A DNA stretch of 64,000 nucleotides from Bryum argenteum (taxonomy: Eukaryota > Streptophyta > Bryopsida > Bryales > Bryaceae), in NCBI GenBank assembly GCA_037043015.1, contig CM073324.1, positions 20,104,097 to 20,168,096 of the forward strand. Direction: 5' to 3'. The notes under the pieces are model-generated. The model did no database searches. It was not told where the DNA came from and saw only the letters and a list, made by a program, of their open reading frames with translations. The first letter of the stretch is position 1. Each line of letters opens with the position of its first letter. Below are positions 1 through 64,000 of this stretch, piece after piece. Made by a program: the position numbers and the translations under genes.

Positions 1-65
1 TAAATGCAGGGAGGATGTATAGCTAATATAGGATCTTGTAAAACAGGATTTAATTCTGCAAGTGA

Positions 66-611
66 TTTGAATTCCTGGAAGAGGAGGATTTCGAGTTTGA
101 TGCTATGAGTGGGCGCAGTTACAAATCCATCTTGGACGTGCTACTGAAGCCAGCAGATTTGTTACATCCCCCGTCACACTGGTTGGTGATCTCGCACTGT
201 AACAAATCAAAGGAAGTGCAACGCGCGTTGACAGCGTATTTTCCGAACTATACAGTGCAAGAATCTCAATACATAGCGGCAACGGCGGAGAAATATTTTT
301 TCTTGAACAGCACGATCAAGAAGGGAAATGGGGTTGTTGTGCTCATCTATTCGAAGAACGGTTGCCAACCCTTGGCTTGGAAAGAAGTTCTCCGTAGTGA
401 AGAGAAGTTCAAGAAGATTGGCTCTGTGCGAGAGTACCCATCTCACGAGGATGAGCTGCGCATGGAGGTCTACCTAGACTTCATTGAGCAGCTTCAGCGA
501 ACTCCTGAAGATGACATCCCCCCTGTGAAGCTTATCTGCATTGCTGCGGGTCGAAAGGCGATGATCGCTGCAGTGGTGAGGGCTGCACACATTTTTTATT
601 TCAGTTTGTAG
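66..611 (+). CDS. Host gene, first visible exon (unknown protein)
   Basis: The frame is open from about 66, and the first ATG is at 105. An acidic stretch (EEEDFEFDA) lies in frame upstream of that ATG, so the true exon may start further 5'. The protein of about 168 residues is mixed alpha/beta in character (for example a [11 protein letters not shown] strand followed by a charged helix [17 protein letters not shown]). I recognise no family. A plausible splice donor (GTG|GTGAGG) lies at about 575, which would make the last residues intron read-through. This is the 5' part of a gene whose later exons are at 862-1020 and 1230-2617 and whose end I place at 30186-30463, beyond the giant insertion. 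No signal peptide or membrane segment is seen. Confidence 0.5.
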
Positions 612-861
612 ATCCACTGGGCAATTGCCCACTGTCGGGGAGTCTTGACATATATCGGTTTGCAGTTGCGAGTCCTATTTGTATTATTATGGTTCGAACA
701 GTTGTAAATTCCAGGGGGCTATGGCCCAGTGGCAGGGATTCCTACACTAACCGGTTTTTTGTTTTGGGCAGATGAATGGTTTGAAACCTATAGCTGTCGC
801 TCTGCAGGGAGATTCGCTTGATATGTTAGCCTTGATTCTGAGTTCGGATGTAACTTAACAG

Positions 862-1020
862 GGTTTGCGCACCTTTTCCACCCCGGAAAATCAACTGCCG
901 ATGTCTCAGATCATCATGGCCTGAGTTGGAAATCTAAAGGTTCAGAATTGAATCCCGAGAACTCGGATGAGAGTGCCTCAGCTGGTTGCCATGAAGACAT
1001 CACGACAAATTTCGATCTTT
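862..1020 (+). CDS. Host gene, possible acidic/serine-rich internal exon
   Basis: After an acceptor-like TTAACAG (855-861) one frame stays open with hydrophilic content (for example SWKSKGSELNPENSDESAS) up to a GT at about 1021, and an in-frame TAG follows at 1032. The composition fits the acidic linker that begins the next exon. Phase with the neighbouring exons could not be confirmed, so this is an inference from open frame and splice-like borders only. Confidence 0.25.
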
Positions 1021-1229
1021 GGTACTTTGGCTAGGAGAGGGCCTGAAGGCTGCGAGAAGGCGAATGTGCGGATGATGATGAAGTGCACCAATCATTCGAG
1101 GATATATGTTCGGACTCGTAGTATTTCCCACTTCATATTTCGATTTCTATAATTATGCTCTTTTGCTGCTGCTTTAAGTTTAAGTTCTTCTGCTTACCTA
1201 AGTATACTCACTCATTCGTGTATGTAAAG

Positions 1230-2617
1230 GCGAAGATGAGGACGATGCGGATGAAGGTGAGGACGGCAAAGACTCTGCCGAGTATTCACCTGCGACTAAA
1301 GTGACTTCGGTCTTCGAAGGAGATCTCGCATATCCGGAGAGGTTTGCAGCATTGCTCGAGAGTTCGAAGAATATCCTGCCAGACATTGAGGATGGCCATA
1401 GGACGGCTACGGAGATGGCAGTGGCGGAAAGGTCCTCTCTGATGATGGGACGCATTCGTGGCTCAGGTGATTTTCTTCGTTGTTTTCTCCCAAATGCGCC
1501 TCTGATGCCCACACGAGCGCAGCCGGAGAACTTTGGCGTAGCGGTTTGCTCTTGTGATGATGGATATAATCATGGAGACCCGGTAACTGAAAGTCGGGAT
1601 TTTGTAGGTTCCGATTATCAGACTGCATCTCAAGAAGGTCCTGTTCGTCAGGGACGGTCTTGGGATGGCTCTGAACCGCTAATTGGTGGGGTCCCAGTCG
1701 CAGCGACGACGTCATTTGATATCCCAGTGGTCCCAACGCCGGCATGTGAAACTTCAACGGATGGAACTCCGTCTTTTGGCTTTCCAAGGCTTCAACCTAT
1801 TGAAGGGAGCTTGGTTGACCCAGTCGATCAATCGCTTGCTGAAATCACCTCTGCCTTCTCTGACCCCGATGACGTTGTTGCTGCTCGTTCCCGCCCACCG
1901 ATGATCCTTTGCCCAGTGGCAGCAGCCATTTGAACACGTTGGGCGCTGAAGGGCACCCAAATTTGGCAGTGGTCAATTGCCTAGTGGCAGAGAATGCAGG
2001 ATCGCAGGGAGAAGATCATCGTATTCTGGAGACCCAGATCTCCATTCCAGAAGGTGTTCAGGCTCCTATCGAACAAGATGCCGTTCCTACGCCCACCGAT
2101 GATCCTTCGCCCAGTGGCAGCAGCCATTCAAACACGTCGGGCGGCGCGAAGGGCACCCAAATTTGGCAGTGGTCAATTGCCCAAAGGCGGAGAATGCGGA
2201 TCGCGGGGTGAAGACCATCGTATTCCGGAGACCCAGCTCTCCATTCCACAAGGTTTTCAGGCTCCTATCGAACAAGATTGTGCCATTGTCCAGTTTGCTG
2301 TACCTGTTGACGCCGTGAAGCAAATACCATTACCTGCACTACGGGCAGTAAAGGAGGAAATTTCTGGCCCGAAACCTTCAAATATTGAGAATCCCATCTT
2401 AATCGATAGTGACGAGGATGATCTTCATTATAAGAAGACAGTTGTGGAATATCCCACGACCACCTTGAGTTGTCGAAGGTGCCTGATGATATGATCTGAT
2501 GTCGGCAGCAATGATGATAAGAAGTTGTCGCAGGATAAAGCTTTGAGGATTCAACTGAGGGCAATTAGCAAGAAGAAGCTCGCCGTGAATAGAGCTAACC
2601 GCCTGAAAAGCCGTGAG
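1230..2617 (+). pseudogene. Host gene, large exon with broken frame, ending in a coiled coil
   Basis: The exon begins with an acidic run (GEDEDDADEGEDGKD), continues through a Pro/Ser-rich region, contains a duplicated 198-bp segment, then a DSDEDD acidic patch, and ends in a basic helical stretch (KALRIQLRAISKKKLAVNRA). The frame breaks several times: TGA at 1931, TAG at 1982, a shift in the duplicated segment, and a shift near 2490. Different frames are clearly protein-like on each side of the breaks. The coding sense stops abruptly at 2617, where a CAGGGTTGTC terminus begins. The breaks may be decay or consensus errors. No family is recognised. Confidence 0.45.
1893..2278 (+). repeat. Tandem duplication, 198-bp spacing, inside the host exon
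   Basis: The segment starting GCCCACCGATGATCC at 1893 recurs at 2091 with high identity up to GAACAAGAT (2079 and 2278). The spacing is 198 bp, a multiple of three. The copies differ by a few substitutions and small indels (for example GGGCGCTGAAG against GGGCGGCGCGAAG), which put the two copies in different frames. In copy one the codon matching CAA of copy two is TGA. Confidence 0.85.
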
Positions 2618-2734
2618 CAGGGTTGTCAAATCGGTCGACATTCGGGGTAAACCTAGTCCGCGGACGTAGTCCGGACTATGTCGACCGGGACCATAGTCCG
2701 GACCATGGTCCGGGGGGGTAAATGGGAGTTACCC

Positions 2735-3197
2735 CGGTGCCTGGTAACTGGGGGCCGTTGGATCATCCACCGGCAAGATCTCGGCCGCCGATTCTTGATC
2801 CCGGTCCGCCGACCACCCCGGGCCGCTCCGTGGGATCGGACGGCCGCCGACCGCATCAAATCCTGGCCGCCGGTCAAGATGGAACGTTGCGGGCGTTGGA
2901 TTGGGGCGCCGTCGCATGTCCGACGGGCCGTCGGATCGGCGCGCTGCCGACCGATCGGTCGGCCCAGGGGTCGGGCGTCCGACGGACGGATCGGCTCGGG
3001 CAAAACCGGCGGCCGGGTCGGCCAGCGGTCGGTCGGCTGGCGGGCGGTCGGTCGGCTGGAGGGGCGGCCGGCCAGCGGTCGGGCCGGGTCCGCCGGCCGG
3101 TCGGCCGCGTCGGCCATCCGGGCGGCCGTCCGACGGTCGGCCAGCCAGCGACCGATCGGCCGTCCGATCCAGGGCGGGCCGTCGGCCGCTATAAAAG
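2735..3197 (+). promoter_or_regulatory. GC-rich GGTCGGCC island with TATA box, promoter of gene A
   Basis: There is about 450 bp of extreme GC content built from repeated CGGTCGG/GGCCGACC words, ending in TATAAAAGG at 3190-3198. The original downstream sequence (GGCCTCCTTTTTTCTC) is now displaced to 11259 by the gypsy insertion. The same island-TATA-pyrimidine-rich leader-ATG order recurs for genes B, D and E, so I read it as the core promoter of kinase-like gene A (ATG 11472). Long open frames across it on both strands are a composition effect. Confidence 0.55.
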
Positions 3198-3205
3198 GCC
3201 GACCG

Positions 3206-4496
3206 TGTCGCAACCCTTGCTAGCTCTCCTTGGCTTACACCAACTTTTTCCCAACTCTAGCAAGTGTCACGAGCGCTAACTCTGCACATCCCCCACATGC
3301 ACAAAGTTAGCTCTCCATACCAACCACCAAGCTCACCGCTTGGTTATCAATCCCTCCTACTCATGCAACCGGGACTCAACCCCTTCGTAGGTAGCCAATG
3401 GTTAGGTGCGGACTTCCACTTATGTCCAAGGCCCAACTTGGTGGCACTCCCATACCACGCGGCCTAACCGCACTTGGTGGTGTCTCCTCACCACCGCCCA
3501 TGACCACCATGGTGACCCCAAGGCCACCGAGTAATCACAACGCCGGCGGTGAGACACCACCCCACATCGGTAGCACTCATGGTCCTCATTTTGCCTATAT
3601 GAGTCCCCGTGGTGAAGCCCCAACACTAGCTCCCCACCGGGACTCACCTTGTCCTTATGAGCCACCGTGGTGAAGCCCCAACACTAGCTCCACCCACCGT
3701 GCCTCATTTTGCACTTTGAGTCCCCATGGTGGAGCCCCAACACTAGCTCCACCCATTGGGACTCACCTTGGCTTGGGAGTCCCCATGGTGAGGCCCCAAC
3801 ACTAGCCACACCACTGGGACTCCCACCTTGGTCACCACCAAGGCACCATGGGAGTGGGGAGGAGACCAGCCCTCCCCATAGTATACTCTGTGGGATTCGG
3901 CAGCCCCTGGTCCTAGGTGAAGGGCTGGACCCTCACACCTCTAAAGTTTGGAAGACCACCCAATCTCCCAATGCCTTAGCCGCTGGAAGGCCCCGGGAGA
4001 CTTCCCGAACCTTCCAGGGCTCGTATCTACCTCGTCCCGCATCCAAACGCGACGAGCGACCACTCTATCGACATCTACTCGTCAAGCAGATGCCGATAGA
4101 CACCTTACTTGCCTCATTCCGACAAGTATTGAGGGAGTTATGCCCCTCTGAAGATTCGGGAGTCCCGGGCCAGCTTCCCAGTCCAGCACTGTCCCTGGAC
4201 AGCACTCCCTTTAGTCCCACAATCTTCCAACTCCCATAACTTTTAGCTCACACCTCCAACTGAGGTGCTCCTTAGCATCCCGGAATCGTGGCAACATGAG
4301 CTTCCATAATCTCATGTCCATTCCCTCGTGGCTCCTAGTCTCCGTGGGTGAGAGGCGTCTCCAACGCCCGGGGTCCTCTCCCACACTAGGCCCACTTAGG
4401 TTCCCTTCACCTTGGCACCCCAAGGCCCGGGCGTCACTCCGGTGTCCCCTTGGGCCCTTGGTGTTGCGGGCACTCCTCAAGGAGAGGTGCGCGACA
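3206..4496 (-). repeat. 3' LTR of the gypsy element
   Basis: This LTR is 1,291 bp with TG...CA-type ends (TGTCGC...GCGACA). It matches 9965-11255 with, by eye, two substitutions and six one-base indels. It contains degenerate ~60-bp tandem units around the phrase GCCCCAACACTAGC (about 3610-3810). The long plus-strand open frames inside it (for example 3709-4239) lie antisense to the element and have no protein character. Confidence 0.95.
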
Positions 4497-4509
4497 CTCA
4501 CCCCCACCT
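4497..4509 (-). other. Polypurine tract of the gypsy element
   Basis: On the minus strand AGGTGGGGGTGAG lies immediately upstream of the 3' LTR. A purine-rich run in this position primes plus-strand DNA synthesis in LTR retrotransposons. Confidence 0.75.
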
Positions 4510-5292
4510 AATGGAGTCGATGCCCTCATCGACTATACTTGTAGTCGGTCACACCAACTCTTGGGTTGCCATCCCCATTGGTGCGAAATTGTGTTTCACC
4601 AGGCGCGACCCCCACAATGCACTCTCAAACTTTGGCAAAGTCTCAAAGGTGTCGTCACTAGGTGGTCCGTTTAGAACCCTGGACTTCTTCCAAGGCAACT
4701 AAACTACTCTAGACCCACCTACTTTGAGACCCTCTTGGATTGCACTTACCTTGGCTCTCCAAGTTAGGCTCCACTAGCCTAACACTTCTTCCTTGACTAC
4801 TAGGCTGGACCTCAATGCTTCCACCAAGTTGTCTTGGTTGCAAACCCAAGATGGCTTTTACACCACGACTCGATCGCACGAGGGTAATGCCAAGTTCCGC
4901 CCAACTCGGATCCCACTATCTCTTTCGAGGCATGGGTTCATGACTCCCATGCACTAGCTTGCACTAGTTTGTGGGAGTGGCGCTTTCATGAGCACGCGCC
5001 ATTACCTTGTCCCCGCCCGGACAAGCCCAAGGCCAAGGGACTTCATGGTTTTATCCACTCTTTCTCCTAGCCTTGGTCCCCATTACTCGGCCTTCCCAAC
5101 TCGGTTTCACATCTCTATTCCCCTCTTCCACCAACTTAGCACAAGTACAAGACTAGGACTCCATCTCATACTCTTCTCTTTGCACACACCAAAGCCAAAC
5201 TTTATTGCCAAATCCAAAGAACAAGTACAAGTGTTGTGGATCTACGCCCAAGCTACAAGTCATCCTCCCCACTACGGAGGTTGATGTCCTCA
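4510..5292 (-). other. Non-coding 3' internal region of the gypsy element
   Basis: About 780 bp between the chromodomain stop and the polypurine tract. No frame here resembles a protein, and I see no extra gene. It is typical untranslated internal sequence. Confidence 0.6.
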
Positions 5293-5562
5293 TCAATGCC
5301 TACGTTGCTTCTTGTTGGAGCTCCTATTCTTCTCAAAGTTCTCCACCACCTCCTTAGCATTCACCATGTCCTTTGCCGCCACCCACGTTGCTTCTTTCTC
5401 GTGGTATCCTCGCCACTTCACAAGGTATTCCTTGCTCTTGTTTTTGAGGTTCCTACTCTTGAGGATGGCCTCTACCTCATATTCCAAATGTTGTCCAACC
5501 AACTCGGTGGTGGCCGAATCACTTGCTTGCGATCCGCCACAAGGTATCCTCCTTGAATGGCT
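5293..5562 (-). CDS. Integrase C-terminal chromodomain
   Basis: The minus-strand frame 5502-5293 reads YEVEAILKSRNLKNKSKEYLV, then KWRGYHEKEATW and a helix ending VVENFEKN. These are the three-strand-plus-helix signature and the aromatic positions (Y, W, W) of a chromodomain. It lies at the C terminus of the polyprotein, which defines the chromovirus branch of Ty3/gypsy. In that family the domain steers integration by binding histone tails. A frame break separates it from the integrase body just upstream. Confidence 0.9.
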   Translation of the reverse strand, partial: SHSRRIPCGGSQASDSATTELVGQHLEYEVEAILKSRNLKNKSKEYLVKWRGYHEKEATWVAAKDMVNAKEVVENFEKNRSSNKKQRRH

Positions 5563-6811
5563 TTAACAATGAAACATGGAATGTTGGATGCACTTTGATC
5601 TCGGGTGGTAGCTCCAACTTATACACATCTTTGAACACCCGTTCCACAATGGGAAACGGACCCAAAACTTGGACATGAACTTTGGAGTGAGGCCTTCGGG
5701 CATGGTGAAGTTCTTCACATTCAACAACACCTTTTGTCCCACCTCATACTCCACTTCACGTCTTCCGGCATTGACTTGCTTCTCATAGCGCCTTCTTGCC
5801 TTCTCCAACAACAACTTGGTTTTTTCCAACATATGTTCCCGCTTCTTGGCCAAGTCTTCACCATCTTGGTTGAACTCGGTGTTGAATGTGCCCCCTCGAG
5901 AGCTAAGTCGGCAGGTTGGAGTGGCTCCACTCCATAGGCCACTTTGAAAGGTGACTCCTTAGTCGCCGAGTGTGTGGCCGCATTGTAATCGAACTCCGCC
6001 AACCCCACATAGTCTACCCAATCACGTTGGTCCGCACTCACAAAGTTCCTCAAGTATTGGTTCAAGACCCCATTCACCCTTTCGGTTTGCCCATCTGTTT
6101 GGGAATGAAAGGCGAGTGCTAAATGTCAACTTGGTTCCCACCTTCCTAAAGAAGTGTCTCCAAAATGCACTTGTGAACTTTGGGTCTCGATCCGACACAA
6201 TCACTCTTGGCAACCCGTGATGCTTCCACCATGCATCGAGAAAGATCTTGGCGGTCTCAAGTGCGATTCTGCGATTCCTCTAGTTGGCACCATATGAGCC
6301 AACTTGCTAAACCGATCCACCATCACTAAGATGGCATCATACCCTTGCGACTCGGGAAGGCTTGTGATGAAGTCCATAGACACACTATGCCAAGGACCCG
6401 GCGGAATTGGCAATGGTTGCAACAAGCCCGCTTGCTTTTGATATGAAGCCCGGTTAAGTTGGCACTTCACACAAGTCTTCACAAAGTGGGTTATGTCATC
6501 TTTCATCCCCGCCAATAGTACCTCCTTGACACCGTTGCAATGGTAGCCTTTTCTCCCCTATGGCCGGCTATGGGACTATCATGTTCCTCCTTCAAAACCA
6601 ACAATCTAAGCTTGCCTTGAGGAACATACACCCTACTTTGCTTATACTTGAGCAATCCATTCACCAACTTGATCTCCTTGAGCTTCTTGCCCTTCCTAAG
6701 ATCACCAAGCATTTGTTGTGCCTCGGGGTCCTTCATGTACCCCTCTCTTATCCGCCGTTCCCAATTGCCTTCACCCTTATACATGAGCCGCAAGACTTGG
6801 GTGGTGCTCAT
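5563..6811 (-). CDS. Integrase region of the gypsy polyprotein
   Basis: Five overlapping minus-strand frames together cover the integrase. The HHCC zinc-binding part is at 6811-6440 (HDSPIAGHRGEKAT, then CVKC). The catalytic core has MDFITSLP with its Asp and the VIVSDRDPKF Asp (about 6210-6180). The DGQTERVN block carries the Glu (about 6090) and is reached only in the frame adjacent to its neighbour. The C-terminal part (MAKKREHMLEKTKLLLEKAR) leads to the chromodomain. All expected active-site residues can be seen. The breaks between frames are single-base shifts. Confidence 0.88.
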
Positions 6812-6834
6812 GGCATGAAACTCTTCCTTTCTAC

Positions 6835-7260
6835 TTAGCGCATCCGCACCACATTGTCACGGCCCGGTTTGTGGATCAAGTCCACATTCATGAGCGCCAA
6901 GGTATCATGCCACCTCAATTGTTTGGCACTCATTTGTGCTTGTGTCTCAAAATACTTCAAAGACACATTATCGGTGTAGACCTTAGTCTTGTGCAACCCC
7001 AAGTAATGTTGCCATGTCTTCAAACAATGCACCACCGCAAAGAGCTCCTTCTCGTGAGTTGGCCATCTCCTTTGACACCCATCCAACTTCTTGCTCTCAT
7101 AGGCAATTGGCCTACCATCTTGCATCAAGACGCCTCCAATGGCAAAGTCACTTGCATCTGTGTGGACCTCAAAGGGCTTATCAAACTCGGGGAACTTCAA
7201 CACTCGGTGGAGATGACAACTTGTTCTTGAGTTCCTCAAAGGCTTGGTAGCAAAATTCAT
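6835..7260 (-). CDS. RNase H domain of the gypsy polyprotein
   Basis: It reads [20 protein letters not shown], then [20 protein letters not shown], then [11 protein letters not shown]. These are the RT-type RNase H blocks with the Asp of TDAS, the Glu of EKEL and the Asp of YTDN. The domain directly follows the reverse transcriptase and degrades the RNA of RNA:DNA hybrids. The frame is shifted by one relative to the reverse transcriptase at about 7258. Confidence 0.92.
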
Positions 7261-8351
7261 CCCATACTTGGTTCACCCTTTTTCAACAAGTCGGACAAAG
7301 GCTTGGCAATCTTAGAGAAGTTGCGTATGAAGCGGCGATAGTAGTTTGCTAGGCCAAGGAATGACCTAAGTCCCTTTTGTGTAGAAGGCCGCTTCCACTC
7401 TTGAATTGCCTTCACCTTCTTCATGTCCGGCTTGATTCCATCTCCGGTAACCACATGGCCCAAGAACTCCATCTCAAGTTGTGCAAACTCACTATTTTCC
7501 CCATTAGCATAATGCTTGTTGTCTCTAAGCTTCATGAGTACTGCCTCAAGGTGCCTTGCATGTTCCTCGGCCGTCTTGGAAAACACCAAGATGTCATCGA
7601 TGTAGACAATCACAAAGTCATTCATTTCCTCTCGAAAGATGGTGTTCATAAGGGTTGTGAATGTTGAGGGTGCATTGCACAACCCAAAGGGCATCACAAG
7701 GAACTCATAAGACCCATACCTTGTGCGGCACGCGGTCTTTTCCACATCCGCATCCGCAATGCGGATTTGGTAGTAACCCGACTTCAAGTCTATGCGACTA
7801 AAGTACTTAGCTCCCGCCAATCTATCAAAGAGATCATCAATTCGAGGCAAAGGGTAGTTGTTCTTGATGGTCACCTTATTCAAGGCCCTATAATCAATGC
7901 ACATCCTAAGCTTGCCATCCTTCTTGTCCACAAAGAGGACCGGTGCACCATATGGTGACTTGCTTGGTCTCACATAACCCCTTTCCAACAAGTCGTTTAG
8001 TTGCTTCTTTAGCTCCATCAACTCTTTTTGGTTTAACCGATAAGGTGCCTTAGAAGGTGGCTCGGCTCCGAGGTAGCACCTCGATCTTGTGATCCACTTC
8101 TCTTCTTGGGGGTAGCTCTTTGGGTAACTCATTGGTAAGCACATCCTTGTACTTGGCCAACACCTCTTGAATTTCTTTGGGAAGTGGTTGTTGCACCCCT
8201 TCCCCTCATGCCCAAGTTGCTCTTCACGAGCCATCACCACAAATTGATGTTCCAACATTTGGTCTAAAGAGACCAAGTTTAATTTGCCCCCCGCTATTGA
8301 AGGGCCACGAGTTAACTTCAACACTAACTCCTTGCCATCACGGCGCACCAC
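7257..8351 (-). CDS. Reverse transcriptase of the gypsy polyprotein
   Basis: This is a 364-codon open frame with the full set of reverse transcriptase blocks: [69 protein letters not shown], the catalytic YIDD (in [11 protein letters not shown]), and the thumb region ending [10 protein letters not shown]. The first ~80 residues include a garbled linker caused by a shift. The active-site aspartates are intact. This is the longest continuous coding frame in the element. Confidence 0.95.
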
Positions 8352-8760
8352 TAACCGTCTTTGGCTTGCGCCTCACATCCACCGTGTGCGCCAAAGAAGG
8401 TATCCCCTAATATGAGGTCTACCTCATCCATCTCACATAATGTGAAATTCTCAACAAACTCTAATGTCCCACACTTCAAGGTTACTTGCAACGCCACTTC
8501 CTCCGTCTTGTGCGGTTCGCCCTTTGCAAAACGCACATTGATGGGCTTGCTTGCCTTTTGCAAAGGTGGCAAGCCCAACTCCCTGCTAGTTTGGGACTCA
8601 TGAAGGAGTGCGTTGCCCCGTATCAACCAAACATGAGACATCTTTGTCCTTCACTTGGGCCTCAAGAAACAAGAGGCCCGGCCTTGGCTTGAGGCTACTT
8701 GCCTTGGCCACAAAACCTCCTTCTAGTATGCGGTCTTCAACACAAGCAAGACTTGCAATG
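8351..8760 (-). CDS. Aspartic protease region of the gypsy polyprotein
   Basis: The frame 8641-8351 holds the retropepsin fold region ([19 protein letters not shown], then LILGDTFF, the usual second signature). The active-site DTG (in CLVDTG, about 8615) sits at the end of the upstream frame, exactly where a run of four G residues breaks the frame. The preceding segment (about 8760-8640) links the zinc knuckle to the protease. Confidence 0.8.
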
Positions 8761-10022
8761 GTACTCACCTTCTTGTCGGGGCACTCCGCAATGAAGTGGC
8801 CAATCTTGCCACAACCATGGCACCTCTTGGCCTTGGTGTCATCACCTTTGTCTCCCCTTTAGATGGCTTTCCCCCTTGGTGTTCCCTTTTGTTAGAGGCT
8901 CCACCATCCACTTGTCCCTTGTGTTTGTTGCCAAAGCCAAACTTCTTGCGCTCTTTGCCTCGAGCCGCATTCCTATTTGATCCACTTTGTTGAGAGGGGC
9001 CACTTGACTTCCTCTCGGGTCCATCAGGCCTCAATCCTTTCAACAATCTTGATGATGCCTGCCACATCCTCAGGAAGTTTTGGGAACTTGAACAAGGCAT
9101 CCACCACCCACTTTTGAAGCCCACCCAAAAAGATGCACTTCTTAGAGAACTCATCCATCTTGGGTGTGGCATTCATTTGGGCATTGAAGTCACGCACATA
9201 GGCCTTGAGAGACCCAATGTGCCTCATTTGCACCAAGTTCATGCCTTCCCCTCAACTCCTGGTACTCCGGTGTGAAGCGTTCACTCAACAAGTCTTTGAA
9301 GCCACCCCAAGTCAAGTTTGCCACCAACTCCGGCTCTTGCTCCTTTTTGCTTGTCCACCATTGAAGAGCATGATCCTTGAGAAATGTCACCGCAATGGAA
9401 ACCTTGTCCTCCTCATCCGGCTTTTGGACATCATAGTAGTTATCCATCTCAAGAAGGAATTCCTTCACCTTCCTTGCCTTACCAAGTCCCGAGAAGGTGC
9501 TTGGCATGTTTACCTTAGCCAACTTTTTGGTGGAAGATGAAGGTCGGGACCCTTGCATCATGAGGTGTTCAATCAACCTCTCTTGGCGATCCCTTTCTTC
9601 CTTCCCACGCTTGAGCTCTTGATTCACGGAGTCTATGAACTCAAGCATTCTCATTTGGAAAGCCAATTGAGGATCTTGTTTTTCCACCCCTTGGGAAGAC
9701 TCTAGGCGTCTCGACCTAGAGCGCTCCTCTTCACCCAAGGGCTCTCTTGAAGTGACAATTCCATTTGCTCATTGCCCTCACTAGTGGCAGCTTGCTCATT
9801 GGAGTCATGAGAATGAGCCTCACTTGTAGGATCGGGGTCTTTGTTCCCCCTCGTGCGTGGCCGCTTGGAAGCTCCAGGCTCATCACCCTCTGTGGTCTTC
9901 TTCTTGCCCATTGCTCCCTCACACCTTTGCACTTGGGTACTAAAAGCCTCCGCTCGATACCAAGTGTCGCAACCCTTGCTAGCTCTCCTTGGCTTACACC
10001 AACTTTTTCCCAACTCTAGCAA
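8761..10022 (-). CDS. Gag region with CCHC zinc knuckle
   Basis: Three main minus-strand frames make up gag. The N terminus is basic/acidic (MGKKKTTEGDEPGASKRPRT, about 9910). The capsid-like part is 9738-9190 (KVKEFLLEMDNYYDVQKPDE, then DHALQWW, then FKDLLSERFTP) and continues at 9242-9024. The basic tail carries a CCHC knuckle, CHGCGKIGHFIAEC (about 8793-8834). It encodes the structural protein that packages element RNA. Three frame shifts interrupt it. Confidence 0.88.
9952..9962 (-). other. Primer binding site, initiator tRNA-Met type
   Basis: On the minus strand TGGTATCGAGC lies two bases inside the 5' LTR. It matches the common plant initiator-Met primer site TGGTATCAGAGC except for one missing base. 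Confidence 0.7.
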
Positions 10023-11255
10023 GTGTCACGAGCGCTAACTCGCACATCCCCACATGCACAAAGTTAGCTCTCCATACCAACCACCAAGCTCACCGCTTGG
10101 TTATCAATCCCTCCTACTCATGCAACCGGACTCAACCCCTTCGTAGGTAGCCAATGGTTAGGTGCGGACTTCCACTTATGTCCAAGGCCCAACTTGGTGG
10201 CACTCCCATACCACGCGGCCTAACCGCACTTGGTGGTGTCTCCTCACCACCGCCCATGACCACCATGGTGACCCCAAGGCCACCAAGTAATCACAACGCC
10301 GGCGGTGAGACACCACCCCACATCGGTAGCACTCATGGTCCTCATTTTGCCTATATGAGTCCCCCGTGGTGAAGCCCCAACACTAGCTCCCCCACCGGGA
10401 CTCACCTTGTCCTTATGAGCCACCGTGGTGAAGCCCCAACACTAGCTCCACCCACCGTGCCTCATTTTGCACTTTGAGTCCCCATGGTGGAGCCCCAACA
10501 CTAGCTCCACCCATTGGGACTCACCTTGGCTTGGGAGTCCCCATGGTGAGGCCCCAACACTAGCCACACCACTGGGACTCCCACCTTGGTCACCACCAAG
10601 GCACCATGGGAGTGGGGAGGAGACCAGCCCTCCCCATAGTATACTCTGTGGGATTCGGCAGCCCCTGGTCCTAGGTGAAGGGCTGGACCCTCACACCTCT
10701 AAAGTTTGGAAGACCACCCAATCTCCCAATGCCTTAGCCGCTGGAAGGCCCCGGGAGACTTCCCGAACCTTCCAGGGCTCGTATCTACCTCGTCCCGCAT
10801 CCAAACGCGACGAGCGACCACTCTATCGACATCTACTCGTCAAGCAGATGCCGATAGACACCTTACTTGCCTCATTCCGACAAGTATTGAGGGAGTTATG
10901 CCCCTCTGAAGATTCGGGAGTCCCGGGCCAGCTTCCCAGTCCAGCACTGTCCCTGGACAGCACTCCCTTTAGTCCCACAATCTTCCAACTCCCATAACTT
11001 TTAGCTCACACCTCCAACTGAGGTGCTCCTTAGCATCCCGGAATCGTGGCAACATGAGCTTCCATAATCTCATGTCCATTCCCTCGTGGCTCCTAGTCTC
11101 CGTGGGTGAGAGGCGTCTCCAACGCCCGGGGTCCTCTCCCACACTAGGCCCACTTAGGTTCCCTTCACCTTGGCACCCCAAGGCTCGGGCGTCACTCCGG
11201 TGTCCCCCTTGGGCCCTTGGTGTTGCGGGCACTCCTCAAGGAGAGGTGCGCGACA
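9965..11255 (-). repeat. 5' LTR of the gypsy element
   Basis: This LTR is 1,291 bp, the partner of 3206-4496. It carries the same internal ~60-bp tandem units. Differences from the other LTR lie mainly in C or G run length (C5/C4, G3/G2 and three C4/C5 sites), plus two substitutions (G/A near 10288 and C/T near 11184). Confidence 0.95.
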
Positions 11256-11471
11256 GACCGGCCTCCTTTTTTCTCACTTCTTTCCTCCATTCTCACGAAG
11301 AGAGGATGCGGAGTTTCTCTGGTTGGGAATTCTTTGTGATTCCTGTCCACTGGCTCCTTGTCTTTTGGAGGAAGGAAGTCACTTGTTATACGGGGGGAGT
11401 TTTTGCTCTTTTTTTTTGAAAAGTTTTTTTAAAAACTTCACACTTTACATATTTCCTTTTTTGGGATCAAG

Positions 11472-12955
11472 ATGCCGAAGGAGAAGAAGAAGAAGGGTGT
11501 TGCGAACTTCTTTGAGAAGTTTGAGCCTCATGAGGTCCCGGGCGACGCTTGTAAGGTATTCTTGATAGAATTTACCGTCAAATTCTATGAGGCCAATGAT
11601 CTTCGAGCATTGGAAAGCAAATATGTGAGATATCAGGAGGAGGGCATCCAGAAGTTCAAGATTGAAATGAGAGATCTCATGATAGAAGTGCTTGAAAGAT
11701 CCGAAGTGGGTAGCAGAGACAGAGAAACGAGGGTTCATGTGGTTTTTGGAGAATAGGGTGAAGGATGCACTCTGGAATCCCAAGGTTGTAATAGCCAAAT
11801 ATGGGAGGATATTTCGGGAGGGTGATGAGGATTTCGTTGACGTGGTGAATAGGGCTGATTGTTTTTCTGCCCAAATGAGGGCATTTTCAAAGAATTCACA
11901 CCGTCGAGGCTCGGAACATGGTGGCAATCGCTAGAGGGACGACAAACTCAAACCATGCGATTGACTCATTTGGTTACCATTCCGGATACTGACTCAAATC
12001 ATACGAGTTGACGACACGAGGTTGAAGGGACGGTATGGTACTATTGTCAAAGTTCGCTTCAAGGTGTTGCGGGCATTGAACCATTTTGGGAATTTGCTTG
12101 CAAAAACTTCCATTCACCACTTGACACGACCGGAGTTCGCAAAATTGGAGCATATGAATGAGTCTATGGCGATAAGGATTGGACACCCGGGTGTGATCCG
12201 CTTTGTGGCCATTCATCCAAAGAGAATCAAGGCTATGCGTTTTGGTGGAATGGCGGGACTATTCGAGAGATGCTGAACCGCGATATGGATTATGGTGACG
12301 ATGTCTTTGTACATTTGAACTTTGGGAATTACCCTGACGACGAAGTTATTCGGGCGCATCAACTGATTCGATTCCGTAAAAACGGATGAGAGCTTGCTTG
12401 GGCGTTGTTGCATATCATGAACGAGGTCCACAAGAGCCACCACCTCCATAATGATATATCTCCAGATAATATCCTTCTCCACTTCCCCGCCGATGAATCA
12501 CGAGTGTATATCGGAGTATGCGATTGGGGGTTCTCCACAACGGTTCAGGAACCAATGCAATCCCTTTATACATTTACAAAACGTGAGGAGATGGTGGAGA
12601 CCCTGCGAAAACGTTATTGGGTAGATCCACGAGTGGCGTTCTTGTACAAAGCGGGTGAGGATTTACAGGTTATTCCAAAATACTCGATTGCTTCGGAGGA
12701 GTTTGCCACGGCCCGTATAGCACAAAGAATTAATGGGATGACCATGTCTACGGCGTCTGAGCTTTGCAACGTGGAAACCGAAATACTTCGGTATTCTCCA
12801 ATGAAGACCTTGCACAAGCTTTCCATCTTTACATGGATAGAGTATGCAACGAGAGTCGTGACGGCGCTGGAGGGTTGTCCCATATCATCTCACGGTTTAG
12901 CGATATGTTTCATTGGCCTACGCCTCGTGAGCATTTTCGGACGAATTACGAATAG
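11472..12955 (+). pseudogene. Gene A: kinase-like protein with N-terminal helical domain, frame broken
   Basis: The start MPKEKKKKGVANFFEKFEP at 11472 follows a pyrimidine-rich leader that originally joined the TATA island at 3190. A charged helical domain (to about 11935) precedes a protein-kinase-like domain. Its parts are a Gly-rich loop KGRYGTIVKV (12025), Lys in LLAKT (12103), an alpha-C-like EHMNES, a catalytic loop HNDISPDNIL (Asp at 12453, Asn at 12468), and a metal-binding DWG in place of DFG (12522). The tail ends FHWPTPREHFRTNYE at 12955. HND for HRD and DWG for DFG mark it as divergent, though the key Lys, Asp, Asn and Asp are all present. One TGA (12387) and four or more shifts break it. 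It may phosphorylate protein or be a pseudokinase. Confidence 0.7.
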
Positions 12956-13947
12956 GAGAACGTAGAATTTGTTTTACGCATATCGGTTTTATTATAGTTT
13001 ATGAATTAGTATGTTTGTTCTATTTTCGATTAACAATACTCTTTGTTTCAAATGCATTGCATGCCTTTCAAATTTTGGCCCACCAAGTATACTTATGTTT
13101 ATTATAATATTTTGCCCCTTTGCACCATTTGGATGAGGCCTTTAGGGTAAAGCCCAGAAAAACCTATTGATTCAATTTTTAAGTGTTGGTTGGGTAATTC
13201 AAATTTAGCGATTTATCTTCTATTTTTCTTCTCATATGTTTATAAGCGAATCACTACTGAAATTCCAATATTATTTAAGTCATAATATTTACCAATTTTA
13301 CAGTGGCAGCCTCCAGAAATTACCAACACAAGCTCAAAATGTATTAGTAAATTCTGAATTACATATTTCAGAATTTGTCAAAATTCTAGATTATGGAAAA
13401 CTGTTAGAACTAAGTTACCTCAAAAATCACAAACTCCTACACTCACATACCCCACTCTAAGTTCTTTATAATCCGAAATATACGTAATGACGTGCATGTT
13501 TTACTATAGTATTGTTCGGACTGCGCTTTAGAAAATAACTTGTAAGAATGTCAATCAAGAGGAATGAGCCTCCCAAATTTTGCATGAATTTACTACATTT
13601 GATTACATATAGGGAAAAATATGTCCAAAATTTTGTTGGTAACAATCGCCAACTCCCCTTTGCACCGTGGAGACACCGCCTCCGAAGCAAATCCCAAATA
13701 AAGTTTTAAACAAATCAAGTTAATAAATGGAATCATAACATATTTACTCAAATAAATGTGTAATATAGGTTATGGTTTTACATTCCGTATATCATTCATA
13801 TGATGTCCGTTTACCAACAAAACATGGTTAAGAAGGTCTTAAAAAATGACCTCTACCATATGGAGAATAGAGTTCTCATCCAAATACTACATGTACGTAC
13901 AGTACATTACAACATGCCTATATGTAAATGTATAACTACTTTGCATC
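12956..13947. other. AT-rich spacer between convergent genes A and B
   Basis: About 990 bp at the 3' ends of genes A (+) and B (-). It holds no protein-like frame. A short phrase CCCCTTTGCACC occurs near 13117 and again near 13654. It probably contains both 3' untranslated regions. Confidence 0.4.
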
Positions 13948-15526
13948 CTAGTCCATATCATATTGTGTTCCACTTGGCCCTGCTTGGTCTGAGTACCGCC
14001 CTCGCGAATAAGCATCATACAAGCGCTGCTCGTCGTAAATACGATCATTTTCAAGCTTGCGGATGTACTCCGCTTGACTTTGAATTGTTGCCTCTCGTAG
14101 TTGTCTTTCAAACTCTGCATCTTCTTCTTCACGAGTTCGGAATGGTGGCGGGGGAGTGTTGTTACTCCTATATGCATGTTGGCCATACCCTGGATATGGA
14201 TACTGAGTGATATGCTCTTCACGATCCTTGTTCCGGTAATTCCAACTGGGCTCGTATTCATCTCTTGCTTGACTTGGAGTACGGTACTCGGGATTGGTAA
14301 TAGCTCTACCGTACTCGCCGTGATGATCATGCGTATCTCTTGAATACGTTGGTCTAAAGCTATCTGGAACCTCAGGTCTTCTACCGTATTGGTTGTGAGC
14401 ATCGTATGATCCAGTAGGATACGTTGTGGGGTACCTTTCTCGAATGTTAGGTCCTCTCCCATACTGGCCTCGAGACTCGTATGTGTCCCTTGGATGTGTT
14501 GGGATATGGTACTGACTCTTCGGTCCTCTACCATATTGCCCGGAACATCGTTAAATTCCCGAGGATATGTTGGCGTATAGCTCTCCGGAGCACTCATTCC
14601 ACCGTATCGGCCTCCTGACTCGTATGTATCCCGAGGATATGTTGGCATATATCTTCCTCCAGCATTCGGACTTGTATCGTGTTGGCCTCCGGATTGGTAC
14701 GTATCCCTGGATGCTCGGCCTATATGTCTCAGGAGTAGTGGTTCCTGGACCGTATATATTGCTACCGGGATAATATCCACCACTTCCTATGCCAAAAGAG
14801 ATTGGTACCATACCCCTGTTATTGCTGCGATTATAATTATCTGCTGTGTGACCCCCATATCCCCTCGGAGGTGTACGTTGTTGATGTTCAGATTGACATT
14901 CGTATCCCCTCGGAGGTGTGTCTTGTTGATGTTGTGTTTGACCCTCGTATCCCCTCGGAGGTGTATCTTGAGAAATTCGTGTCTGACCTCCATATCTCCT
15001 TGGAGGTGTACTTTCTTCATCTTGAACTTCCGACATCTCCGTATATGTCCGATTTGACCAAAGGGGCATACAATCATCGGGGTCCAAGCCAACTAGTTGG
15101 TATGAAATCATGGCTCCGATCCACCCGGCAACATTCAAACCTATTACGGTGCTCCAATTCACGTTCTTATGTAGAACGATTTACGCCAAAACCATAGCCA
15201 TGTTGGAATATAACATGATTTCCGGCCTAGTATTCCGTACTCCAACGGCAATGGTCACTTCATGATAACGAAGTGTGAAATGTTGACTTGTGCAAATCAG
15301 CGGCTAGTCCTTCGCGTCGTGGGCCCGATATAATCGCTTGATTTCTTGGCCATAACTTCATGAGGTGTTTCATCTTCACATATCGCTTGCACATGGTGCA
15401 ATTCCAAATTCTCGCCGGTTCATCTTCCCATCCATCTTCGCAACACAATTTGGATCGTCGATTTGCTTCCCAATCCATCTCCGGGGCCTTGCCCTTGGGT
15501 GCACTATTACGTCGTTCCCTCGGCAT
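13948..15526 (-). pseudogene. Gene B: CxxC protein with tandem repeats and C-terminal coiled coil
   Basis: It starts MPRERRNSAPKGKAPEMDWE at 15526. An N-terminal block, IWNCTMCKRYVKMKHLMKLW, matches gene D (YWTAQICKKYVKMFHIGKLW). A second shared block, AMVLA then HKNVNWST, matches D's AMVYAELILQRKINWST. The middle (about 15010-14000) is low complexity: four 15-residue TPPRGYEGQTQHQQD units, then Tyr/Gly/Pro-rich units such as DTYESGGRY. The end is a coiled coil (EEEDAEFERQLREATIQSQA), then GTQYDMD and a stop at 13948. Several shifts and a TAA (about 15198) break the frame. No known family is recognised. It may be a structural or regulatory partner of the element. Confidence 0.6.
14850..15010 (-). 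repeat. 45-bp coding tandem repeat in gene B
   Basis: Four units share the phrase TATCCCCTCGGAGGTGT on the plus strand (about 14858 to 14995). They encode TPPRGYEGQ-like 15-mers on the minus strand. Unit length is a multiple of three and the protein phase is kept, which suggests past selection on the peptide. Confidence 0.8.
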
Positions 15527-15666
15527 ATTGTTCACCACAAAGAAAAAAAAACTGAAAAAAAATGGCGTCGATTATCAAGAGGGGACTCCGAGAGCGCAAT
15601 CGACATGGAAAACCACAAATGACCAGGGCGCACACCGTGAGTGAGAAGAAATGAGCCCCGGTCGGC

Positions 15667-16000
15667 TATTTATACCGATCGCGGCGGTCGGCATTCGCCC
15701 GTTTCCCCGGCCGTCCGATCTCCGTCGGCCATGGTCGATTCCGCCATCGGTCGGCCGGCGATCGGTCGGCCAATCCGATGGCCGCATTGGCGACCGATCG
15801 CGAGCCGCCCGACGGGTCGGCAGATCCGTCGCGGCCGTCGGATCCGGCCGGGCCATCGCGGCCGACCGATCCGTCGCGGCCGACGGATCCGACGGCCGCC
15901 GTCCGACGGGGTCGCGAGGGCGGTCGCTGGCCGTCCGATGCGGTCGCCGGCCGTCCGATGCGGTCGGCCGTCCCCCCGTCCGGTCGGCAGGGCTTTGTTG
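15667..16000 (-). promoter_or_regulatory. GC-rich island with TATA box, promoter of gene B
   Basis: The island is made of GATCGGTCGGC/GGCCGACC-type words. On the minus strand its gene-proximal edge is TATAAATA (15667-15674), about 140 bp before the start codon at 15526, with a pyrimidine-rich leader between. It has the same layout as the islands of A, D and E. Confidence 0.6.
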
Positions 16001-16003
16001 TTT

Positions 16004-16004
<1 letters not shown>

Positions 16005-16054
<50 letters not shown>
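16005..16054. repeat. Poly(T)/poly(A) tract of about 50 bp at the outer edge of island B
   Basis: There is a T run broken by a single C (16036), so it is poly(A) when read in gene B's direction. It abuts the GC island on its upstream side. The analogous position of island C has a 23-base poly(A) (17990-18012). Both are preceded by TGGAAAC and AATAAAA-like sequence. Length in such runs is unreliable. Confidence 0.7.
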
Positions 16055-17756
16055 ATTAAACAACTGTTGGGTTTCCATAGGGAGAAGAAAATGAACGCTG
16101 ATGGAGAACCAAGTCTTGTTTTTTGGATTTTTTCAAACATGAGGCATGCTTTCCCATGGCCCACAAAGAAAGGAATTTTTTTTTAATAGTTCTAGTCTTG
16201 GAGTCCAAATTTCCTCCACATGACCTAAACCAAGTCTTCTACAATGTTGTACGGTTGGGATCTAGATTGCTAACCTTTATTTTCATCTCTTGCACTTTGC
16301 AAAACGTGTGTTTCTAGGCTCTAGAGTCTACACCCCCTTGGGCATTTGAGGTTAAGGGTTACAAACTTACAATGAACATGTATTAGCTTAAAAATATATT
16401 TTCTCATGAACTATAATAGAAGGCTATTGGCGTTCATGAAAATATGTGTACGTATAAAACATATAACATATAAATTTCATTATACATACATGCGTCCCAA
16501 ATTTAGAACCAGGGATGATAGAATCTACTGTATCCTAATTTGTGTCTTCCATGTCAACAGTAGGTTTTATGTAAATAGACGTGGTTTTATTTATACCGTA
16601 TATAATAATTACTCGTATTTTCTAATTTCATTCTTATTCACATTATAATTAGAATACTTCAAAATGACTTAAAGGAACAAAATAAGTTTTTTTTTTTTTT
16701 GCCAATTGGATCTAAGATTATATACTCCCCAAACGTAGTGCCTATTTTTAACCAAATGACGCATTATCAAATGAAGGGTCCTATATTGAAATGAAGATGC
16801 ACAATTTACATTCTCAAACATGTAATATTGTAATAGACTTATAGAGCATGTGTGACCATTTAGTTTCATAACTTTGGTATTACCGTGTTAGGCCTTACAT
16901 TGACCACATTTAGACATAAGAATAGGCTTAACTCAAAAAACATTATGCCTAAACAACTCATTCTATTATTGGCTATTTTTGTTTGACACCCTTGAACTAA
17001 GGTAGGAGTATATTTATAATGTAGTACATATCATTGTACTTAATTTGCACATATTCTTTTTCCATATTTATTAGTACCATTTTTTATTGTATTTATTTGA
17101 ATAATTATTTATTTACCTCTTACAAAGGTAATAGAAAGAGGACTCTATTGTTTTCTATTTCGCAATCACAAATAAAGAGAAGTAAAAGGGAGACAAATAA
17201 ATTTTTGAAAATATCCAACTCTAAAAGTTTTTAACATATCGCATCAACTTATAAAGATTGGTGTTGGAAATCTTTGGAAACTCAATTGTGTGTGGAATGA
17301 AAATAAGGGATTCGTGTATGCATGGTGTAGTATTGATTTATATTTTTAATCAATTAGAATGCCACTTTTCTCCATCGCATTGTTATTATTATTGACATGG
17401 AATAAATCACGAGTTTGTTGCAAGGAATATATTGATAGTATTTTCAACATTCAACATAGCATCTAAGATTACAGACTCCCCAAACCTAATGTCCATTTTT
17501 TACCAAATGTCGCATTTCCAAAATAAGGGTCCTATATTAAAATGAGGATCCTCAACTTACATTCTCAACCATGCAATATTGAAATAGAGTTATAGTTGTA
17601 GGTCATGTGCCCCAAAGTTGAGTCATATAACCTCATACACTACGAGATCATAATATGTTAGTACACAAGAGAATTTATGAAATTTCATCACTTCTAGATT
17701 GAAGTGAAAATTCATATAATAAAGCTACTGCAATCATGAAATCTCTAAGTAAACCA
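16055..17756. other. AT-rich non-coding stretch with internal duplicated segments
   Basis: No protein-like frame is seen. About 150 bp at 16708-16860 recurs at 17460-17610 (both begin ATCTAAGATTA and share GGGTCCTATATT). The segment 16866-17260 resembles 18920-19220 (shared TATTTATTTACCTCTT and GTTTTTAACATAT). These are degenerate dispersed repeats inside the large element. Confidence 0.5.
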
Positions 17757-17815
17757 TAAACCTAAACCCTAAACCCTAAACCCTAAACCCTAAACCCGGA
17801 ACCCTAAACCACTAA
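17757..17815 (+). repeat. Interstitial CCCTAAA telomere-type array
   Basis: There are about five CCCTAAA units with degenerate flanks (ending CCACTAAACC). This is the Arabidopsis-type plant telomere motif. It is surrounded by ordinary AT-rich DNA and is far too short for a chromosome end. Confidence 0.85.
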
Positions 17816-17989
17816 ACCAATATCCGTGAATAAAGAATATATAGCATTTCACAAATCAACATAGGATTCCTTTTTTCATTGTGTAATAATCACTGAGAAT
17901 CTAATAATGTAAAATCGAGAGGGATTAAAATTTAAAAAGGATCCTATGTAATTTTGAAAGATTCCAGGAACACAATGGAAACTAAGAAT

Positions 17990-18240
17990 AAAAAAAAAAA
18001 AAAAAAAAAAAAGCGGGCGATGGCGATGTGTACGATCGGTCAATCTGGGCCGCTCGTGCGTGCGGCCGACCGATGGGACCGACCGCATGACCGCCTACCG
18101 ACCGGCCCGCGACGATCGCGGACGGCCGAGCGATCGGGGCCGGCCGGCCGGCCATGGGCCGGCCGGCCCGACCGACCGACCGGTCGGCTATCCGTCGGGT
18201 CGGCCGGCGTACCTCCCCCCTCTCTTCTTGCCTCTCCCTG
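17990..18240 (+). promoter_or_regulatory. Orphan GC-rich island (C) with 5' poly(A)
   Basis: After a 23-base A run comes about 200 bp of GGCCGACCGA/GGTCGGCC words, then a CT-rich leader (CCTCCCCCCTCTCTTCTTGCC). It resembles the other islands in composition and order. I see no convincing TATA box and no gene after it; the next 2.7 kb is non-coding. It lies about 2 kb from island B and points the opposite way. It may be the promoter of a lost gene. Confidence 0.45.
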
Positions 18241-18309
18241 TATGAAGGCCGAAACTCCCGTTTCCTCAACTTCTCTCACTTCCCGCATTGCATATTTGCA
18301 TTTCTATAT

Positions 18310-20984
18310 TTAGCGTCTCGCGTACACGTGGCGTCTAAATCGGGGTAGGGAATGTTCTGACAAGGGAATGTCGGGAAGATCTCTTTGTCAGAAACAAGAA
18401 TGTTTTATGACAAAGATACTCTAGGCTCCAAATAATTCTATAATAAGGGACTCCTTGCAAGAGGAGTCAAGGCCAACATATCTCCCATGCCTATTCCCCC
18501 ATTAGTGAAGGTGTTGGGAGTTGGTGCCCATTTTTTCTAGAAGGAAAACGAAGGTTATGGGGCCAATTCTTATTATTAGCGAGAGTCCATGTTTTAGATT
18601 TGTTCTCATTGATTTTATTTCTTACAAATATTCTTTCTTAATTTGAATGAAGAGAACGCTTTTAGGCCATGAATTTTCATTCATTTCTTGAATGTCCCAA
18701 CTTTTGTCAAATATTGATCCATTCTCACAAGGAGATGTTTTCATGTATTGGCCCCATTAATGGCTTGGCCCCTATTGTGCACTTTGAGGTGGCCCTAAAT
18801 CCTCTCATATCACTTTCCGGACTTTTTACCTATTCCTTGATGAGAGTATACTTATGTCTAACATTGGAGAGATCTAAGTATATATTAAATGTAGGTGAGC
18901 ATGTGTGAGTATTTTGTTTTCATAACTTTGGTATTACCGTATTAGTCAATATTTAAACTTCCTATTTAGCCCTTAAGTTGTCCACATTTTATGGTCTATA
19001 TTATTTCATGTGCATTTAGAAATAATTTCATCGTTGTGTATTAATTTGAGTAATTATTTATTTACCTCTTGTAAAGGTAATTGATATACTGATTCTATTG
19101 TTTTCTATATTGTGATCATAAATTAAGAGAAGTAAAAAGCGTTACAAATAAATTAATAAAAATATCGCACCCTATAAGTTTTTAACATATGGCAATAACG
19201 GCATTAACTTATAAAGTTATAATCATATTTGATCTTGTACACGTATAGTACTTCTATTTTATGTTAAATGAAGTTGATTATTCTTATATTAGAAACTTTG
19301 ATGGATTGATTAGGGAATAGAATGATTTGAATAGCCATTGCTTTTTCATTTAGAGTATATTGTGGATGAAATCACTTGAGCATAGGATATAAGGTTCATG
19401 GTCTAGGATTTATTAATTTCCCTAGCTAATATTTTTATTTTTCCATATCCAATACATTATTTTACAAACCTTTGTAGGCTAATTCCTTTATTATATATTG
19501 GACATGTTATAGTCTCATCCGGGATGTTGGTTCTTAATCGGGGTCCCCTCTAAAATGAAAATAATAAAATAAATAATATATATACACTATACGGTAAAGA
19601 TAGAGCGGTTTTTGCTAAAAACATATTTAGAGGTAAAGTCACTCTACATAAATAGCGATTTAATGCTAAGATTTTATTTAGAGGTAAACAAGTTCTATAT
19701 AAATAGTGGTTCTACTTAAATACATATTTAGAGGTAAAGCAAATCAATTCTACTTTGTGTGCGAGAACTATAAATCAAAAAGTACATACATAAGTATATA
19801 TACTATACATGTATTGATGTATACAGAAATATTATATTTATAATAAATTCAACAATAATACGATACAATTATAATATATATTACATATAATATATACCTT
19901 CATATACATATTATACTATGAAACATAAAGTACATACATAAATATACATATTCTATTTTATTAATACATAGTATATACGTAAATATACATATCCTACTTT
20001 AAATATAAATGGTTTACATACATGAAGAGTTAGATTTCTATAATTGATCTATTAATAAGATTTGTTTTTAGAAATTGGAAAGTAAAAGACTATAGAAAGA
20101 CTTTTAGGTGGATATATAAACTCATGGGTAAGATGGAAGAGACTATTTTTTGTCGTGAGTTCTTTGGTTATATTTATATACAATTGTTATATTCGATATG
20201 AAAATTGGAGTTTGTATCTATCTATCTTCTTGAAGAACAGTAATTACCAGTTTATAATTATCCTATTAGTATAAGAAATTCGTTGCAAGGGAGACGGTTA
20301 AGTAGAAACTTTTAAGCGCGGCTAGGTCTAATTTTTTAAAAAACCTAAAACAAATTTAAATAAAACAACTTTAAATTTGTAGGAAAGTTTACACAATTTG
20401 GGAATAAAATTTTATCCACATTTCTTATTTCTTGAGATCTATCTCACGTTTTTTTACATGCGCTTCTTACGTTGGTAATTGTATTTTTTAATTCAAAATC
20501 ACTCAAAACATAGAATTTGGTACAAAGGGCGGTTATTTAGTCTCCATTGAGGATGCCCTAAAAAACATACTCTTGTAAGTCATGTGCATAAAAGTTTGAT
20601 TCATAGAGCCTCATAGATTGCGAGATGATAATTTATTAGTGCACAAGAGAATCTACTAAATTTCATCATTTTCGGATTGAAGTGAAATTCATAACAAGTT
20701 GGTTTTGAGGGGTTTTGGCACTTTTTACGGCTACTTTATACTAGAGGCCATTTGAAGTTGGGCCCATTTGGAGTTGAGCCCACTTGGACTTAAAGTGTGC
20801 CTTAACTTTAGCTCTACTTTACAAAGTGGGTCATAGAGTGGATCTTGCAATATAAAGTCCTAATGCCCACTTCGAGGGCCCAAATTTAATATTTTAGAGA
20901 TAGATAGATCTTCATTGGTTGATGCCTAGGGTTTGCAAAGGGGCACAACAAATTTTGGGATTAGGGTTTAGAGGGGCGGCCGGC
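18310..20984. other. AT-rich non-coding stretch within the large element
   Basis: No gene is seen. It contains a 9-bp inverted repeat TTCTGACAA...TTGTCAGAA (about 18355-18393), a segment repeated from 16866-17260, three spaced copies of TTTAGAGGTAAA (about 19626-19740, period about 50), and a 20580-20700 segment like 17606-17720. AAACCCTA-type words (TAGGGTTT) occur at 20928 and about 20961, just before island D. Confidence 0.5.
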
Positions 20985-21292
20985 GGCCGCTCCGCGAGCC
21001 CGGCTGCGAAGGTTCGGCCGTCGTCGGTCGGTCGGCCGAGCCCGGGCGGTCCGGCGATCAATCGAGCGGTCCCGATGGCCCCACGGCCGTCCGGGGCGCC
21101 GGCAGCAGTCCGGGGCGGTCGGCAGTCCGGGGCGGTCGGCAGTGCAGGGCGGTCGGCAGGTCCGGGGGGCGGTCGGCAGGTCCGGGGGACCGGACGGCCG
21201 GTCCAGCGAGCGGTCGGCCGCTCCGGGGCTTCGGACGGCTAGGCCCGGTCGGCGGTTCGGTCGGCCGGTCCGGCATGAGGGCACTATAAAGG
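20985..21292 (+). promoter_or_regulatory. GC-rich island with TATA box, promoter of gene D
   Basis: About 300 bp of GGTCGGCAGTCCGGGGCGG-type repeats end in TATAAAGG (21285-21292). They are followed by a CT-rich leader and the ATG of gene D at 21465, 180 bp downstream. The layout is as for genes A, B and E. Confidence 0.6.
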
Positions 21293-21464
21293 GCCGTCCG
21301 GCTTCATTTTCCACCACTTCCTCTCCTCATGGTAACCCAATTCGAATTGCCTCCAGTTGCTAAGGCGCCTGCTGCATTCTAGTTGGAGAGGAGAAGGGGG
21401 TCGGTTTTTTTTCACATTTGTTGCGGCTGCTTCGTCCCGTGGATCCTTCGGTGATACTTGCACG

Positions 21465-21749
21465 ATGACGTCGACTGAGAACGTGAACACGAGTATGGAG
21501 GTGGAGAATTTGATGATATCAGCAGAGGCGCCTAAGAAGAGGAATAAACAAAAAGGTGCAACTCATGGACTGAATTGGGAGATTTTAGAGAATGAAGACA
21601 TTAAAGCGGAACGCGGTTGGGAACTGGAGGTGACGGAGTATTGGACCGCTCAAATTTGCAAGAAATATGTGAAGATGTTTCACATTGGCAAGCTTTGGTG
21701 TGAACCCAAAAACCACCATGAGGTGGCATTTGGTCACAAGGGGTTTTGA
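21465..21749 (+). CDS. Gene D, N-terminal part (CxxC-like block)
   Basis: It starts MTSTENVNTSMEVENLMISA at 21465. A basic patch (PKKRNKQK) precedes GLNWEILENED and YWTAQICKKYVKMFHIGKLW, which aligns with the N terminus of gene B (MDWE..., IWNCTMCKRYVKMKHLMKLW). The first Cys of B's CxxC is not kept here (AQIC). Coding sense runs to about 21735, where unrelated sequence begins. The stop at 21747-21749 belongs to that insertion. The gene resumes near 23200. Confidence 0.65.
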   Translation: MTSTENVNTSMEVENLMISAEAPKKRNKQKGATHGLNWEILENEDIKAERGWELEVTEYWTAQICKKYVKMFHIGKLWCEPKNHHEVAFGHKGF

Positions 21750-23199
21750 AGAGCAAGATTAGATGAGAAAAGAAGAGAGGAAGAAGGAAGACAAGAAGAA
21801 GACAAGGAAATAGGGAAGAAGAAGAAGAGAACCACCGGCCGGATGGCTTGGAAGTGGTCTCTACTCTTTTGATTGCCATTCCTTCGTCTTAGGTCCAAAT
21901 GGGGCGTGCCATAGCTTTTTGGAAAGCTAAGCTCAATGTGCACCCGCCCCTAAAATCTCAAAGGCAGAAGATCAACGAGCTAAGACTGATTGCTGTTTGA
22001 CTGTGGCGGTTTTTGCCACTGCCGGGGGGAAAACTTTTTCAACACCCCGACTTTGGAAGCTCATATCTCCCTCTCTACAACTCGGAATTGAGCATGCTTT
22101 ATACCATTGGAAAGCTCTACTGGAGCTCTATCTAGTGTAGAAATCTCAAAGGAGTTGAAGAAAAATCGAGTGAGTTATGGGGGAAACAATCTGGCTGGCT
22201 TTCATAGGGCAAGAACAAGCTCTTATCTTAATAACAAAGGAACTAAATAAGGAGGAGGAAGATGAGTGAGGCAAGACAAGCAATTTGAGAAGGGCTCTCC
22301 TTCTCCTAACTACTAACACTTCAACAACAAAATCATTTTGAGAAGGGCTCTCCTTCTCCTAACTACTAACACTTCAACAACAAGATCATTTTGAGAAGGG
22401 CTCTCCTTCTCCTAACTACTAACACTTCAAGAAAGATGATCAAGGTGAACAAAGAGAAAAAGGAGGCCCATGGCCTTCCTCCTCCTAACTACATAGATGA
22501 ATAAGTAGGTGAACAAAATGGAGGAGAAGGGGGCCCAAGGCCTCCCTTCTCCTACTCTAACCTAAACTAAGAGGAAATGGAAGAGGTGATGATAGCTTGG
22601 AAACAAGCTATTCAGTACCAAATGGGAGCCGCCAAAGAGGCGGCTCACCATAACCCTAACTAAGGCCTAAGCCCTAACTAAGGCATGGATGAATGACCGC
22701 CACTCCACGCGCTCCGTCCTTGAAGCCTCCATCCTATCAACGACTTCATCAATGGATGTAGCTCCCACATGCTACCACAAGGTTAGATGAATGAATCTCT
22801 CAACAAACAAATTTCAAACACAACAAGGACATCAAAGACTACTTGTACAAGGCCCATGGTAAATTTCTAACCCAACTCCAAGTCCCTAATTCTTACGCTA
22901 ATCAAACCAAGGATCCACTAGGGGGCTTTTTACCTCCTCTAGTCCTTCCTTATCGAACCAAGGATCCACTAGGGGGCTTTTTACCTCCTCTAATCCTTCC
23001 TTATCGAACCAATCACTCCTAATCTAAACTAAGCTCAAAATTCATGCTAAATAATCTACCAAAGGCCTTGCGACAACTAATCTTTAATATACCTATTGCA
23101 TTCAAAACTCAATTATCATAAATTCATCAAATTACCTCAAGATGTCATGGTTTGCAAACAATTCATTAATAAAAATCCATTATTAGTAACACTTAAGCA
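21736..23199. mobile_element. Unclassified ~1.5-kb insertion splitting gene D
   Basis: It separates the N-terminal block of gene D from the block at 23200 onward. In gene B the two matching blocks are close together. CATTTGG occurs at both borders (about 21728 and 23222), a possible target duplication. The inside has no protein-like frame. It holds a 53-bp unit repeated three times (22284-22436), a 51-bp unit repeated twice (22905-23005), and a perfect hairpin GAGCCGCC-AAAGA-GGCGGCTC (22626-22646). The class is unresolved; a solo LTR or other non-autonomous element is possible. Confidence 0.4.
22284..22436 (+). repeat. 53-bp tandem repeat, three units
   Basis: Units starting TTTGAGAAGGGCTCTCC at 22284, 22337 and 22390 are almost identical through CTAACTACTAACACTTCAA. 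Confidence 0.9.
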
Positions 23200-26100
23200 A
23201 AAGAGAGCTTACACGCTCTCACATTTGGCCTAAAGAATGTCATGCAGTTCATACCAAGAACTTTTGTTGCAACCCGGCAACATGCAAGGATGATCACTTT
23301 ATCCACCGTGCAGAGGAAGTATGGCGGGCCTTGTTCGGGGATCGTGCCAAAACAAAAGGGTACTTTTGTTACCAATTGTTGGCAATGGTATATGCTGAGT
23401 TGATACTACAGCGGAAGATAAATTGGAGCACGTACCAAACTAATACTCAATTTCCGCTTCGCATTGAAAGGAAGCAGAAGCATATCCCGGATTGCTTTGA
23501 TCCACAATCTGCCTTGACAAAGCATATTTTGGAGGTTTTGAGGAAAAAAAAAAAAACAAAGGCTGAAGAGGATACAACGGAAGATGAGAATGTCGTTACA
23601 AAGGATACATACATTCCTCTTGCCACGGATGGTCTATCAAACGAACAATCTGCAGTTGATAGGCTTCGGGATGTAAACGCAGTTGGAGAGCAGTCATTGG
23701 AAGAGGCGAATGCAGTGCAAGATCAGGTGGGGGACTTAGAGAATGTAGTGGAAGAGGTACTCTCCCCTCTCATTCCGTATAAACCCTATTATTCCCAATG
23801 GCCTAAATTTGACCGATAATAATCCAAAATCGAATGAGGCAGGGCCAAGTAAACCAATGGAAACAACATCCATGCCAGATTCCATTACTCCGCAGATGGA
23901 GAAGGATTGGTGGTCAAATTTCGAAGAATTATATGAAGGAGTACCAAGCAACAAGAAACTCTGAGAGTATCTCACTTATATTGACGAAGTAGCGAAGGTC
24001 ATATACGACGAAACCATTCCGGATGGTGAGACGAAGATGAAGTGGGAAGACACCAAAAAACCCATATATTGCAAGTCGGGACCGAGATGAAAGTCGGGGT
24101 TGAAGTTGTTCTTTGCTATGGTTCCACGGTTTTTAGAATTGGCTCAAACTCTTGCCATAATGACGCCTCGAATGCTAGAAGCGACTATAGACTACGAGAA
24201 GATATCGAGGCATGGCTCCCGTATGTGAAAGCAAGGATAAAGGATACGGAGGAGTTTATAAGTCTTCGAGGATAAGTATAACGTAGCAATTACCGTGATT
24301 GACAAGGTGGTTTATGATTTCAAACTTAATGGATATGAGCGCGAAAAATCCCCGTACTCACGCAATCTCATGGAGCAAGCGATGAACATTTTGAATCCTC
24401 CCGAAGAAGGTGATGTGGAAGATGTCCCCGTAAATCCAAAGATAATTCTCCAATTTCAAAAATTGGAGAAAGGATCGAAAGGAAGGTGATCTTATCCCAT
24501 CTAATAATGATGGGAATAATAAGAGTGATGGCCCGGAGATGAAAGGTACTCCATCATGCGAGCCGGGGCCTACGAGGCGAGAGAGGACATTCAAGAGAAG
24601 GAAGCACGGTTCAAGATGCAGGGAGAAAGGAAAACAAATCATCGATTTGGACGATGATACTGGAATCGGAGGACAATGGAAGGAGGGGCGTGCGTGTAGA
24701 GGATGATACTCATTCGAAGGGAAAAGATTGCCTACATAATCAATGTCCTAAAGAAACATTGGAAATGCAATTGGAAGCGATGATGAAGCAGAGAGATGAG
24801 GCACGAGCTGAACTAGAATCCATACGAATGGCATTGAGAAATGTGGATTATACACCACGCGAAGAGAACATATTGCCTTGGTTGGCTTGGGTTCACCGAC
24901 TTCAAGATAGGGAGGCCATGGTTTCAAAGGCACAACATAATCAAGAAGATCGCCGCCAAATCATGTGGTTCGAGTGAACATGTGAATACATCATTGGAGG
25001 AATTTAAAAAATACGAAAGATTACGAGAACACGAACCTACTAAGGTCACTATTTGGGGTGATGTCGAGGAGATGATGGAGCGAACAAATTTCAATCGGAT
25101 GGGAAAAGATGATGATATTGATTGGAGTTTGGAAGTAGCAGAAGGATGGGTGCCATACAACTCATTCTCATCGCATTTTGTGGAATCAAATCGAAATGTC
25201 GTTTACACATGCGACCCCCCACCGACAATATCAAGGAAAAATGTGGCATGTGCCGATATCATTTCGGTCCGTAAGAGCGTACACACTAGGCCAATGTGGC
25301 CATAACTTTCATGTTACTTGCATAGCAAGCGCTGCCCGGGGAAAATCATCATGTCCTATATGTCGTTCTCCAATTAGCACGAGATTCTACGAAGTGATGG
25401 GGATGCGCGATGTCATGCCACCTGGGCACGAGTTCAACCGATGGAATCTCCCTTTGGATCAACTTCCAAAGAAACTTCACAACTTTCGTGAGTGGGGGAA
25501 AGCACTTGAATGGGATAGTTCAACATCAAAACACCACTCCTCATGCATGATGTAGGCGAGACAGATCCATTGCTTTGGATGACACGTGACTACGAGGTGG
25601 AGATTAGGGCGCGAGATATTGAAGACAATGAGCAACGAGAGATGTTTTGCCGCAACTTTGGAGGACATTGGAGTCATCGAACACAATCGTTTCTTCCGAT
25701 TCCCTCCAAAGAAAGTGGAGAAGGGAGAAGATGGTTTGTGGCATGAGGTAACAAGTGACATTGAGTTTGGAGAGGAGTACAAGAAGTACGATGATAGGCC
25801 GATTGGAAGGGCTTTAGTCCTAGCCAAGTTGGAAGAGGCCGCACACTTACGGATTTCAACGAAGGAGGAATCTTTCAAAGACGCAGATGTATTTTTACGG
25901 AGGCGGTAGAGAAATTTGAGTCGCGCATTAAGAACATCATTACTCATTGGACGACAATGATCAAAGACCCGGCCGGGAGTTATTGGTGTCTATCACAAAG
26001 AGGACTCCTTTGTGAAGGATGTGGTGGGACGAATCGAGGAGGCCATGAAAATCTTCCGTTCCAAAAATGCTAACCCACCCAAGAAACGGAAAAGGGATGA

Positions 26101-26299
26101 TGGCATTGAGAGCGGCGACGATTGGATGTCGGGCAACAACAGAGAAATTGTCGCGATGGATCAAGAATACGACGAGGGCGGTAGAATTGCTAGACCAAGC
26201 CAAAGACCCCGGACTCGTAGTATAGCAAATACAATTGATACGAAGAGCATTCAGCGATTGCGATGTAATAGAAATCCAAAGAGAAGCGTAGACGGTTAA
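23200..26299 (+). pseudogene. Gene D, main part: coiled coil, RING-H2 finger and basic tail
   Basis: The first recognisable block is CNPATCKDDHFIHRAEEVW (about 23265), then LLAMVYAELILQRKINWST, shared with gene B. An acidic helical region follows (to about 24480), then a coiled coil (LEMQLEAMMKQRDEARAELE, 24760). A RING-H2 finger spans 25242-25366: CGMC, then QCGHNFHVTC, then CPIC, which is the C3H2C3 spacing of E3 ubiquitin ligases. After it come helical acidic segments and a C terminus with the nuclear-signal-like PPKKRKR (26079) and a stop at 26297-26299. Several stops and shifts interrupt the frame, one of them inside the RING. It may ubiquitinate host or element proteins; the target is unknown. 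Confidence 0.65.
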
Positions 26300-26548
26300 G
26301 GAGGGTTACTGATTCCCGAATAGGGTCGCATACCATTTTGGATTTGTAATGCATGGTTTTTATAATGAAGTTTTTATTTCTTATGATGTAATAGTCTTTT
26401 GTTAACTATTCACCGACATTTTCGACAAAAAAAAAAGTACGAACATATCAACAGTTTGGTAATAAAGTTTCACGAGCTATACTATCTCTAGCATACACGA
26501 AGTATGCTAGACCTCTACTACGTGTCCGAGCATGTAATTAATGTCTAT
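26300..26548. other. Spacer between convergent genes D and E, with a perfect hairpin
   Basis: There is no gene. It contains TCTAGCATAC-ACGAA-GTATGCTAGA (26487-26511), two perfect 10-bp arms around a 5-base loop, between the 3' ends of gene D (+) and the transposase (-). It could be a shared terminator-like or protein-binding palindrome; its role is unknown. Confidence 0.5.
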
Positions 26549-29435
26549 TCATCCACATCGGTAGGAATTGCATAATCGCTGTCTCCTTTTACTTGACTCC
26601 GCTAGATCCCGTAGGGTCATCTTCAAATCACTACTAACTTCTTGTTTGATTCTTCGTTTGTGACTTCCCGAATGAATGATCTTGAATTTTCCCGCAATCT
26701 CAATGGCATCAAGGGGATTCTTCGGTTTATCATGAAGAAACGGAAGCATTGGAGCTTTACGTTTCGTCATAACTCTTGGAGGCTCCTTCTTCCGTAGCCC
26801 CAACCTCCGGAAGGTTCTTGTATCCCAATTGAAGAAGCGGTACATCCGAGTCACTAGAGATTCCGCCGGAATTGGAACGTACTGTTCGAGGTCGCACTTG
26901 ATTTGAAAGTGACACCAAACGTTTGGAAGATTTCTCCATCACTGTAGGGACCTCTAAATCACATTTTTGAAATAGAGACCGAGAGGCAACAGCAGGCAAA
27001 GCAGGTTCGTCCGCAGTGGCGGACGTCATATTTATCGTTATTGGATCCAACGTAACAGTACGGCCATGAGTATCATCCCCCACGATTTTCACATTCGGAA
27101 CAACGTTCTCGTCCGTATTTGGAGTTAGTCCGCTACGAGGGGTATTATCACATGTGACTTTGTCGGTATCCTTTTGAAACCGTGGTAAATGAGCTAGGGG
27201 CAACAATTCATCTGGATCATCCGCCTCAGCTTCATCGTCAACAAAGTCATACGTGGTGTTCGGGACGTTCAAAGCATCTTGCAAGCTCATAGCGGGGATG
27301 CTATTGAGGTCATCTTCTAGGTCCTCCAAAACGTGATCCGAAAAGCCTTCACCAATTGAGTTATGGGGGGTTTCTTCATCCTCGAGTCACGTCGTCGCGA
27401 TCCTCTACATCCAAGTTCTCCGAGTACCACCTCTTCTCATCCGTTAACTTTGCGTTTGCAAGTAACTTTGAGTTGGTGTATACAAAGACCAAGTCATCTG
27501 CCCTTTCCGGTAGCAACCGATTCCGCTTCCTATCGTGAACGAAAGAGTAACTGCTCCAATTGCGTTTGCACGCCGACGATGACACCGTTTGAGCTAGGAT
27601 TCGCTTTGCAATCGGAGCAAGGAGTTTTCCAACAAACCCTTCAATTTCCCACCAAACAAAGGGAGAACATTTCGACTCAAGAGGGATCCAACATCTCATG
27701 AAATGGTGCACTCCTCATTCGAAATGCCATATATTCATTCGCCACATCATGATAAGTGCCCGAGCACATAGAGTTTTTAGAACACGCCCGCACCCATGCC
27801 GACACCTCGGTATCATCCGCTAACTCTTTGTCATGTAGTAAATAAGGATTCAAAAGTGCACCAAAGACAGAGCGAATCTGTTGTCATCATCTTTTTCCTT
27901 GCGTAGAAGTTCTCCTTCGCAATGTCCGCTAAATCCGTCGGGAGTGAAAATGGTTACGTAGATAGCGTCGGACATGCTTCTCGAGTGACGAACGATATGC
28001 AAAGCCTTGCCCGTACAAGGCTCCTTGCCGTCGAATTCCCGAAGAGCATACACTCTTCAGGGCCACCATATCTCGGAAGTTTGTACAACGCCTAAAAACC
28101 GTCATCCAAAACCACTTTTCTTACGTTGCGGGACTCTAGTAATTTATCTCTAGCTGATAGAGACTTCTTCGAGGCATATGACAACCACTGGGGATCTACA
28201 ACAGTTTGCTCCAAAGAATCGCAAACCTGCAATAAGCGATCTATCATTATAAAATTGCACGCAAATCTTGTTTTCCCAGGCATCAATAGGCTAAACCTTG
28301 TCTCATGTTTACGAAACACGGCTAAAGGCATTTGACGATTTTTGATGAACTTGACCAAGCCCTTGGCCTTTTCCAAAGTTTCTTTCACCCATGACGCCTT
28401 TCCCCAATCTTCCAACAACAAATCCATCGCATGCGTGGCGCATCCCTGAATGAATATATGGGGATAATCCTCAACGACTAATCGAGAGGCATTAATCATT
28501 ACAGAAGCGTTGTCCGTGCAGACTTGGACAACGTTCTCAGGGCCAACTTGTTTGATGAACTTGACCATGATAGAGGCCATATACATTGCTGTCTTTTCTT
28601 TGCCGGTAGTATCGACGGCGCCAAGAAAAAGCTCTCCAGCAGGAGTCACTAGCATTGCATTTACAAGAGGGCGACTACTCACAGATGACCATCCATCCAT
28701 GGCTAAGTTCCCCCGAACTTCCGAAGGCTCTCCTTGAGTCTACTATCTAGTTTTCCTTCTAGATCACTTTTTACTTGTCCCAACAACTTTGTCCGAATGT
28801 CATGGTAAGAAGGTGGGACATATGGTTTTCGGAAAGAAGCAGTTTTCATTACGGCTTCCTTGAAGATCGGATTCCGTGCTACAGCAAACGGTACGTTTGC
28901 TTCATAGAAAAACTTTGCCCAAAGTATGTCTAGTTCCCGCCTATCCGCTTCAAAGAAAACCATCTTCAATCACGATTGTTTCATCGCCCTATTGATATGC
29001 CCACCAACCTCACTTGTCCCCAAAGTTAGGAACGGCGGAGATTGATCCAACTAAAGGTGTTGATGGAATCGAAGGGGTAGCTTCAGAAGATCCCACGCAA
29101 GAGTCTCCACCAGTGGACCTTGGCGTGCCAACATTCGGAACTTCTGATGACGATGGTATTGAATGAAAACCGCTCATTTTTCCATTATGTGGAGGGAACC
29201 GCCCGTCACATCTTCGAAATAAATCCATCACTCGGGTGTTCAATTTTGGACAAAGCGTAATTGTATTAAGGCGGACCCCACGCTTGCCTTCATAACCAAG
29301 GTGATTGAGCTGCCGTTCTAGCCTCTTGCTCATAACCTTATGACAGAGATTGCATTGGACAGTTGGGGTCGTGGTAGGTTGGCCTTGTACTTCATGAACA
29401 TCGGTGAACCAAGGTGAGGATGATTTGTTGGCCAT
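26549..29435 (-). pseudogene. Gene E: hAT-superfamily transposase
   Basis: It starts MANKSSSPWF at 29435. In order it has a BED-like zinc finger (VQCNLCHKVM, then the pair H..H region, 29370-29280), a DUF659 block (WAKFFYEANVPFAVARNPIF, then YVPPSYHDIR, 28920-28790), the catalytic core (AMDGWSSVSSRPL, VCTDNASVM, QGCATHAMDLLLEDW, 28705-28380), and the hATC dimerisation domain (APIAKRILAQTVSSSACKRN, 27640-27480). A 260-residue acidic then basic extension ends at 26549. The usual CERNWS is CKRNWS here (Lys codon 27565-27567), so the catalytic Glu is missing. One TGA and three to four shifts occur, two of them at G runs. It would cut and paste the element via hAT termini. Confidence 0.9.
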
Positions 29436-29634
29436 TTTGATAGGTAGGACACCTCAAAATGATCAAACGTGGTAATAGATATGTAGAAAAAAATGTCAAA
29501 AGTTCGTAAACGAACTCTGCACTTCCGAACTCAATACGTACCAAGCAACGGATACATAACATAAAGTTATGCAGCTCAGAGACTTTGGGTCGCATTCACA
29601 ATTCGGAAGTGAAATGAGGCCTTGTGTCTCTTCT

Positions 29635-30060
29635 CTTATATACCTTCAACCCTGAATTTGACCGTTGAAATTTGAATTTCTGCCGTTGAATTCAAGTGGT
29701 CGAGGGCTTGAGCCGGCCGACCTCGGCGCCGCCATTATGGTCGGCGGCCGACCTTGCCTTCGCCGCCGCGTCGGCGGCCCGACCTCGCCGGTCGTCACCC
29801 CCGGTCGGCGGCCGACCTCGCCGGTCGTCACCCGGTCGGCGGCCGACCTCGCGCCGGTCGTCGTCACCCCGGTCGGCGGCCCGACCTCGCCGGTCTCGGG
29901 GCGGTCGGCGGCCGACCTCGCCCGACCGCGACACCGGGTCGGCCTCGAACGCGTCGGTCCCGGCACCGACCGGCCCGGCCGGCGGAGAGTCGGACGGGGT
30001 GCGGTCGGCCGTCAAACGGTCGGACGGGTGCGGTCGGTGGGCGGAAGTGCGCGTCGGCCA
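29635..30060 (-). promoter_or_regulatory. GC-rich island with TATA box, promoter of the hAT transposase
   Basis: On the minus strand about 360 bp of GGTCGGCGGCCGACC-type repeats (29700-30060) are followed by TATATAAG (29635-29642), then a pyrimidine/purine leader to the ATG at 29435. A second TATA-like TATAAAAA on the plus strand (30091) and a palindrome TAATTTACC-CTA-GGTAAATTA lie between the island and the element terminus. Confidence 0.6.
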
Positions 30061-30185
30061 CTGTCGGACGGTAATTTACCCTAGGTAAATTATAAAAACC
30101 CGTTATGTCACCGACAGTCCTAGGGGCGAGGGACGACCGGACCATGGTCGGCCGGTCGCCCCTGTCCGGTCGTCACGACAACCTG

Positions 30186-30463
30186 CGTGAGCTTGAGATG
30201 CGAGCAGAAACGATGCGGGAGCTTGAGTTGAAAATGAGAAGGAGCTCGAGGAAGCGGAGAAAACTATCGAGAGTCTTTGGGTTGAGTCACGTCATCGAGA
30301 GGAGAGTATACGACACACCCGTCTACTCCACTTCCGGGCCAAGCCACCACCTCCATTGCATCGGCACCGAGTTGTCGGGGTCCGAGGTATGCCCACCGAG
30401 AATTCGACCGATTCTGAAAGAGGTTATTCCATGTACCCAGTGCGTTTCGGTTTTTACATGTGA
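30186..30463 (+). CDS. Host gene, 3' part resuming after the insertion
   Basis: Coding sense resumes at CGTGAG (30186) as RELEMRAETMRELELK. After a shift at an AAAA run (about 30230) it continues as NEKELEEAEKTIESLWVESR, a coiled coil. It then turns Pro/His-rich and ends ...YPVRFGFYM with TGA at 30461-30463. Joined to ...NRANRLKSRE at 2617, the helix runs without a gap in the same frame. This continuity is the main reason to call one interrupted gene. Its function is unknown. Confidence 0.5.
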
Positions 30464-33400
30464 AATTTTCTTTATATCCTCATTGTAGCAATGTAACTTA
30501 GAAAACAACTCGTGGAATGACAGAATCCATACTACGGGGACGAGATGACTCACCAATGCGAGAATGTCCCCGAGGTTAGTTCCATTACCATATCCCTCAT
30601 TTACTCGCCTTAACCAACGTTCTCATTGTTCTCGAGTCATGTTGCCCACATTAAATGAAAGGGTGGGGTCCGCCTCTGAGAAAAATTGAAAAACTTCAAC
30701 TCGATCGTCTTATGAAGTCATGACGTGCCTCGGCGACTATGAAGACTGCGTATACCCATAGCCTTTTATAGCGTACGAGCTATTCATAGCATATGTGAAT
30801 AGAGGGTAGTCACTTTATAGTACTGGACTTTACCCGATAAAACATTTTTTGCGGACTTATAATTTTATATTTTCTTTGGGTTTCTCTTTGTTAAAAAATA
30901 ATGAGGAATATTTTTGAAGACAGACAAGACCGTGGAATGGGTCACATGAACCAAACATTTCCGTGAGGGAAATATGGAACATGTAGTGGACACTAATAAT
31001 GATTATATTATTTGCAATGCTCAGGGCCATAGAGCTGATGACGATGAACGGTACCATCATCGCAAGGTAAAGTAGAAAAAAAACTGTAGTTAACTCTTTA
31101 ACTGCAGTCTACTTTTGTAATTTCTGTGTACAAAGTTGATGAGGTTTATGATGTGATATGGTGAAAAACATTACACTGGTGTTTGACTTGCATTGCATGA
31201 CTGTGGATTGCATATATGCAGCGTGTAAAACCCAATCCTGACGTTTGGGTAATGCATAAACGTCGCAAGCGCAAGGTCATTAGATATATCTCAGACATGG
31301 AGTCATCGTCGTAGAGCTGTACATGCTTGTCAATCATCGTACATGCAGAAGTCAACCATGAAGAGCAGTGGACATTCTTAGCGACTCCCACGATCTGAAA
31401 TTTAAAATAAATGTACTAATAAGTTGTAGAATCAATAAGTGAGAATATTGCGCACTCCCTTAGTATAGAACTGTAGATGTATTGTACTAGATTTAATAAT
31501 ATATACAAATTACATGAAATTTATCATCTTCAGTTTAGTGTAAGAAATTTTAGATCCATTCGTCTCAAGATTTGGGTAGTGCATTACAATACGAGTATAC
31601 ATGTAGACCATCCGCATTCTCATTGTATAATGTATCCCTTTGGGAATTGATTTAAATAAGAAGTTATAGAAAATTCTTTGACATCATACATGCCAAAAAC
31701 CGTTTATGGTACTACACTAACACAGTGATTTAGAGCTACTAAAAATCTTAATTTTCTTGCTAAGTTCATGAACTACAGTTTACTATGAACAAAGGTGCAA
31801 GAACTTCACTATACCCGGCCTTCGCCAGGCCCACATTCCCTAATAATCATTCCCGCTCTATGTCATAATGATTGAACCATCATCATTTGACAAACAATTA
31901 CCACATAAGAATTGTTACAAAAGACAGTATAGTTGGCATATTCGATTTCGAATAATGTATATTACGCATTTTCTTGAGAAAGAATTTACGAAAAATGGAC
32001 CTATTTGTATCTTGATGAGAAGACAAGTCTCGAGTGATCGCAATGGGAACCAAAAGCGAATACTACTCATGAGAGTTCCTAGAGATACTACAGTGTAATC
32101 AGTCACTTTCGGTGTTGACCACTAGTCTCCATGTTACAGTAATTAACAACACTTCTGCTATGATTTAGTCCAATATTATAATTATAAGATTTTTCACAAG
32201 TACCATATAAACTGTTTGTAATCGTTAAATTTCTTCTACTCCCCACATATTGCACATTATGAATGCTGACTATTAACAGAAGATTCCTCCCTTCTTTGTA
32301 AATTTGACTCTAAATGTTAATAATGAAAGACATCCTACAAAACTACATCCTCTCTCAATGGAATTCTCACATGAACTCTTCACAAACGCATAAATTTATA
32401 AATATTAATATTTGTAAATTGCTCAAAAAAGTACTTTTATAGCTATTAACTAATAACCTCTATATAATTATGTTAACTTTGATCTATTCTCGAGAGGTAA
32501 CAATAGAGGGTAGACTGTACTATATAGTGCTGGTGTATCATAAAATAATAGTTGAGAAGAAAGGCCTATTAATACGGATTTGAAAAATACAAATTTGTGT
32601 CATACTAAGACCACAAAATCTACAAACTCACAAAGATTCAAAAAAAGACAGTGAGAATCTTCCAATAAGAAAGAAATTCACATAGCAATGTACAATTACG
32701 GAAACTATGATTTGTATAAATCTTTTCTTGAAATTGATTGGAAGTCTTCGTATGCTATGAGTATATGTCGGCAACCAATACAATAGTAATAAAATCCGAA
32801 TGAACCAAGATGATATCGTTTTCAAAAGTCTGCAGATGTATCAATGGATAAGAACTCCAGTATCCAAATCAAAGATCGGCTCTTCTATATCTGTTCGTAA
32901 TGTATTTACCTCAATGGCCACAAGACAAAGATGTTTAAGAAAAAAAACTACTCATCCCTTTCGGATATAGACACAAACTCTACACGTAACTGTAACTTAA
33001 CTATAGAAACCAAGATATACTATCCATTTGTGGTGCGATTTGTTCAATGGGTGTATAAATGTGATATTGGTGGATACGTCGTCATCACGCCGTTCAGTCC
33101 TACGGTGGTTAAGGTGTGACACGTTTGTAGTCGTGCTGGTCCACGTTCGAACCCCAACGGACTCGTTTCAGCAGTATGCAACCACTAGCGTCTTACCCAG
33201 AAGCTGAGACTCAAGCACTGCGTTGATACTATTTTCTAATTAGTCCTCCATAATTAGTTAGATATTCCTTAAATTGGCTCTACCTTTGTAGAGTAGACAT
33301 CTTTATACGGAACTAAAAGAATCAGACCTCATGTTTGAGTGCAACTTGATACATGAACTCAATCTTCTGAAACACATTCTGGTAGAACAATACATGAAAA

Positions 33401-34124
33401 ACAGAAGTATTAGGCTCACACCTAGAATAAAGAGGATAGGAAGTCTACTACAAAAACGTGTTGTCATATTTCCATCTCACCATCAGCCCACAGTAACCTT
33501 CAAACTCATGTGGAAGTACCTTGAACTTTTACATTAAATTTTATTGCACCAATCAATGTATTATCAACTTCATCTTCTGCAATGTCATTGGAAAGAGTAG
33601 CTTTTGTACACTTTAAATGGTCATATTCGTTACATTGAGACAATATGTGCTCTATATATTGAACATGTTGAACCTTTTTTCTTTATCCCCAGATCGAATA
33701 TGACTCCAAATCGTCTCAATGTAATGAATATCGCCTTTTAAGTTATTTTCGTTGCAAGGGTGCCCAATTGCAAGAGCAGTTTTTGGGAGAACGTTTATTG
33801 GCCCCATATCAATCATGCCTGAAATTGTCTAAAGGGAGGTAGGTACCGCGCGTTGCAAATGTTAAGTTAAACCCTACACATGGTTACTGCGAAAAGCCCT
33901 GTGGTGGAATTACAAGCGCGAACGCACATCAACTTTATTTTTGTTTTACGGTTTCCGGTTTAAATTTCCGAATCATAACAGTAACTAGATAAGTATTGAC
34001 AATGTCGCATTTTATAGGGTGAGAGTTCGAACAGCTAGCAATTTTATAACTCTTTTACTATGAATTTCAATATAAATTTAGTCCCAAATTTAAGGAATAG
34101 TCCCAATTAAGCGAATATGGTGTT
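30464..34124. other. AT-rich non-coding region downstream of the host gene
   Basis: I see no protein-like frame over 3.6 kb. Short open frames here are AT-rich and without conserved features. A possible tRNA-derived SINE head lies at 33083-33168; nothing else is assigned. Confidence 0.4.
33083..33168 (+). repeat. Possible tRNA-derived SINE head
   Basis: An A-box-like ACGGTGGTTAAGG (33102-33114) and a B-box-like GTTCGAACCCC (33145-33155) are spaced about as in a tRNA gene. No complete cloverleaf or acceptor stem is evident, so it is not called a tRNA. A SINE remnant is the likelier reading. Confidence 0.35.
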
Positions 34125-34195
34125 ATAAGCACTCAGACAGTTTGTTTCTCAAAGACCTAAAAATGCTTGTCTTCTGGTGGGATTGATGTTCACGA

Positions 34196-34455
34196 GCCGC
34201 TCACTAAATCCAATCCATGTTCCCCACTTGGGTGGCGCCCCAGTTTTTTGTTTTTCCATTTTTGACCACCTCAAGGTAATTTTTTATTTTTATTTTTTTT
34301 TTGAAATTTGGGGTCTGCACCCCCATTTTACCCAAGGGGGCCTCTTCTTGGAATTTTAAGGCCTTAAACACAAAAAAATACCGGGCAGCCTTTTATTAGC
34401 TTCCCTCCATATTTGAAAATTCCAAGGGGAACATGGATTGGATTTAGTGTCCGGC
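34196..34455. mobile_element. Mutator-like miniature element
   Basis: This 260-bp insert has inverted ends GCCGCTCACTAAATCC... and ...GGATTTAGTGTCCGGC, with perfect pairing over CACTAAATCCAATCCATG and beyond. It is flanked by TGTTCACGA at 34187-34195 and 34457-34465, a 9-bp duplication (10 bp with one mismatch). The paralogous block has a single TGTTCACGA at 42333-42341, a clean empty site. A 9-10-bp duplication with long terminal repeats fits Mutator-like elements. Confidence 0.8.
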
Positions 34456-35894
34456 TTGTTCACGAGGTAAAGGAGAATGTTTTCCTGCTGGCGCCGCAGT
34501 GCCGCCGATTGAATCATTGTACTGTGTGGGAATGGAATGAACAATCCATTCAAATGGGAAAGAATTGCCATAAAGCCTACTTTATCATAAGAGAATTATT
34601 AATAATTAATAACAGATCCCAGCTCTTTCTCGATGCTCGATGCTTCCCAAAACCGGTGTTGACTCTTTCTTTCTTTTTTTTTCACCATTTGGTGAAAAAG
34701 GCAGAAGAAGAGAAATTCCAACCTATTTAGAGGCTGGCATGAATAGAGTGTTTGATTGCCTTAACCTTGAATGTATGCCTGGAGGTCATCACACCAATGG
34801 TGGGACTACCAACCCTTCTTGGGGTGAACACTATGTTGATTCCTACCTAGCCACTAGTGCCTTATAAACACCCGACATGGTATCCCTCCAAAGGGCTTTG
34901 AGGTACCCATACATACAACTTACGAGGTCCAAGAACTCCCCACCATAGTTGAGTGGACTACAGTGGTGTGGTGAAAAAGGCCATATGGGAGGTGAAGCAC
35001 AACAATTATAAACAGAGAATGCTCTAAAATTCTGTTCTAGAATTTTGTTGCACTTTGAGTCTTTGAGTTGTTCCAAGAGCCGATGGCATTTCTATAACAA
35101 AATTATATGACTTATTTTGTAGTTGGCCAAACCTTTTTGGAAATCTCTAAACTGAAGATTGAAGCCTATGGCGTGAGTCCACTTTAAGAGGTACTTACGT
35201 ACTAGAGTCCCAAAAACTCAAAAATATACAAATAGGGAATCTTTTTACCCCTTGAGAGAAAAGCTTGTAGTGAGGGAATTTAACAAAAACCAATCCTTTT
35301 CTCACAACTTTTTCAGCTTCCTTGTCTTCTTTGCCTAGGGGCTCTAACCTAGGCCTTGGTTCAGTGATGGAGGGGCACTTATAGGAATGAGCACTGAAGG
35401 AGGTTCAACGTACCTTAGGTTCTTCACCTTGAGGTTTAGGCTATGTCTAAAACTAGGGCAACTTCGCTACAATACAAAAGCTTACGCAACCTTGCCCTAA
35501 CCTTGCAAAGAACCTTGACCAGCATGTGCAACTCTCATATTGCTCTCTCGCGGTCACATACCGATTTCATGGCCTCTATATGGAATGAGAGTTGAATAGC
35601 TAGTCCACTTCCACACCCATGGTGTGAGGAGTAGCATCAAAACTCGTCGCTAAAGTCCAATATGGAGACAAGAAGCCCAATTTTACCATTCAACTCGCTT
35701 TAATAAAATGATTTTCCTCTGGAAACCAAAAACAATTTGTTGCAAGAGGAATGTTACACACCCTCATCAAAATATTTCAGGGCCAACGCTTGCTCTAACA
35801 CTTTGTAGCTGTCCTTTTGAAGTGGCACATACCCCAATTAAGAGGTACACAGTACACTACTGTGTACCTCAAAACGAGGGCCACGCCACCAAAG

Positions 35895-36120
35895 CAGGGT
35901 TCGGGAAGTTTTTTGACTTTTACTGGCTAATAACCGGCACTTCCCACACCCAATCGGTTTTCCATAAATTTCTTCCGGCAATTATCTTATTTTATACTGA
36001 GAATAGAAATTTATATGTAATTTTTATCGGTTTTTAGCCGGTGGTTTCATGAATAAACCGGCTAGTGTGCGAAATCCATCGGCTGATAATGAACTAGCCG
36101 TCGGTTTTTCCCGATCATTG
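35895..36120. mobile_element. hAT-type miniature element
   Basis: This 226-bp insert starts CAGGGTTCGGGAAG and ends TTTTTCCCGATCATTG, short imperfect inverted ends with CAGGG form. It is flanked by an exact 8-bp duplication CACCAAAG (35887-35894 and 36121-36128). The paralogous empty site is at 43738-43745. An 8-bp duplication plus CAGGG ends identifies hAT. Confidence 0.88.
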
Positions 36121-36128
36121 CACCAAAG

Positions 36129-37225
36129 TCGTAACCACGAGCGCCCGAGTCGGTGCGACTAGACTCTCCGTGTCAACGCGGCCCCGCATTCCTCTACCAT
36201 CGCAATGGCAACACGGTCAACTGATCGATTGAAGCACCAATCTCCTCCACCTGCCACACTCCCATCGTACTTGGATCCCAATTGTCCCCACCTCCCATTC
36301 CCATTGCAATCGACACGGCGCCCTGGGCGCTCTGCAATTCAAAGCTCATTTCGACGCTTACCCAGTTTCTAGCACATTTTCGATTACTCTCGCATTGCCT
36401 GTCGAAGCGCGTTACGTACATTCTACAGTGCTGCTTAGGATTAGGGTCCTGGAACCACTCTCTTTTTCTAGCGTTCTTTTGATTTGTTGCTGGTTACTGA
36501 TACCTGGTACTCCGCACACGGCCCCTGCATTGCGGAACGCGTTGCATGGGGAGCTTCGTGGCGATGGCCTTGCCCTACCGACATTGGCGGGTATGCGTAC
36601 CTGATCACTGGAGACGTACTGAATCCGTATTTCTGTATCCATCACTGGAAGCTACGATCAAAAAACTCGAGATTGGGCTCGAGAGAATCGATGATTTTTT
36701 ATGGGGGCAGCGGTCACCTTCCGGAAGGTTTAACTTCCACCATATCTGATAGCTTTCCGGTTAGATTGAATATCCGGTAGGTGAAAGGCATGGACAACTT
36801 CGGTCTGAAAGATTCATGTTGTGAAGATTCACGGGCCATGGCGTGGCTCACTCAGAAACTGGCAGACATTTTGATTGTCGGGAGGCTCCATCGGAACCGA
36901 GTTTCCCGTAATCTGAAATATCCAAACGGGAATGATGCTGTGAAATTTCGTCGATCAAGGCACATGACTAAGTGCCGACTTGCCTAACGTAATTTGCCAG
37001 CACTGCAGACGTTTGTTTGGAGACGCTTGTTTGCAGACGCTTGTTTGCAGCGCGTCTGCAAACGGTTGTTTACGGCCGAACAGAGGCGATAGGATTAGTA
37101 TTTGTACTGCACTGCGCATCGCCTCGATTACTGGATCTCCATCTTGTCCACAGATCCACCTTCACCTCTTCAACAATCTGGCATTTTTCGACACAACTCA
37201 GAAATTTGCTTTCTCCGCTTTGCAG
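36129..37225 (+). promoter_or_regulatory. Copy 1 upstream region and leader exon of the small-gene family
   Basis: It is conserved with 43746-44861, 47500-48546, 50330-51317 and 52880-54331. It begins GCCCGAGTCGGTGCGACT-like and ends at a shared splice donor TGCAG|GTAATCAGC (after 37225). Reading frames across it (for example the one starting MDNFGLKDSCC at 36790) are not preserved between copies because of indels, so I treat it as promoter plus untranslated leader exon. Downstream of the donor a ~1-kb intron leads toward the coding exons. Confidence 0.55.
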
Positions 37226-38197
37226 GTAATCAGCTCTCATGCTCTGTTTTAGCTTCGTTCTGAACCTCCTGTTTGGAGGGTGAAAGGGACGGGAGCTGTG
37301 TTGTAATATTCGCTTTTGTTACTGAATGTGAGTTCACTTGGTTGTCGGTGAGAGTAGAGGATTGCAATTTTTAGACGGGGCTGGGAGGGAAAATTCTCTA
37401 AAAGACTCTGTTTCTATTCATTCAATTTGCAATGGAAAACCCGCTCGAGTTCTCAAAAAGACTCTATTCCCATTCATTCAAATTTCAAAGGAGATTCCGC
37501 TCGAGTCTCTGATTATTTCAGTCTCATCAGGTTTGCTGGATCGCGACTGTTCCGCCAATTTCAACCGACAGAGTTAGCTGTGCCAAGCTTCGCTTATCTC
37601 GAGCAAGGAGTGATATTGGAACTTGTTGCTGGTGAGTACGTTGCTGCGTCGCTTGCTGAATGGAGGCAAACGTCAAGTAATTCGCGTTGCGTCGTGAGTC
37701 TCAGGATTAGACATTGAGATGTCTAGCACCCAAGACCACAAATAACATGATTTGGTTTAAGTTGTTGTATCAACTTTGATTTGACTCTACAAAAAAATCA
37801 ACTACTGAAATTGGTTCGGACTCAACAGATAGAGCTCACTTTTAGTGTCTTTGTCTATGTAAATGATAACGTTTCTGAGGTCAATTTTGTACTAAGTAGT
37901 TAACACTACATAAGTGTACCTCTATGTTTTTAGGTGACTTTCAAGAACATTAATTAAGCTCCATCTATCTCAAAATCATATTGATAAAAATATAAAAAAT
38001 GGACATGCACACTTAACTTGGGGAGCTTAGTGAACATTGATTTTGCACATTGCAAGATTAACAGCACCAATAGTGAAGTCAATTAAGCTTAAGTGAATAC
38101 CGACATACCGACAACTTAGTCGGATTCTGACCTCGAATTTGAGACAGGTACATTTAATTAGCAGCTCGCTTTGACATCACTTTAGTGAAATCAAACG

Positions 38198-39018
38198 ATG
38201 TCTTATCCATACGATCCATACAACAACTTCAAAGATTACTTACATGAGGAGGTGACCACTCACAAAACCCGACCATGTTTACTCACTCTAAAATGCATGT
38301 TTAAAGTTTGCCCTTAAACGCTTCTTATATTTTTCATCGTCTATGGTACAGACTTTTAACTACACTAGAAACCAGCCCATCCACCATCTGATGAGCCGGC
38401 CAGAATTTGTGGATTATGGTCCACAGCATCCCCACCCAATGGACCAGCAGGTACAATCTGTCCAACTTCTGTACGAGTTCCCAATATTGCATCTGTCAAA
38501 GCTCAATCCTTACCAGAAAAATTGTCCTTGCAGATGAATCAAGTCTATCATCATGGAAACAATCAACACGGCTACAACATGCAACAAGGTCTCTATGTCC
38601 CGCAACCTAGAGCTTTCAACTTGAACGAGAGGCGTGAGTACCCACCCAATCAGGTACTTTCCAATTCTGTTAACCCAACTTTCTCGTTACAATTGAAGTT
38701 GTTCGAGGTCCTAAGCATTCGCGTATGGTCACAGGTGACAGCCAATATCCGCCTAAGCAACTCGCAATACATGAACGGACTGGTATGTGAAATTCGGAGG
38801 AGCACTGGTTGGGGTAAGTTAGTCGTCAACTTGGAGTTCTTTTGAGAAACGATTTGAATATCATTTGATTATCGAATGTTTTTGCAGACGTTACAGCCCA
38901 GGGTCCGGTCAATATCACCGTCACCGGGCATACAACAGACTTTGGCAGAGATGGTCAGGATGAAATTCTGAGAGAAGTAAAAAGCATCTCCCGCGACGAC
39001 CGCGCTCGCTTATGTTGA
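38198..39018 (+). CDS. Small HMA-like family, copy 1 (5 exons)
   Basis: Exons are 38198-38251, 38352-38450, 38534-38653, 38735-38813 and 38888-39018, all with GT-AG introns, giving about 120 residues. The N-terminal half is Tyr/His/Pro/Gln-rich (MSYPYDPYNNFKDYLHEE, then MNQVYHHGNNQHGYNMQQG). The C-terminal ~68 residues form a beta-alpha / beta-beta-alpha-beta pattern (TANIRLSNSQYMNGLVCEIR and PVNITVTGHTTDFG, then DEILREVKSI). The last intron splits it at the same place and phase (1) as in copies 2, 3 and 5. The fold pattern resembles heavy-metal-associated (HMA) domains but lacks CxxC. It is the most divergent copy. Function is unknown. Confidence 0.65.
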
Positions 39019-41817
39019 GGCAAATTGTCAGCACTTAGGTGTCCAGGATCATTGTGATAGCCATTTGATCATACAAAGAGTGCCGCATCATTGTAGATAT
39101 TTGTAGATATTGATGGCAGCACTTACACATATTCATTCCATTTTTTTGGATTCCTCGTATCAGATTATTTCATTCTTTGGAACTCCACTTCTGCATTATT
39201 GATTAATTGAGATCCCTTACCACGGGTACTATTTTCTTCGTGTCTTATTTTGGGCATGGCTATCATATCTTTCACCTACATATACCGTGGAAACATCCAT
39301 GAAACTGGAAATTCATGTTGCAGTGCACAAAAGTTTGCGATATCATGCAAGTGTCATAGAAAGACACATTTATATTTACTCTTAGAGTCAATGGACTCTA
39401 ATAAGGATCCTCTAAAAATCTTTTCCACCTGAATCTGAAAAACGCATATATACCCAACATCCTCACAGTCACACCAATATCCTTCCCCTCGATCAGCAAC
39501 TCCTTCCTGAAGTTCAAATCATCCACCAAAAGCATAAAATCACCCCCTCTCAAATCGACCAATCGCCGTTCTGATCAAAATCCACGTCTCCATGTACCAG
39601 ATCATTCTCCAGAATCCATCCTCCAGAGACCAGTTACGTACATTTCGGATTGTAGTTGCAGACTCTTATTCAATGATGTCGGTAACAACCGATGTCAACA
39701 GCTACACACACACGCCTCCTATTTTTATCATCCTGTAAGTTCCTGTGAATTGCAGTTGTGGGTTACCGTATCTGGAGGTCTAGTCAAACTGACCACTGAC
39801 TAGTAGTAGTTCAGATATCTGCGAAGCTGATTTTCTTGGTCTTCCTGCAATAAAGCTTTTGTCTGCCCCGACGGATCCTCAGCGTCTTTCATAACAGATT
39901 GTTTTATCATCCTGTTAAGTAAGTAATAAGCATCAATTACAGAATGTCTGCAACCACACTGTGAACGAGATCAGTTGTGCTACCGAATTGTCGGACGAAA
40001 GTTCGAGGAGCTGGCATAAAACATGCGTGATTGTTTCATGCCATGTTTCATGCGTGATTGCTGCAGATTTGTCAACTTCGGGGGAGACAATGTCTGCCGA
40101 GAAGTTTCGTTGCAAAATGGAAGTGACATTCGGTATGAAAAGTGGGAGCTCTTGACAAGTGGGAGGGTGCATGAAGTTCCATTTCGTGAGGGAGACGGCC
40201 CTTGCTTTCAGGAAAGAGCATCCGTGTTGTGGCTCGTATAGTAGGTCTTTGCAAATCACGGAGCAAGAGGCCCTTCTGTTAATTGTTGACATTTACGGGA
40301 TAAGCGCAGGTAGTTTAACAGTAAAAAGTAGAGAAGCGAAGCAATCAGAGAAGGGAAGTATTTAGAAAAGAGAAGTAGTGAAAGACAATCTATAAAAGTC
40401 TGTATGAAGAAGAAGTTATAATTAGCGAGAGTGGTCTCATAAGTTTCTCCCTAATAGGTAAACTTCTTCCTTTCATTCTTTAACTCCTACTGTCTTGAGC
40501 AACCCGTTTTGGGCCCATTAGTCTCCGTCAGGCATTTGTGTTCACAATTTTTGAAGCACAGTGCATTGAAAGCTTTTGGAGGTTGTAGAGTTTCTTAATA
40601 CCTTTCCTATGAAGACCTTTTATGCTTCGGGATTCCTCATAATTCACGAGATGAAATGAATAGTGATTTTTATGAATTGGTTACAAGAAATGGGTTTGTT
40701 AGGGTGCCTTTAATTTAAACTATATACATCCCAACCTCTATTTAGCCGAAAATAAGCATAAAAGGCGTCATAGATGAATATGATGATAATTTTTCAAGCA
40801 TAAACTGTAGCTTATTTTGAGTTATGTGGGTCAAATTCTGAGTCAAGAGGCTCCATAGATTGCAAGATCATCACCTATAATTACTAAAGAATGAATACAG
40901 AGTTTTATCATTTTCACTTTGAAGTGGAAATTCTACCTACAAAGCTATTGTAATGAAGCTTTGCCAACAACAAAGTTTTTCACCTTCACCTTAAGAGTCC
41001 TTCTAAATAAATTCTTGACTCATATAATAGACTTGTAATGGTGGAAATTTCCAAAAAACTTACAAAAAAAAGAAAATTTCCAAATATGGACCCGTTGACT
41101 CAAGCCCATGCCCTATCCTCTAGAACCTTGAATTGAATTTAGGTTTATATCACTAGAACCAGACTCTAATTGAAATATATCCAAAGTAATGAAGTTGAAA
41201 TCTAGTGGTAGATTGTGGAAGATACATCGATGCAAAAACCATGTATTTTTCCAACAATTTTGAGCATGGAATTATCAATTTAAATTCAATACCAAAACCA
41301 TTTAAAAGTATTCCAAATAAACGATTGTTGAGGACCATTCTAAGATCCTACATAAGAAAATATAATCATGAAAAACTAATTAATTTTGAATCTACTTCTA
41401 CAATAAAATATTGTTCGGCAATCCTTCCTACCCATCAATGTACCAACCTACCAACCTACGAACTTACCAACCTACCTACCTTCTTTTATGTATCAAAAAT
41501 ATGAATAAAGAGAGAAAAAAAGGAAGAAAAAAAACCACTTGAGGAAATGGTAAACACGGGATACTTTTTTAAAAGTACCATGTAAAGACCTTTCCCGTCG
41601 AGACGACGGAAATCATACTAGTATTCATATAATTGGATTGCATTGGTAAAACATGTCGCGTGTTTGAAAATTCAAGAACCAAAGTTGATTTCACTAAAAT
41701 GAATGTCAAACATCATTCATAGTTAATTCATAGTTTATTGGATGAGTTTGCAATCTCTACCACACAAAATAGACTTAATTTGTGATTCAATTTAACAGAT
41801 TTTGTCACAGTCCAACT
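39019..41817. other. Non-coding region between copies 1 and 2
   Basis: No gene is assigned. An open stretch at 40062-40241 (ending RERASVLWLV-like) and one on the opposite strand (39933-40292) overlap, and neither is recognisable. A dispersed repeat at 40840-40950 (GGCTCCATAGATTGCAAGATC) resembles 17606-17720 and 20580-20700 inside the giant element. ACCAACCTACC-type simple repeats occupy about 41430-41485. Confidence 0.4.
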
Positions 41818-42092
41818 TTAACCCCTAACTCTCTTGTTGCAAAACGGTCTAAGTCACAAAATTTGACCTTCCTTTAAATTAAGCTCAAAAAATCTCAATC
41901 CAAGCATTATTAAAAAGATTCAACCGTAAGACGGTAAGATCTCAAAGTTCACTTGACATATTTCTCACATACCAAATTTTAACCGTTCATTCTTCCTCAT
42001 TTGTGAGATTATAATAGTCAAAGTTGGCTGAGTTTTTCTCCTGCGGGAACCTCCAAAACCCGTTTCGAGTTTTAAGGAGAGTTAGGGGTTAA
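41818..42092. mobile_element. TTAA-type miniature element (275 bp)
   Basis: It is bounded by TTAA (41818 and 42089) with inverted ends TTAACCCCTAACTCTC and GAGAGTTAGGGGTTAA, perfect over 16 bp. TTAA target sites with CCC-starting termini are the hallmark of piggyBac-type elements. The body is non-coding. Other TTAA-type elements in this window (57050-57418, 59877-60795) share the terminal TTAACCC but not the body. Confidence 0.65.
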
Positions 42093-42269
42093 ATGAAGAA
42101 TTCAAATTCTAAACCCTTCATTCAAAATGTCGTTGTTTGAGATCGAGGACGTACAGTCCTATACGGGTAGACTAGGAATACCTTAGGATGTTCAGTGGTT
42201 AAAGAAGATGGGTTATTTCTGCTCTCAAGGACCATTTTCAAACTAAAAGGATGAGATGGTGACTGGAAA

Positions 42270-45065
42270 CCTAAGCACTCAGACAGTTTGTTTCTCAAAG
42301 ACCTAAAAATGCTTGTCTTCTGGTGGGATTGTTGTTCACGAGGTAAAGAAGAATGTTTTCCTGCCGGCACCGCAGTGCCGCCGATTGAATCACCGAACTC
42401 TGTGGGAATGGAATGAACAATCCATTCAAATGGTAAAGAATTGCCATAAAGCCTACTTTATCACAAGAGAATAATTAATAATCAATAGCATATCCCACCT
42501 CTTTCTCAATGCTTGCCCGAAACCGGTGTTGACTGCCTTTCTTTTCTTCCCCATTTGGTGAAAAAAAAGAAAGAAGAGAAACTCCAACCTATCTAGAGGC
42601 CGGCGTGAATAAAGTGTTTGATTGCCCTATCCTTGGATGTATGCCCGGAGGTCATCATGTCAATGGCGGGACTACAAACCCTCTTGGGGTGAACACTATG
42701 CTAGTTCCTATGTAGTCACTAGTGCCTTAGAGATACCTAACATGGTATCACCCCAAAGGGCTTTGAGGTACCTATACAATAAGGTCCAAGAACCCCACCA
42801 TAGTTGGGTGGACTATGGTGGTGTGGTGAAAAGGGCATATGAGAGGTGAAGCACAGAGAATGCTCTAAAATCTTGCTTTAGGATTTTGTTGCACTTTGCG
42901 TCATTGAGTTGTTCCAAGAGCTAATGGCATTTCTTTAACAAAATTATATGATTTTATTTTGAAGTCCGCCAAACCTTTTTGGAAATTTCTAAATTGAAAC
43001 TTGAAGCCTATGGCCTAAGTGCACTTTAGGAGATACTTACGTACTAGAGTCCCAAAACTCAAAAGTACTAGAGTCCCAAAACTCAAAAATATACAGATAA
43101 GGAAATCTTCTTATCCTTTCAGAGAAGAGCTTGTAGTGAGGGAATTTTACAACAACCAATCCAATCTCAAAGCTTTTTCAACTTCCTTGTCTTCTTTGTC
43201 TAAGGGCTTCAACCTAGGTCTTGGACTCTTGGTTGAGTGATAGAGGGGCAACTATAGGAAAGAACATCGAAAGGGGTCCAACGTACCTCACGTTCCTCAC
43301 CTTGGTGTTGAGGCTAAGCCTAAAACTAGGGCAACTTTACTACCATATGAAAGCTTACACGACCTTGCCTTAACCTTGCAAACAACCTTGACCTACATGT
43401 GCAACTCTCATATTGCTCTCTCACGGTTAACGATTTTATGGCCTCTATATGGAATGAGAGTTGAATCCCAAGTCCACTTCTACACCCATGGTGTGAGGAG
43501 TAGCGTCAAAACTTGTCCCTAAAGCCTGATATAGAGACAAGAAGCCCAATTTTACCATTAAAATTGCTTTATTAATATGATTTTCTTCTCGAAACCAAAA
43601 ACATTTTGTTGCAAGAGGAATGTTACACACCCTCATCAAAATATTCCAGGGTCAAAGTTTGCACTTTGTAGGCACATACCCCAATTAAGAGGTACACAGT
43701 GGTAGTACAATCTGACCCTCAAAACGAGGGCCTACTCCACCAAAGTCGTAGCCACGAGAGCCCGAGTCGCTGCGACTAAACTCTCCGTGTCAACGCGGCC
43801 CCGCATTTCTCTACCATCGCAATGGCAACACGGTCAACTGATCGATTGAAGCACCAAAGCTCCTCCACCTGCCAGACCCCCATCGTACTTGGATCACAAA
43901 TTTCCCCACCTCCCATTTTCATTGCAATCGACACGGTGCTCTGGGCGCTCTGCAATGGAGCTCATTTCGAAGCCTGTCGTACCTTACCCAGTTTCTAGCA
44001 CATTTTGATTACTCTCGCATTGCCTGTCGAAGCGCGTTAAGTACATTGTACAGTGCTGCTTAGGATTAGGGTCCTGGAACGACTCTCTTATTCTAGCGTC
44101 CCTTTTTTGCTAGTTACTGATACCTGGTACTCCCCACACGGCCCCTGCACTGCGGAACGCGTTGCATGGGGAGCTTCGTGGCGATGGCCTTGCCCTACCG
44201 ACACTGGCGGGTATGCGTACCTGATCACTGGAGACGTACTGAATCCGCATCTCTGTATCAGTCACTGGAAGGATCAAAGTACTCGAGATTGGGCTCGAGA
44301 GAACCGATGGTTTTTTTTGTGGGCAGCGGTCACCTTCCGGAAGGTTTACCTTCCGCCATATCTGATAGCTTTCCGGTTAGGTTGAATATCCGGTAGGTGA
44401 AAGGCATTGATGGACAACTTCGGTCCGAAAGATTCATGTTGTGAAGATTCAGGGGCCATGGCGTGGCTCATTCAGAAACTGGCAGACATTTCGTTTGTCG
44501 GGAGGCTCCATCGGAACCGCGTTCCCCGTAATCTGAAAATTCCAAGCAGGAATATTTCTGTTAAATTTCGTCAATCAAGGCACATGACTAAGTGCCGACT
44601 TGCCGACGTAATTTGCCAGCTCTGCAGACGTTTTTGTTGCAGACGTTTGTTTGGAGACGCTTGTTTGCAGACGCTTATTTGCAGCGCGTCTGCAAGCGCT
44701 TGTTTACGGCCGAACAGTGGCGATAGGATTAGTATTTTTACTGCTCTACCCATCGCCTCGATTACTGCATGTCCATCTCGTCCACAGATCCATCTCCAGC
44801 ACTTGAACAATCTGCCAATTGTCGTCACTCATCTGAGGGATTTACTTCCTCCGCCCTCCAAGTAATCAGCTCTCTTGCTCTGTTTTAGCTTCGTTCTGAA
44901 CCTTCTGTTTGGAGGGTGAAAGGGACAGGAGTTGTGTTGTAATATTTGCTTTGTTACTGTATGTGAGTTGGTTCTCGGAGAGTGTAAAGGATAGTAATTT
45001 TTAAAAGGGGTTTGGAGAAGTCTCAAAAAAACTTCGTTCCTATTTAATCAAATTTCAAAGGAAAA
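42270..45065 (+). repeat. Segmental duplication, block 2
   Basis: The partner of 34125-37490, offset about 8.1 kb. It lacks both miniature elements of block 1 and so serves as the pre-insertion reference. Within it 43746-44861 is the copy 2 upstream region and leader exon, whose donor reads CCAA|GTAATCAGC where other copies have CAG|GTAATC. Confidence 0.85.
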
Positions 45066-45332
45066 CACTACTAGAAAAGAGGGGCGTTTGCAACGTCACA
45101 AATGTCGTTTTTGTGTATATGTTACTCAAGTCTAGCAAAGATCTGAAACTTGCTTGAACAACGTTAAAAAAACAAGCAACGTTGTCAACTAGATCACAGA
45201 AATCGGTGCTTGGTGATTCAATAACGTTGCTCATTTTCTTGAGAATATTGCGCAAACTAGTTCCAAAATGTTTCTCAATGTGAGCAATGTCTGAGAAGAA
45301 AACGTTGCAAACCGTCTCAAATCGTAGTAGTG
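45066..45332. mobile_element. CACTA-type miniature element 1
   Basis: It is 267 bp, starting CACTACTAGAAAAGAGGGG and ending GTAGTAGTG, with a 3-bp duplication AAA on both sides. The interior repeats GCAACGTT words. CACTA ends plus a 3-bp duplication identify the En/Spm (CACTA) type. It lies in the leader intron of copy 2. Confidence 0.85.
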
Positions 45333-45513
45333 AAAGTAGTGGGTAGATACTCCATTTCCTCTGCAATGAAGAGTGTAACACTCCGATGAATCAAACTATT
45401 AATTTTTTGTTGTATTAAGATCTTGTTATGTTTCCTGTAAGCTTATCGTATGGATTGTTGGGATTTGTGTCTAGCTACTACAGTTTCAAGCACGGTTCAG
45501 ACTACCTCACAAC

Positions 45514-46679
45514 ATGACGCACAAATCGTATCTCTCAGAATATGTGAGTATCGAGAGTTCCAGCTTCAATTTCCAGCTCTGTTCAAATCCAGATTGATCA
45601 TGGTACTATTTCTTCACTACCGTATCTTGTTTTCTAATAAATTGAGATTCACTCTGTTTTCAGACTTTCGCACCTAAGGACAGGGAGCCGCCATCCACGG
45701 AATATCCAAATGAAACGGTGAGGCCCGATTCTGCACACACATGATCATTCTGTAGAATCTCAATTCATCCTGTCGGTGCCCATGATGTGAGTCTTATTAT
45801 CTGGGTCTTCATCATCCCAACTGAGCTTCCGAGTTCGACAATCTTATGACAATTATGTTGGTTGAGTGATGTTGTTTTCCGATCATGTTGGCTCTATTTT
45901 CATAAGCATGAGAGGCCACTTGCTAACTTTTTTTTAAGCGGCCTCCTAAATGCAGACGACAACCAGGATTCTTGCCAAGCAAAACGTTGATTTGAATACT
46001 CTGAAGCGTTCACCCGACCTCCTAGACTTCGGTAAGTAACTCTTTCTTTAATCTCGACAACAATCTTGAAGTTTGCTAGTAAGATAAATAGCTCTAGTGA
46101 AACAAACAACATGTCGTTCTACACATGAAACGTTTAGAATATTCATCTACGCGTACCTGAAAATTGAACGTCCAAACAGAAGACAAAATTGAACATGCCC
46201 AAGTTCTCTTTCTTTTTCCGTAACCCTTGACCGCCAGGAAGGCCCGGACAGGATTTTGACAGTGCCGAGAAATGTTCAGCCATTGAACATGTCAGAGTAT
46301 GTCATAGGCCCTGCCTTTGAAAAGGGTAAGGAAAGGGTCTACTCGAAGTAACTGTCAGTTCTTATCGAAGAAGAGGAACTCCAACCTATTTGGAGGCTGA
46401 CGTGAATAGAGTATCAATCATGGTCATTATACATAGATACATGTGACAGTTTATTTTAGTTGATAGACAGAGGACCTTCGTTCTTAAATATTGATTCTCT
46501 ACTGTGTCAAAGGTGGGGGTTTCATTCTGATGTTGTTGGCTGTGCTTGCAGAAATCGGGAGAGACGGAACCAACCCCAACATCATTGTTTTTGAGGGTAT
46601 TTTCCCTCACAACAACTTCAATGAGAACAGTATTCTGCAATTGGTGCAGCGATATGACTCCCGTGCAAGATTCGCCTAG
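45514..46679 (+). CDS. Small HMA-like family, copy 2 (4 coding exons)
   Basis: Coding exons are 45514-45543, 45664-45717, 45956-46031 and 46552-46679. A leader intron runs from 44862 to 45474 (acceptor GTGTCTAG). The product is about 95 residues: MTHKSYLSEY, TFAPKDREPPSTEYPNET, TTTRILAKQNVDLNTLKRSP, then EIGRDGTNPNIIVFEGIFPH and a helix QLVQRYDSRARFA. The pattern matches copies 3 and 5, with the conserved core NIIVFEGIF. The metal-loop Cys of copies 3 and 5 is absent (AKQN). No signal peptide is present, so it is probably cytosolic. Splice sites and phases agree across copies, which supports the model. Confidence 0.72.
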
Positions 46680-47455
46680 GTGCCGATGTTGGGATTATCA
46701 AACACATTTATGTCTCATATCTAAATTCTTTTGTATATAGACACACCCCTTTTGAGAGTTACGGTATCATAATTTTTTTGTATATAGACACAGCTCTTGT
46801 GGGAGTTATGGTATCTAAATTTTTTTGTGTATAGACACTGCCCTTTTGGTTCGTGAGGTATCTGTCATTTTCATTCAATTCAAAAATTCATTCATTATTG
46901 TAATAATGTGATGCTCGCTTCGGCTTAAGTTTGGTGTTTGATGAAATTGCTTGTCAAGTCATTTTCTGTTATGTACTTGTTGTGCAAAATGCCTTTTATT
47001 GTAAACAAAAGAGTAATTTTGGAACTCTTGGTTTCTTCATGTATTGTTCATTTTTCATTTCTGATCATTGTAGTAATACTTACATGTTCAACTTCAAACA
47101 CCATTTTAGTAACACTTACATGTCCAACTTTAAACGTTCATAAATGATTGTACAAGACTCCCTAGTTGATGATACCACTTCCTCTTCTCCCCCTCTGCCA
47201 TCCACAAATTATGGTATGATCAAAATAATGGAGAAAGAAACACTGGGGGCAAATCTTACAGAGCCTGCATGAGAGAGCAAATTACCCAAATTAATGGGGA
47301 CAAAAGATTTAACGACATCTCAATGCAAAATAGCCTTAAATAAAAACTGGCCAAAAACTGTAGGGGAAACCAATGAATCGACTTTCGTATAGCTGGCCTT
47401 CTAGTTACTTTGCCGTGCACAAAAAATTAATTATATGATTACTCAAATTCACACC
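46680..47455. other. Spacer between copies 2 and 3
   Basis: No gene is seen. Three near-repeats of TATATAGACAC followed by GTTATGGTATC-like sequence (46735-46860) form a short degenerate tandem array just past the copy 2 stop codon. Confidence 0.5.
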
Positions 47456-48546
47456 ATTATTGAGGGTACAATGACATTGAAATTGAACTTGTGCCCAACA
47501 ATAAGAGGCACAGTGTGGCAGTGTCACTGAACAAGAGGAGGCCCTGGCACGCCACGCGCGCAAGTCGTCGCGTCAACTGGTCACGCGGGCTCGCGAGACT
47601 CTTCAGTCCACTCGGGCCCCGCATCTCGCATTGGCAACACGGCCAGTAATCGATTGCAGCACCCAAGCTCCTCCACCTGCCACCCATTCATCGTACGTAC
47701 TCGCATCAAAATTCTGGCCACCTCGATCCCGATTCCATTCTCATATGACATCGAAGTCTTCCTGCACGACCAGCGCGCGCGCTCTGCATCTCTAGCCCAG
47801 CTCGAAACACTCATACCTCGCTTCTAGCTACCTCTTTGCAATCCGTTGCATTGCCTGAAACGCGTACAAACGCGTACTACAGTGCTTCCTTCGGGTTGAG
47901 GTCCTGGTACCACTCCCTGTTTCTGATAGCTAGCTAGCTACTCCACCTACATTCTGGAAGCGCGTCGTGATGACCTTGCCATGCCGATACTGGCGTGTGT
48001 GCGTGTCAGGTCATTGGAGAAGTGCTAACTGCTTCTTTCGAGCTCTTGTAAATGACGATATCAATATTTTGATAAGATTAAACAGGAGGTTTAATATAGA
48101 CTTCATCCGGTAGCTTTCCGGTTAGAGTTTCCGGGAGGTGGAGCATTTCTAGACAGGCTGTCATGGACAATCCTGGTCCGAAAGAGGCATTCTGTGACGT
48201 TCCAGGTAAAATTCCGCCATGGTGGCGACCCATTCAGATACTGACAGAAGTTTTGGCTGTCGGGAGGACCCATCGGAACCGCGTTTTGTACAATCTGAAT
48301 GAACCAAACGGGAACTCTCCTGATAAATGGCATCGGCTGTTGGATATCATGTCACGTACATGAAAGGGTGACAGCCGACTTGACGACTATGTCGGCACTG
48401 CCTACATGGCAGACGCACGGACGACTATGTCGGCACTGCCTACATAGCAGACGCACGGCTAGAAGATCTGGCAGATTGTTTTCACATTTAATCGAGGCGA
48501 CAGTGCTCGTCATTTCACACACTTCTCTTGCCTCGATTACTGGCAG
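47456..48546 (+). promoter_or_regulatory. Copy 3 upstream region and leader exon
   Basis: It is homologous to 36129-37225 and its paralogues (shared GGCAACACGG, CGATTG-AGCACC, TCCTCCACCTGCCA and the donor GGCAG|GTAATCAGC at 48546). A 60-bp tandem duplication, ACGACTATGTCGGCACTGCC, occurs twice at about 48381-48460, close to the donor. Confidence 0.5.
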
Positions 48547-48901
48547 GTAATCAGCTTCGTGCTCTGTTTCAGCTTCGTTTTGTCCTTCCAAGTGCCTATG
48601 TTAATGTTTCATCAGTTTGTGAAATAGCGTCTGCTACTAGTCGGTGTGAGAAGAGGATAGTTTCTCAATTAGGATAAGGATCATCGGAGTGAGATTTCTT
48701 CGATTCGGATATCTTCTGCTTTCAATCAAGAAGATTGAGGGTGATTACTCCAATTCGTTAATAAAAGTCCGGTGTTTATAGATGATTTGTTGGTGTAGTG
48801 ATGACTGGAAGTGTCCTTTTCATGTGACGCTCATCATATGGATGTGTGGGATTTGTATCCAGCTGCGAAAGCTTCAAGCACGGTCGAGACTTTCTCACAA
48901 C

Positions 48902-49939
48902 ATGAGTCCAAAAAATCATCTGAATGATGTGAGTTTTCGAGCTCAAGCGTCTTCATTCACCTTGTTTTAGTTTCAATTCTAACCGACTGGTACTTTTCCT
49001 CCATCATTTTATTTTCATTGTAGATTGACAATCACTTTGATTTCAGATTTTCTCACCGCACACGAATGTCGAAGAAACCGATGAGCTTCCAAGTGAAACG
49101 GTAAGCCCGATGATCATTCTACAGAATTTCTTTACATCCTGTCGGTGACGTTAAGATTTGTGCCTCCATCCAGCTTCTGAGTTCGACAATCTTTTAGCAT
49201 GAACTGTTGTAACAATGTTCTTCACTCAGTCTTGTAGTTTGACAAAATCACATCGGTTCTACTTTCGAGTCGAGGAAGTTGCTCATTTTTCGAATATGGC
49301 ATCGTGCATGCAGATGGAAGTGAAGGTTTCATGCACCAAAAGCGTTGATTTAAAAGCTCTACGGAAAGAAATCGAGGTGCAAGACATGAGTAAGTAACAC
49401 TTTCCTTAACAGGTTAGATTAAGAGATTTTGATGTCTGTCAAAAGTTTTCCTGTTAGAATGAATAATTTTGCCATACAATAGCTTATTAAGATCAGAAAC
49501 AGATCAATATGTAATTGAACTCAACATCTTAACACCAAATATTGCATGAATTTGAATAAACTTCATCCAACATCCTTCTTCCTCTCTCTGTTTTTTAGTG
49601 TATAAGAAATAGCCTACTACTTGAGGAGGGAAAGTAGTCACATCTTCTTACATATGACCAGTGGTACCGGTCACAGCCACAATTGTGGCACTCTATTTAA
49701 ATTTGTCCTCACTTTTTTTTGCATTGTGTGTGTAAATTTATCACTGTGGATGTAAAGTTATCACATGTAATAAATGGACATTGATGCTTGTGCAAGCAGA
49801 AATCAGCAGAGACGACTGCAATGTCATCGTTTTCGTGGGCATCTTCGCTGATAACGAATTCAATCAATACACACTGCTCGAAGTGGTGCGGCGATTTGAC
49901 GAAGAAGCAAGCATCAAGTCGGTGTCGCCGGCGAAGTAA
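48902..49939 (+). CDS. Small HMA-like family, copy 3 (4 coding exons)
   Basis: Coding exons are 48902-48928, 49047-49100, 49314-49389 and 49800-49939, with a leader intron 48547-48862. The product is about 98 residues: MSPKNHLND, IFSPHTNVEETDELPSET, MEVKVSCTKSVDLKALRKEI, then ISRDDCNVIVFVGIFADNEF and LLEVVRRFDEEASIKSVSPA. The beta-alpha-beta-beta-alpha-beta order and lengths fit an HMA/ferredoxin-like domain. The loop has one Cys (SCTKS) where HMA proteins have CxxC. This is the cleanest copy, with all splice sites canonical and no stop. The metal-binding role is a guess; the fold resemblance is by pattern only. Confidence 0.75.
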
Positions 49940-50329
49940 TCACATTCTCATTCATGTCTTACATTTGTAGATAATTGCTTTGGGAATTATAGATTCTTTC
50001 CCTATCAGCGAGTGTGTACAGAATACGATCAACCTACCATTGGCATTTCGAGGTTGAAATTGTTGAAATTGGTAGACAGTGTATAGCATACCCAGTGGAA
50101 GTTCATGAACATTTCCAAATTTGAACATTTGTTATGTCAGTTATTTGTTACAGCATTTTTCATTGGAATAAAACTTCATTCATGGCTGTATTTGTGAGTA
50201 GCAGGCTTTGGTGTTTGATGAGGCTCCTTGTCAAAACACTATATTTCGATGAATTGGGAAAATCCAAGATTATGGACATCTGTGAACAGAGCCGCACAAT
50301 AAAGATGATGATTTAAAATCTAACACACC

Positions 50330-51317
50330 CCCAACAAAAGGGTGCCCGAGCGGCCGACGCGCGGGAAAGTCGTCGGAGTCAACTCGTCACGCTGGACCCG
50401 CTTCACCAAGTGCTACTACTCACTGGCAACACGCTCGACTGATCGATCGAAGCACCAAATTCCTCCATCTGCGACGCACCCATTGTACTTGCATCACAAT
50501 CGTGGCCACCTCCCGATTCCGTTCTCGATCGTACGCGATAACGTTTCGCCATACGGCGCCCGCGCGCTCTGCGATTCTAGCTCAACTCGAAGCTTTCACT
50601 GATCGCCAGCTTCCAATCACTTGCAATCACTTGCATACAGAATCAGAGATCGAATCGCTAGAATCCTAGCCAGCTCGTTCCAATCACACAGTTTGCATTG
50701 CCCGAAACTTGTACATTCTACAGTGCTTTCTAAGGGTTGAGGTCCTTGCTTTCTGATAGCCATCTATCTACTCCCCCTACATTCCGAAGCTAAGCGCGTG
50801 CGTGGGTGCGTGCTGGATCATTGGAGACGTTCTGAATGCGTCTTTCTATCCAGTCACCGTCACTGGAAAGATCGAAAGAGCTCTGGTAAATGACGATATC
50901 AGTTTTCGATACAATCAGGCATCGGGTGGTCTATCTGTTTGCTTTCCGGTTAGATATCCGGCGTGGACAATTCCCTAGTGGTTCAGACTTTAAAGATTCA
51001 GGTTGAACATTCCGGCATGGTGCGGACCGATCAGGTACACCTTTGACTGTCGGTGGGAGATCCCACCGGAACTGTCTTTGCCATAATCAGAAAGAGTTAG
51101 GCGGGAAACACGCTGATGAACTTGCTTGATCTTTCGACATTTGTCCCGACTTGCAGACATTTGCAGACGCGCGTACGTCCAGGTAAAGGGTACGTCTGTT
51201 TCACCTTCCCTGCCGCAATTTAACTTTTAATATCGCCTCGATTACTGCAACTCCATCTCGTCTTCGGAGCTTCAACGATCTGCCATTGCTCGTCGCATTG
51301 CTTCCTCCGTCCTGCAG
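50330..51317 (+). pseudogene. Copy 4 of the small-gene family: leader only, coding exons lost
   Basis: The upstream and leader-exon region matches the other copies up to the donor CCTGCAG|GTAATCAGC (51317). The expected ATG exon and the HMA-like exons do not follow. About 51700-51790 matches the region after the stop codons of copies 3 and 5 (TGACATTGTTTCTCTTGG and ACATTTCCAA). An internal deletion or replacement of about 2 kb therefore removed the coding part. Confidence 0.65.
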
Positions 51318-52549
51318 GTAATCAGCTTCAATCTTGCTCTGTTTGAACAGCTGGGTAGAATGTATTACTGGCGACCTCCGGCCATCACCGCTGACTTCAC
51401 AGGGTGACCCACAGATGGAGTGGATGAAAAATGGTTGATGGAGCACGTGAGGACGACGGACGGAGGAGTGGAGCACCTACCATGGATGAGGAGTGGTGAG
51501 GATGAGGGTTCATTTGTGGATGATACTCGTCCACCCAGTGTATCATTACGAACAGACACTTCATTCACACCAACCCCTTAGAAAGGGACCGGAGTTTCTA
51601 TCTATTTGCAGTGGCTACAAGTGATTTGTCGTGGACTGTCTTTGTAGTGGGGTGTAATTATGCCAAGATTCGCGAAGATGATAGTGCTTTGGAAAAGGGA
51701 TTTCAAGGTTGACATTGTTTCTCTTGGAGAAGGTATATAGGATACTTCCTTAGAAGTTCATAGACATTTCCAATTTTTGAACACACAATTTGGTTTGCAA
51801 GAAATTCGTTCATTATTGAAAAAATTTGTGGCATGCTTGGGCTTAACTTTGATGTTTGATGAGGCTGTTTAATTGTCAGAACACCATATTCATTGAATTG
51901 GGAAAAAATTCCAAGATTATGGAAATATACAAGCTGAATCTGACCACCACAAGTAACAACCAGATGAATACGAATTCTTAAGGCTTGTTTGCACTTGGCC
52001 TTTGCAAAGACCATGGATAAAAATTTAACACCCCCACAATTTGGGGAGGAATACCTTTTTTTGATAAAAGGTGTCATCAATGAGGTTTATAAAGGTGTAA
52101 TCAATAGTGAGGGGATTACGTAATGGCCCCTCAAGTGAGACAATACATAAGATCACTCTTAAGTGAGGAAAATTTGAGAATCTTTCCAATATTGGTGCTC
52201 CCTTAAGTATTGCCTACTATTGCTCAAATCTCTTTTGTCCTCCTAAATGTTTACTAATATACCACTCCTTAAAGTGTACCATGTAGACATCCATGTAGGT
52301 TTGGTAATTACTAATGAATGTAGGTGAGAACACACACTTTTTAATAGAGATAAGACCCCCTCCTAAGACCTCCTCTAAGGCCAGGTGCGAACACGCCTTT
52401 AGATATGTAAATTTTGATAATGATCCAAAAGGTTGTACCAATAGATTTTGATTTAATCAATTCAACTCTTTGGCATTGGAAATTTTCTCAGTTTATTCAT
52501 TATGATGTTTCGAGTGATATTCTATTGAGTGCATGTTATGAGAATGACT
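51318..52549. other. Non-coding remnant region after copy 4
   Basis: No gene is seen. It holds the copy 4 3' remnant (51700-51790) and unassigned AT-rich DNA. Confidence 0.45.
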
Positions 52550-52808
52550 TGTAACATAAGCAAGAGAATAAAGATTGGTTGAGGAGTGAAATTTTACAAT
52601 CTAATTCACAATTTGTATGAGTGATTATGTGCTTTGAAAGGATTGTGGTAGGTAGGTTGGAATTGTACATAATCTAGTAGGAGTTTACAAGCTCATCATT
52701 GATTGGTTCATGATTCATGATACCCAAGTTCAAAAAGTGCACCATCCATGATGTTATAATCCAATTTTGGGCTGCCCATTTTTAACCCCATCGATGTTTA
52801 AGGGTTAA
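52550..52808 (-). repeat. Inverted partial copy of the 56.7-kb TTAA-type repeat
   Basis: The segment from GTGAAATTTTACAATC through AGCTCATCATTGATTGGTTC to GTTTAAGGGTTAA (ending 52808) is the reverse complement of 56690-56950. The far terminus is not recognisable, so it is probably truncated. Confidence 0.7.
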
Positions 52809-52859
52809 ACCCCTCCAACCCAAATAGGGTCTCAAAAATCTCTATGGTGCTTGTAACTT

Positions 52860-54331
52860 GTGCTTGTTCTTTGGACGTGGCACATACCCCAACAAAAGGG
52901 GCGCACAGTGTACCACGCAAAAAGAGGCCCGAGTGGCAGACGCACCAAAGTCGTCGGCGTCAACTCGTCACGCGGGCTGGAACGACTCTTCACTCGGCCA
53001 CGCTTTCACCACTACCCACATCATCACATTTGCAACTCGATCAACTGATCGATCGTTGAACCCCAACGCTGCAGCTAGCCTCCATCTCCCTACATCACAA
53101 TTGTGACCACCTCTCAATTCCTTTCACGTACGCGATCAACGTCTCGCCACACGGAGCCAGCGAGCTCTGCAATTCTAGCTCAGTCCGAAGCTTATCAGAG
53201 CTTACCCAGCTTCGAGCTCATTCCGATCACTCTCGCATTGCCTGTCAAAGTGCACAGTGTTGCTTAGGTTCAGGGTCTTGCGTGCTACCACTCACTTACT
53301 CTTTCGTTACTGGGTTGCTGATACTTATTCCCCGCGCGGCCCCTACGCGTTATGGGAGCTTCGTGGTGATAGCCAATTGGCCGTGCCGACACTAGAATGT
53401 GTGCTTGTTGGATCAGTGAAGTTATACTGAATCCGACTTTCTATCCATCCACCGTCACTGGAACTGGAAGGATCGATCGAAGATGTCGAGAAAGAGCTTC
53501 TGTACATGAGGATTTAGTTATGGTTCAGCCGGTGAGAGCATCCGGTAGATGCAGCATTTCTAGACAGCCATGGACAATCCGGCTTTTAGGAAATCATTCT
53601 GTGGAGATTCAGGTAAAGTTTCCAACATGGCGCGGACCGTTCAGGTAATTGCTGGACATTCTGACTGTCGGGAGCCTCCATCGGAACCGAGTTCCCGTAA
53701 ATTTGCGAAACTGCTGAGAAAGCTCGTTGGCCGACATTTGGATGCTCACTACCATTGGTCTTGTGCCGGCACTGCCTACCAAAAAACGGCGAAACTGCTT
53801 AGAAAGCTCATCGGGCGACATTTGGATGCTCACTGACACTACCGTTGTTGTTGCCAACGCTGGGGGATCCCCTATTCCAAACAATGATGGGGCGGGGCCT
53901 GTTAGGTTCGAAGTCGTATGTCACTGGCTGCCGTGTTGATAGATTCACAACTTCAACGCTGTTAGAGGAGGCTGAATCCATCGGTCCTTTGCCGGCATGG
54001 CCGAAACCGCTGAAACTGCTGAGAAAGCTCGTCGGCCGACGTTTGAATGCTCACTACCATCGTCCTTTTGCTGGCATTGCCGACATTGCCGACATTTGTA
54101 CGCTCACATCGCAGATAAATATGCTAGCACCTCGATCACTGTATCTCATTTTCAGCTTGTCTTTTGGATGGCTCGTTAGTGAGAATTGAAGTTAATGAGA
54201 ATAGAGCCTGGAGTTTGTCGAGATCCTGCAACCTCCCAAGGTCGCGGTGAAAACTGCGACGTCTTCAGAGCAACAACAATCTGCCATTGCTCCTTGTTCT
54301 ACTCAGAAGCTTTGCTTTCTCCGCTCTGCAG
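52860..54331 (+). promoter_or_regulatory. Copy 5 upstream region and leader exon
   Basis: It begins with the shared GTGGCACATACCCCAA, continues through CCCGAGTGGCAGACGCACC and GATCGATCG, and ends at the donor CTGCAG|GTAATCAGC (54331). Its later part contains a three-times repeated phrase around GAAAGCTCGTTGGCCGACAT (53711, 53796, 54020), an expansion not seen in the other copies. Confidence 0.5.
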
Positions 54332-54740
54332 GTAATCAGCTTTTGTGCATTGATAAATTAGTTGGAAGAATGAGAGGTACGAGAGCTTTGTTGTGATACT
54401 AGTGGCAATGTTACTAAACTTTGTGAGTGATTTTTGCGGCTGATTGTCGGTGAGAGTAGAGGGTAATATTTAAGCAATAGTACGCAAACTTGCGAGATCA
54501 TTGAAGAGAGATTATTCCAGATTTTTTTGTTCTGATTTATTGAATTTCCGTAGTGGATCTAAATACTCTGTTTCCACTGCATTCGGCCGAATCGTAGTTA
54601 ACACTCAACTTGTAAAACACTGATGTGAATTTCTGTAATTAAGATCCTTCTTAAACATGCTTTCTTCGACGCTCAAGAAGCTTATCATATGTATGTACGT
54701 GGGAATTGTCTCCAGCTAAAGTGCGGTTGAGACCCAAGCC

Positions 54741-55934
54741 ATGTCCAACGACAATCTCGGAGATTTTGTAAGTACCTCGAGTTCTAGCTTCATCTTCTTC
54801 AGTCAGCTTGTTAAAACTTCAAATCCAAGTGACTGGTACTTTTCCTCTATAATTATTTAGTTGTGACGTTCACTCTGATTTCAGACTTTTGCATGGGACG
54901 ACAAAGTCGTGCAAGGCGAAAGCTTTCCAAGTGAAACTGTAAGCCTGATTATGCTCACATGATCATTCTAGAGCACAGTGGTGTTGACATTTGTGAATCT
55001 GATCATCTGAAAACACTACTAGAAAAGAGCGGGGTTTGCAATGTTACAAATGTTGTCTTTGTGCAAACATTGCTCAAATCTAGCAATATTTTGAAACTTG
55101 CTTGAGTAACATTTGAGAAGAAAACGTTGCTAATCCCCTCAAATTGTAGTAGTGATGAGGTCTAGATCTATCATCTCCCAACTCTGGCATCTAAGTTCGA
55201 CAATTTTCTGAATACTCTCTACCCAGTCTAGTTTCGCTTTGAAAAGTATCACATCGCTTCGAATATCATAAACATGAAAGGAGAATTGCTAAACAATTTC
55301 GATGGATGCAGAAGGAATTGAAGATTTCGTGCACCAGAGACGTGAATAACTTTTTGGGCAATTTAAAGGACAGCTTAGACCTCCCAGACATGGGTAAGTT
55401 ACACTCTGATAAGCTTCAAGATGTTCTTCATCATCTATCTTTATGTCAAGTCAGTGTGTAATATTAAAATTTTGCTATCGCACATGTAACACACTCTGCG
55501 AACAAACACACAAGAAAACACATCCGATTCTTACACACTCACAGAATGAATGCTTCTCTTTTTTATCACTACAATTGGTTTACACCAAAGGTCTAATAGT
55601 TGAACACTGAACACACATACAATGAAACAACGACAAAGTGCTTACACGAAAAGACTAAAACTAAGGCGAGCAAGGTGAGAATATGAGAGAGACAATTTCA
55701 GCCTGGAAACCCTAATTCTCTTCTCAACAGAATTCCATCAAGAGACTTTTCGTTCTTTGGATGAAACTGATGAACGCCTACAACACTCAACATGCAGATA
55801 TCAGCACGGACAGCAACGTTATTCGTTTTGAGGGTATTTTCCCTGATAATACTGTCGATGAACACACTATTCTGAAAGCTGTGCATGTGTTTGACAGAAC
55901 TGCATCCATCCTTTCGGTGAAGACGTTGGGATAA
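54741..55934 (+). CDS. Small HMA-like family, copy 5 (4 coding exons)
   Basis: Coding exons are 54741-54767, 54885-54938, 55312-55393 and 55798-55934, with a leader intron 54332-54715. The product is about 99 residues: MSNDNLGDF, TFAWDDKVVQGESFPSET, KELKISCTRDVNNFLGNLKD, then ISTDSNVIRFEGIFPDNTVD and a helix ILKAVHVFDRTASILSV. Intron phases equal those of copies 2 and 3. The loop Cys is present (SCTRD). A CACTA miniature element sits in its third intron. The frame is intact. The pattern resembles an HMA domain without the second Cys. Confidence 0.73.
55014..55154. mobile_element. CACTA-type miniature element 2 (internally deleted)
   Basis: It is 141 bp, with the same ends as the element at 45066 (CACTACTAGAAAAGAG and GTAGTAGTG) but missing about 126 bp of the middle. 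The flanks are AAA and ATG, so the duplication is not clean. It lies inside an intron of copy 5. Confidence 0.75.
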
Positions 55935-56694
55935 TCACATCCTTATTCATGTCCTACTATGTATAGTATTCATTCATTTGTACAGAATTTTGTTTACATC
56001 ATTCTTAATCAACCTACCATTGGAGTTGATATTGTTTCTCTTGTATACAGTATGTAGCATTCTTACTGGAAGTTGGAGATACTTCCCTTTTTCTGAACAC
56101 ACCGGTTACATTGGTATAAGTATTAGGGTATAGTCATTTTCATTTTACAATAAAATTTGGTAATTGTTTGTAGCTGGCTTGGGCTTGAATCTGGTGATTG
56201 TATATTTCTTGTCAAAACTTGGGGCTCATCGTTTTCTCAGGTGTGTGCACACTTGAAGAAAGAATGCTTTGATGTGTTATTGGTGGGTGGTGGGTATGAG
56301 TTATTCTAGAGAATTGAGTAGCAATAAAAATTGACAAATGGTAGATTACAAACTTCACTTGACATTGTTTGATTGTAACTGTGTAATGAAATTTGCGTTA
56401 TATGAAACCATGTTGTTTATTCATCATTAAAAGTTTGACACTGTCTGCCATAGATACAAAATACTTAAGCATTTGAGTAAGTTAAGAATCTTATGGTTAG
56501 TCCATTATTTGTTATTTGAGCTAAGCTGATTTTGGTCTTCATGTTAAAGTTTATCTATGTGTCACATCTTTTTTATGGCAATTTTAATTTGTGCAAAACT
56601 TTATGGTTAAGTTTCTCAAAGAGTCCAAACTAGCTTCATACTGAGCACCAAATTAAATATCGATCACGGGTGCATGGTAGATTAGGAGTTGAAC
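55935..56694. other. Non-coding region 3' of copy 5
   Basis: No gene is seen. The segment about 56590-56694 (CAAAGAGTCC ... GGTAGATTAGGAGTTGAACT) recurs at about 58612-58700, a dispersed repeat pair. Confidence 0.5.
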
Positions 56695-57502
56695 TTAACC
56701 CTCAAAAGCCCATGGGGTCTGAAATGGGCAACCCAAAATTAGATCACAGCATCTTTTGGACTTGGACATCATGAATAGTGCACTTGTTGAACTTGGGCAT
56801 CATAAGTGAACCAATCAATGATGAGCTTGCAACCTCCTACTAGGTTATGTACAACCCCAACTTACCTACCACAATCCTTCCAAACTACAAAATCACTCAT
56901 ACAAATTGCGATTCAAACTGTAAAATTTCACTTTTTGAATACATCACAACAAGGTGACCAGTTTGACATCAAAATATAAGTGAAAAGTTCATTACAGTGA
57001 GAGCTACAGAGCAGCTGTTGGAAAGAGCCCCTCGGGCTCTCTTGGGCGTTTAACCCTTAAACGTCAGGCTATACGGATTTGGGCAGCCCAGTATTGAATC
57101 ACAGCATCTTTTGGACTCGGGCATCATGAATAGTGCACTTTTTGAACTTGGGCATCATGAATGATTCAATCAATGATGAGCTTGCAACCTCCTACAAGTA
57201 TTGTACAACCCCAACCTACCTACCACAATCCTTTCAAACCACAAAATCACTCATACAAATCGTGATTTGAATTCTAAAATTTCACTTTTTGAATGCATCA
57301 CAAGAAGGTGACCAGTTTGACATCAAAATATAAGTGAAAAGTTGAGTACATTGAGAGCTACGGAGAAGATTCTGTTGGAAAAGGACCCCTCGGGTCATCT
57401 TAGACGTTTAAGGGTTAAGGGTTAAATTAATGTTCAAAGTAGTGAGCACTATTCATTAGAGGGGCACGGAAAAGAGGGGCTCTCTTGGGCGTTTAAGGGT
57501 TA
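56695..57502. mobile_element. Cluster of two TTAA-type elements, one inserted at the end of the other
   Basis: Two related ~360-bp bodies lie in tandem (about 56695-57052 and 57050-57418; both contain GCATCTTTTGGACT and GATGAGCTTGCAACCTCC). The second is bounded by TTAACCCTTAAACGTC and its exact inverse GACGTTTAAGGGTTAA. The first starts TTAACCCTCAAAAGCCC, and its matching end (GGGCGTTTAAGGGTTAA) is now at 57486-57502. A 79-bp direct repeat (TTAATGTTCAAAGTAGTGAG) lies at 57425 and 57504. Confidence 0.65.
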
Positions 57503-57926
57503 AATTAATGTTCAAAGTAGTGAGCACTATTCATTAGAGGGGCACGGAAAGGCGTTTGTGGGCAGGGAAAGGAGTTCGTGGAGCTGCCAGGAATCGTTCC
57601 CGGATTGCATGCGAGGCAAGTTAGTCTTCTTCTTCTTTTTTTCTTTTTTTTCCATATTTCTGTCAATTCATTTCATTTAGGAATCGATTGTTTATACCAT
57701 GTGATAACCTGTATTGCTTAAATAAGACTCCAATTCTATTACTTTCATGTAGTTTCTCAGGCATGAAGACTGGGGAGTCTTAGTGCAACCCTTCTTGGCA
57801 CAATGTGTGTGTTTATGCACACACAAAGACTTGCATTCACATGGAAAATTTAGCAACATCTTTACAAGTTGCTTAGTATTTTTAAAGAGAAACATTTCTT
57901 TTATTCTTGCATCTAGGAGCTCAACA

Positions 57927-58212
57927 CACTACTAGAAAAGAGGGGGTTTTGCAACGTTACAGATGTTACTTAAATTGTGTAAACGTTGCTCAAGTCTAGC
58001 ACTGTTTTGGATTTTGATTTAGCAATGTTCTCAAGAAAATAAGGAACGTCTTCAACCTCAAAAATACACTAAATTATAAATAAATTTTTGTAATGATTCA
58101 ATAACCTTGCTTACTTTGTTGAGATTGTCGCTTAAGCAAGTTCAAAAATGTTGCATTGCGTAAGCAGCGTTTAAGAAAAAAAAAATGCAAAACTCACCAA
58201 CTTGTAGTAATG
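57927..58212. mobile_element. CACTA-type miniature element 3
   Basis: It is 286 bp, starting CACTACTAGAAAAGAGGGGG and ending GTAGTAATG, with an exact 3-bp duplication ACA on both sides. It is homologous over its length to the element at 45066-45332. Confidence 0.83.
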
Positions 58213-59136
58213 ACAAAAGCCTGTGTCCACTACTATATCAAACATTATTGTGCATATATATGGTAGGTGGCCTAAAACCCACACAACACCACAAATCATT
58301 CAGTAGGCCCCTCAAAGTATGAGGTACAATATAGCTTCCAACTTTTGGTTTTAATGTACTTAAAGTGTACATTTTAAACCGATAGGTTTTAGGTACACAC
58401 ATTGTTACTTACATACTTGTCATTTTTATGTCAAAAGCAAAACTTATATGTAATGTACACTCCAAATTAGGCCCATTTTAGTGTAGTCCACACTTTTTAA
58501 AACCATAAATGCTTTGAATATAATATCTCATTCAAGCTCTGTAAGTTGGATCTACAATCCATTTGTTGGAGGCATTCTTACAAAAATAAGTGCTTCTAAA
58601 ACTTTAGGGGTTCAGTTACCCAAAGAGTACAACATTAGTTTCATACTCAACACCAAATAGTATATCGATTACGGATAAATGGTAGGTTAGGGGTTAAACT
58701 TCACTTCCCTTGAAGTGTTCAAAGATTGCTTTAGAGTGACCACCAAAAAAAAAATCGATAATCATTTGAATCAAATGGCAAGGGTTCTAGGGTCCCAAAC
58801 ATTCTAGTTTTAAAATTATGTTGCATTTCTTCATAAAGTCTATGAGAAAAGATAACTACATCTTTGAATGCATCTCAATAAGGAGATTCTGAAAAGAAAT
58901 TATTTTTTTCTAAACTCTTTTAAATAGTAATGAAGATATGACATTTACCAAATTGGAATATTCCTATGGGGACTCGGAGTCCTAGCACGTGTATTTGTTA
59001 TAGGGGCATAAAGAGGAGGTTGTGGAGCCGCCGAAAATTGATTCAAGTAGGTGGGGCTTGAAAGCAACCACTTCGCATACGAAGCAAGTTCGGAAAAGTA
59101 GCTACAACTTTGTGTTGCCTCTAGTAGAAGCAGAAC
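58213..59136. other. AT-rich non-coding DNA
   Basis: No gene is seen. It includes the second member of the dispersed repeat pair (about 58612-58700), with a TTAGGGGTTAA terminus-like phrase at its end. Confidence 0.5.
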
Positions 59137-59139
59137 TTA

Positions 59140-59600
59140 GAGCATCTCCTATCGCTCCCTGTAAATGCTTCTAGTAAATCGCTTCTATTCTCGTGAGCCT
59201 TGAGGTTCCACGACTCATTTTAGCAAATTTGTTTATTTGCCTTAACACTTTGCGCGGCACGTGACGGAACGGCGAGAGAGTAAGGCTTGTCAACGACGAC
59301 TTTGTGAAATTCACCTTGATCAACATCCCGTTTGCCTGCTAGCATTGTTGACGTCTCTCATGGATTAACAAAAGACAAACAAGGACTTGTCATCTTTACA
59401 AGCAAAAATATAAACCAGGTTTTGTTATCTTGATACTACATGGAGGGTAGTCACTCCCTACAAAAGGCTCCCATGTGGCGTTTTCCAAGGAGCCTTGTAC
59501 TTGAATAGAGGGCGACACAGACCCATTAGAGCTCTCTTTCCTTAGCAGACAAGCCATTTCCACGTCCAAGGAGCAAATAGAGGGGCCATAGGAGATACTC
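59140..59600. mobile_element. Tourist-like (PIF/Harbinger) miniature element
   Basis: It is 461 bp. The inverted ends are GAGCATCTCCTATCGCTCC and, inverted, GAGTATCTCCTATGGCCCC. It is flanked by TTA at 59137-59139 and 59601-59603. TTA target duplications are specific to PIF/Harbinger elements. The interior is non-coding and includes a GCACGTGAC word. Confidence 0.72.
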
Positions 59601-59876
59601 TTATAGGTTATAGTTTGTAATTTTGTAACAGTACAACCGCATAACTTAAGGCTTTGTCAAACACTCTTCACTTCAAGAATGTCAATCAATTATTTAACGA
59701 GTATAATGCCGGTATTAATTCCGAAGTATTAAGCCGGTAATCCGATATGATTCCGTATTTCCCGATATATAAATATGGAAAAAAATTGGTGGAGGAGAAA
59801 AGCTCATGTGTGCCGGTGCAATTTGAAAGGTAGCCGAATTTATACAACTTTGGCCGCCCGGGCAGATATGGGTAAC

Positions 59877-60795
59877 TTAACCCCTAAAGGTCCATTTGCT
59901 TTTTGGATTTCTAAACTCAAAAAAATGCAATTTTTGACCATCTTGTGGAGATTGATGTAAGACTGATATATTACAGTTTTAAAGGATATTCATATGTACA
60001 ATCTCAAAGGAAAGTATTGTTAGAAATACCACGTGAAATTTTAATTGTTGGATTTGTGCCAATTGTGAGATTGGAGCATTCAAAATTGATGCAAAACTTT
60101 TTTTGGGTATTGTCCGGGAGACATAGTCTACTTTGAGCAAAAGGAAACTTGATGATTATTGCCCCAAACATCCTGCTCATTTTTATTTCCATGTAGATAT
60201 CTAAGTTGAGAATGTCCATGCAAGATTTTAGAGATTCATTCCGCTTTTTGAACCTTCATGCAAAAAAATTCTAAAACAAGGTTCAGAAACAACGATTTGG
60301 AAAAAAGAGCATCATGTTTAGTGTAGTTATAGAAGAAGTGAACAGTGAGTAGGTACATCTATAAGTTTTTTATTTTTGAGCAAAATCTTTTTCAAAAAAA
60401 TTCAAAATGTCAGATTTCGGCAAATTTTGAAAAAAAAATATTGGGAAATTACCAATATCTTGAAGCTTGTTTTGTAACTTTTGGAGGATGTCCTTGTAAA
60501 TTAAGTAAGCTTTTTGATTTGAGTTTCTTTGGATCCTGAGTAGTGATTTGGTTATGAAATATTTCAAAAAAGAATTAAAAAAAGAATAAATTTTAATTGC
60601 CCTTGTGGGACTTGAGACTTAATATTTCTAAATGAAGCTTTTAAAATTGGAATTTGCAAATTTTACCACATACACTTTGTAATATAAAAAGCACCCAATA
60701 AAAATCTTAGGCAAAAATATCACTTCTAACCCCTTCATGTTGAATGCCCAAAATTACAAAAACTTGTTTGGGTTATATGGACTTTTAGGGGTTAA
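59877..60795. mobile_element. TTAA-type element (919 bp)
   Basis: Inverted ends are TTAACCCCTAAAGGTCCAT and, from the right, TTAACCCCTAAAAGTCCAT (one mismatch), with TTAA at each outer edge. Two A/T-rich short frames inside are not protein-like. It is likely a non-autonomous piggyBac-type element. Confidence 0.65.
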
Positions 60796-63223
60796 AAATC
60801 TGACATGCTATTTGGTCATTTTCATAAGCTACATTTGTATTAGCCTTAGGTTCTTCCCGGATGTTGTTTCCCTTGCTACGAATAGTTATTTTTCAAATAA
60901 AAATATTGCGATTGACTTTCCTTTTTCTTTCTTTGTCCTCTTGTATTTTGGCTCAAATCTATAGAATATGTACATCAACCTTTACACGAGTATCTAACTA
61001 GTTGGAGGGCATGGGGATTTTATGACAAGAATATAGTGTACGTAAGTTTGGTCATTGAAAGAATTAACTTTTCTCAATCCCGAAACGCTCTAGATGTTGA
61101 AATTGATCATTTTGAACGACAAACCAAAACTTTGAAGAGCCATATCTCTATTTTTAACAGAATTTATTGAGTTGGATTCTAAATGATGTCTATGTTTCCG
61201 TGGTAAAGGGCCTCATCTCAATTCACGATACTCTAAATTTGGCATGTGATATTTTTCCAATTTCATAAGTTATTTGTTTTCAAGCATGGGGCATGTTTCA
61301 CTTTTCAAGACTTGTTTTTCTAATGAAAAAATCAAGATAAATAAGTGGATTTCTTCACAAACCAAGTTGGTATAAAAAATATGAATTAGCATCAAAGCCT
61401 CATTAAGCACATGGAATTGGCAAATTCCTTGCTCTATAAAGAGGTCGAACAAAGCATATTATTTCTGAGCAATTATTTCTGGAAATTTGAATAGAAGTCA
61501 CATCTCACCCACTTCAATCTATATTTTGTTACACAAGGAATAGATTTTGACACATCAATCAATTTCTTGTAGCACAAATAAAGAGTCACGTATTCACCAC
61601 TTTACTTTTTGTCACAAAGGAGGTTTAGTTTACGACATACTTTCCGTAGTGTAAGGGAGAGTGCTCAATAATGGCTCAAATTTCAGATTTCCTAATCTAT
61701 AGTCAAGTAAATAGTGTAAGCAATTTTTGTACATGGGGAAAATCAATGAAAGGATTGTCAAAGTGAATTCATGAATTTTGAACTCTTATACAAGTTGCTA
61801 TGATTTTTGAAGGTAGTTTCATAGGTGTTTCTAAAATGGTGTTCTAATTTTGCACCTTGTAATGTTTGCTGTGAGTACATGCTATTGTTGAGTGAAGAAG
61901 CTACTATGTATCTATGGGTGGAGAAGCCTAGTGCTCCATTATTGGTACCGCTTCGGTTTGAGCAATGCCCCTTCCCCTAAAGGCCCAAGCAACCCAAAAT
62001 GAGCCCTTTTGTTGTTTTGGGCAGCCTAGATGAAGGGGTTTAAATAAAAAAAAAAAAAAACTTGCTTGCGATTCTAACTAGATGTTTGCATACCACAAGG
62101 TTTGTGTGTGAGAATTTGCAAAGTCTTATTCCAAAATAAGAAAATTTTGGCGCAAATTTTAGTTTTAAAGCCTAGATAGGGCAATTCAGGGAGCTTCAAA
62201 TTTAGTCTTGTTTTATTTGGAAATAATTTTATGATGATACTACTACTCTAATTTCCAAGAAATTCATGTTTAAGCTCTTACCAGTTTTACAAGGGCAACC
62301 TTCGGAATTTACAAGAGCAAGATTCAAAGCTTGCAAGAAAAATTGACACATCAACTTTGAACGTTACGATCTCACAAATGGTAAAGATTCAACACTTGAA
62401 ACTTGACATAGTACTAGCAAAAGTAGTCATTGCAAACATCTTACAGTTGGAAATACCAAAAAGTAAAAAAAAAAAAAAAAACTATTTAATCATACCTCAA
62501 CTTGCACAAAGTGGTCAAAAACTGCAATTGGTTCCGAAGACAAAAACCATGCTTGGGCGTTACAGGGTTAACCATTGTAGCGGCTCAAGGAAATATTCAA
62601 CAAATATTGTAAATCCACTTTGGGTCTTGGCTTCCGCATGATTAGCAAACATACTTGTTCGATGCTCGATAAGACTAAGCAACATTGGGCATATGCTAAC
62701 GGAAGACACTACTTCAACTTCCCAAATCAATTCCTCCGTTCATTTGTGCCACAAGGATTTGCAAAAGGATCACCCAAAAAGCAGCCAACAACTGAGTGGC
62801 GTTGCATCTCTTGAGCTTTGTGCACAATATCAACGCAAGGCAGCTGGACTTTCTCGTGTTTTTGACTCCAAAAGGAACGAAAAGAGTATTCATTATCATG
62901 ACTGTGGGCCATTCATTGTCCTTGGAAGTTTGTACTCGGTCAAATCCTCATGCTTTTGGATGCAATATTTGCACCCACCCCCCTGCCACCCAGATCTTCT
63001 TCTTCCACTTTTCTCCACAATAACGGAAGATGTCGGTGCTGCTCCGTTAAATCTATGCATGAACAACAGTATTTACAAACATCGAAACCACAACAACCCT
63101 GTTCTGATCAGGCAGTTGGAGTATTTGACAACGACGAAGTATATATTTTTGCACCGAACCTTGGATAATTTACATATTTGCCTTCTGTCTGTGACAATTG
63201 ATTGAAATCACGAAGAAGATTTC
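60796..63223. other. AT-rich non-coding DNA
   Basis: I see no gene. CCCCTAAAGGCCCAAGC at 61975 and GGGCAGCC...GGGGTTTAAA at 62019-62045 resemble fragments of the TTAA-type termini. The 170-codon open frame at 62693-63205 has no recognisable domain and overlaps equally long frames in other phases. Confidence 0.4.
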
Positions 63224-63755
63224 GTGAACAACCAGATCTCTGTGATCCGTAGAGTGGCTAACCTCTACGATAGGTTTTGACAATGGAAAGCATGTGTGTG
63301 ACAACTTCAAGCAAGTTGTACATGAGAACGACAAAAACGGTTTTGTAACAAACATGCGGCTAGAACTGGAATCATTTTCAACAATGCGGTTCATGTCTGT
63401 GACAACTTGAAAGAGATTGACGAACGGAAGCAACATCCTGAAGGGGGTTATGTAAACAATCACATCGATCTCTGCAATTCGTAAAGCGGCTAAAGCGGCG
63501 ACAATGCAATCCATATCTGTGAAAGTTTCAAGCGAAAGTGAACGAATATCAAGGTAGCGAAACAATCGTTTGAAGATTCTGTAAGCATGATTCACAACGA
63601 AGCACTGATCTCTGTAGCTGCTAAACCGAGATGGCACTCGACAATGCAATTAAGTGAACGAGAACAGCAATGGAAGCCAAAATTTGAATCCTCGAAGAAA
63701 AACTTTCACAGCGAACCACATCTCTGCGATTCGTGGAGCGGCTAAAACTGGGATG
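63224..63755 (+). repeat. Degenerate tandem repeat with GATCTCTG...CGTAGAGCGGCTAA units
   Basis: Related phrases occur at about 63234 (GATCTCTGTGATCCGTAGAG), 63467 (GATCTCTGCAATTCGTAAAG), 63609 (GATCTCTGTAGCTGCTAAA) and 63719 (CATCTCTGCGATTCGTGGAG). They alternate with GACAATG...GTCTGTGACAACTT phrases. Spacings are 110-235 bp. It may be an untranslated or intronic repeat of the gene to its right. Confidence 0.55.
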
Positions 63756-63879
63756 TGATTATTCTCTTTACAGTTTTCCAGCAACCGAGAGACACGAAAA
63801 TGTAGAAGAATCGAGCTACCGGAATCTGATACGTAAGCAAGTAATGTACAGAGATGGAAGAAGAGAAGTAGGAGTCAAG

Positions 63880-64000
63880 TCAGTAAGCAATCTTGACGTG
63901 CTTGAAGTAGTTGGGATTCATGTAAGGCACAGGACCGCCGCCGTAGAATCCCATGCCCATGTCGGGGCCGTAGAGAGGCTGGTACGATTGGCTTGGTCTG
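63880..64000 (-). CDS. 3' end of a minus-strand gene (Tyr/Gly/Pro-rich C terminus), cut by the window edge
   Basis: On the minus strand one frame reads from the window edge RPSQSYQPLYGPDMGMGFYG, then GGPVPYMNPNYF and KHVKIAY to TGA at 63880-63882. The Tyr/Pro/Met/Gly-rich content and balanced codon use look coding, unlike the surrounding AT-rich DNA. Only 39 residues are visible, and the rest lies beyond position 64000. The style recalls low-complexity tails of plant proteins, but I cannot name the family. Confidence 0.6.
   Translation of the reverse strand, partial: RPSQSYQPLYGPDMGMGFYGGGPVPYMNPNYFKHVKIAY

Follow-up and report, generated by a model that had tools for sequence, protein, structure and literature searches.

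The window analysed here is a 64,000-nucleotide stretch of Bryum argenteum DNA (C4:20104097-20168096), and the genome searched comprised 258.8 Mb in 25 contigs. We read positions 2618 to 30185 as one copy of an autonomous-type hAT family, an approximately 18-kb unit predicted to carry four resident genes, and give this reading a probability of about 0.9. The genes lie in two convergent pairs: a kinase gene facing a small zinc-finger-like gene (ZnF1) and, beyond an AT-rich centre, a zinc-finger/RING gene (ZnF-RING) facing a transposase gene. The features of the locus are listed below, with the evidence in brackets.

2610..2617, plus strand: left target-site duplication, GCCGTGAG (empty sites read GCCGTGAGCTTGAG)
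2618..30185, plus strand: whole hAT copy including nested insertions (end searches, pairing, collinear copies)
2618..2627, plus strand: left terminal inverted repeat (TIR), CAGGGTTGTC (start common to genomic copies)
2641..3240, unstranded: CpG-rich island 1 with GGTCGG repeats, in the left arm, 5' of the kinase gene and running 35 bases into the nested LTR (island scan)
3206..11255, minus strand: nested gypsy LTR retrotransposon, LTRs at 3206-4496 and 9965-11255, RVT_1 in 7260-8372 (5-bp duplication GACCG)
11511..12952, plus strand: predicted protein kinase gene, frame broken in the window copy as assembled (hull of protein matches)
13972..15522, minus strand: predicted small zinc-finger-like gene ZnF1, with a CKKYVKM domain and a Pro/Gly-rich tail (hull of matches)
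15621..16020, unstranded: CpG-rich island 2, 5' of ZnF1 (island scan)
16200..20700, approximate, unstranded: AT-rich non-coding centre with island 3 (18011-18270) and internal repeats (copy comparison)
20921..21340, unstranded: CpG-rich island 4, 5' of the ZnF-RING gene (island scan)
21453..26227, plus strand: predicted ZnF/coiled-coil/RING-H2 gene, interrupted by a solo LTR (hull of matches)
21699..23223, unstranded: nested 1525-bp insertion, TG...CA, read as a solo LTR (5-bp duplication TTTGG)
26548..29435, minus strand: hAT transposase gene (DUF659), frame broken in the window copy as assembled (protein matches and Pfam)
29671..30185, unstranded: CpG-rich island 5, in the right arm, 5' of the transposase gene (island scan, called as 29671-30230)
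30177..30185, minus strand: right TIR of the window copy, GACAACCTG (right-end searches and genomic copies)
30186..30191, plus strand: right target-site duplication, remnant CGTGAG (junction and empty-site comparison)

Predicted genes and nested insertions

Each of the four genes is a continuous frame in an intact relative, and extra exons are possible outside these frames. Cleaner frames are found in a sister subfamily, whose DNA is about 69-77% identical to the window type in the main coding blocks. The transposase of the intact copy cE matches DUF659 (1.1e-36) and Dimer_Tnp_hAT (1e-6), both above curated cut-offs, and stop-free transposase frames of 972-973 aa occur at four listed sites (two read through). 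Among 22 aligned transposases D309, E625, C333 and H336 are invariant and D248 is present in at least 90%; we take D309, D248 and E625, with the CxxH positions, to represent the hAT catalytic set D, D, E. A Starship-like DUF3435 tyrosine recombinase found no match in the ORF pieces scanned, and the gene at the edge of the element is the DUF659 hAT transposase.

The predicted kinase is a 496-aa frame in the sister copy cG. Its residues K218, E237, D335, N340 and D358 are invariant in 16 of 16 aligned relatives and presumably correspond to the Lys, Glu, HxD, Asn and DxG of the eukaryotic protein kinase catalytic set. The structure model (mean pLDDT 75) matches kinase domains; each of the 50 listed PDB hits is a kinase chain or a complex containing one, with best TM values of 0.37 by query and 0.59 by target. 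By alignment and model, then, the predicted product has both the fold and the catalytic residues of a eukaryotic kinase.

ZnF1 is represented in the sister copy cF by a minus-strand protein of approximately 405 aa. Over 125 aa, its N-terminal domain and that of the RING protein are 36% identical; the zinc-finger-like domain that the two have in common had no Pfam match. In copy cG the ZnF-RING gene encodes 1113 aa, comprising this N-terminal domain, a coiled coil and a RING-H2 finger (mean pLDDT of the protein's structure model, 36). The finger scores above cut-off as zf-RING_2 (6.5e-7) in a sister copy and as zf-rbx1 (8.9e-9) in the window, and its eight Cys/His positions are invariant in 5 of 5 aligned sequences; with the zinc ligands of a RING-H2 finger in place, a ligase is predicted. 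The first-pass annotation, which was made from the sequence of the window alone, had listed a transposase with kinase-like, CxxC and RING genes. Kinase, RING and transposase genes stand, with two corrections: the CxxC and RING pieces belong to one gene, as the continuous 1113-aa frame shows, and the separate minus-strand zinc-finger-like gene at approximately 13972-15522 was absent from that list.

The gypsy element and the 1525-bp insertion are the two window segments missing from four copies that were fetched whole, and the unit without them is approximately 18.0 kb. A size of about 19.5 kb had been proposed with the gypsy element alone removed; this is too large because 21699-23223 is also a later insertion. 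Both would have landed in the window copy after the hAT element was in place, the solo LTR interrupting the ZnF-RING gene. One sister-subfamily copy is approximately 14 kb long. The label "composite" given to the element initially found no support, and we reject a composite of two hAT elements, as the 10-bp terminal repeat does not recur exactly in the interior of any of five copies.

The two LTRs of the gypsy element differ by 2 substitutions versus 6 single-base indels. Five of the six indels fall within runs of C or G, a pattern indicative of indel errors in the assembly. Among copies of the hAT element there are 21-54 unique one-base indels per copy versus 94-206 unique substitutions. The one-base indels that blur the intactness of single copies are probably in part assembly errors, and given both observations we do not count frameshifts as proof of death. 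The family may nonetheless be dead in this genome, with broken frames in most copies and only old selection visible, a possibility to which we give appreciable weight, though less than even. Frames are split in cB and cE, and out-of-frame indels separate cA, cC and cD from cB; on the other side stand the four stop-free transposase frames, the 496-aa kinase and 1113-aa ZnF-RING frames in one sister copy, database proteins at 97% identity (a 966-aa transposase) and at 96% over 124 aa (a 495-aa kinase), and the indel pattern of the gypsy LTRs. A dead family is compatible with the four-gene unit and concerns present activity only.

GGTCGG repeats occur in all five islands of the element and in 0 of 7 other GC-rich islands of the window, and four of the five flank the four genes at their 5' sides. 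In sister copies GGTCGG is equally abundant in the left island and scarce (1-8) in the inner and right islands; conservation of the motif itself is therefore incomplete. The AT-rich centre varies little, with A/T sites at 3.9-11.8 per kb versus 20-41 per kb in the genes. Blocks of at least 100 bases match sister elements at 70-86%, no worse than coding blocks, and the internal repeats are also present in the sister subfamily. The centre may hold divergent promoters of ZnF1 and the RING gene; recent homogenisation or a lower mutation rate are possible alternative reasons for its low variability. An Rfam search of 2600-30200 for RNA genes returned no match up to E = 1. The one tRNA-Met call, at 18097-18187, sits in a GC island and is probably spurious.

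Termini, copies and target sites

The window alone provides weak evidence for the terminal repeat: allowing one mismatch, the 10-mer has 4 matches in the window versus 3.7 expected, with the exact one at 2618. The genomic copies settle that the ends are real. Inverted termini had been proposed at 2618 (CAGGGTTGTC) and 30185 (GACAACCTG), and both are shared by copies elsewhere; the recommended search for further copies listed 39 other left-end and 39 other right-end sites genome-wide. For the left end, the query was the left 301 bases and the best 40 of 112 candidates were scored (window included). Among the matches listed, the first matching base is query base 19 (2618) in 22 of the 39 other sites and falls within query bases 12-22 in all 39. 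The right 301 bases gave 42 rows representing 40 sites, the best of 115 candidates; the last matching base is query base 279 (30183) in 34 of the 39 other listed sites and lies within query bases 278-288 in every one.

A same-strand listed right end lies 13.5-31.9 kb away from 25 of the 40 listed left ends (window included), and 19 of these 25 pairs are spaced by 17.6-18.6 kb; the remaining 15 left ends have no partner among the right ends listed (best 40 of 112-115 candidates at either end). Other copies have GACAACCCTG as their right TIR, with an exact match in 21 of the 29 right-end loci inspected; relative to it the window's GACAACCTG is missing one C. The window subfamily thus has termini of the short CAGGG type expected of hAT elements (CAGGGTTGTC/GACAACCCTG). 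In the sister subfamily the left end is CAGGGATGTC and the right end is one G short.

Over 2618-3205, 11256-21698 and 23224-30185 the window is collinear with the four complete copies. These copies are 94.6-97.1% identical to the window in blocks of more than 600 bases right of the left arm, with the exceptions of one GC-rich block (91.8%) and the left arm itself (84-91%), and they differ among themselves by 2.2-3.1%. A fifth copy, cE, is 90-95% identical to the four in long blocks and less so at the right arm. Copy cC (C10:744759-763131) is flanked on both sides by sequence matching the window's gypsy element at ~99%, so the hAT and gypsy elements have inserted into each other.

CGTGAG abuts both outer edges of the window copy, as had been noted, and can be seen at both junctions. 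Of the 11 window-subfamily insertions inspected at their two ends, 8 show the perfect 8-bp duplication expected of hAT elements, as does a sister copy (ATTGGGAA). The remaining three are cD and C4:3.6 Mb, which lack a perfect duplication, and the window, which keeps the 6-bp remnant. Compared with CCCTG followed by GCCGTGAG, the right junction of the window shows three one-base contractions, in CCC, GG and CC; given these homopolymer contractions, we read its 6-bp repeat as what is left of the 8-bp duplication GCCGTGAG.

The annotators had also suggested looking for an empty site. The flanks (2101-2617 and 30186-30600) were found joined at 22 other places in the genome, paired by eye, one of which has another insertion nearby. 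The two flank matches overlap by 6 bases in 21 of these sites and by 5 in one, and the six loci printed read AAAAGCCGTGAGCTTGAG / GCCGTGAGCTTGAG. Empty sites demonstrate insertion only. That the genes are chance neighbours between two unrelated CAGGG-like ends, with no 18-kb unit, would suit a terminal repeat no commoner in the window than chance and an imperfect right junction; we reject it on the repeated full-length copies, the 8-bp duplications and the 22 empty sites, and accord it practically no probability. Together with the linkage described below, these also bear out the view that the transposase at one end and the extra genes inside form one hAT unit.

A coiled-coil-like frame of 128-504 aa runs through the empty site in 4 of the 6 loci and is broken in 2, in agreement with the observation that a reading frame continues once the interval is deleted from the window. 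The element does therefore interrupt an older coding sequence, as proposed, although what it split is not a lone host gene but one of at least 23 dispersed family members. Another frame of the interrupted gene (window 66-608) has 61 whole or partial matches in the genome and gave no match in a Pfam scan. An internal direct duplication of ~198 bp is found on the same side, at about 1892-2278.

Linkage and selection of the extra genes

Linkage was counted for kinase, RING and transposase with 150 listed matches per gene, the best of 790 transposase, 832 kinase and 628 RING candidates (the kinase search scored 157 matches, 7 of which were left off the list). A convergent transposase lies within 6 kb of 84 of the 150 listed RING matches (random mean 0.8, maximum 4, in 200 trials) and within 30 kb of 71 of the 150 listed kinase matches (random mean 3.3, maximum 10), and wrong orientations numbered 0-3. 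In the listed set, 66 of 150 RING and 79 of 150 kinase matches have no linked transposase. Genes that never occur together would have spoken against a unit; among the matches listed there are 53 complete kinase-RING-transposase triples. Kinase and transposase agree in subfamily in 53 of 53, 30 being window-type and 23 sister, by identities read by eye; the borderline transposases of cB (76%) and C4:3.6 Mb (79%) belong to the window subfamily by their DNA. Among the matches listed, the three genes occur together in two subfamilies without mixing.

Between subfamilies, dN/dS is 0.20-0.23 for kinase, ZnF1 and transposase and 0.24-0.30 for RING; these ratios are rough and may be too low, since dS (0.96-1.51) is near saturation and the codon analysis excludes gapped codons and windows of less than 55% identity, which may understate change. 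The comparison covered 343-356 of 496 kinase codons, 268-300 of 405 for ZnF1, 613-675 of 1113 for RING and 610-680 of 966-967 for the transposase, overall 55-75% of codons. The third codon position is the most changed in all four genes. Within the sister pair dN/dS is 0.37-0.64, highest for RING, and for the transposase within the window subfamily it is 0.26-0.46; the higher within-subfamily values may reflect decay or indel errors.

With dN/dS of 0.20-0.30 in all four, the genes look like resident functional genes and not passive cargo. The extra genes could instead be captured host genes, carried passively in the manner of Pack-type elements, with the transposase alone mattering to the element. 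A host origin is thinkable for the kinase, whose best named relative is M758_3G001500 of the moss Ceratodon purpureus (54% identity), and gene capture by plant DNA transposons is described in an excerpt of PMC8903248. We consider passive carriage improbable nonetheless: between-subfamily dN/dS of all three extra genes is close to that of the transposase, order and orientation are kept in two subfamilies, kinases and transposases are unmixed in the 53 listed triples, and the Ceratodon kinase relative KC19_VG055000 represents a cluster of 126 sequences, which suits a multicopy element gene. The same excerpt describes Pack-TYPE elements as plant DNA transposons with non-transposase coding DNA, a likeness to the present element, and as non-autonomous carriers of captured gene fragments, whereas here whole genes under purifying selection accompany a transposase.

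Known elements, possible roles and genomic distribution

This hAT family is real, repeatedly mobilised and multi-gene. Plant hAT elements are small transposons that usually carry one gene, and no report of a multi-gene plant hAT was seen among the titles listed in searches of open-licence PMC papers. The family presumably resembles Ac/Tam3-type elements with DUF659 transposases, with which it has in common short CAGGG-type termini, 8-bp duplications, DUF659 and dimerisation domains and the D/D/E and CxxH positions; it differs in its length of 18 kb (14 kb in one sister copy) and in three further conserved genes.

We favour a role of the extra genes in protection from silencing or control of transposition. 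Going by what is known of the family, the transposase would bind the CAGGG termini, cut the unit out and paste it with an 8-bp target duplication. The zinc-finger-like proteins would bind the element's own CpG-rich islands near the 5' side of each gene, and the RING ligase and kinase would act on host silencing factors (or the transposase), either by modification or by removal, keeping the element expressed. This joint scheme of zinc fingers on the element's own islands, with RING and kinase directed against host silencing or at the transposase, is a guess by analogy that we hold tentatively, at rather less than even odds. The extra genes might instead aid transposition or DNA handling directly, as transposase cofactors or in the excision of a long element, an alternative that seems slightly less likely again. 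For a plant hAT, 18 kb is an unusually great length, and the subterminal GGTCGG repeats seen in the islands might be bound by the zinc-finger paralogues; regulating host proteins would be an equally fitting task, or a better one, for a RING ligase and a kinase.

Accessory genes are known from other transposons. In extracts of PMC12730594, Puccinia hAT7 families carry a TET/JBP dioxygenase gene and IS3EU families an alpha-kinase together with a TET/JBP gene. These are likewise DNA transposons keeping accessory, possibly epigenetic, genes beside the transposase; unlike the present family they are fungal, hAT7 makes 7-bp duplications, and the accessory gene encodes a TET/JBP dioxygenase (PMC12730594). 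Pfam scans of our element's ORF pieces contained no TET/JBP domain. VANDAL elements belong to the Mutator superfamily. Those of Arabidopsis encode VANC anti-silencing proteins (PMC10398659, PMC5735166), and a plant element whose extra protein counteracts silencing is the model that we borrow for the role predicted here. ToxhAT/ToxTA of fungal wheat pathogens is a 14-kb class II element with extra genes; we rejected it as a hAT precedent, as its authors now place it in Tc1/mariner for its TA duplication (both from an excerpt of PMC12506042).

Under the role that we favour, a plant hAT lineage would have become a self-sufficient four-gene element with a zinc-finger/RING/kinase module shielding it from silencing, with hundreds of copies and a stronghold on the gene-poor C1, perhaps a moss sex chromosome; as a whole this picture is speculative and on the unlikely side. 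C1, with 17% of the genome, holds 95 of 150 listed transposase, 73 of 150 kinase and 82 of 150 RING matches, and 0 of the genome's 90 matches to light-harvesting (chlorophyll-binding family) proteins. It may be a gene-poor or sex chromosome, and the concentration of elements there may help explain its growth. Conservation of the extra genes to about the same degree as the transposase, in a multi-gene hAT, suggests that a regulatory module can arise in the hAT superfamily too. The element also offers three candidate proteins for plant transposon-host conflict, two with a common zinc-finger-like domain, that are amenable to work in laboratory mosses.

Protein database relatives numbered 46 for the transposase and 4 for RING, with lettuce and soybean transposases at 27%. 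Another kinase relative, at 41%, has a tag that we read as the V chromosome. The kinase relatives point to a moss, and the 90 chlorophyll-binding family matches mark the genome as that of a green plant. Same-sized database contigs recur with two genes each, one size (17,649) with transposase and RING relatives and another (27,639) with transposase and kinase relatives, which suggests that the unit exists elsewhere. Short-pattern scans, which may miss relatives, found no transposase or kinase relatives in viral_contigs and no kinase relatives in genome_contigs. One kinase relative, P0070, is filed under a Bacilli metagenome assembly, and plant contamination of a bacterial bin is suspected.

Dense arrays of partial chlorophyll a/b-binding family matches were seen at C5:8.16-8.41 Mb, C5:14.73-14.76 Mb and C2:25.06-25.09 Mb, which we assume may be an ELIP expansion. 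Beside the sister copy cF on C10, L050:6405-9400 contains long frames with one weak RVT_1 match (E 0.001, below cut-off), perhaps another kind of retroelement.
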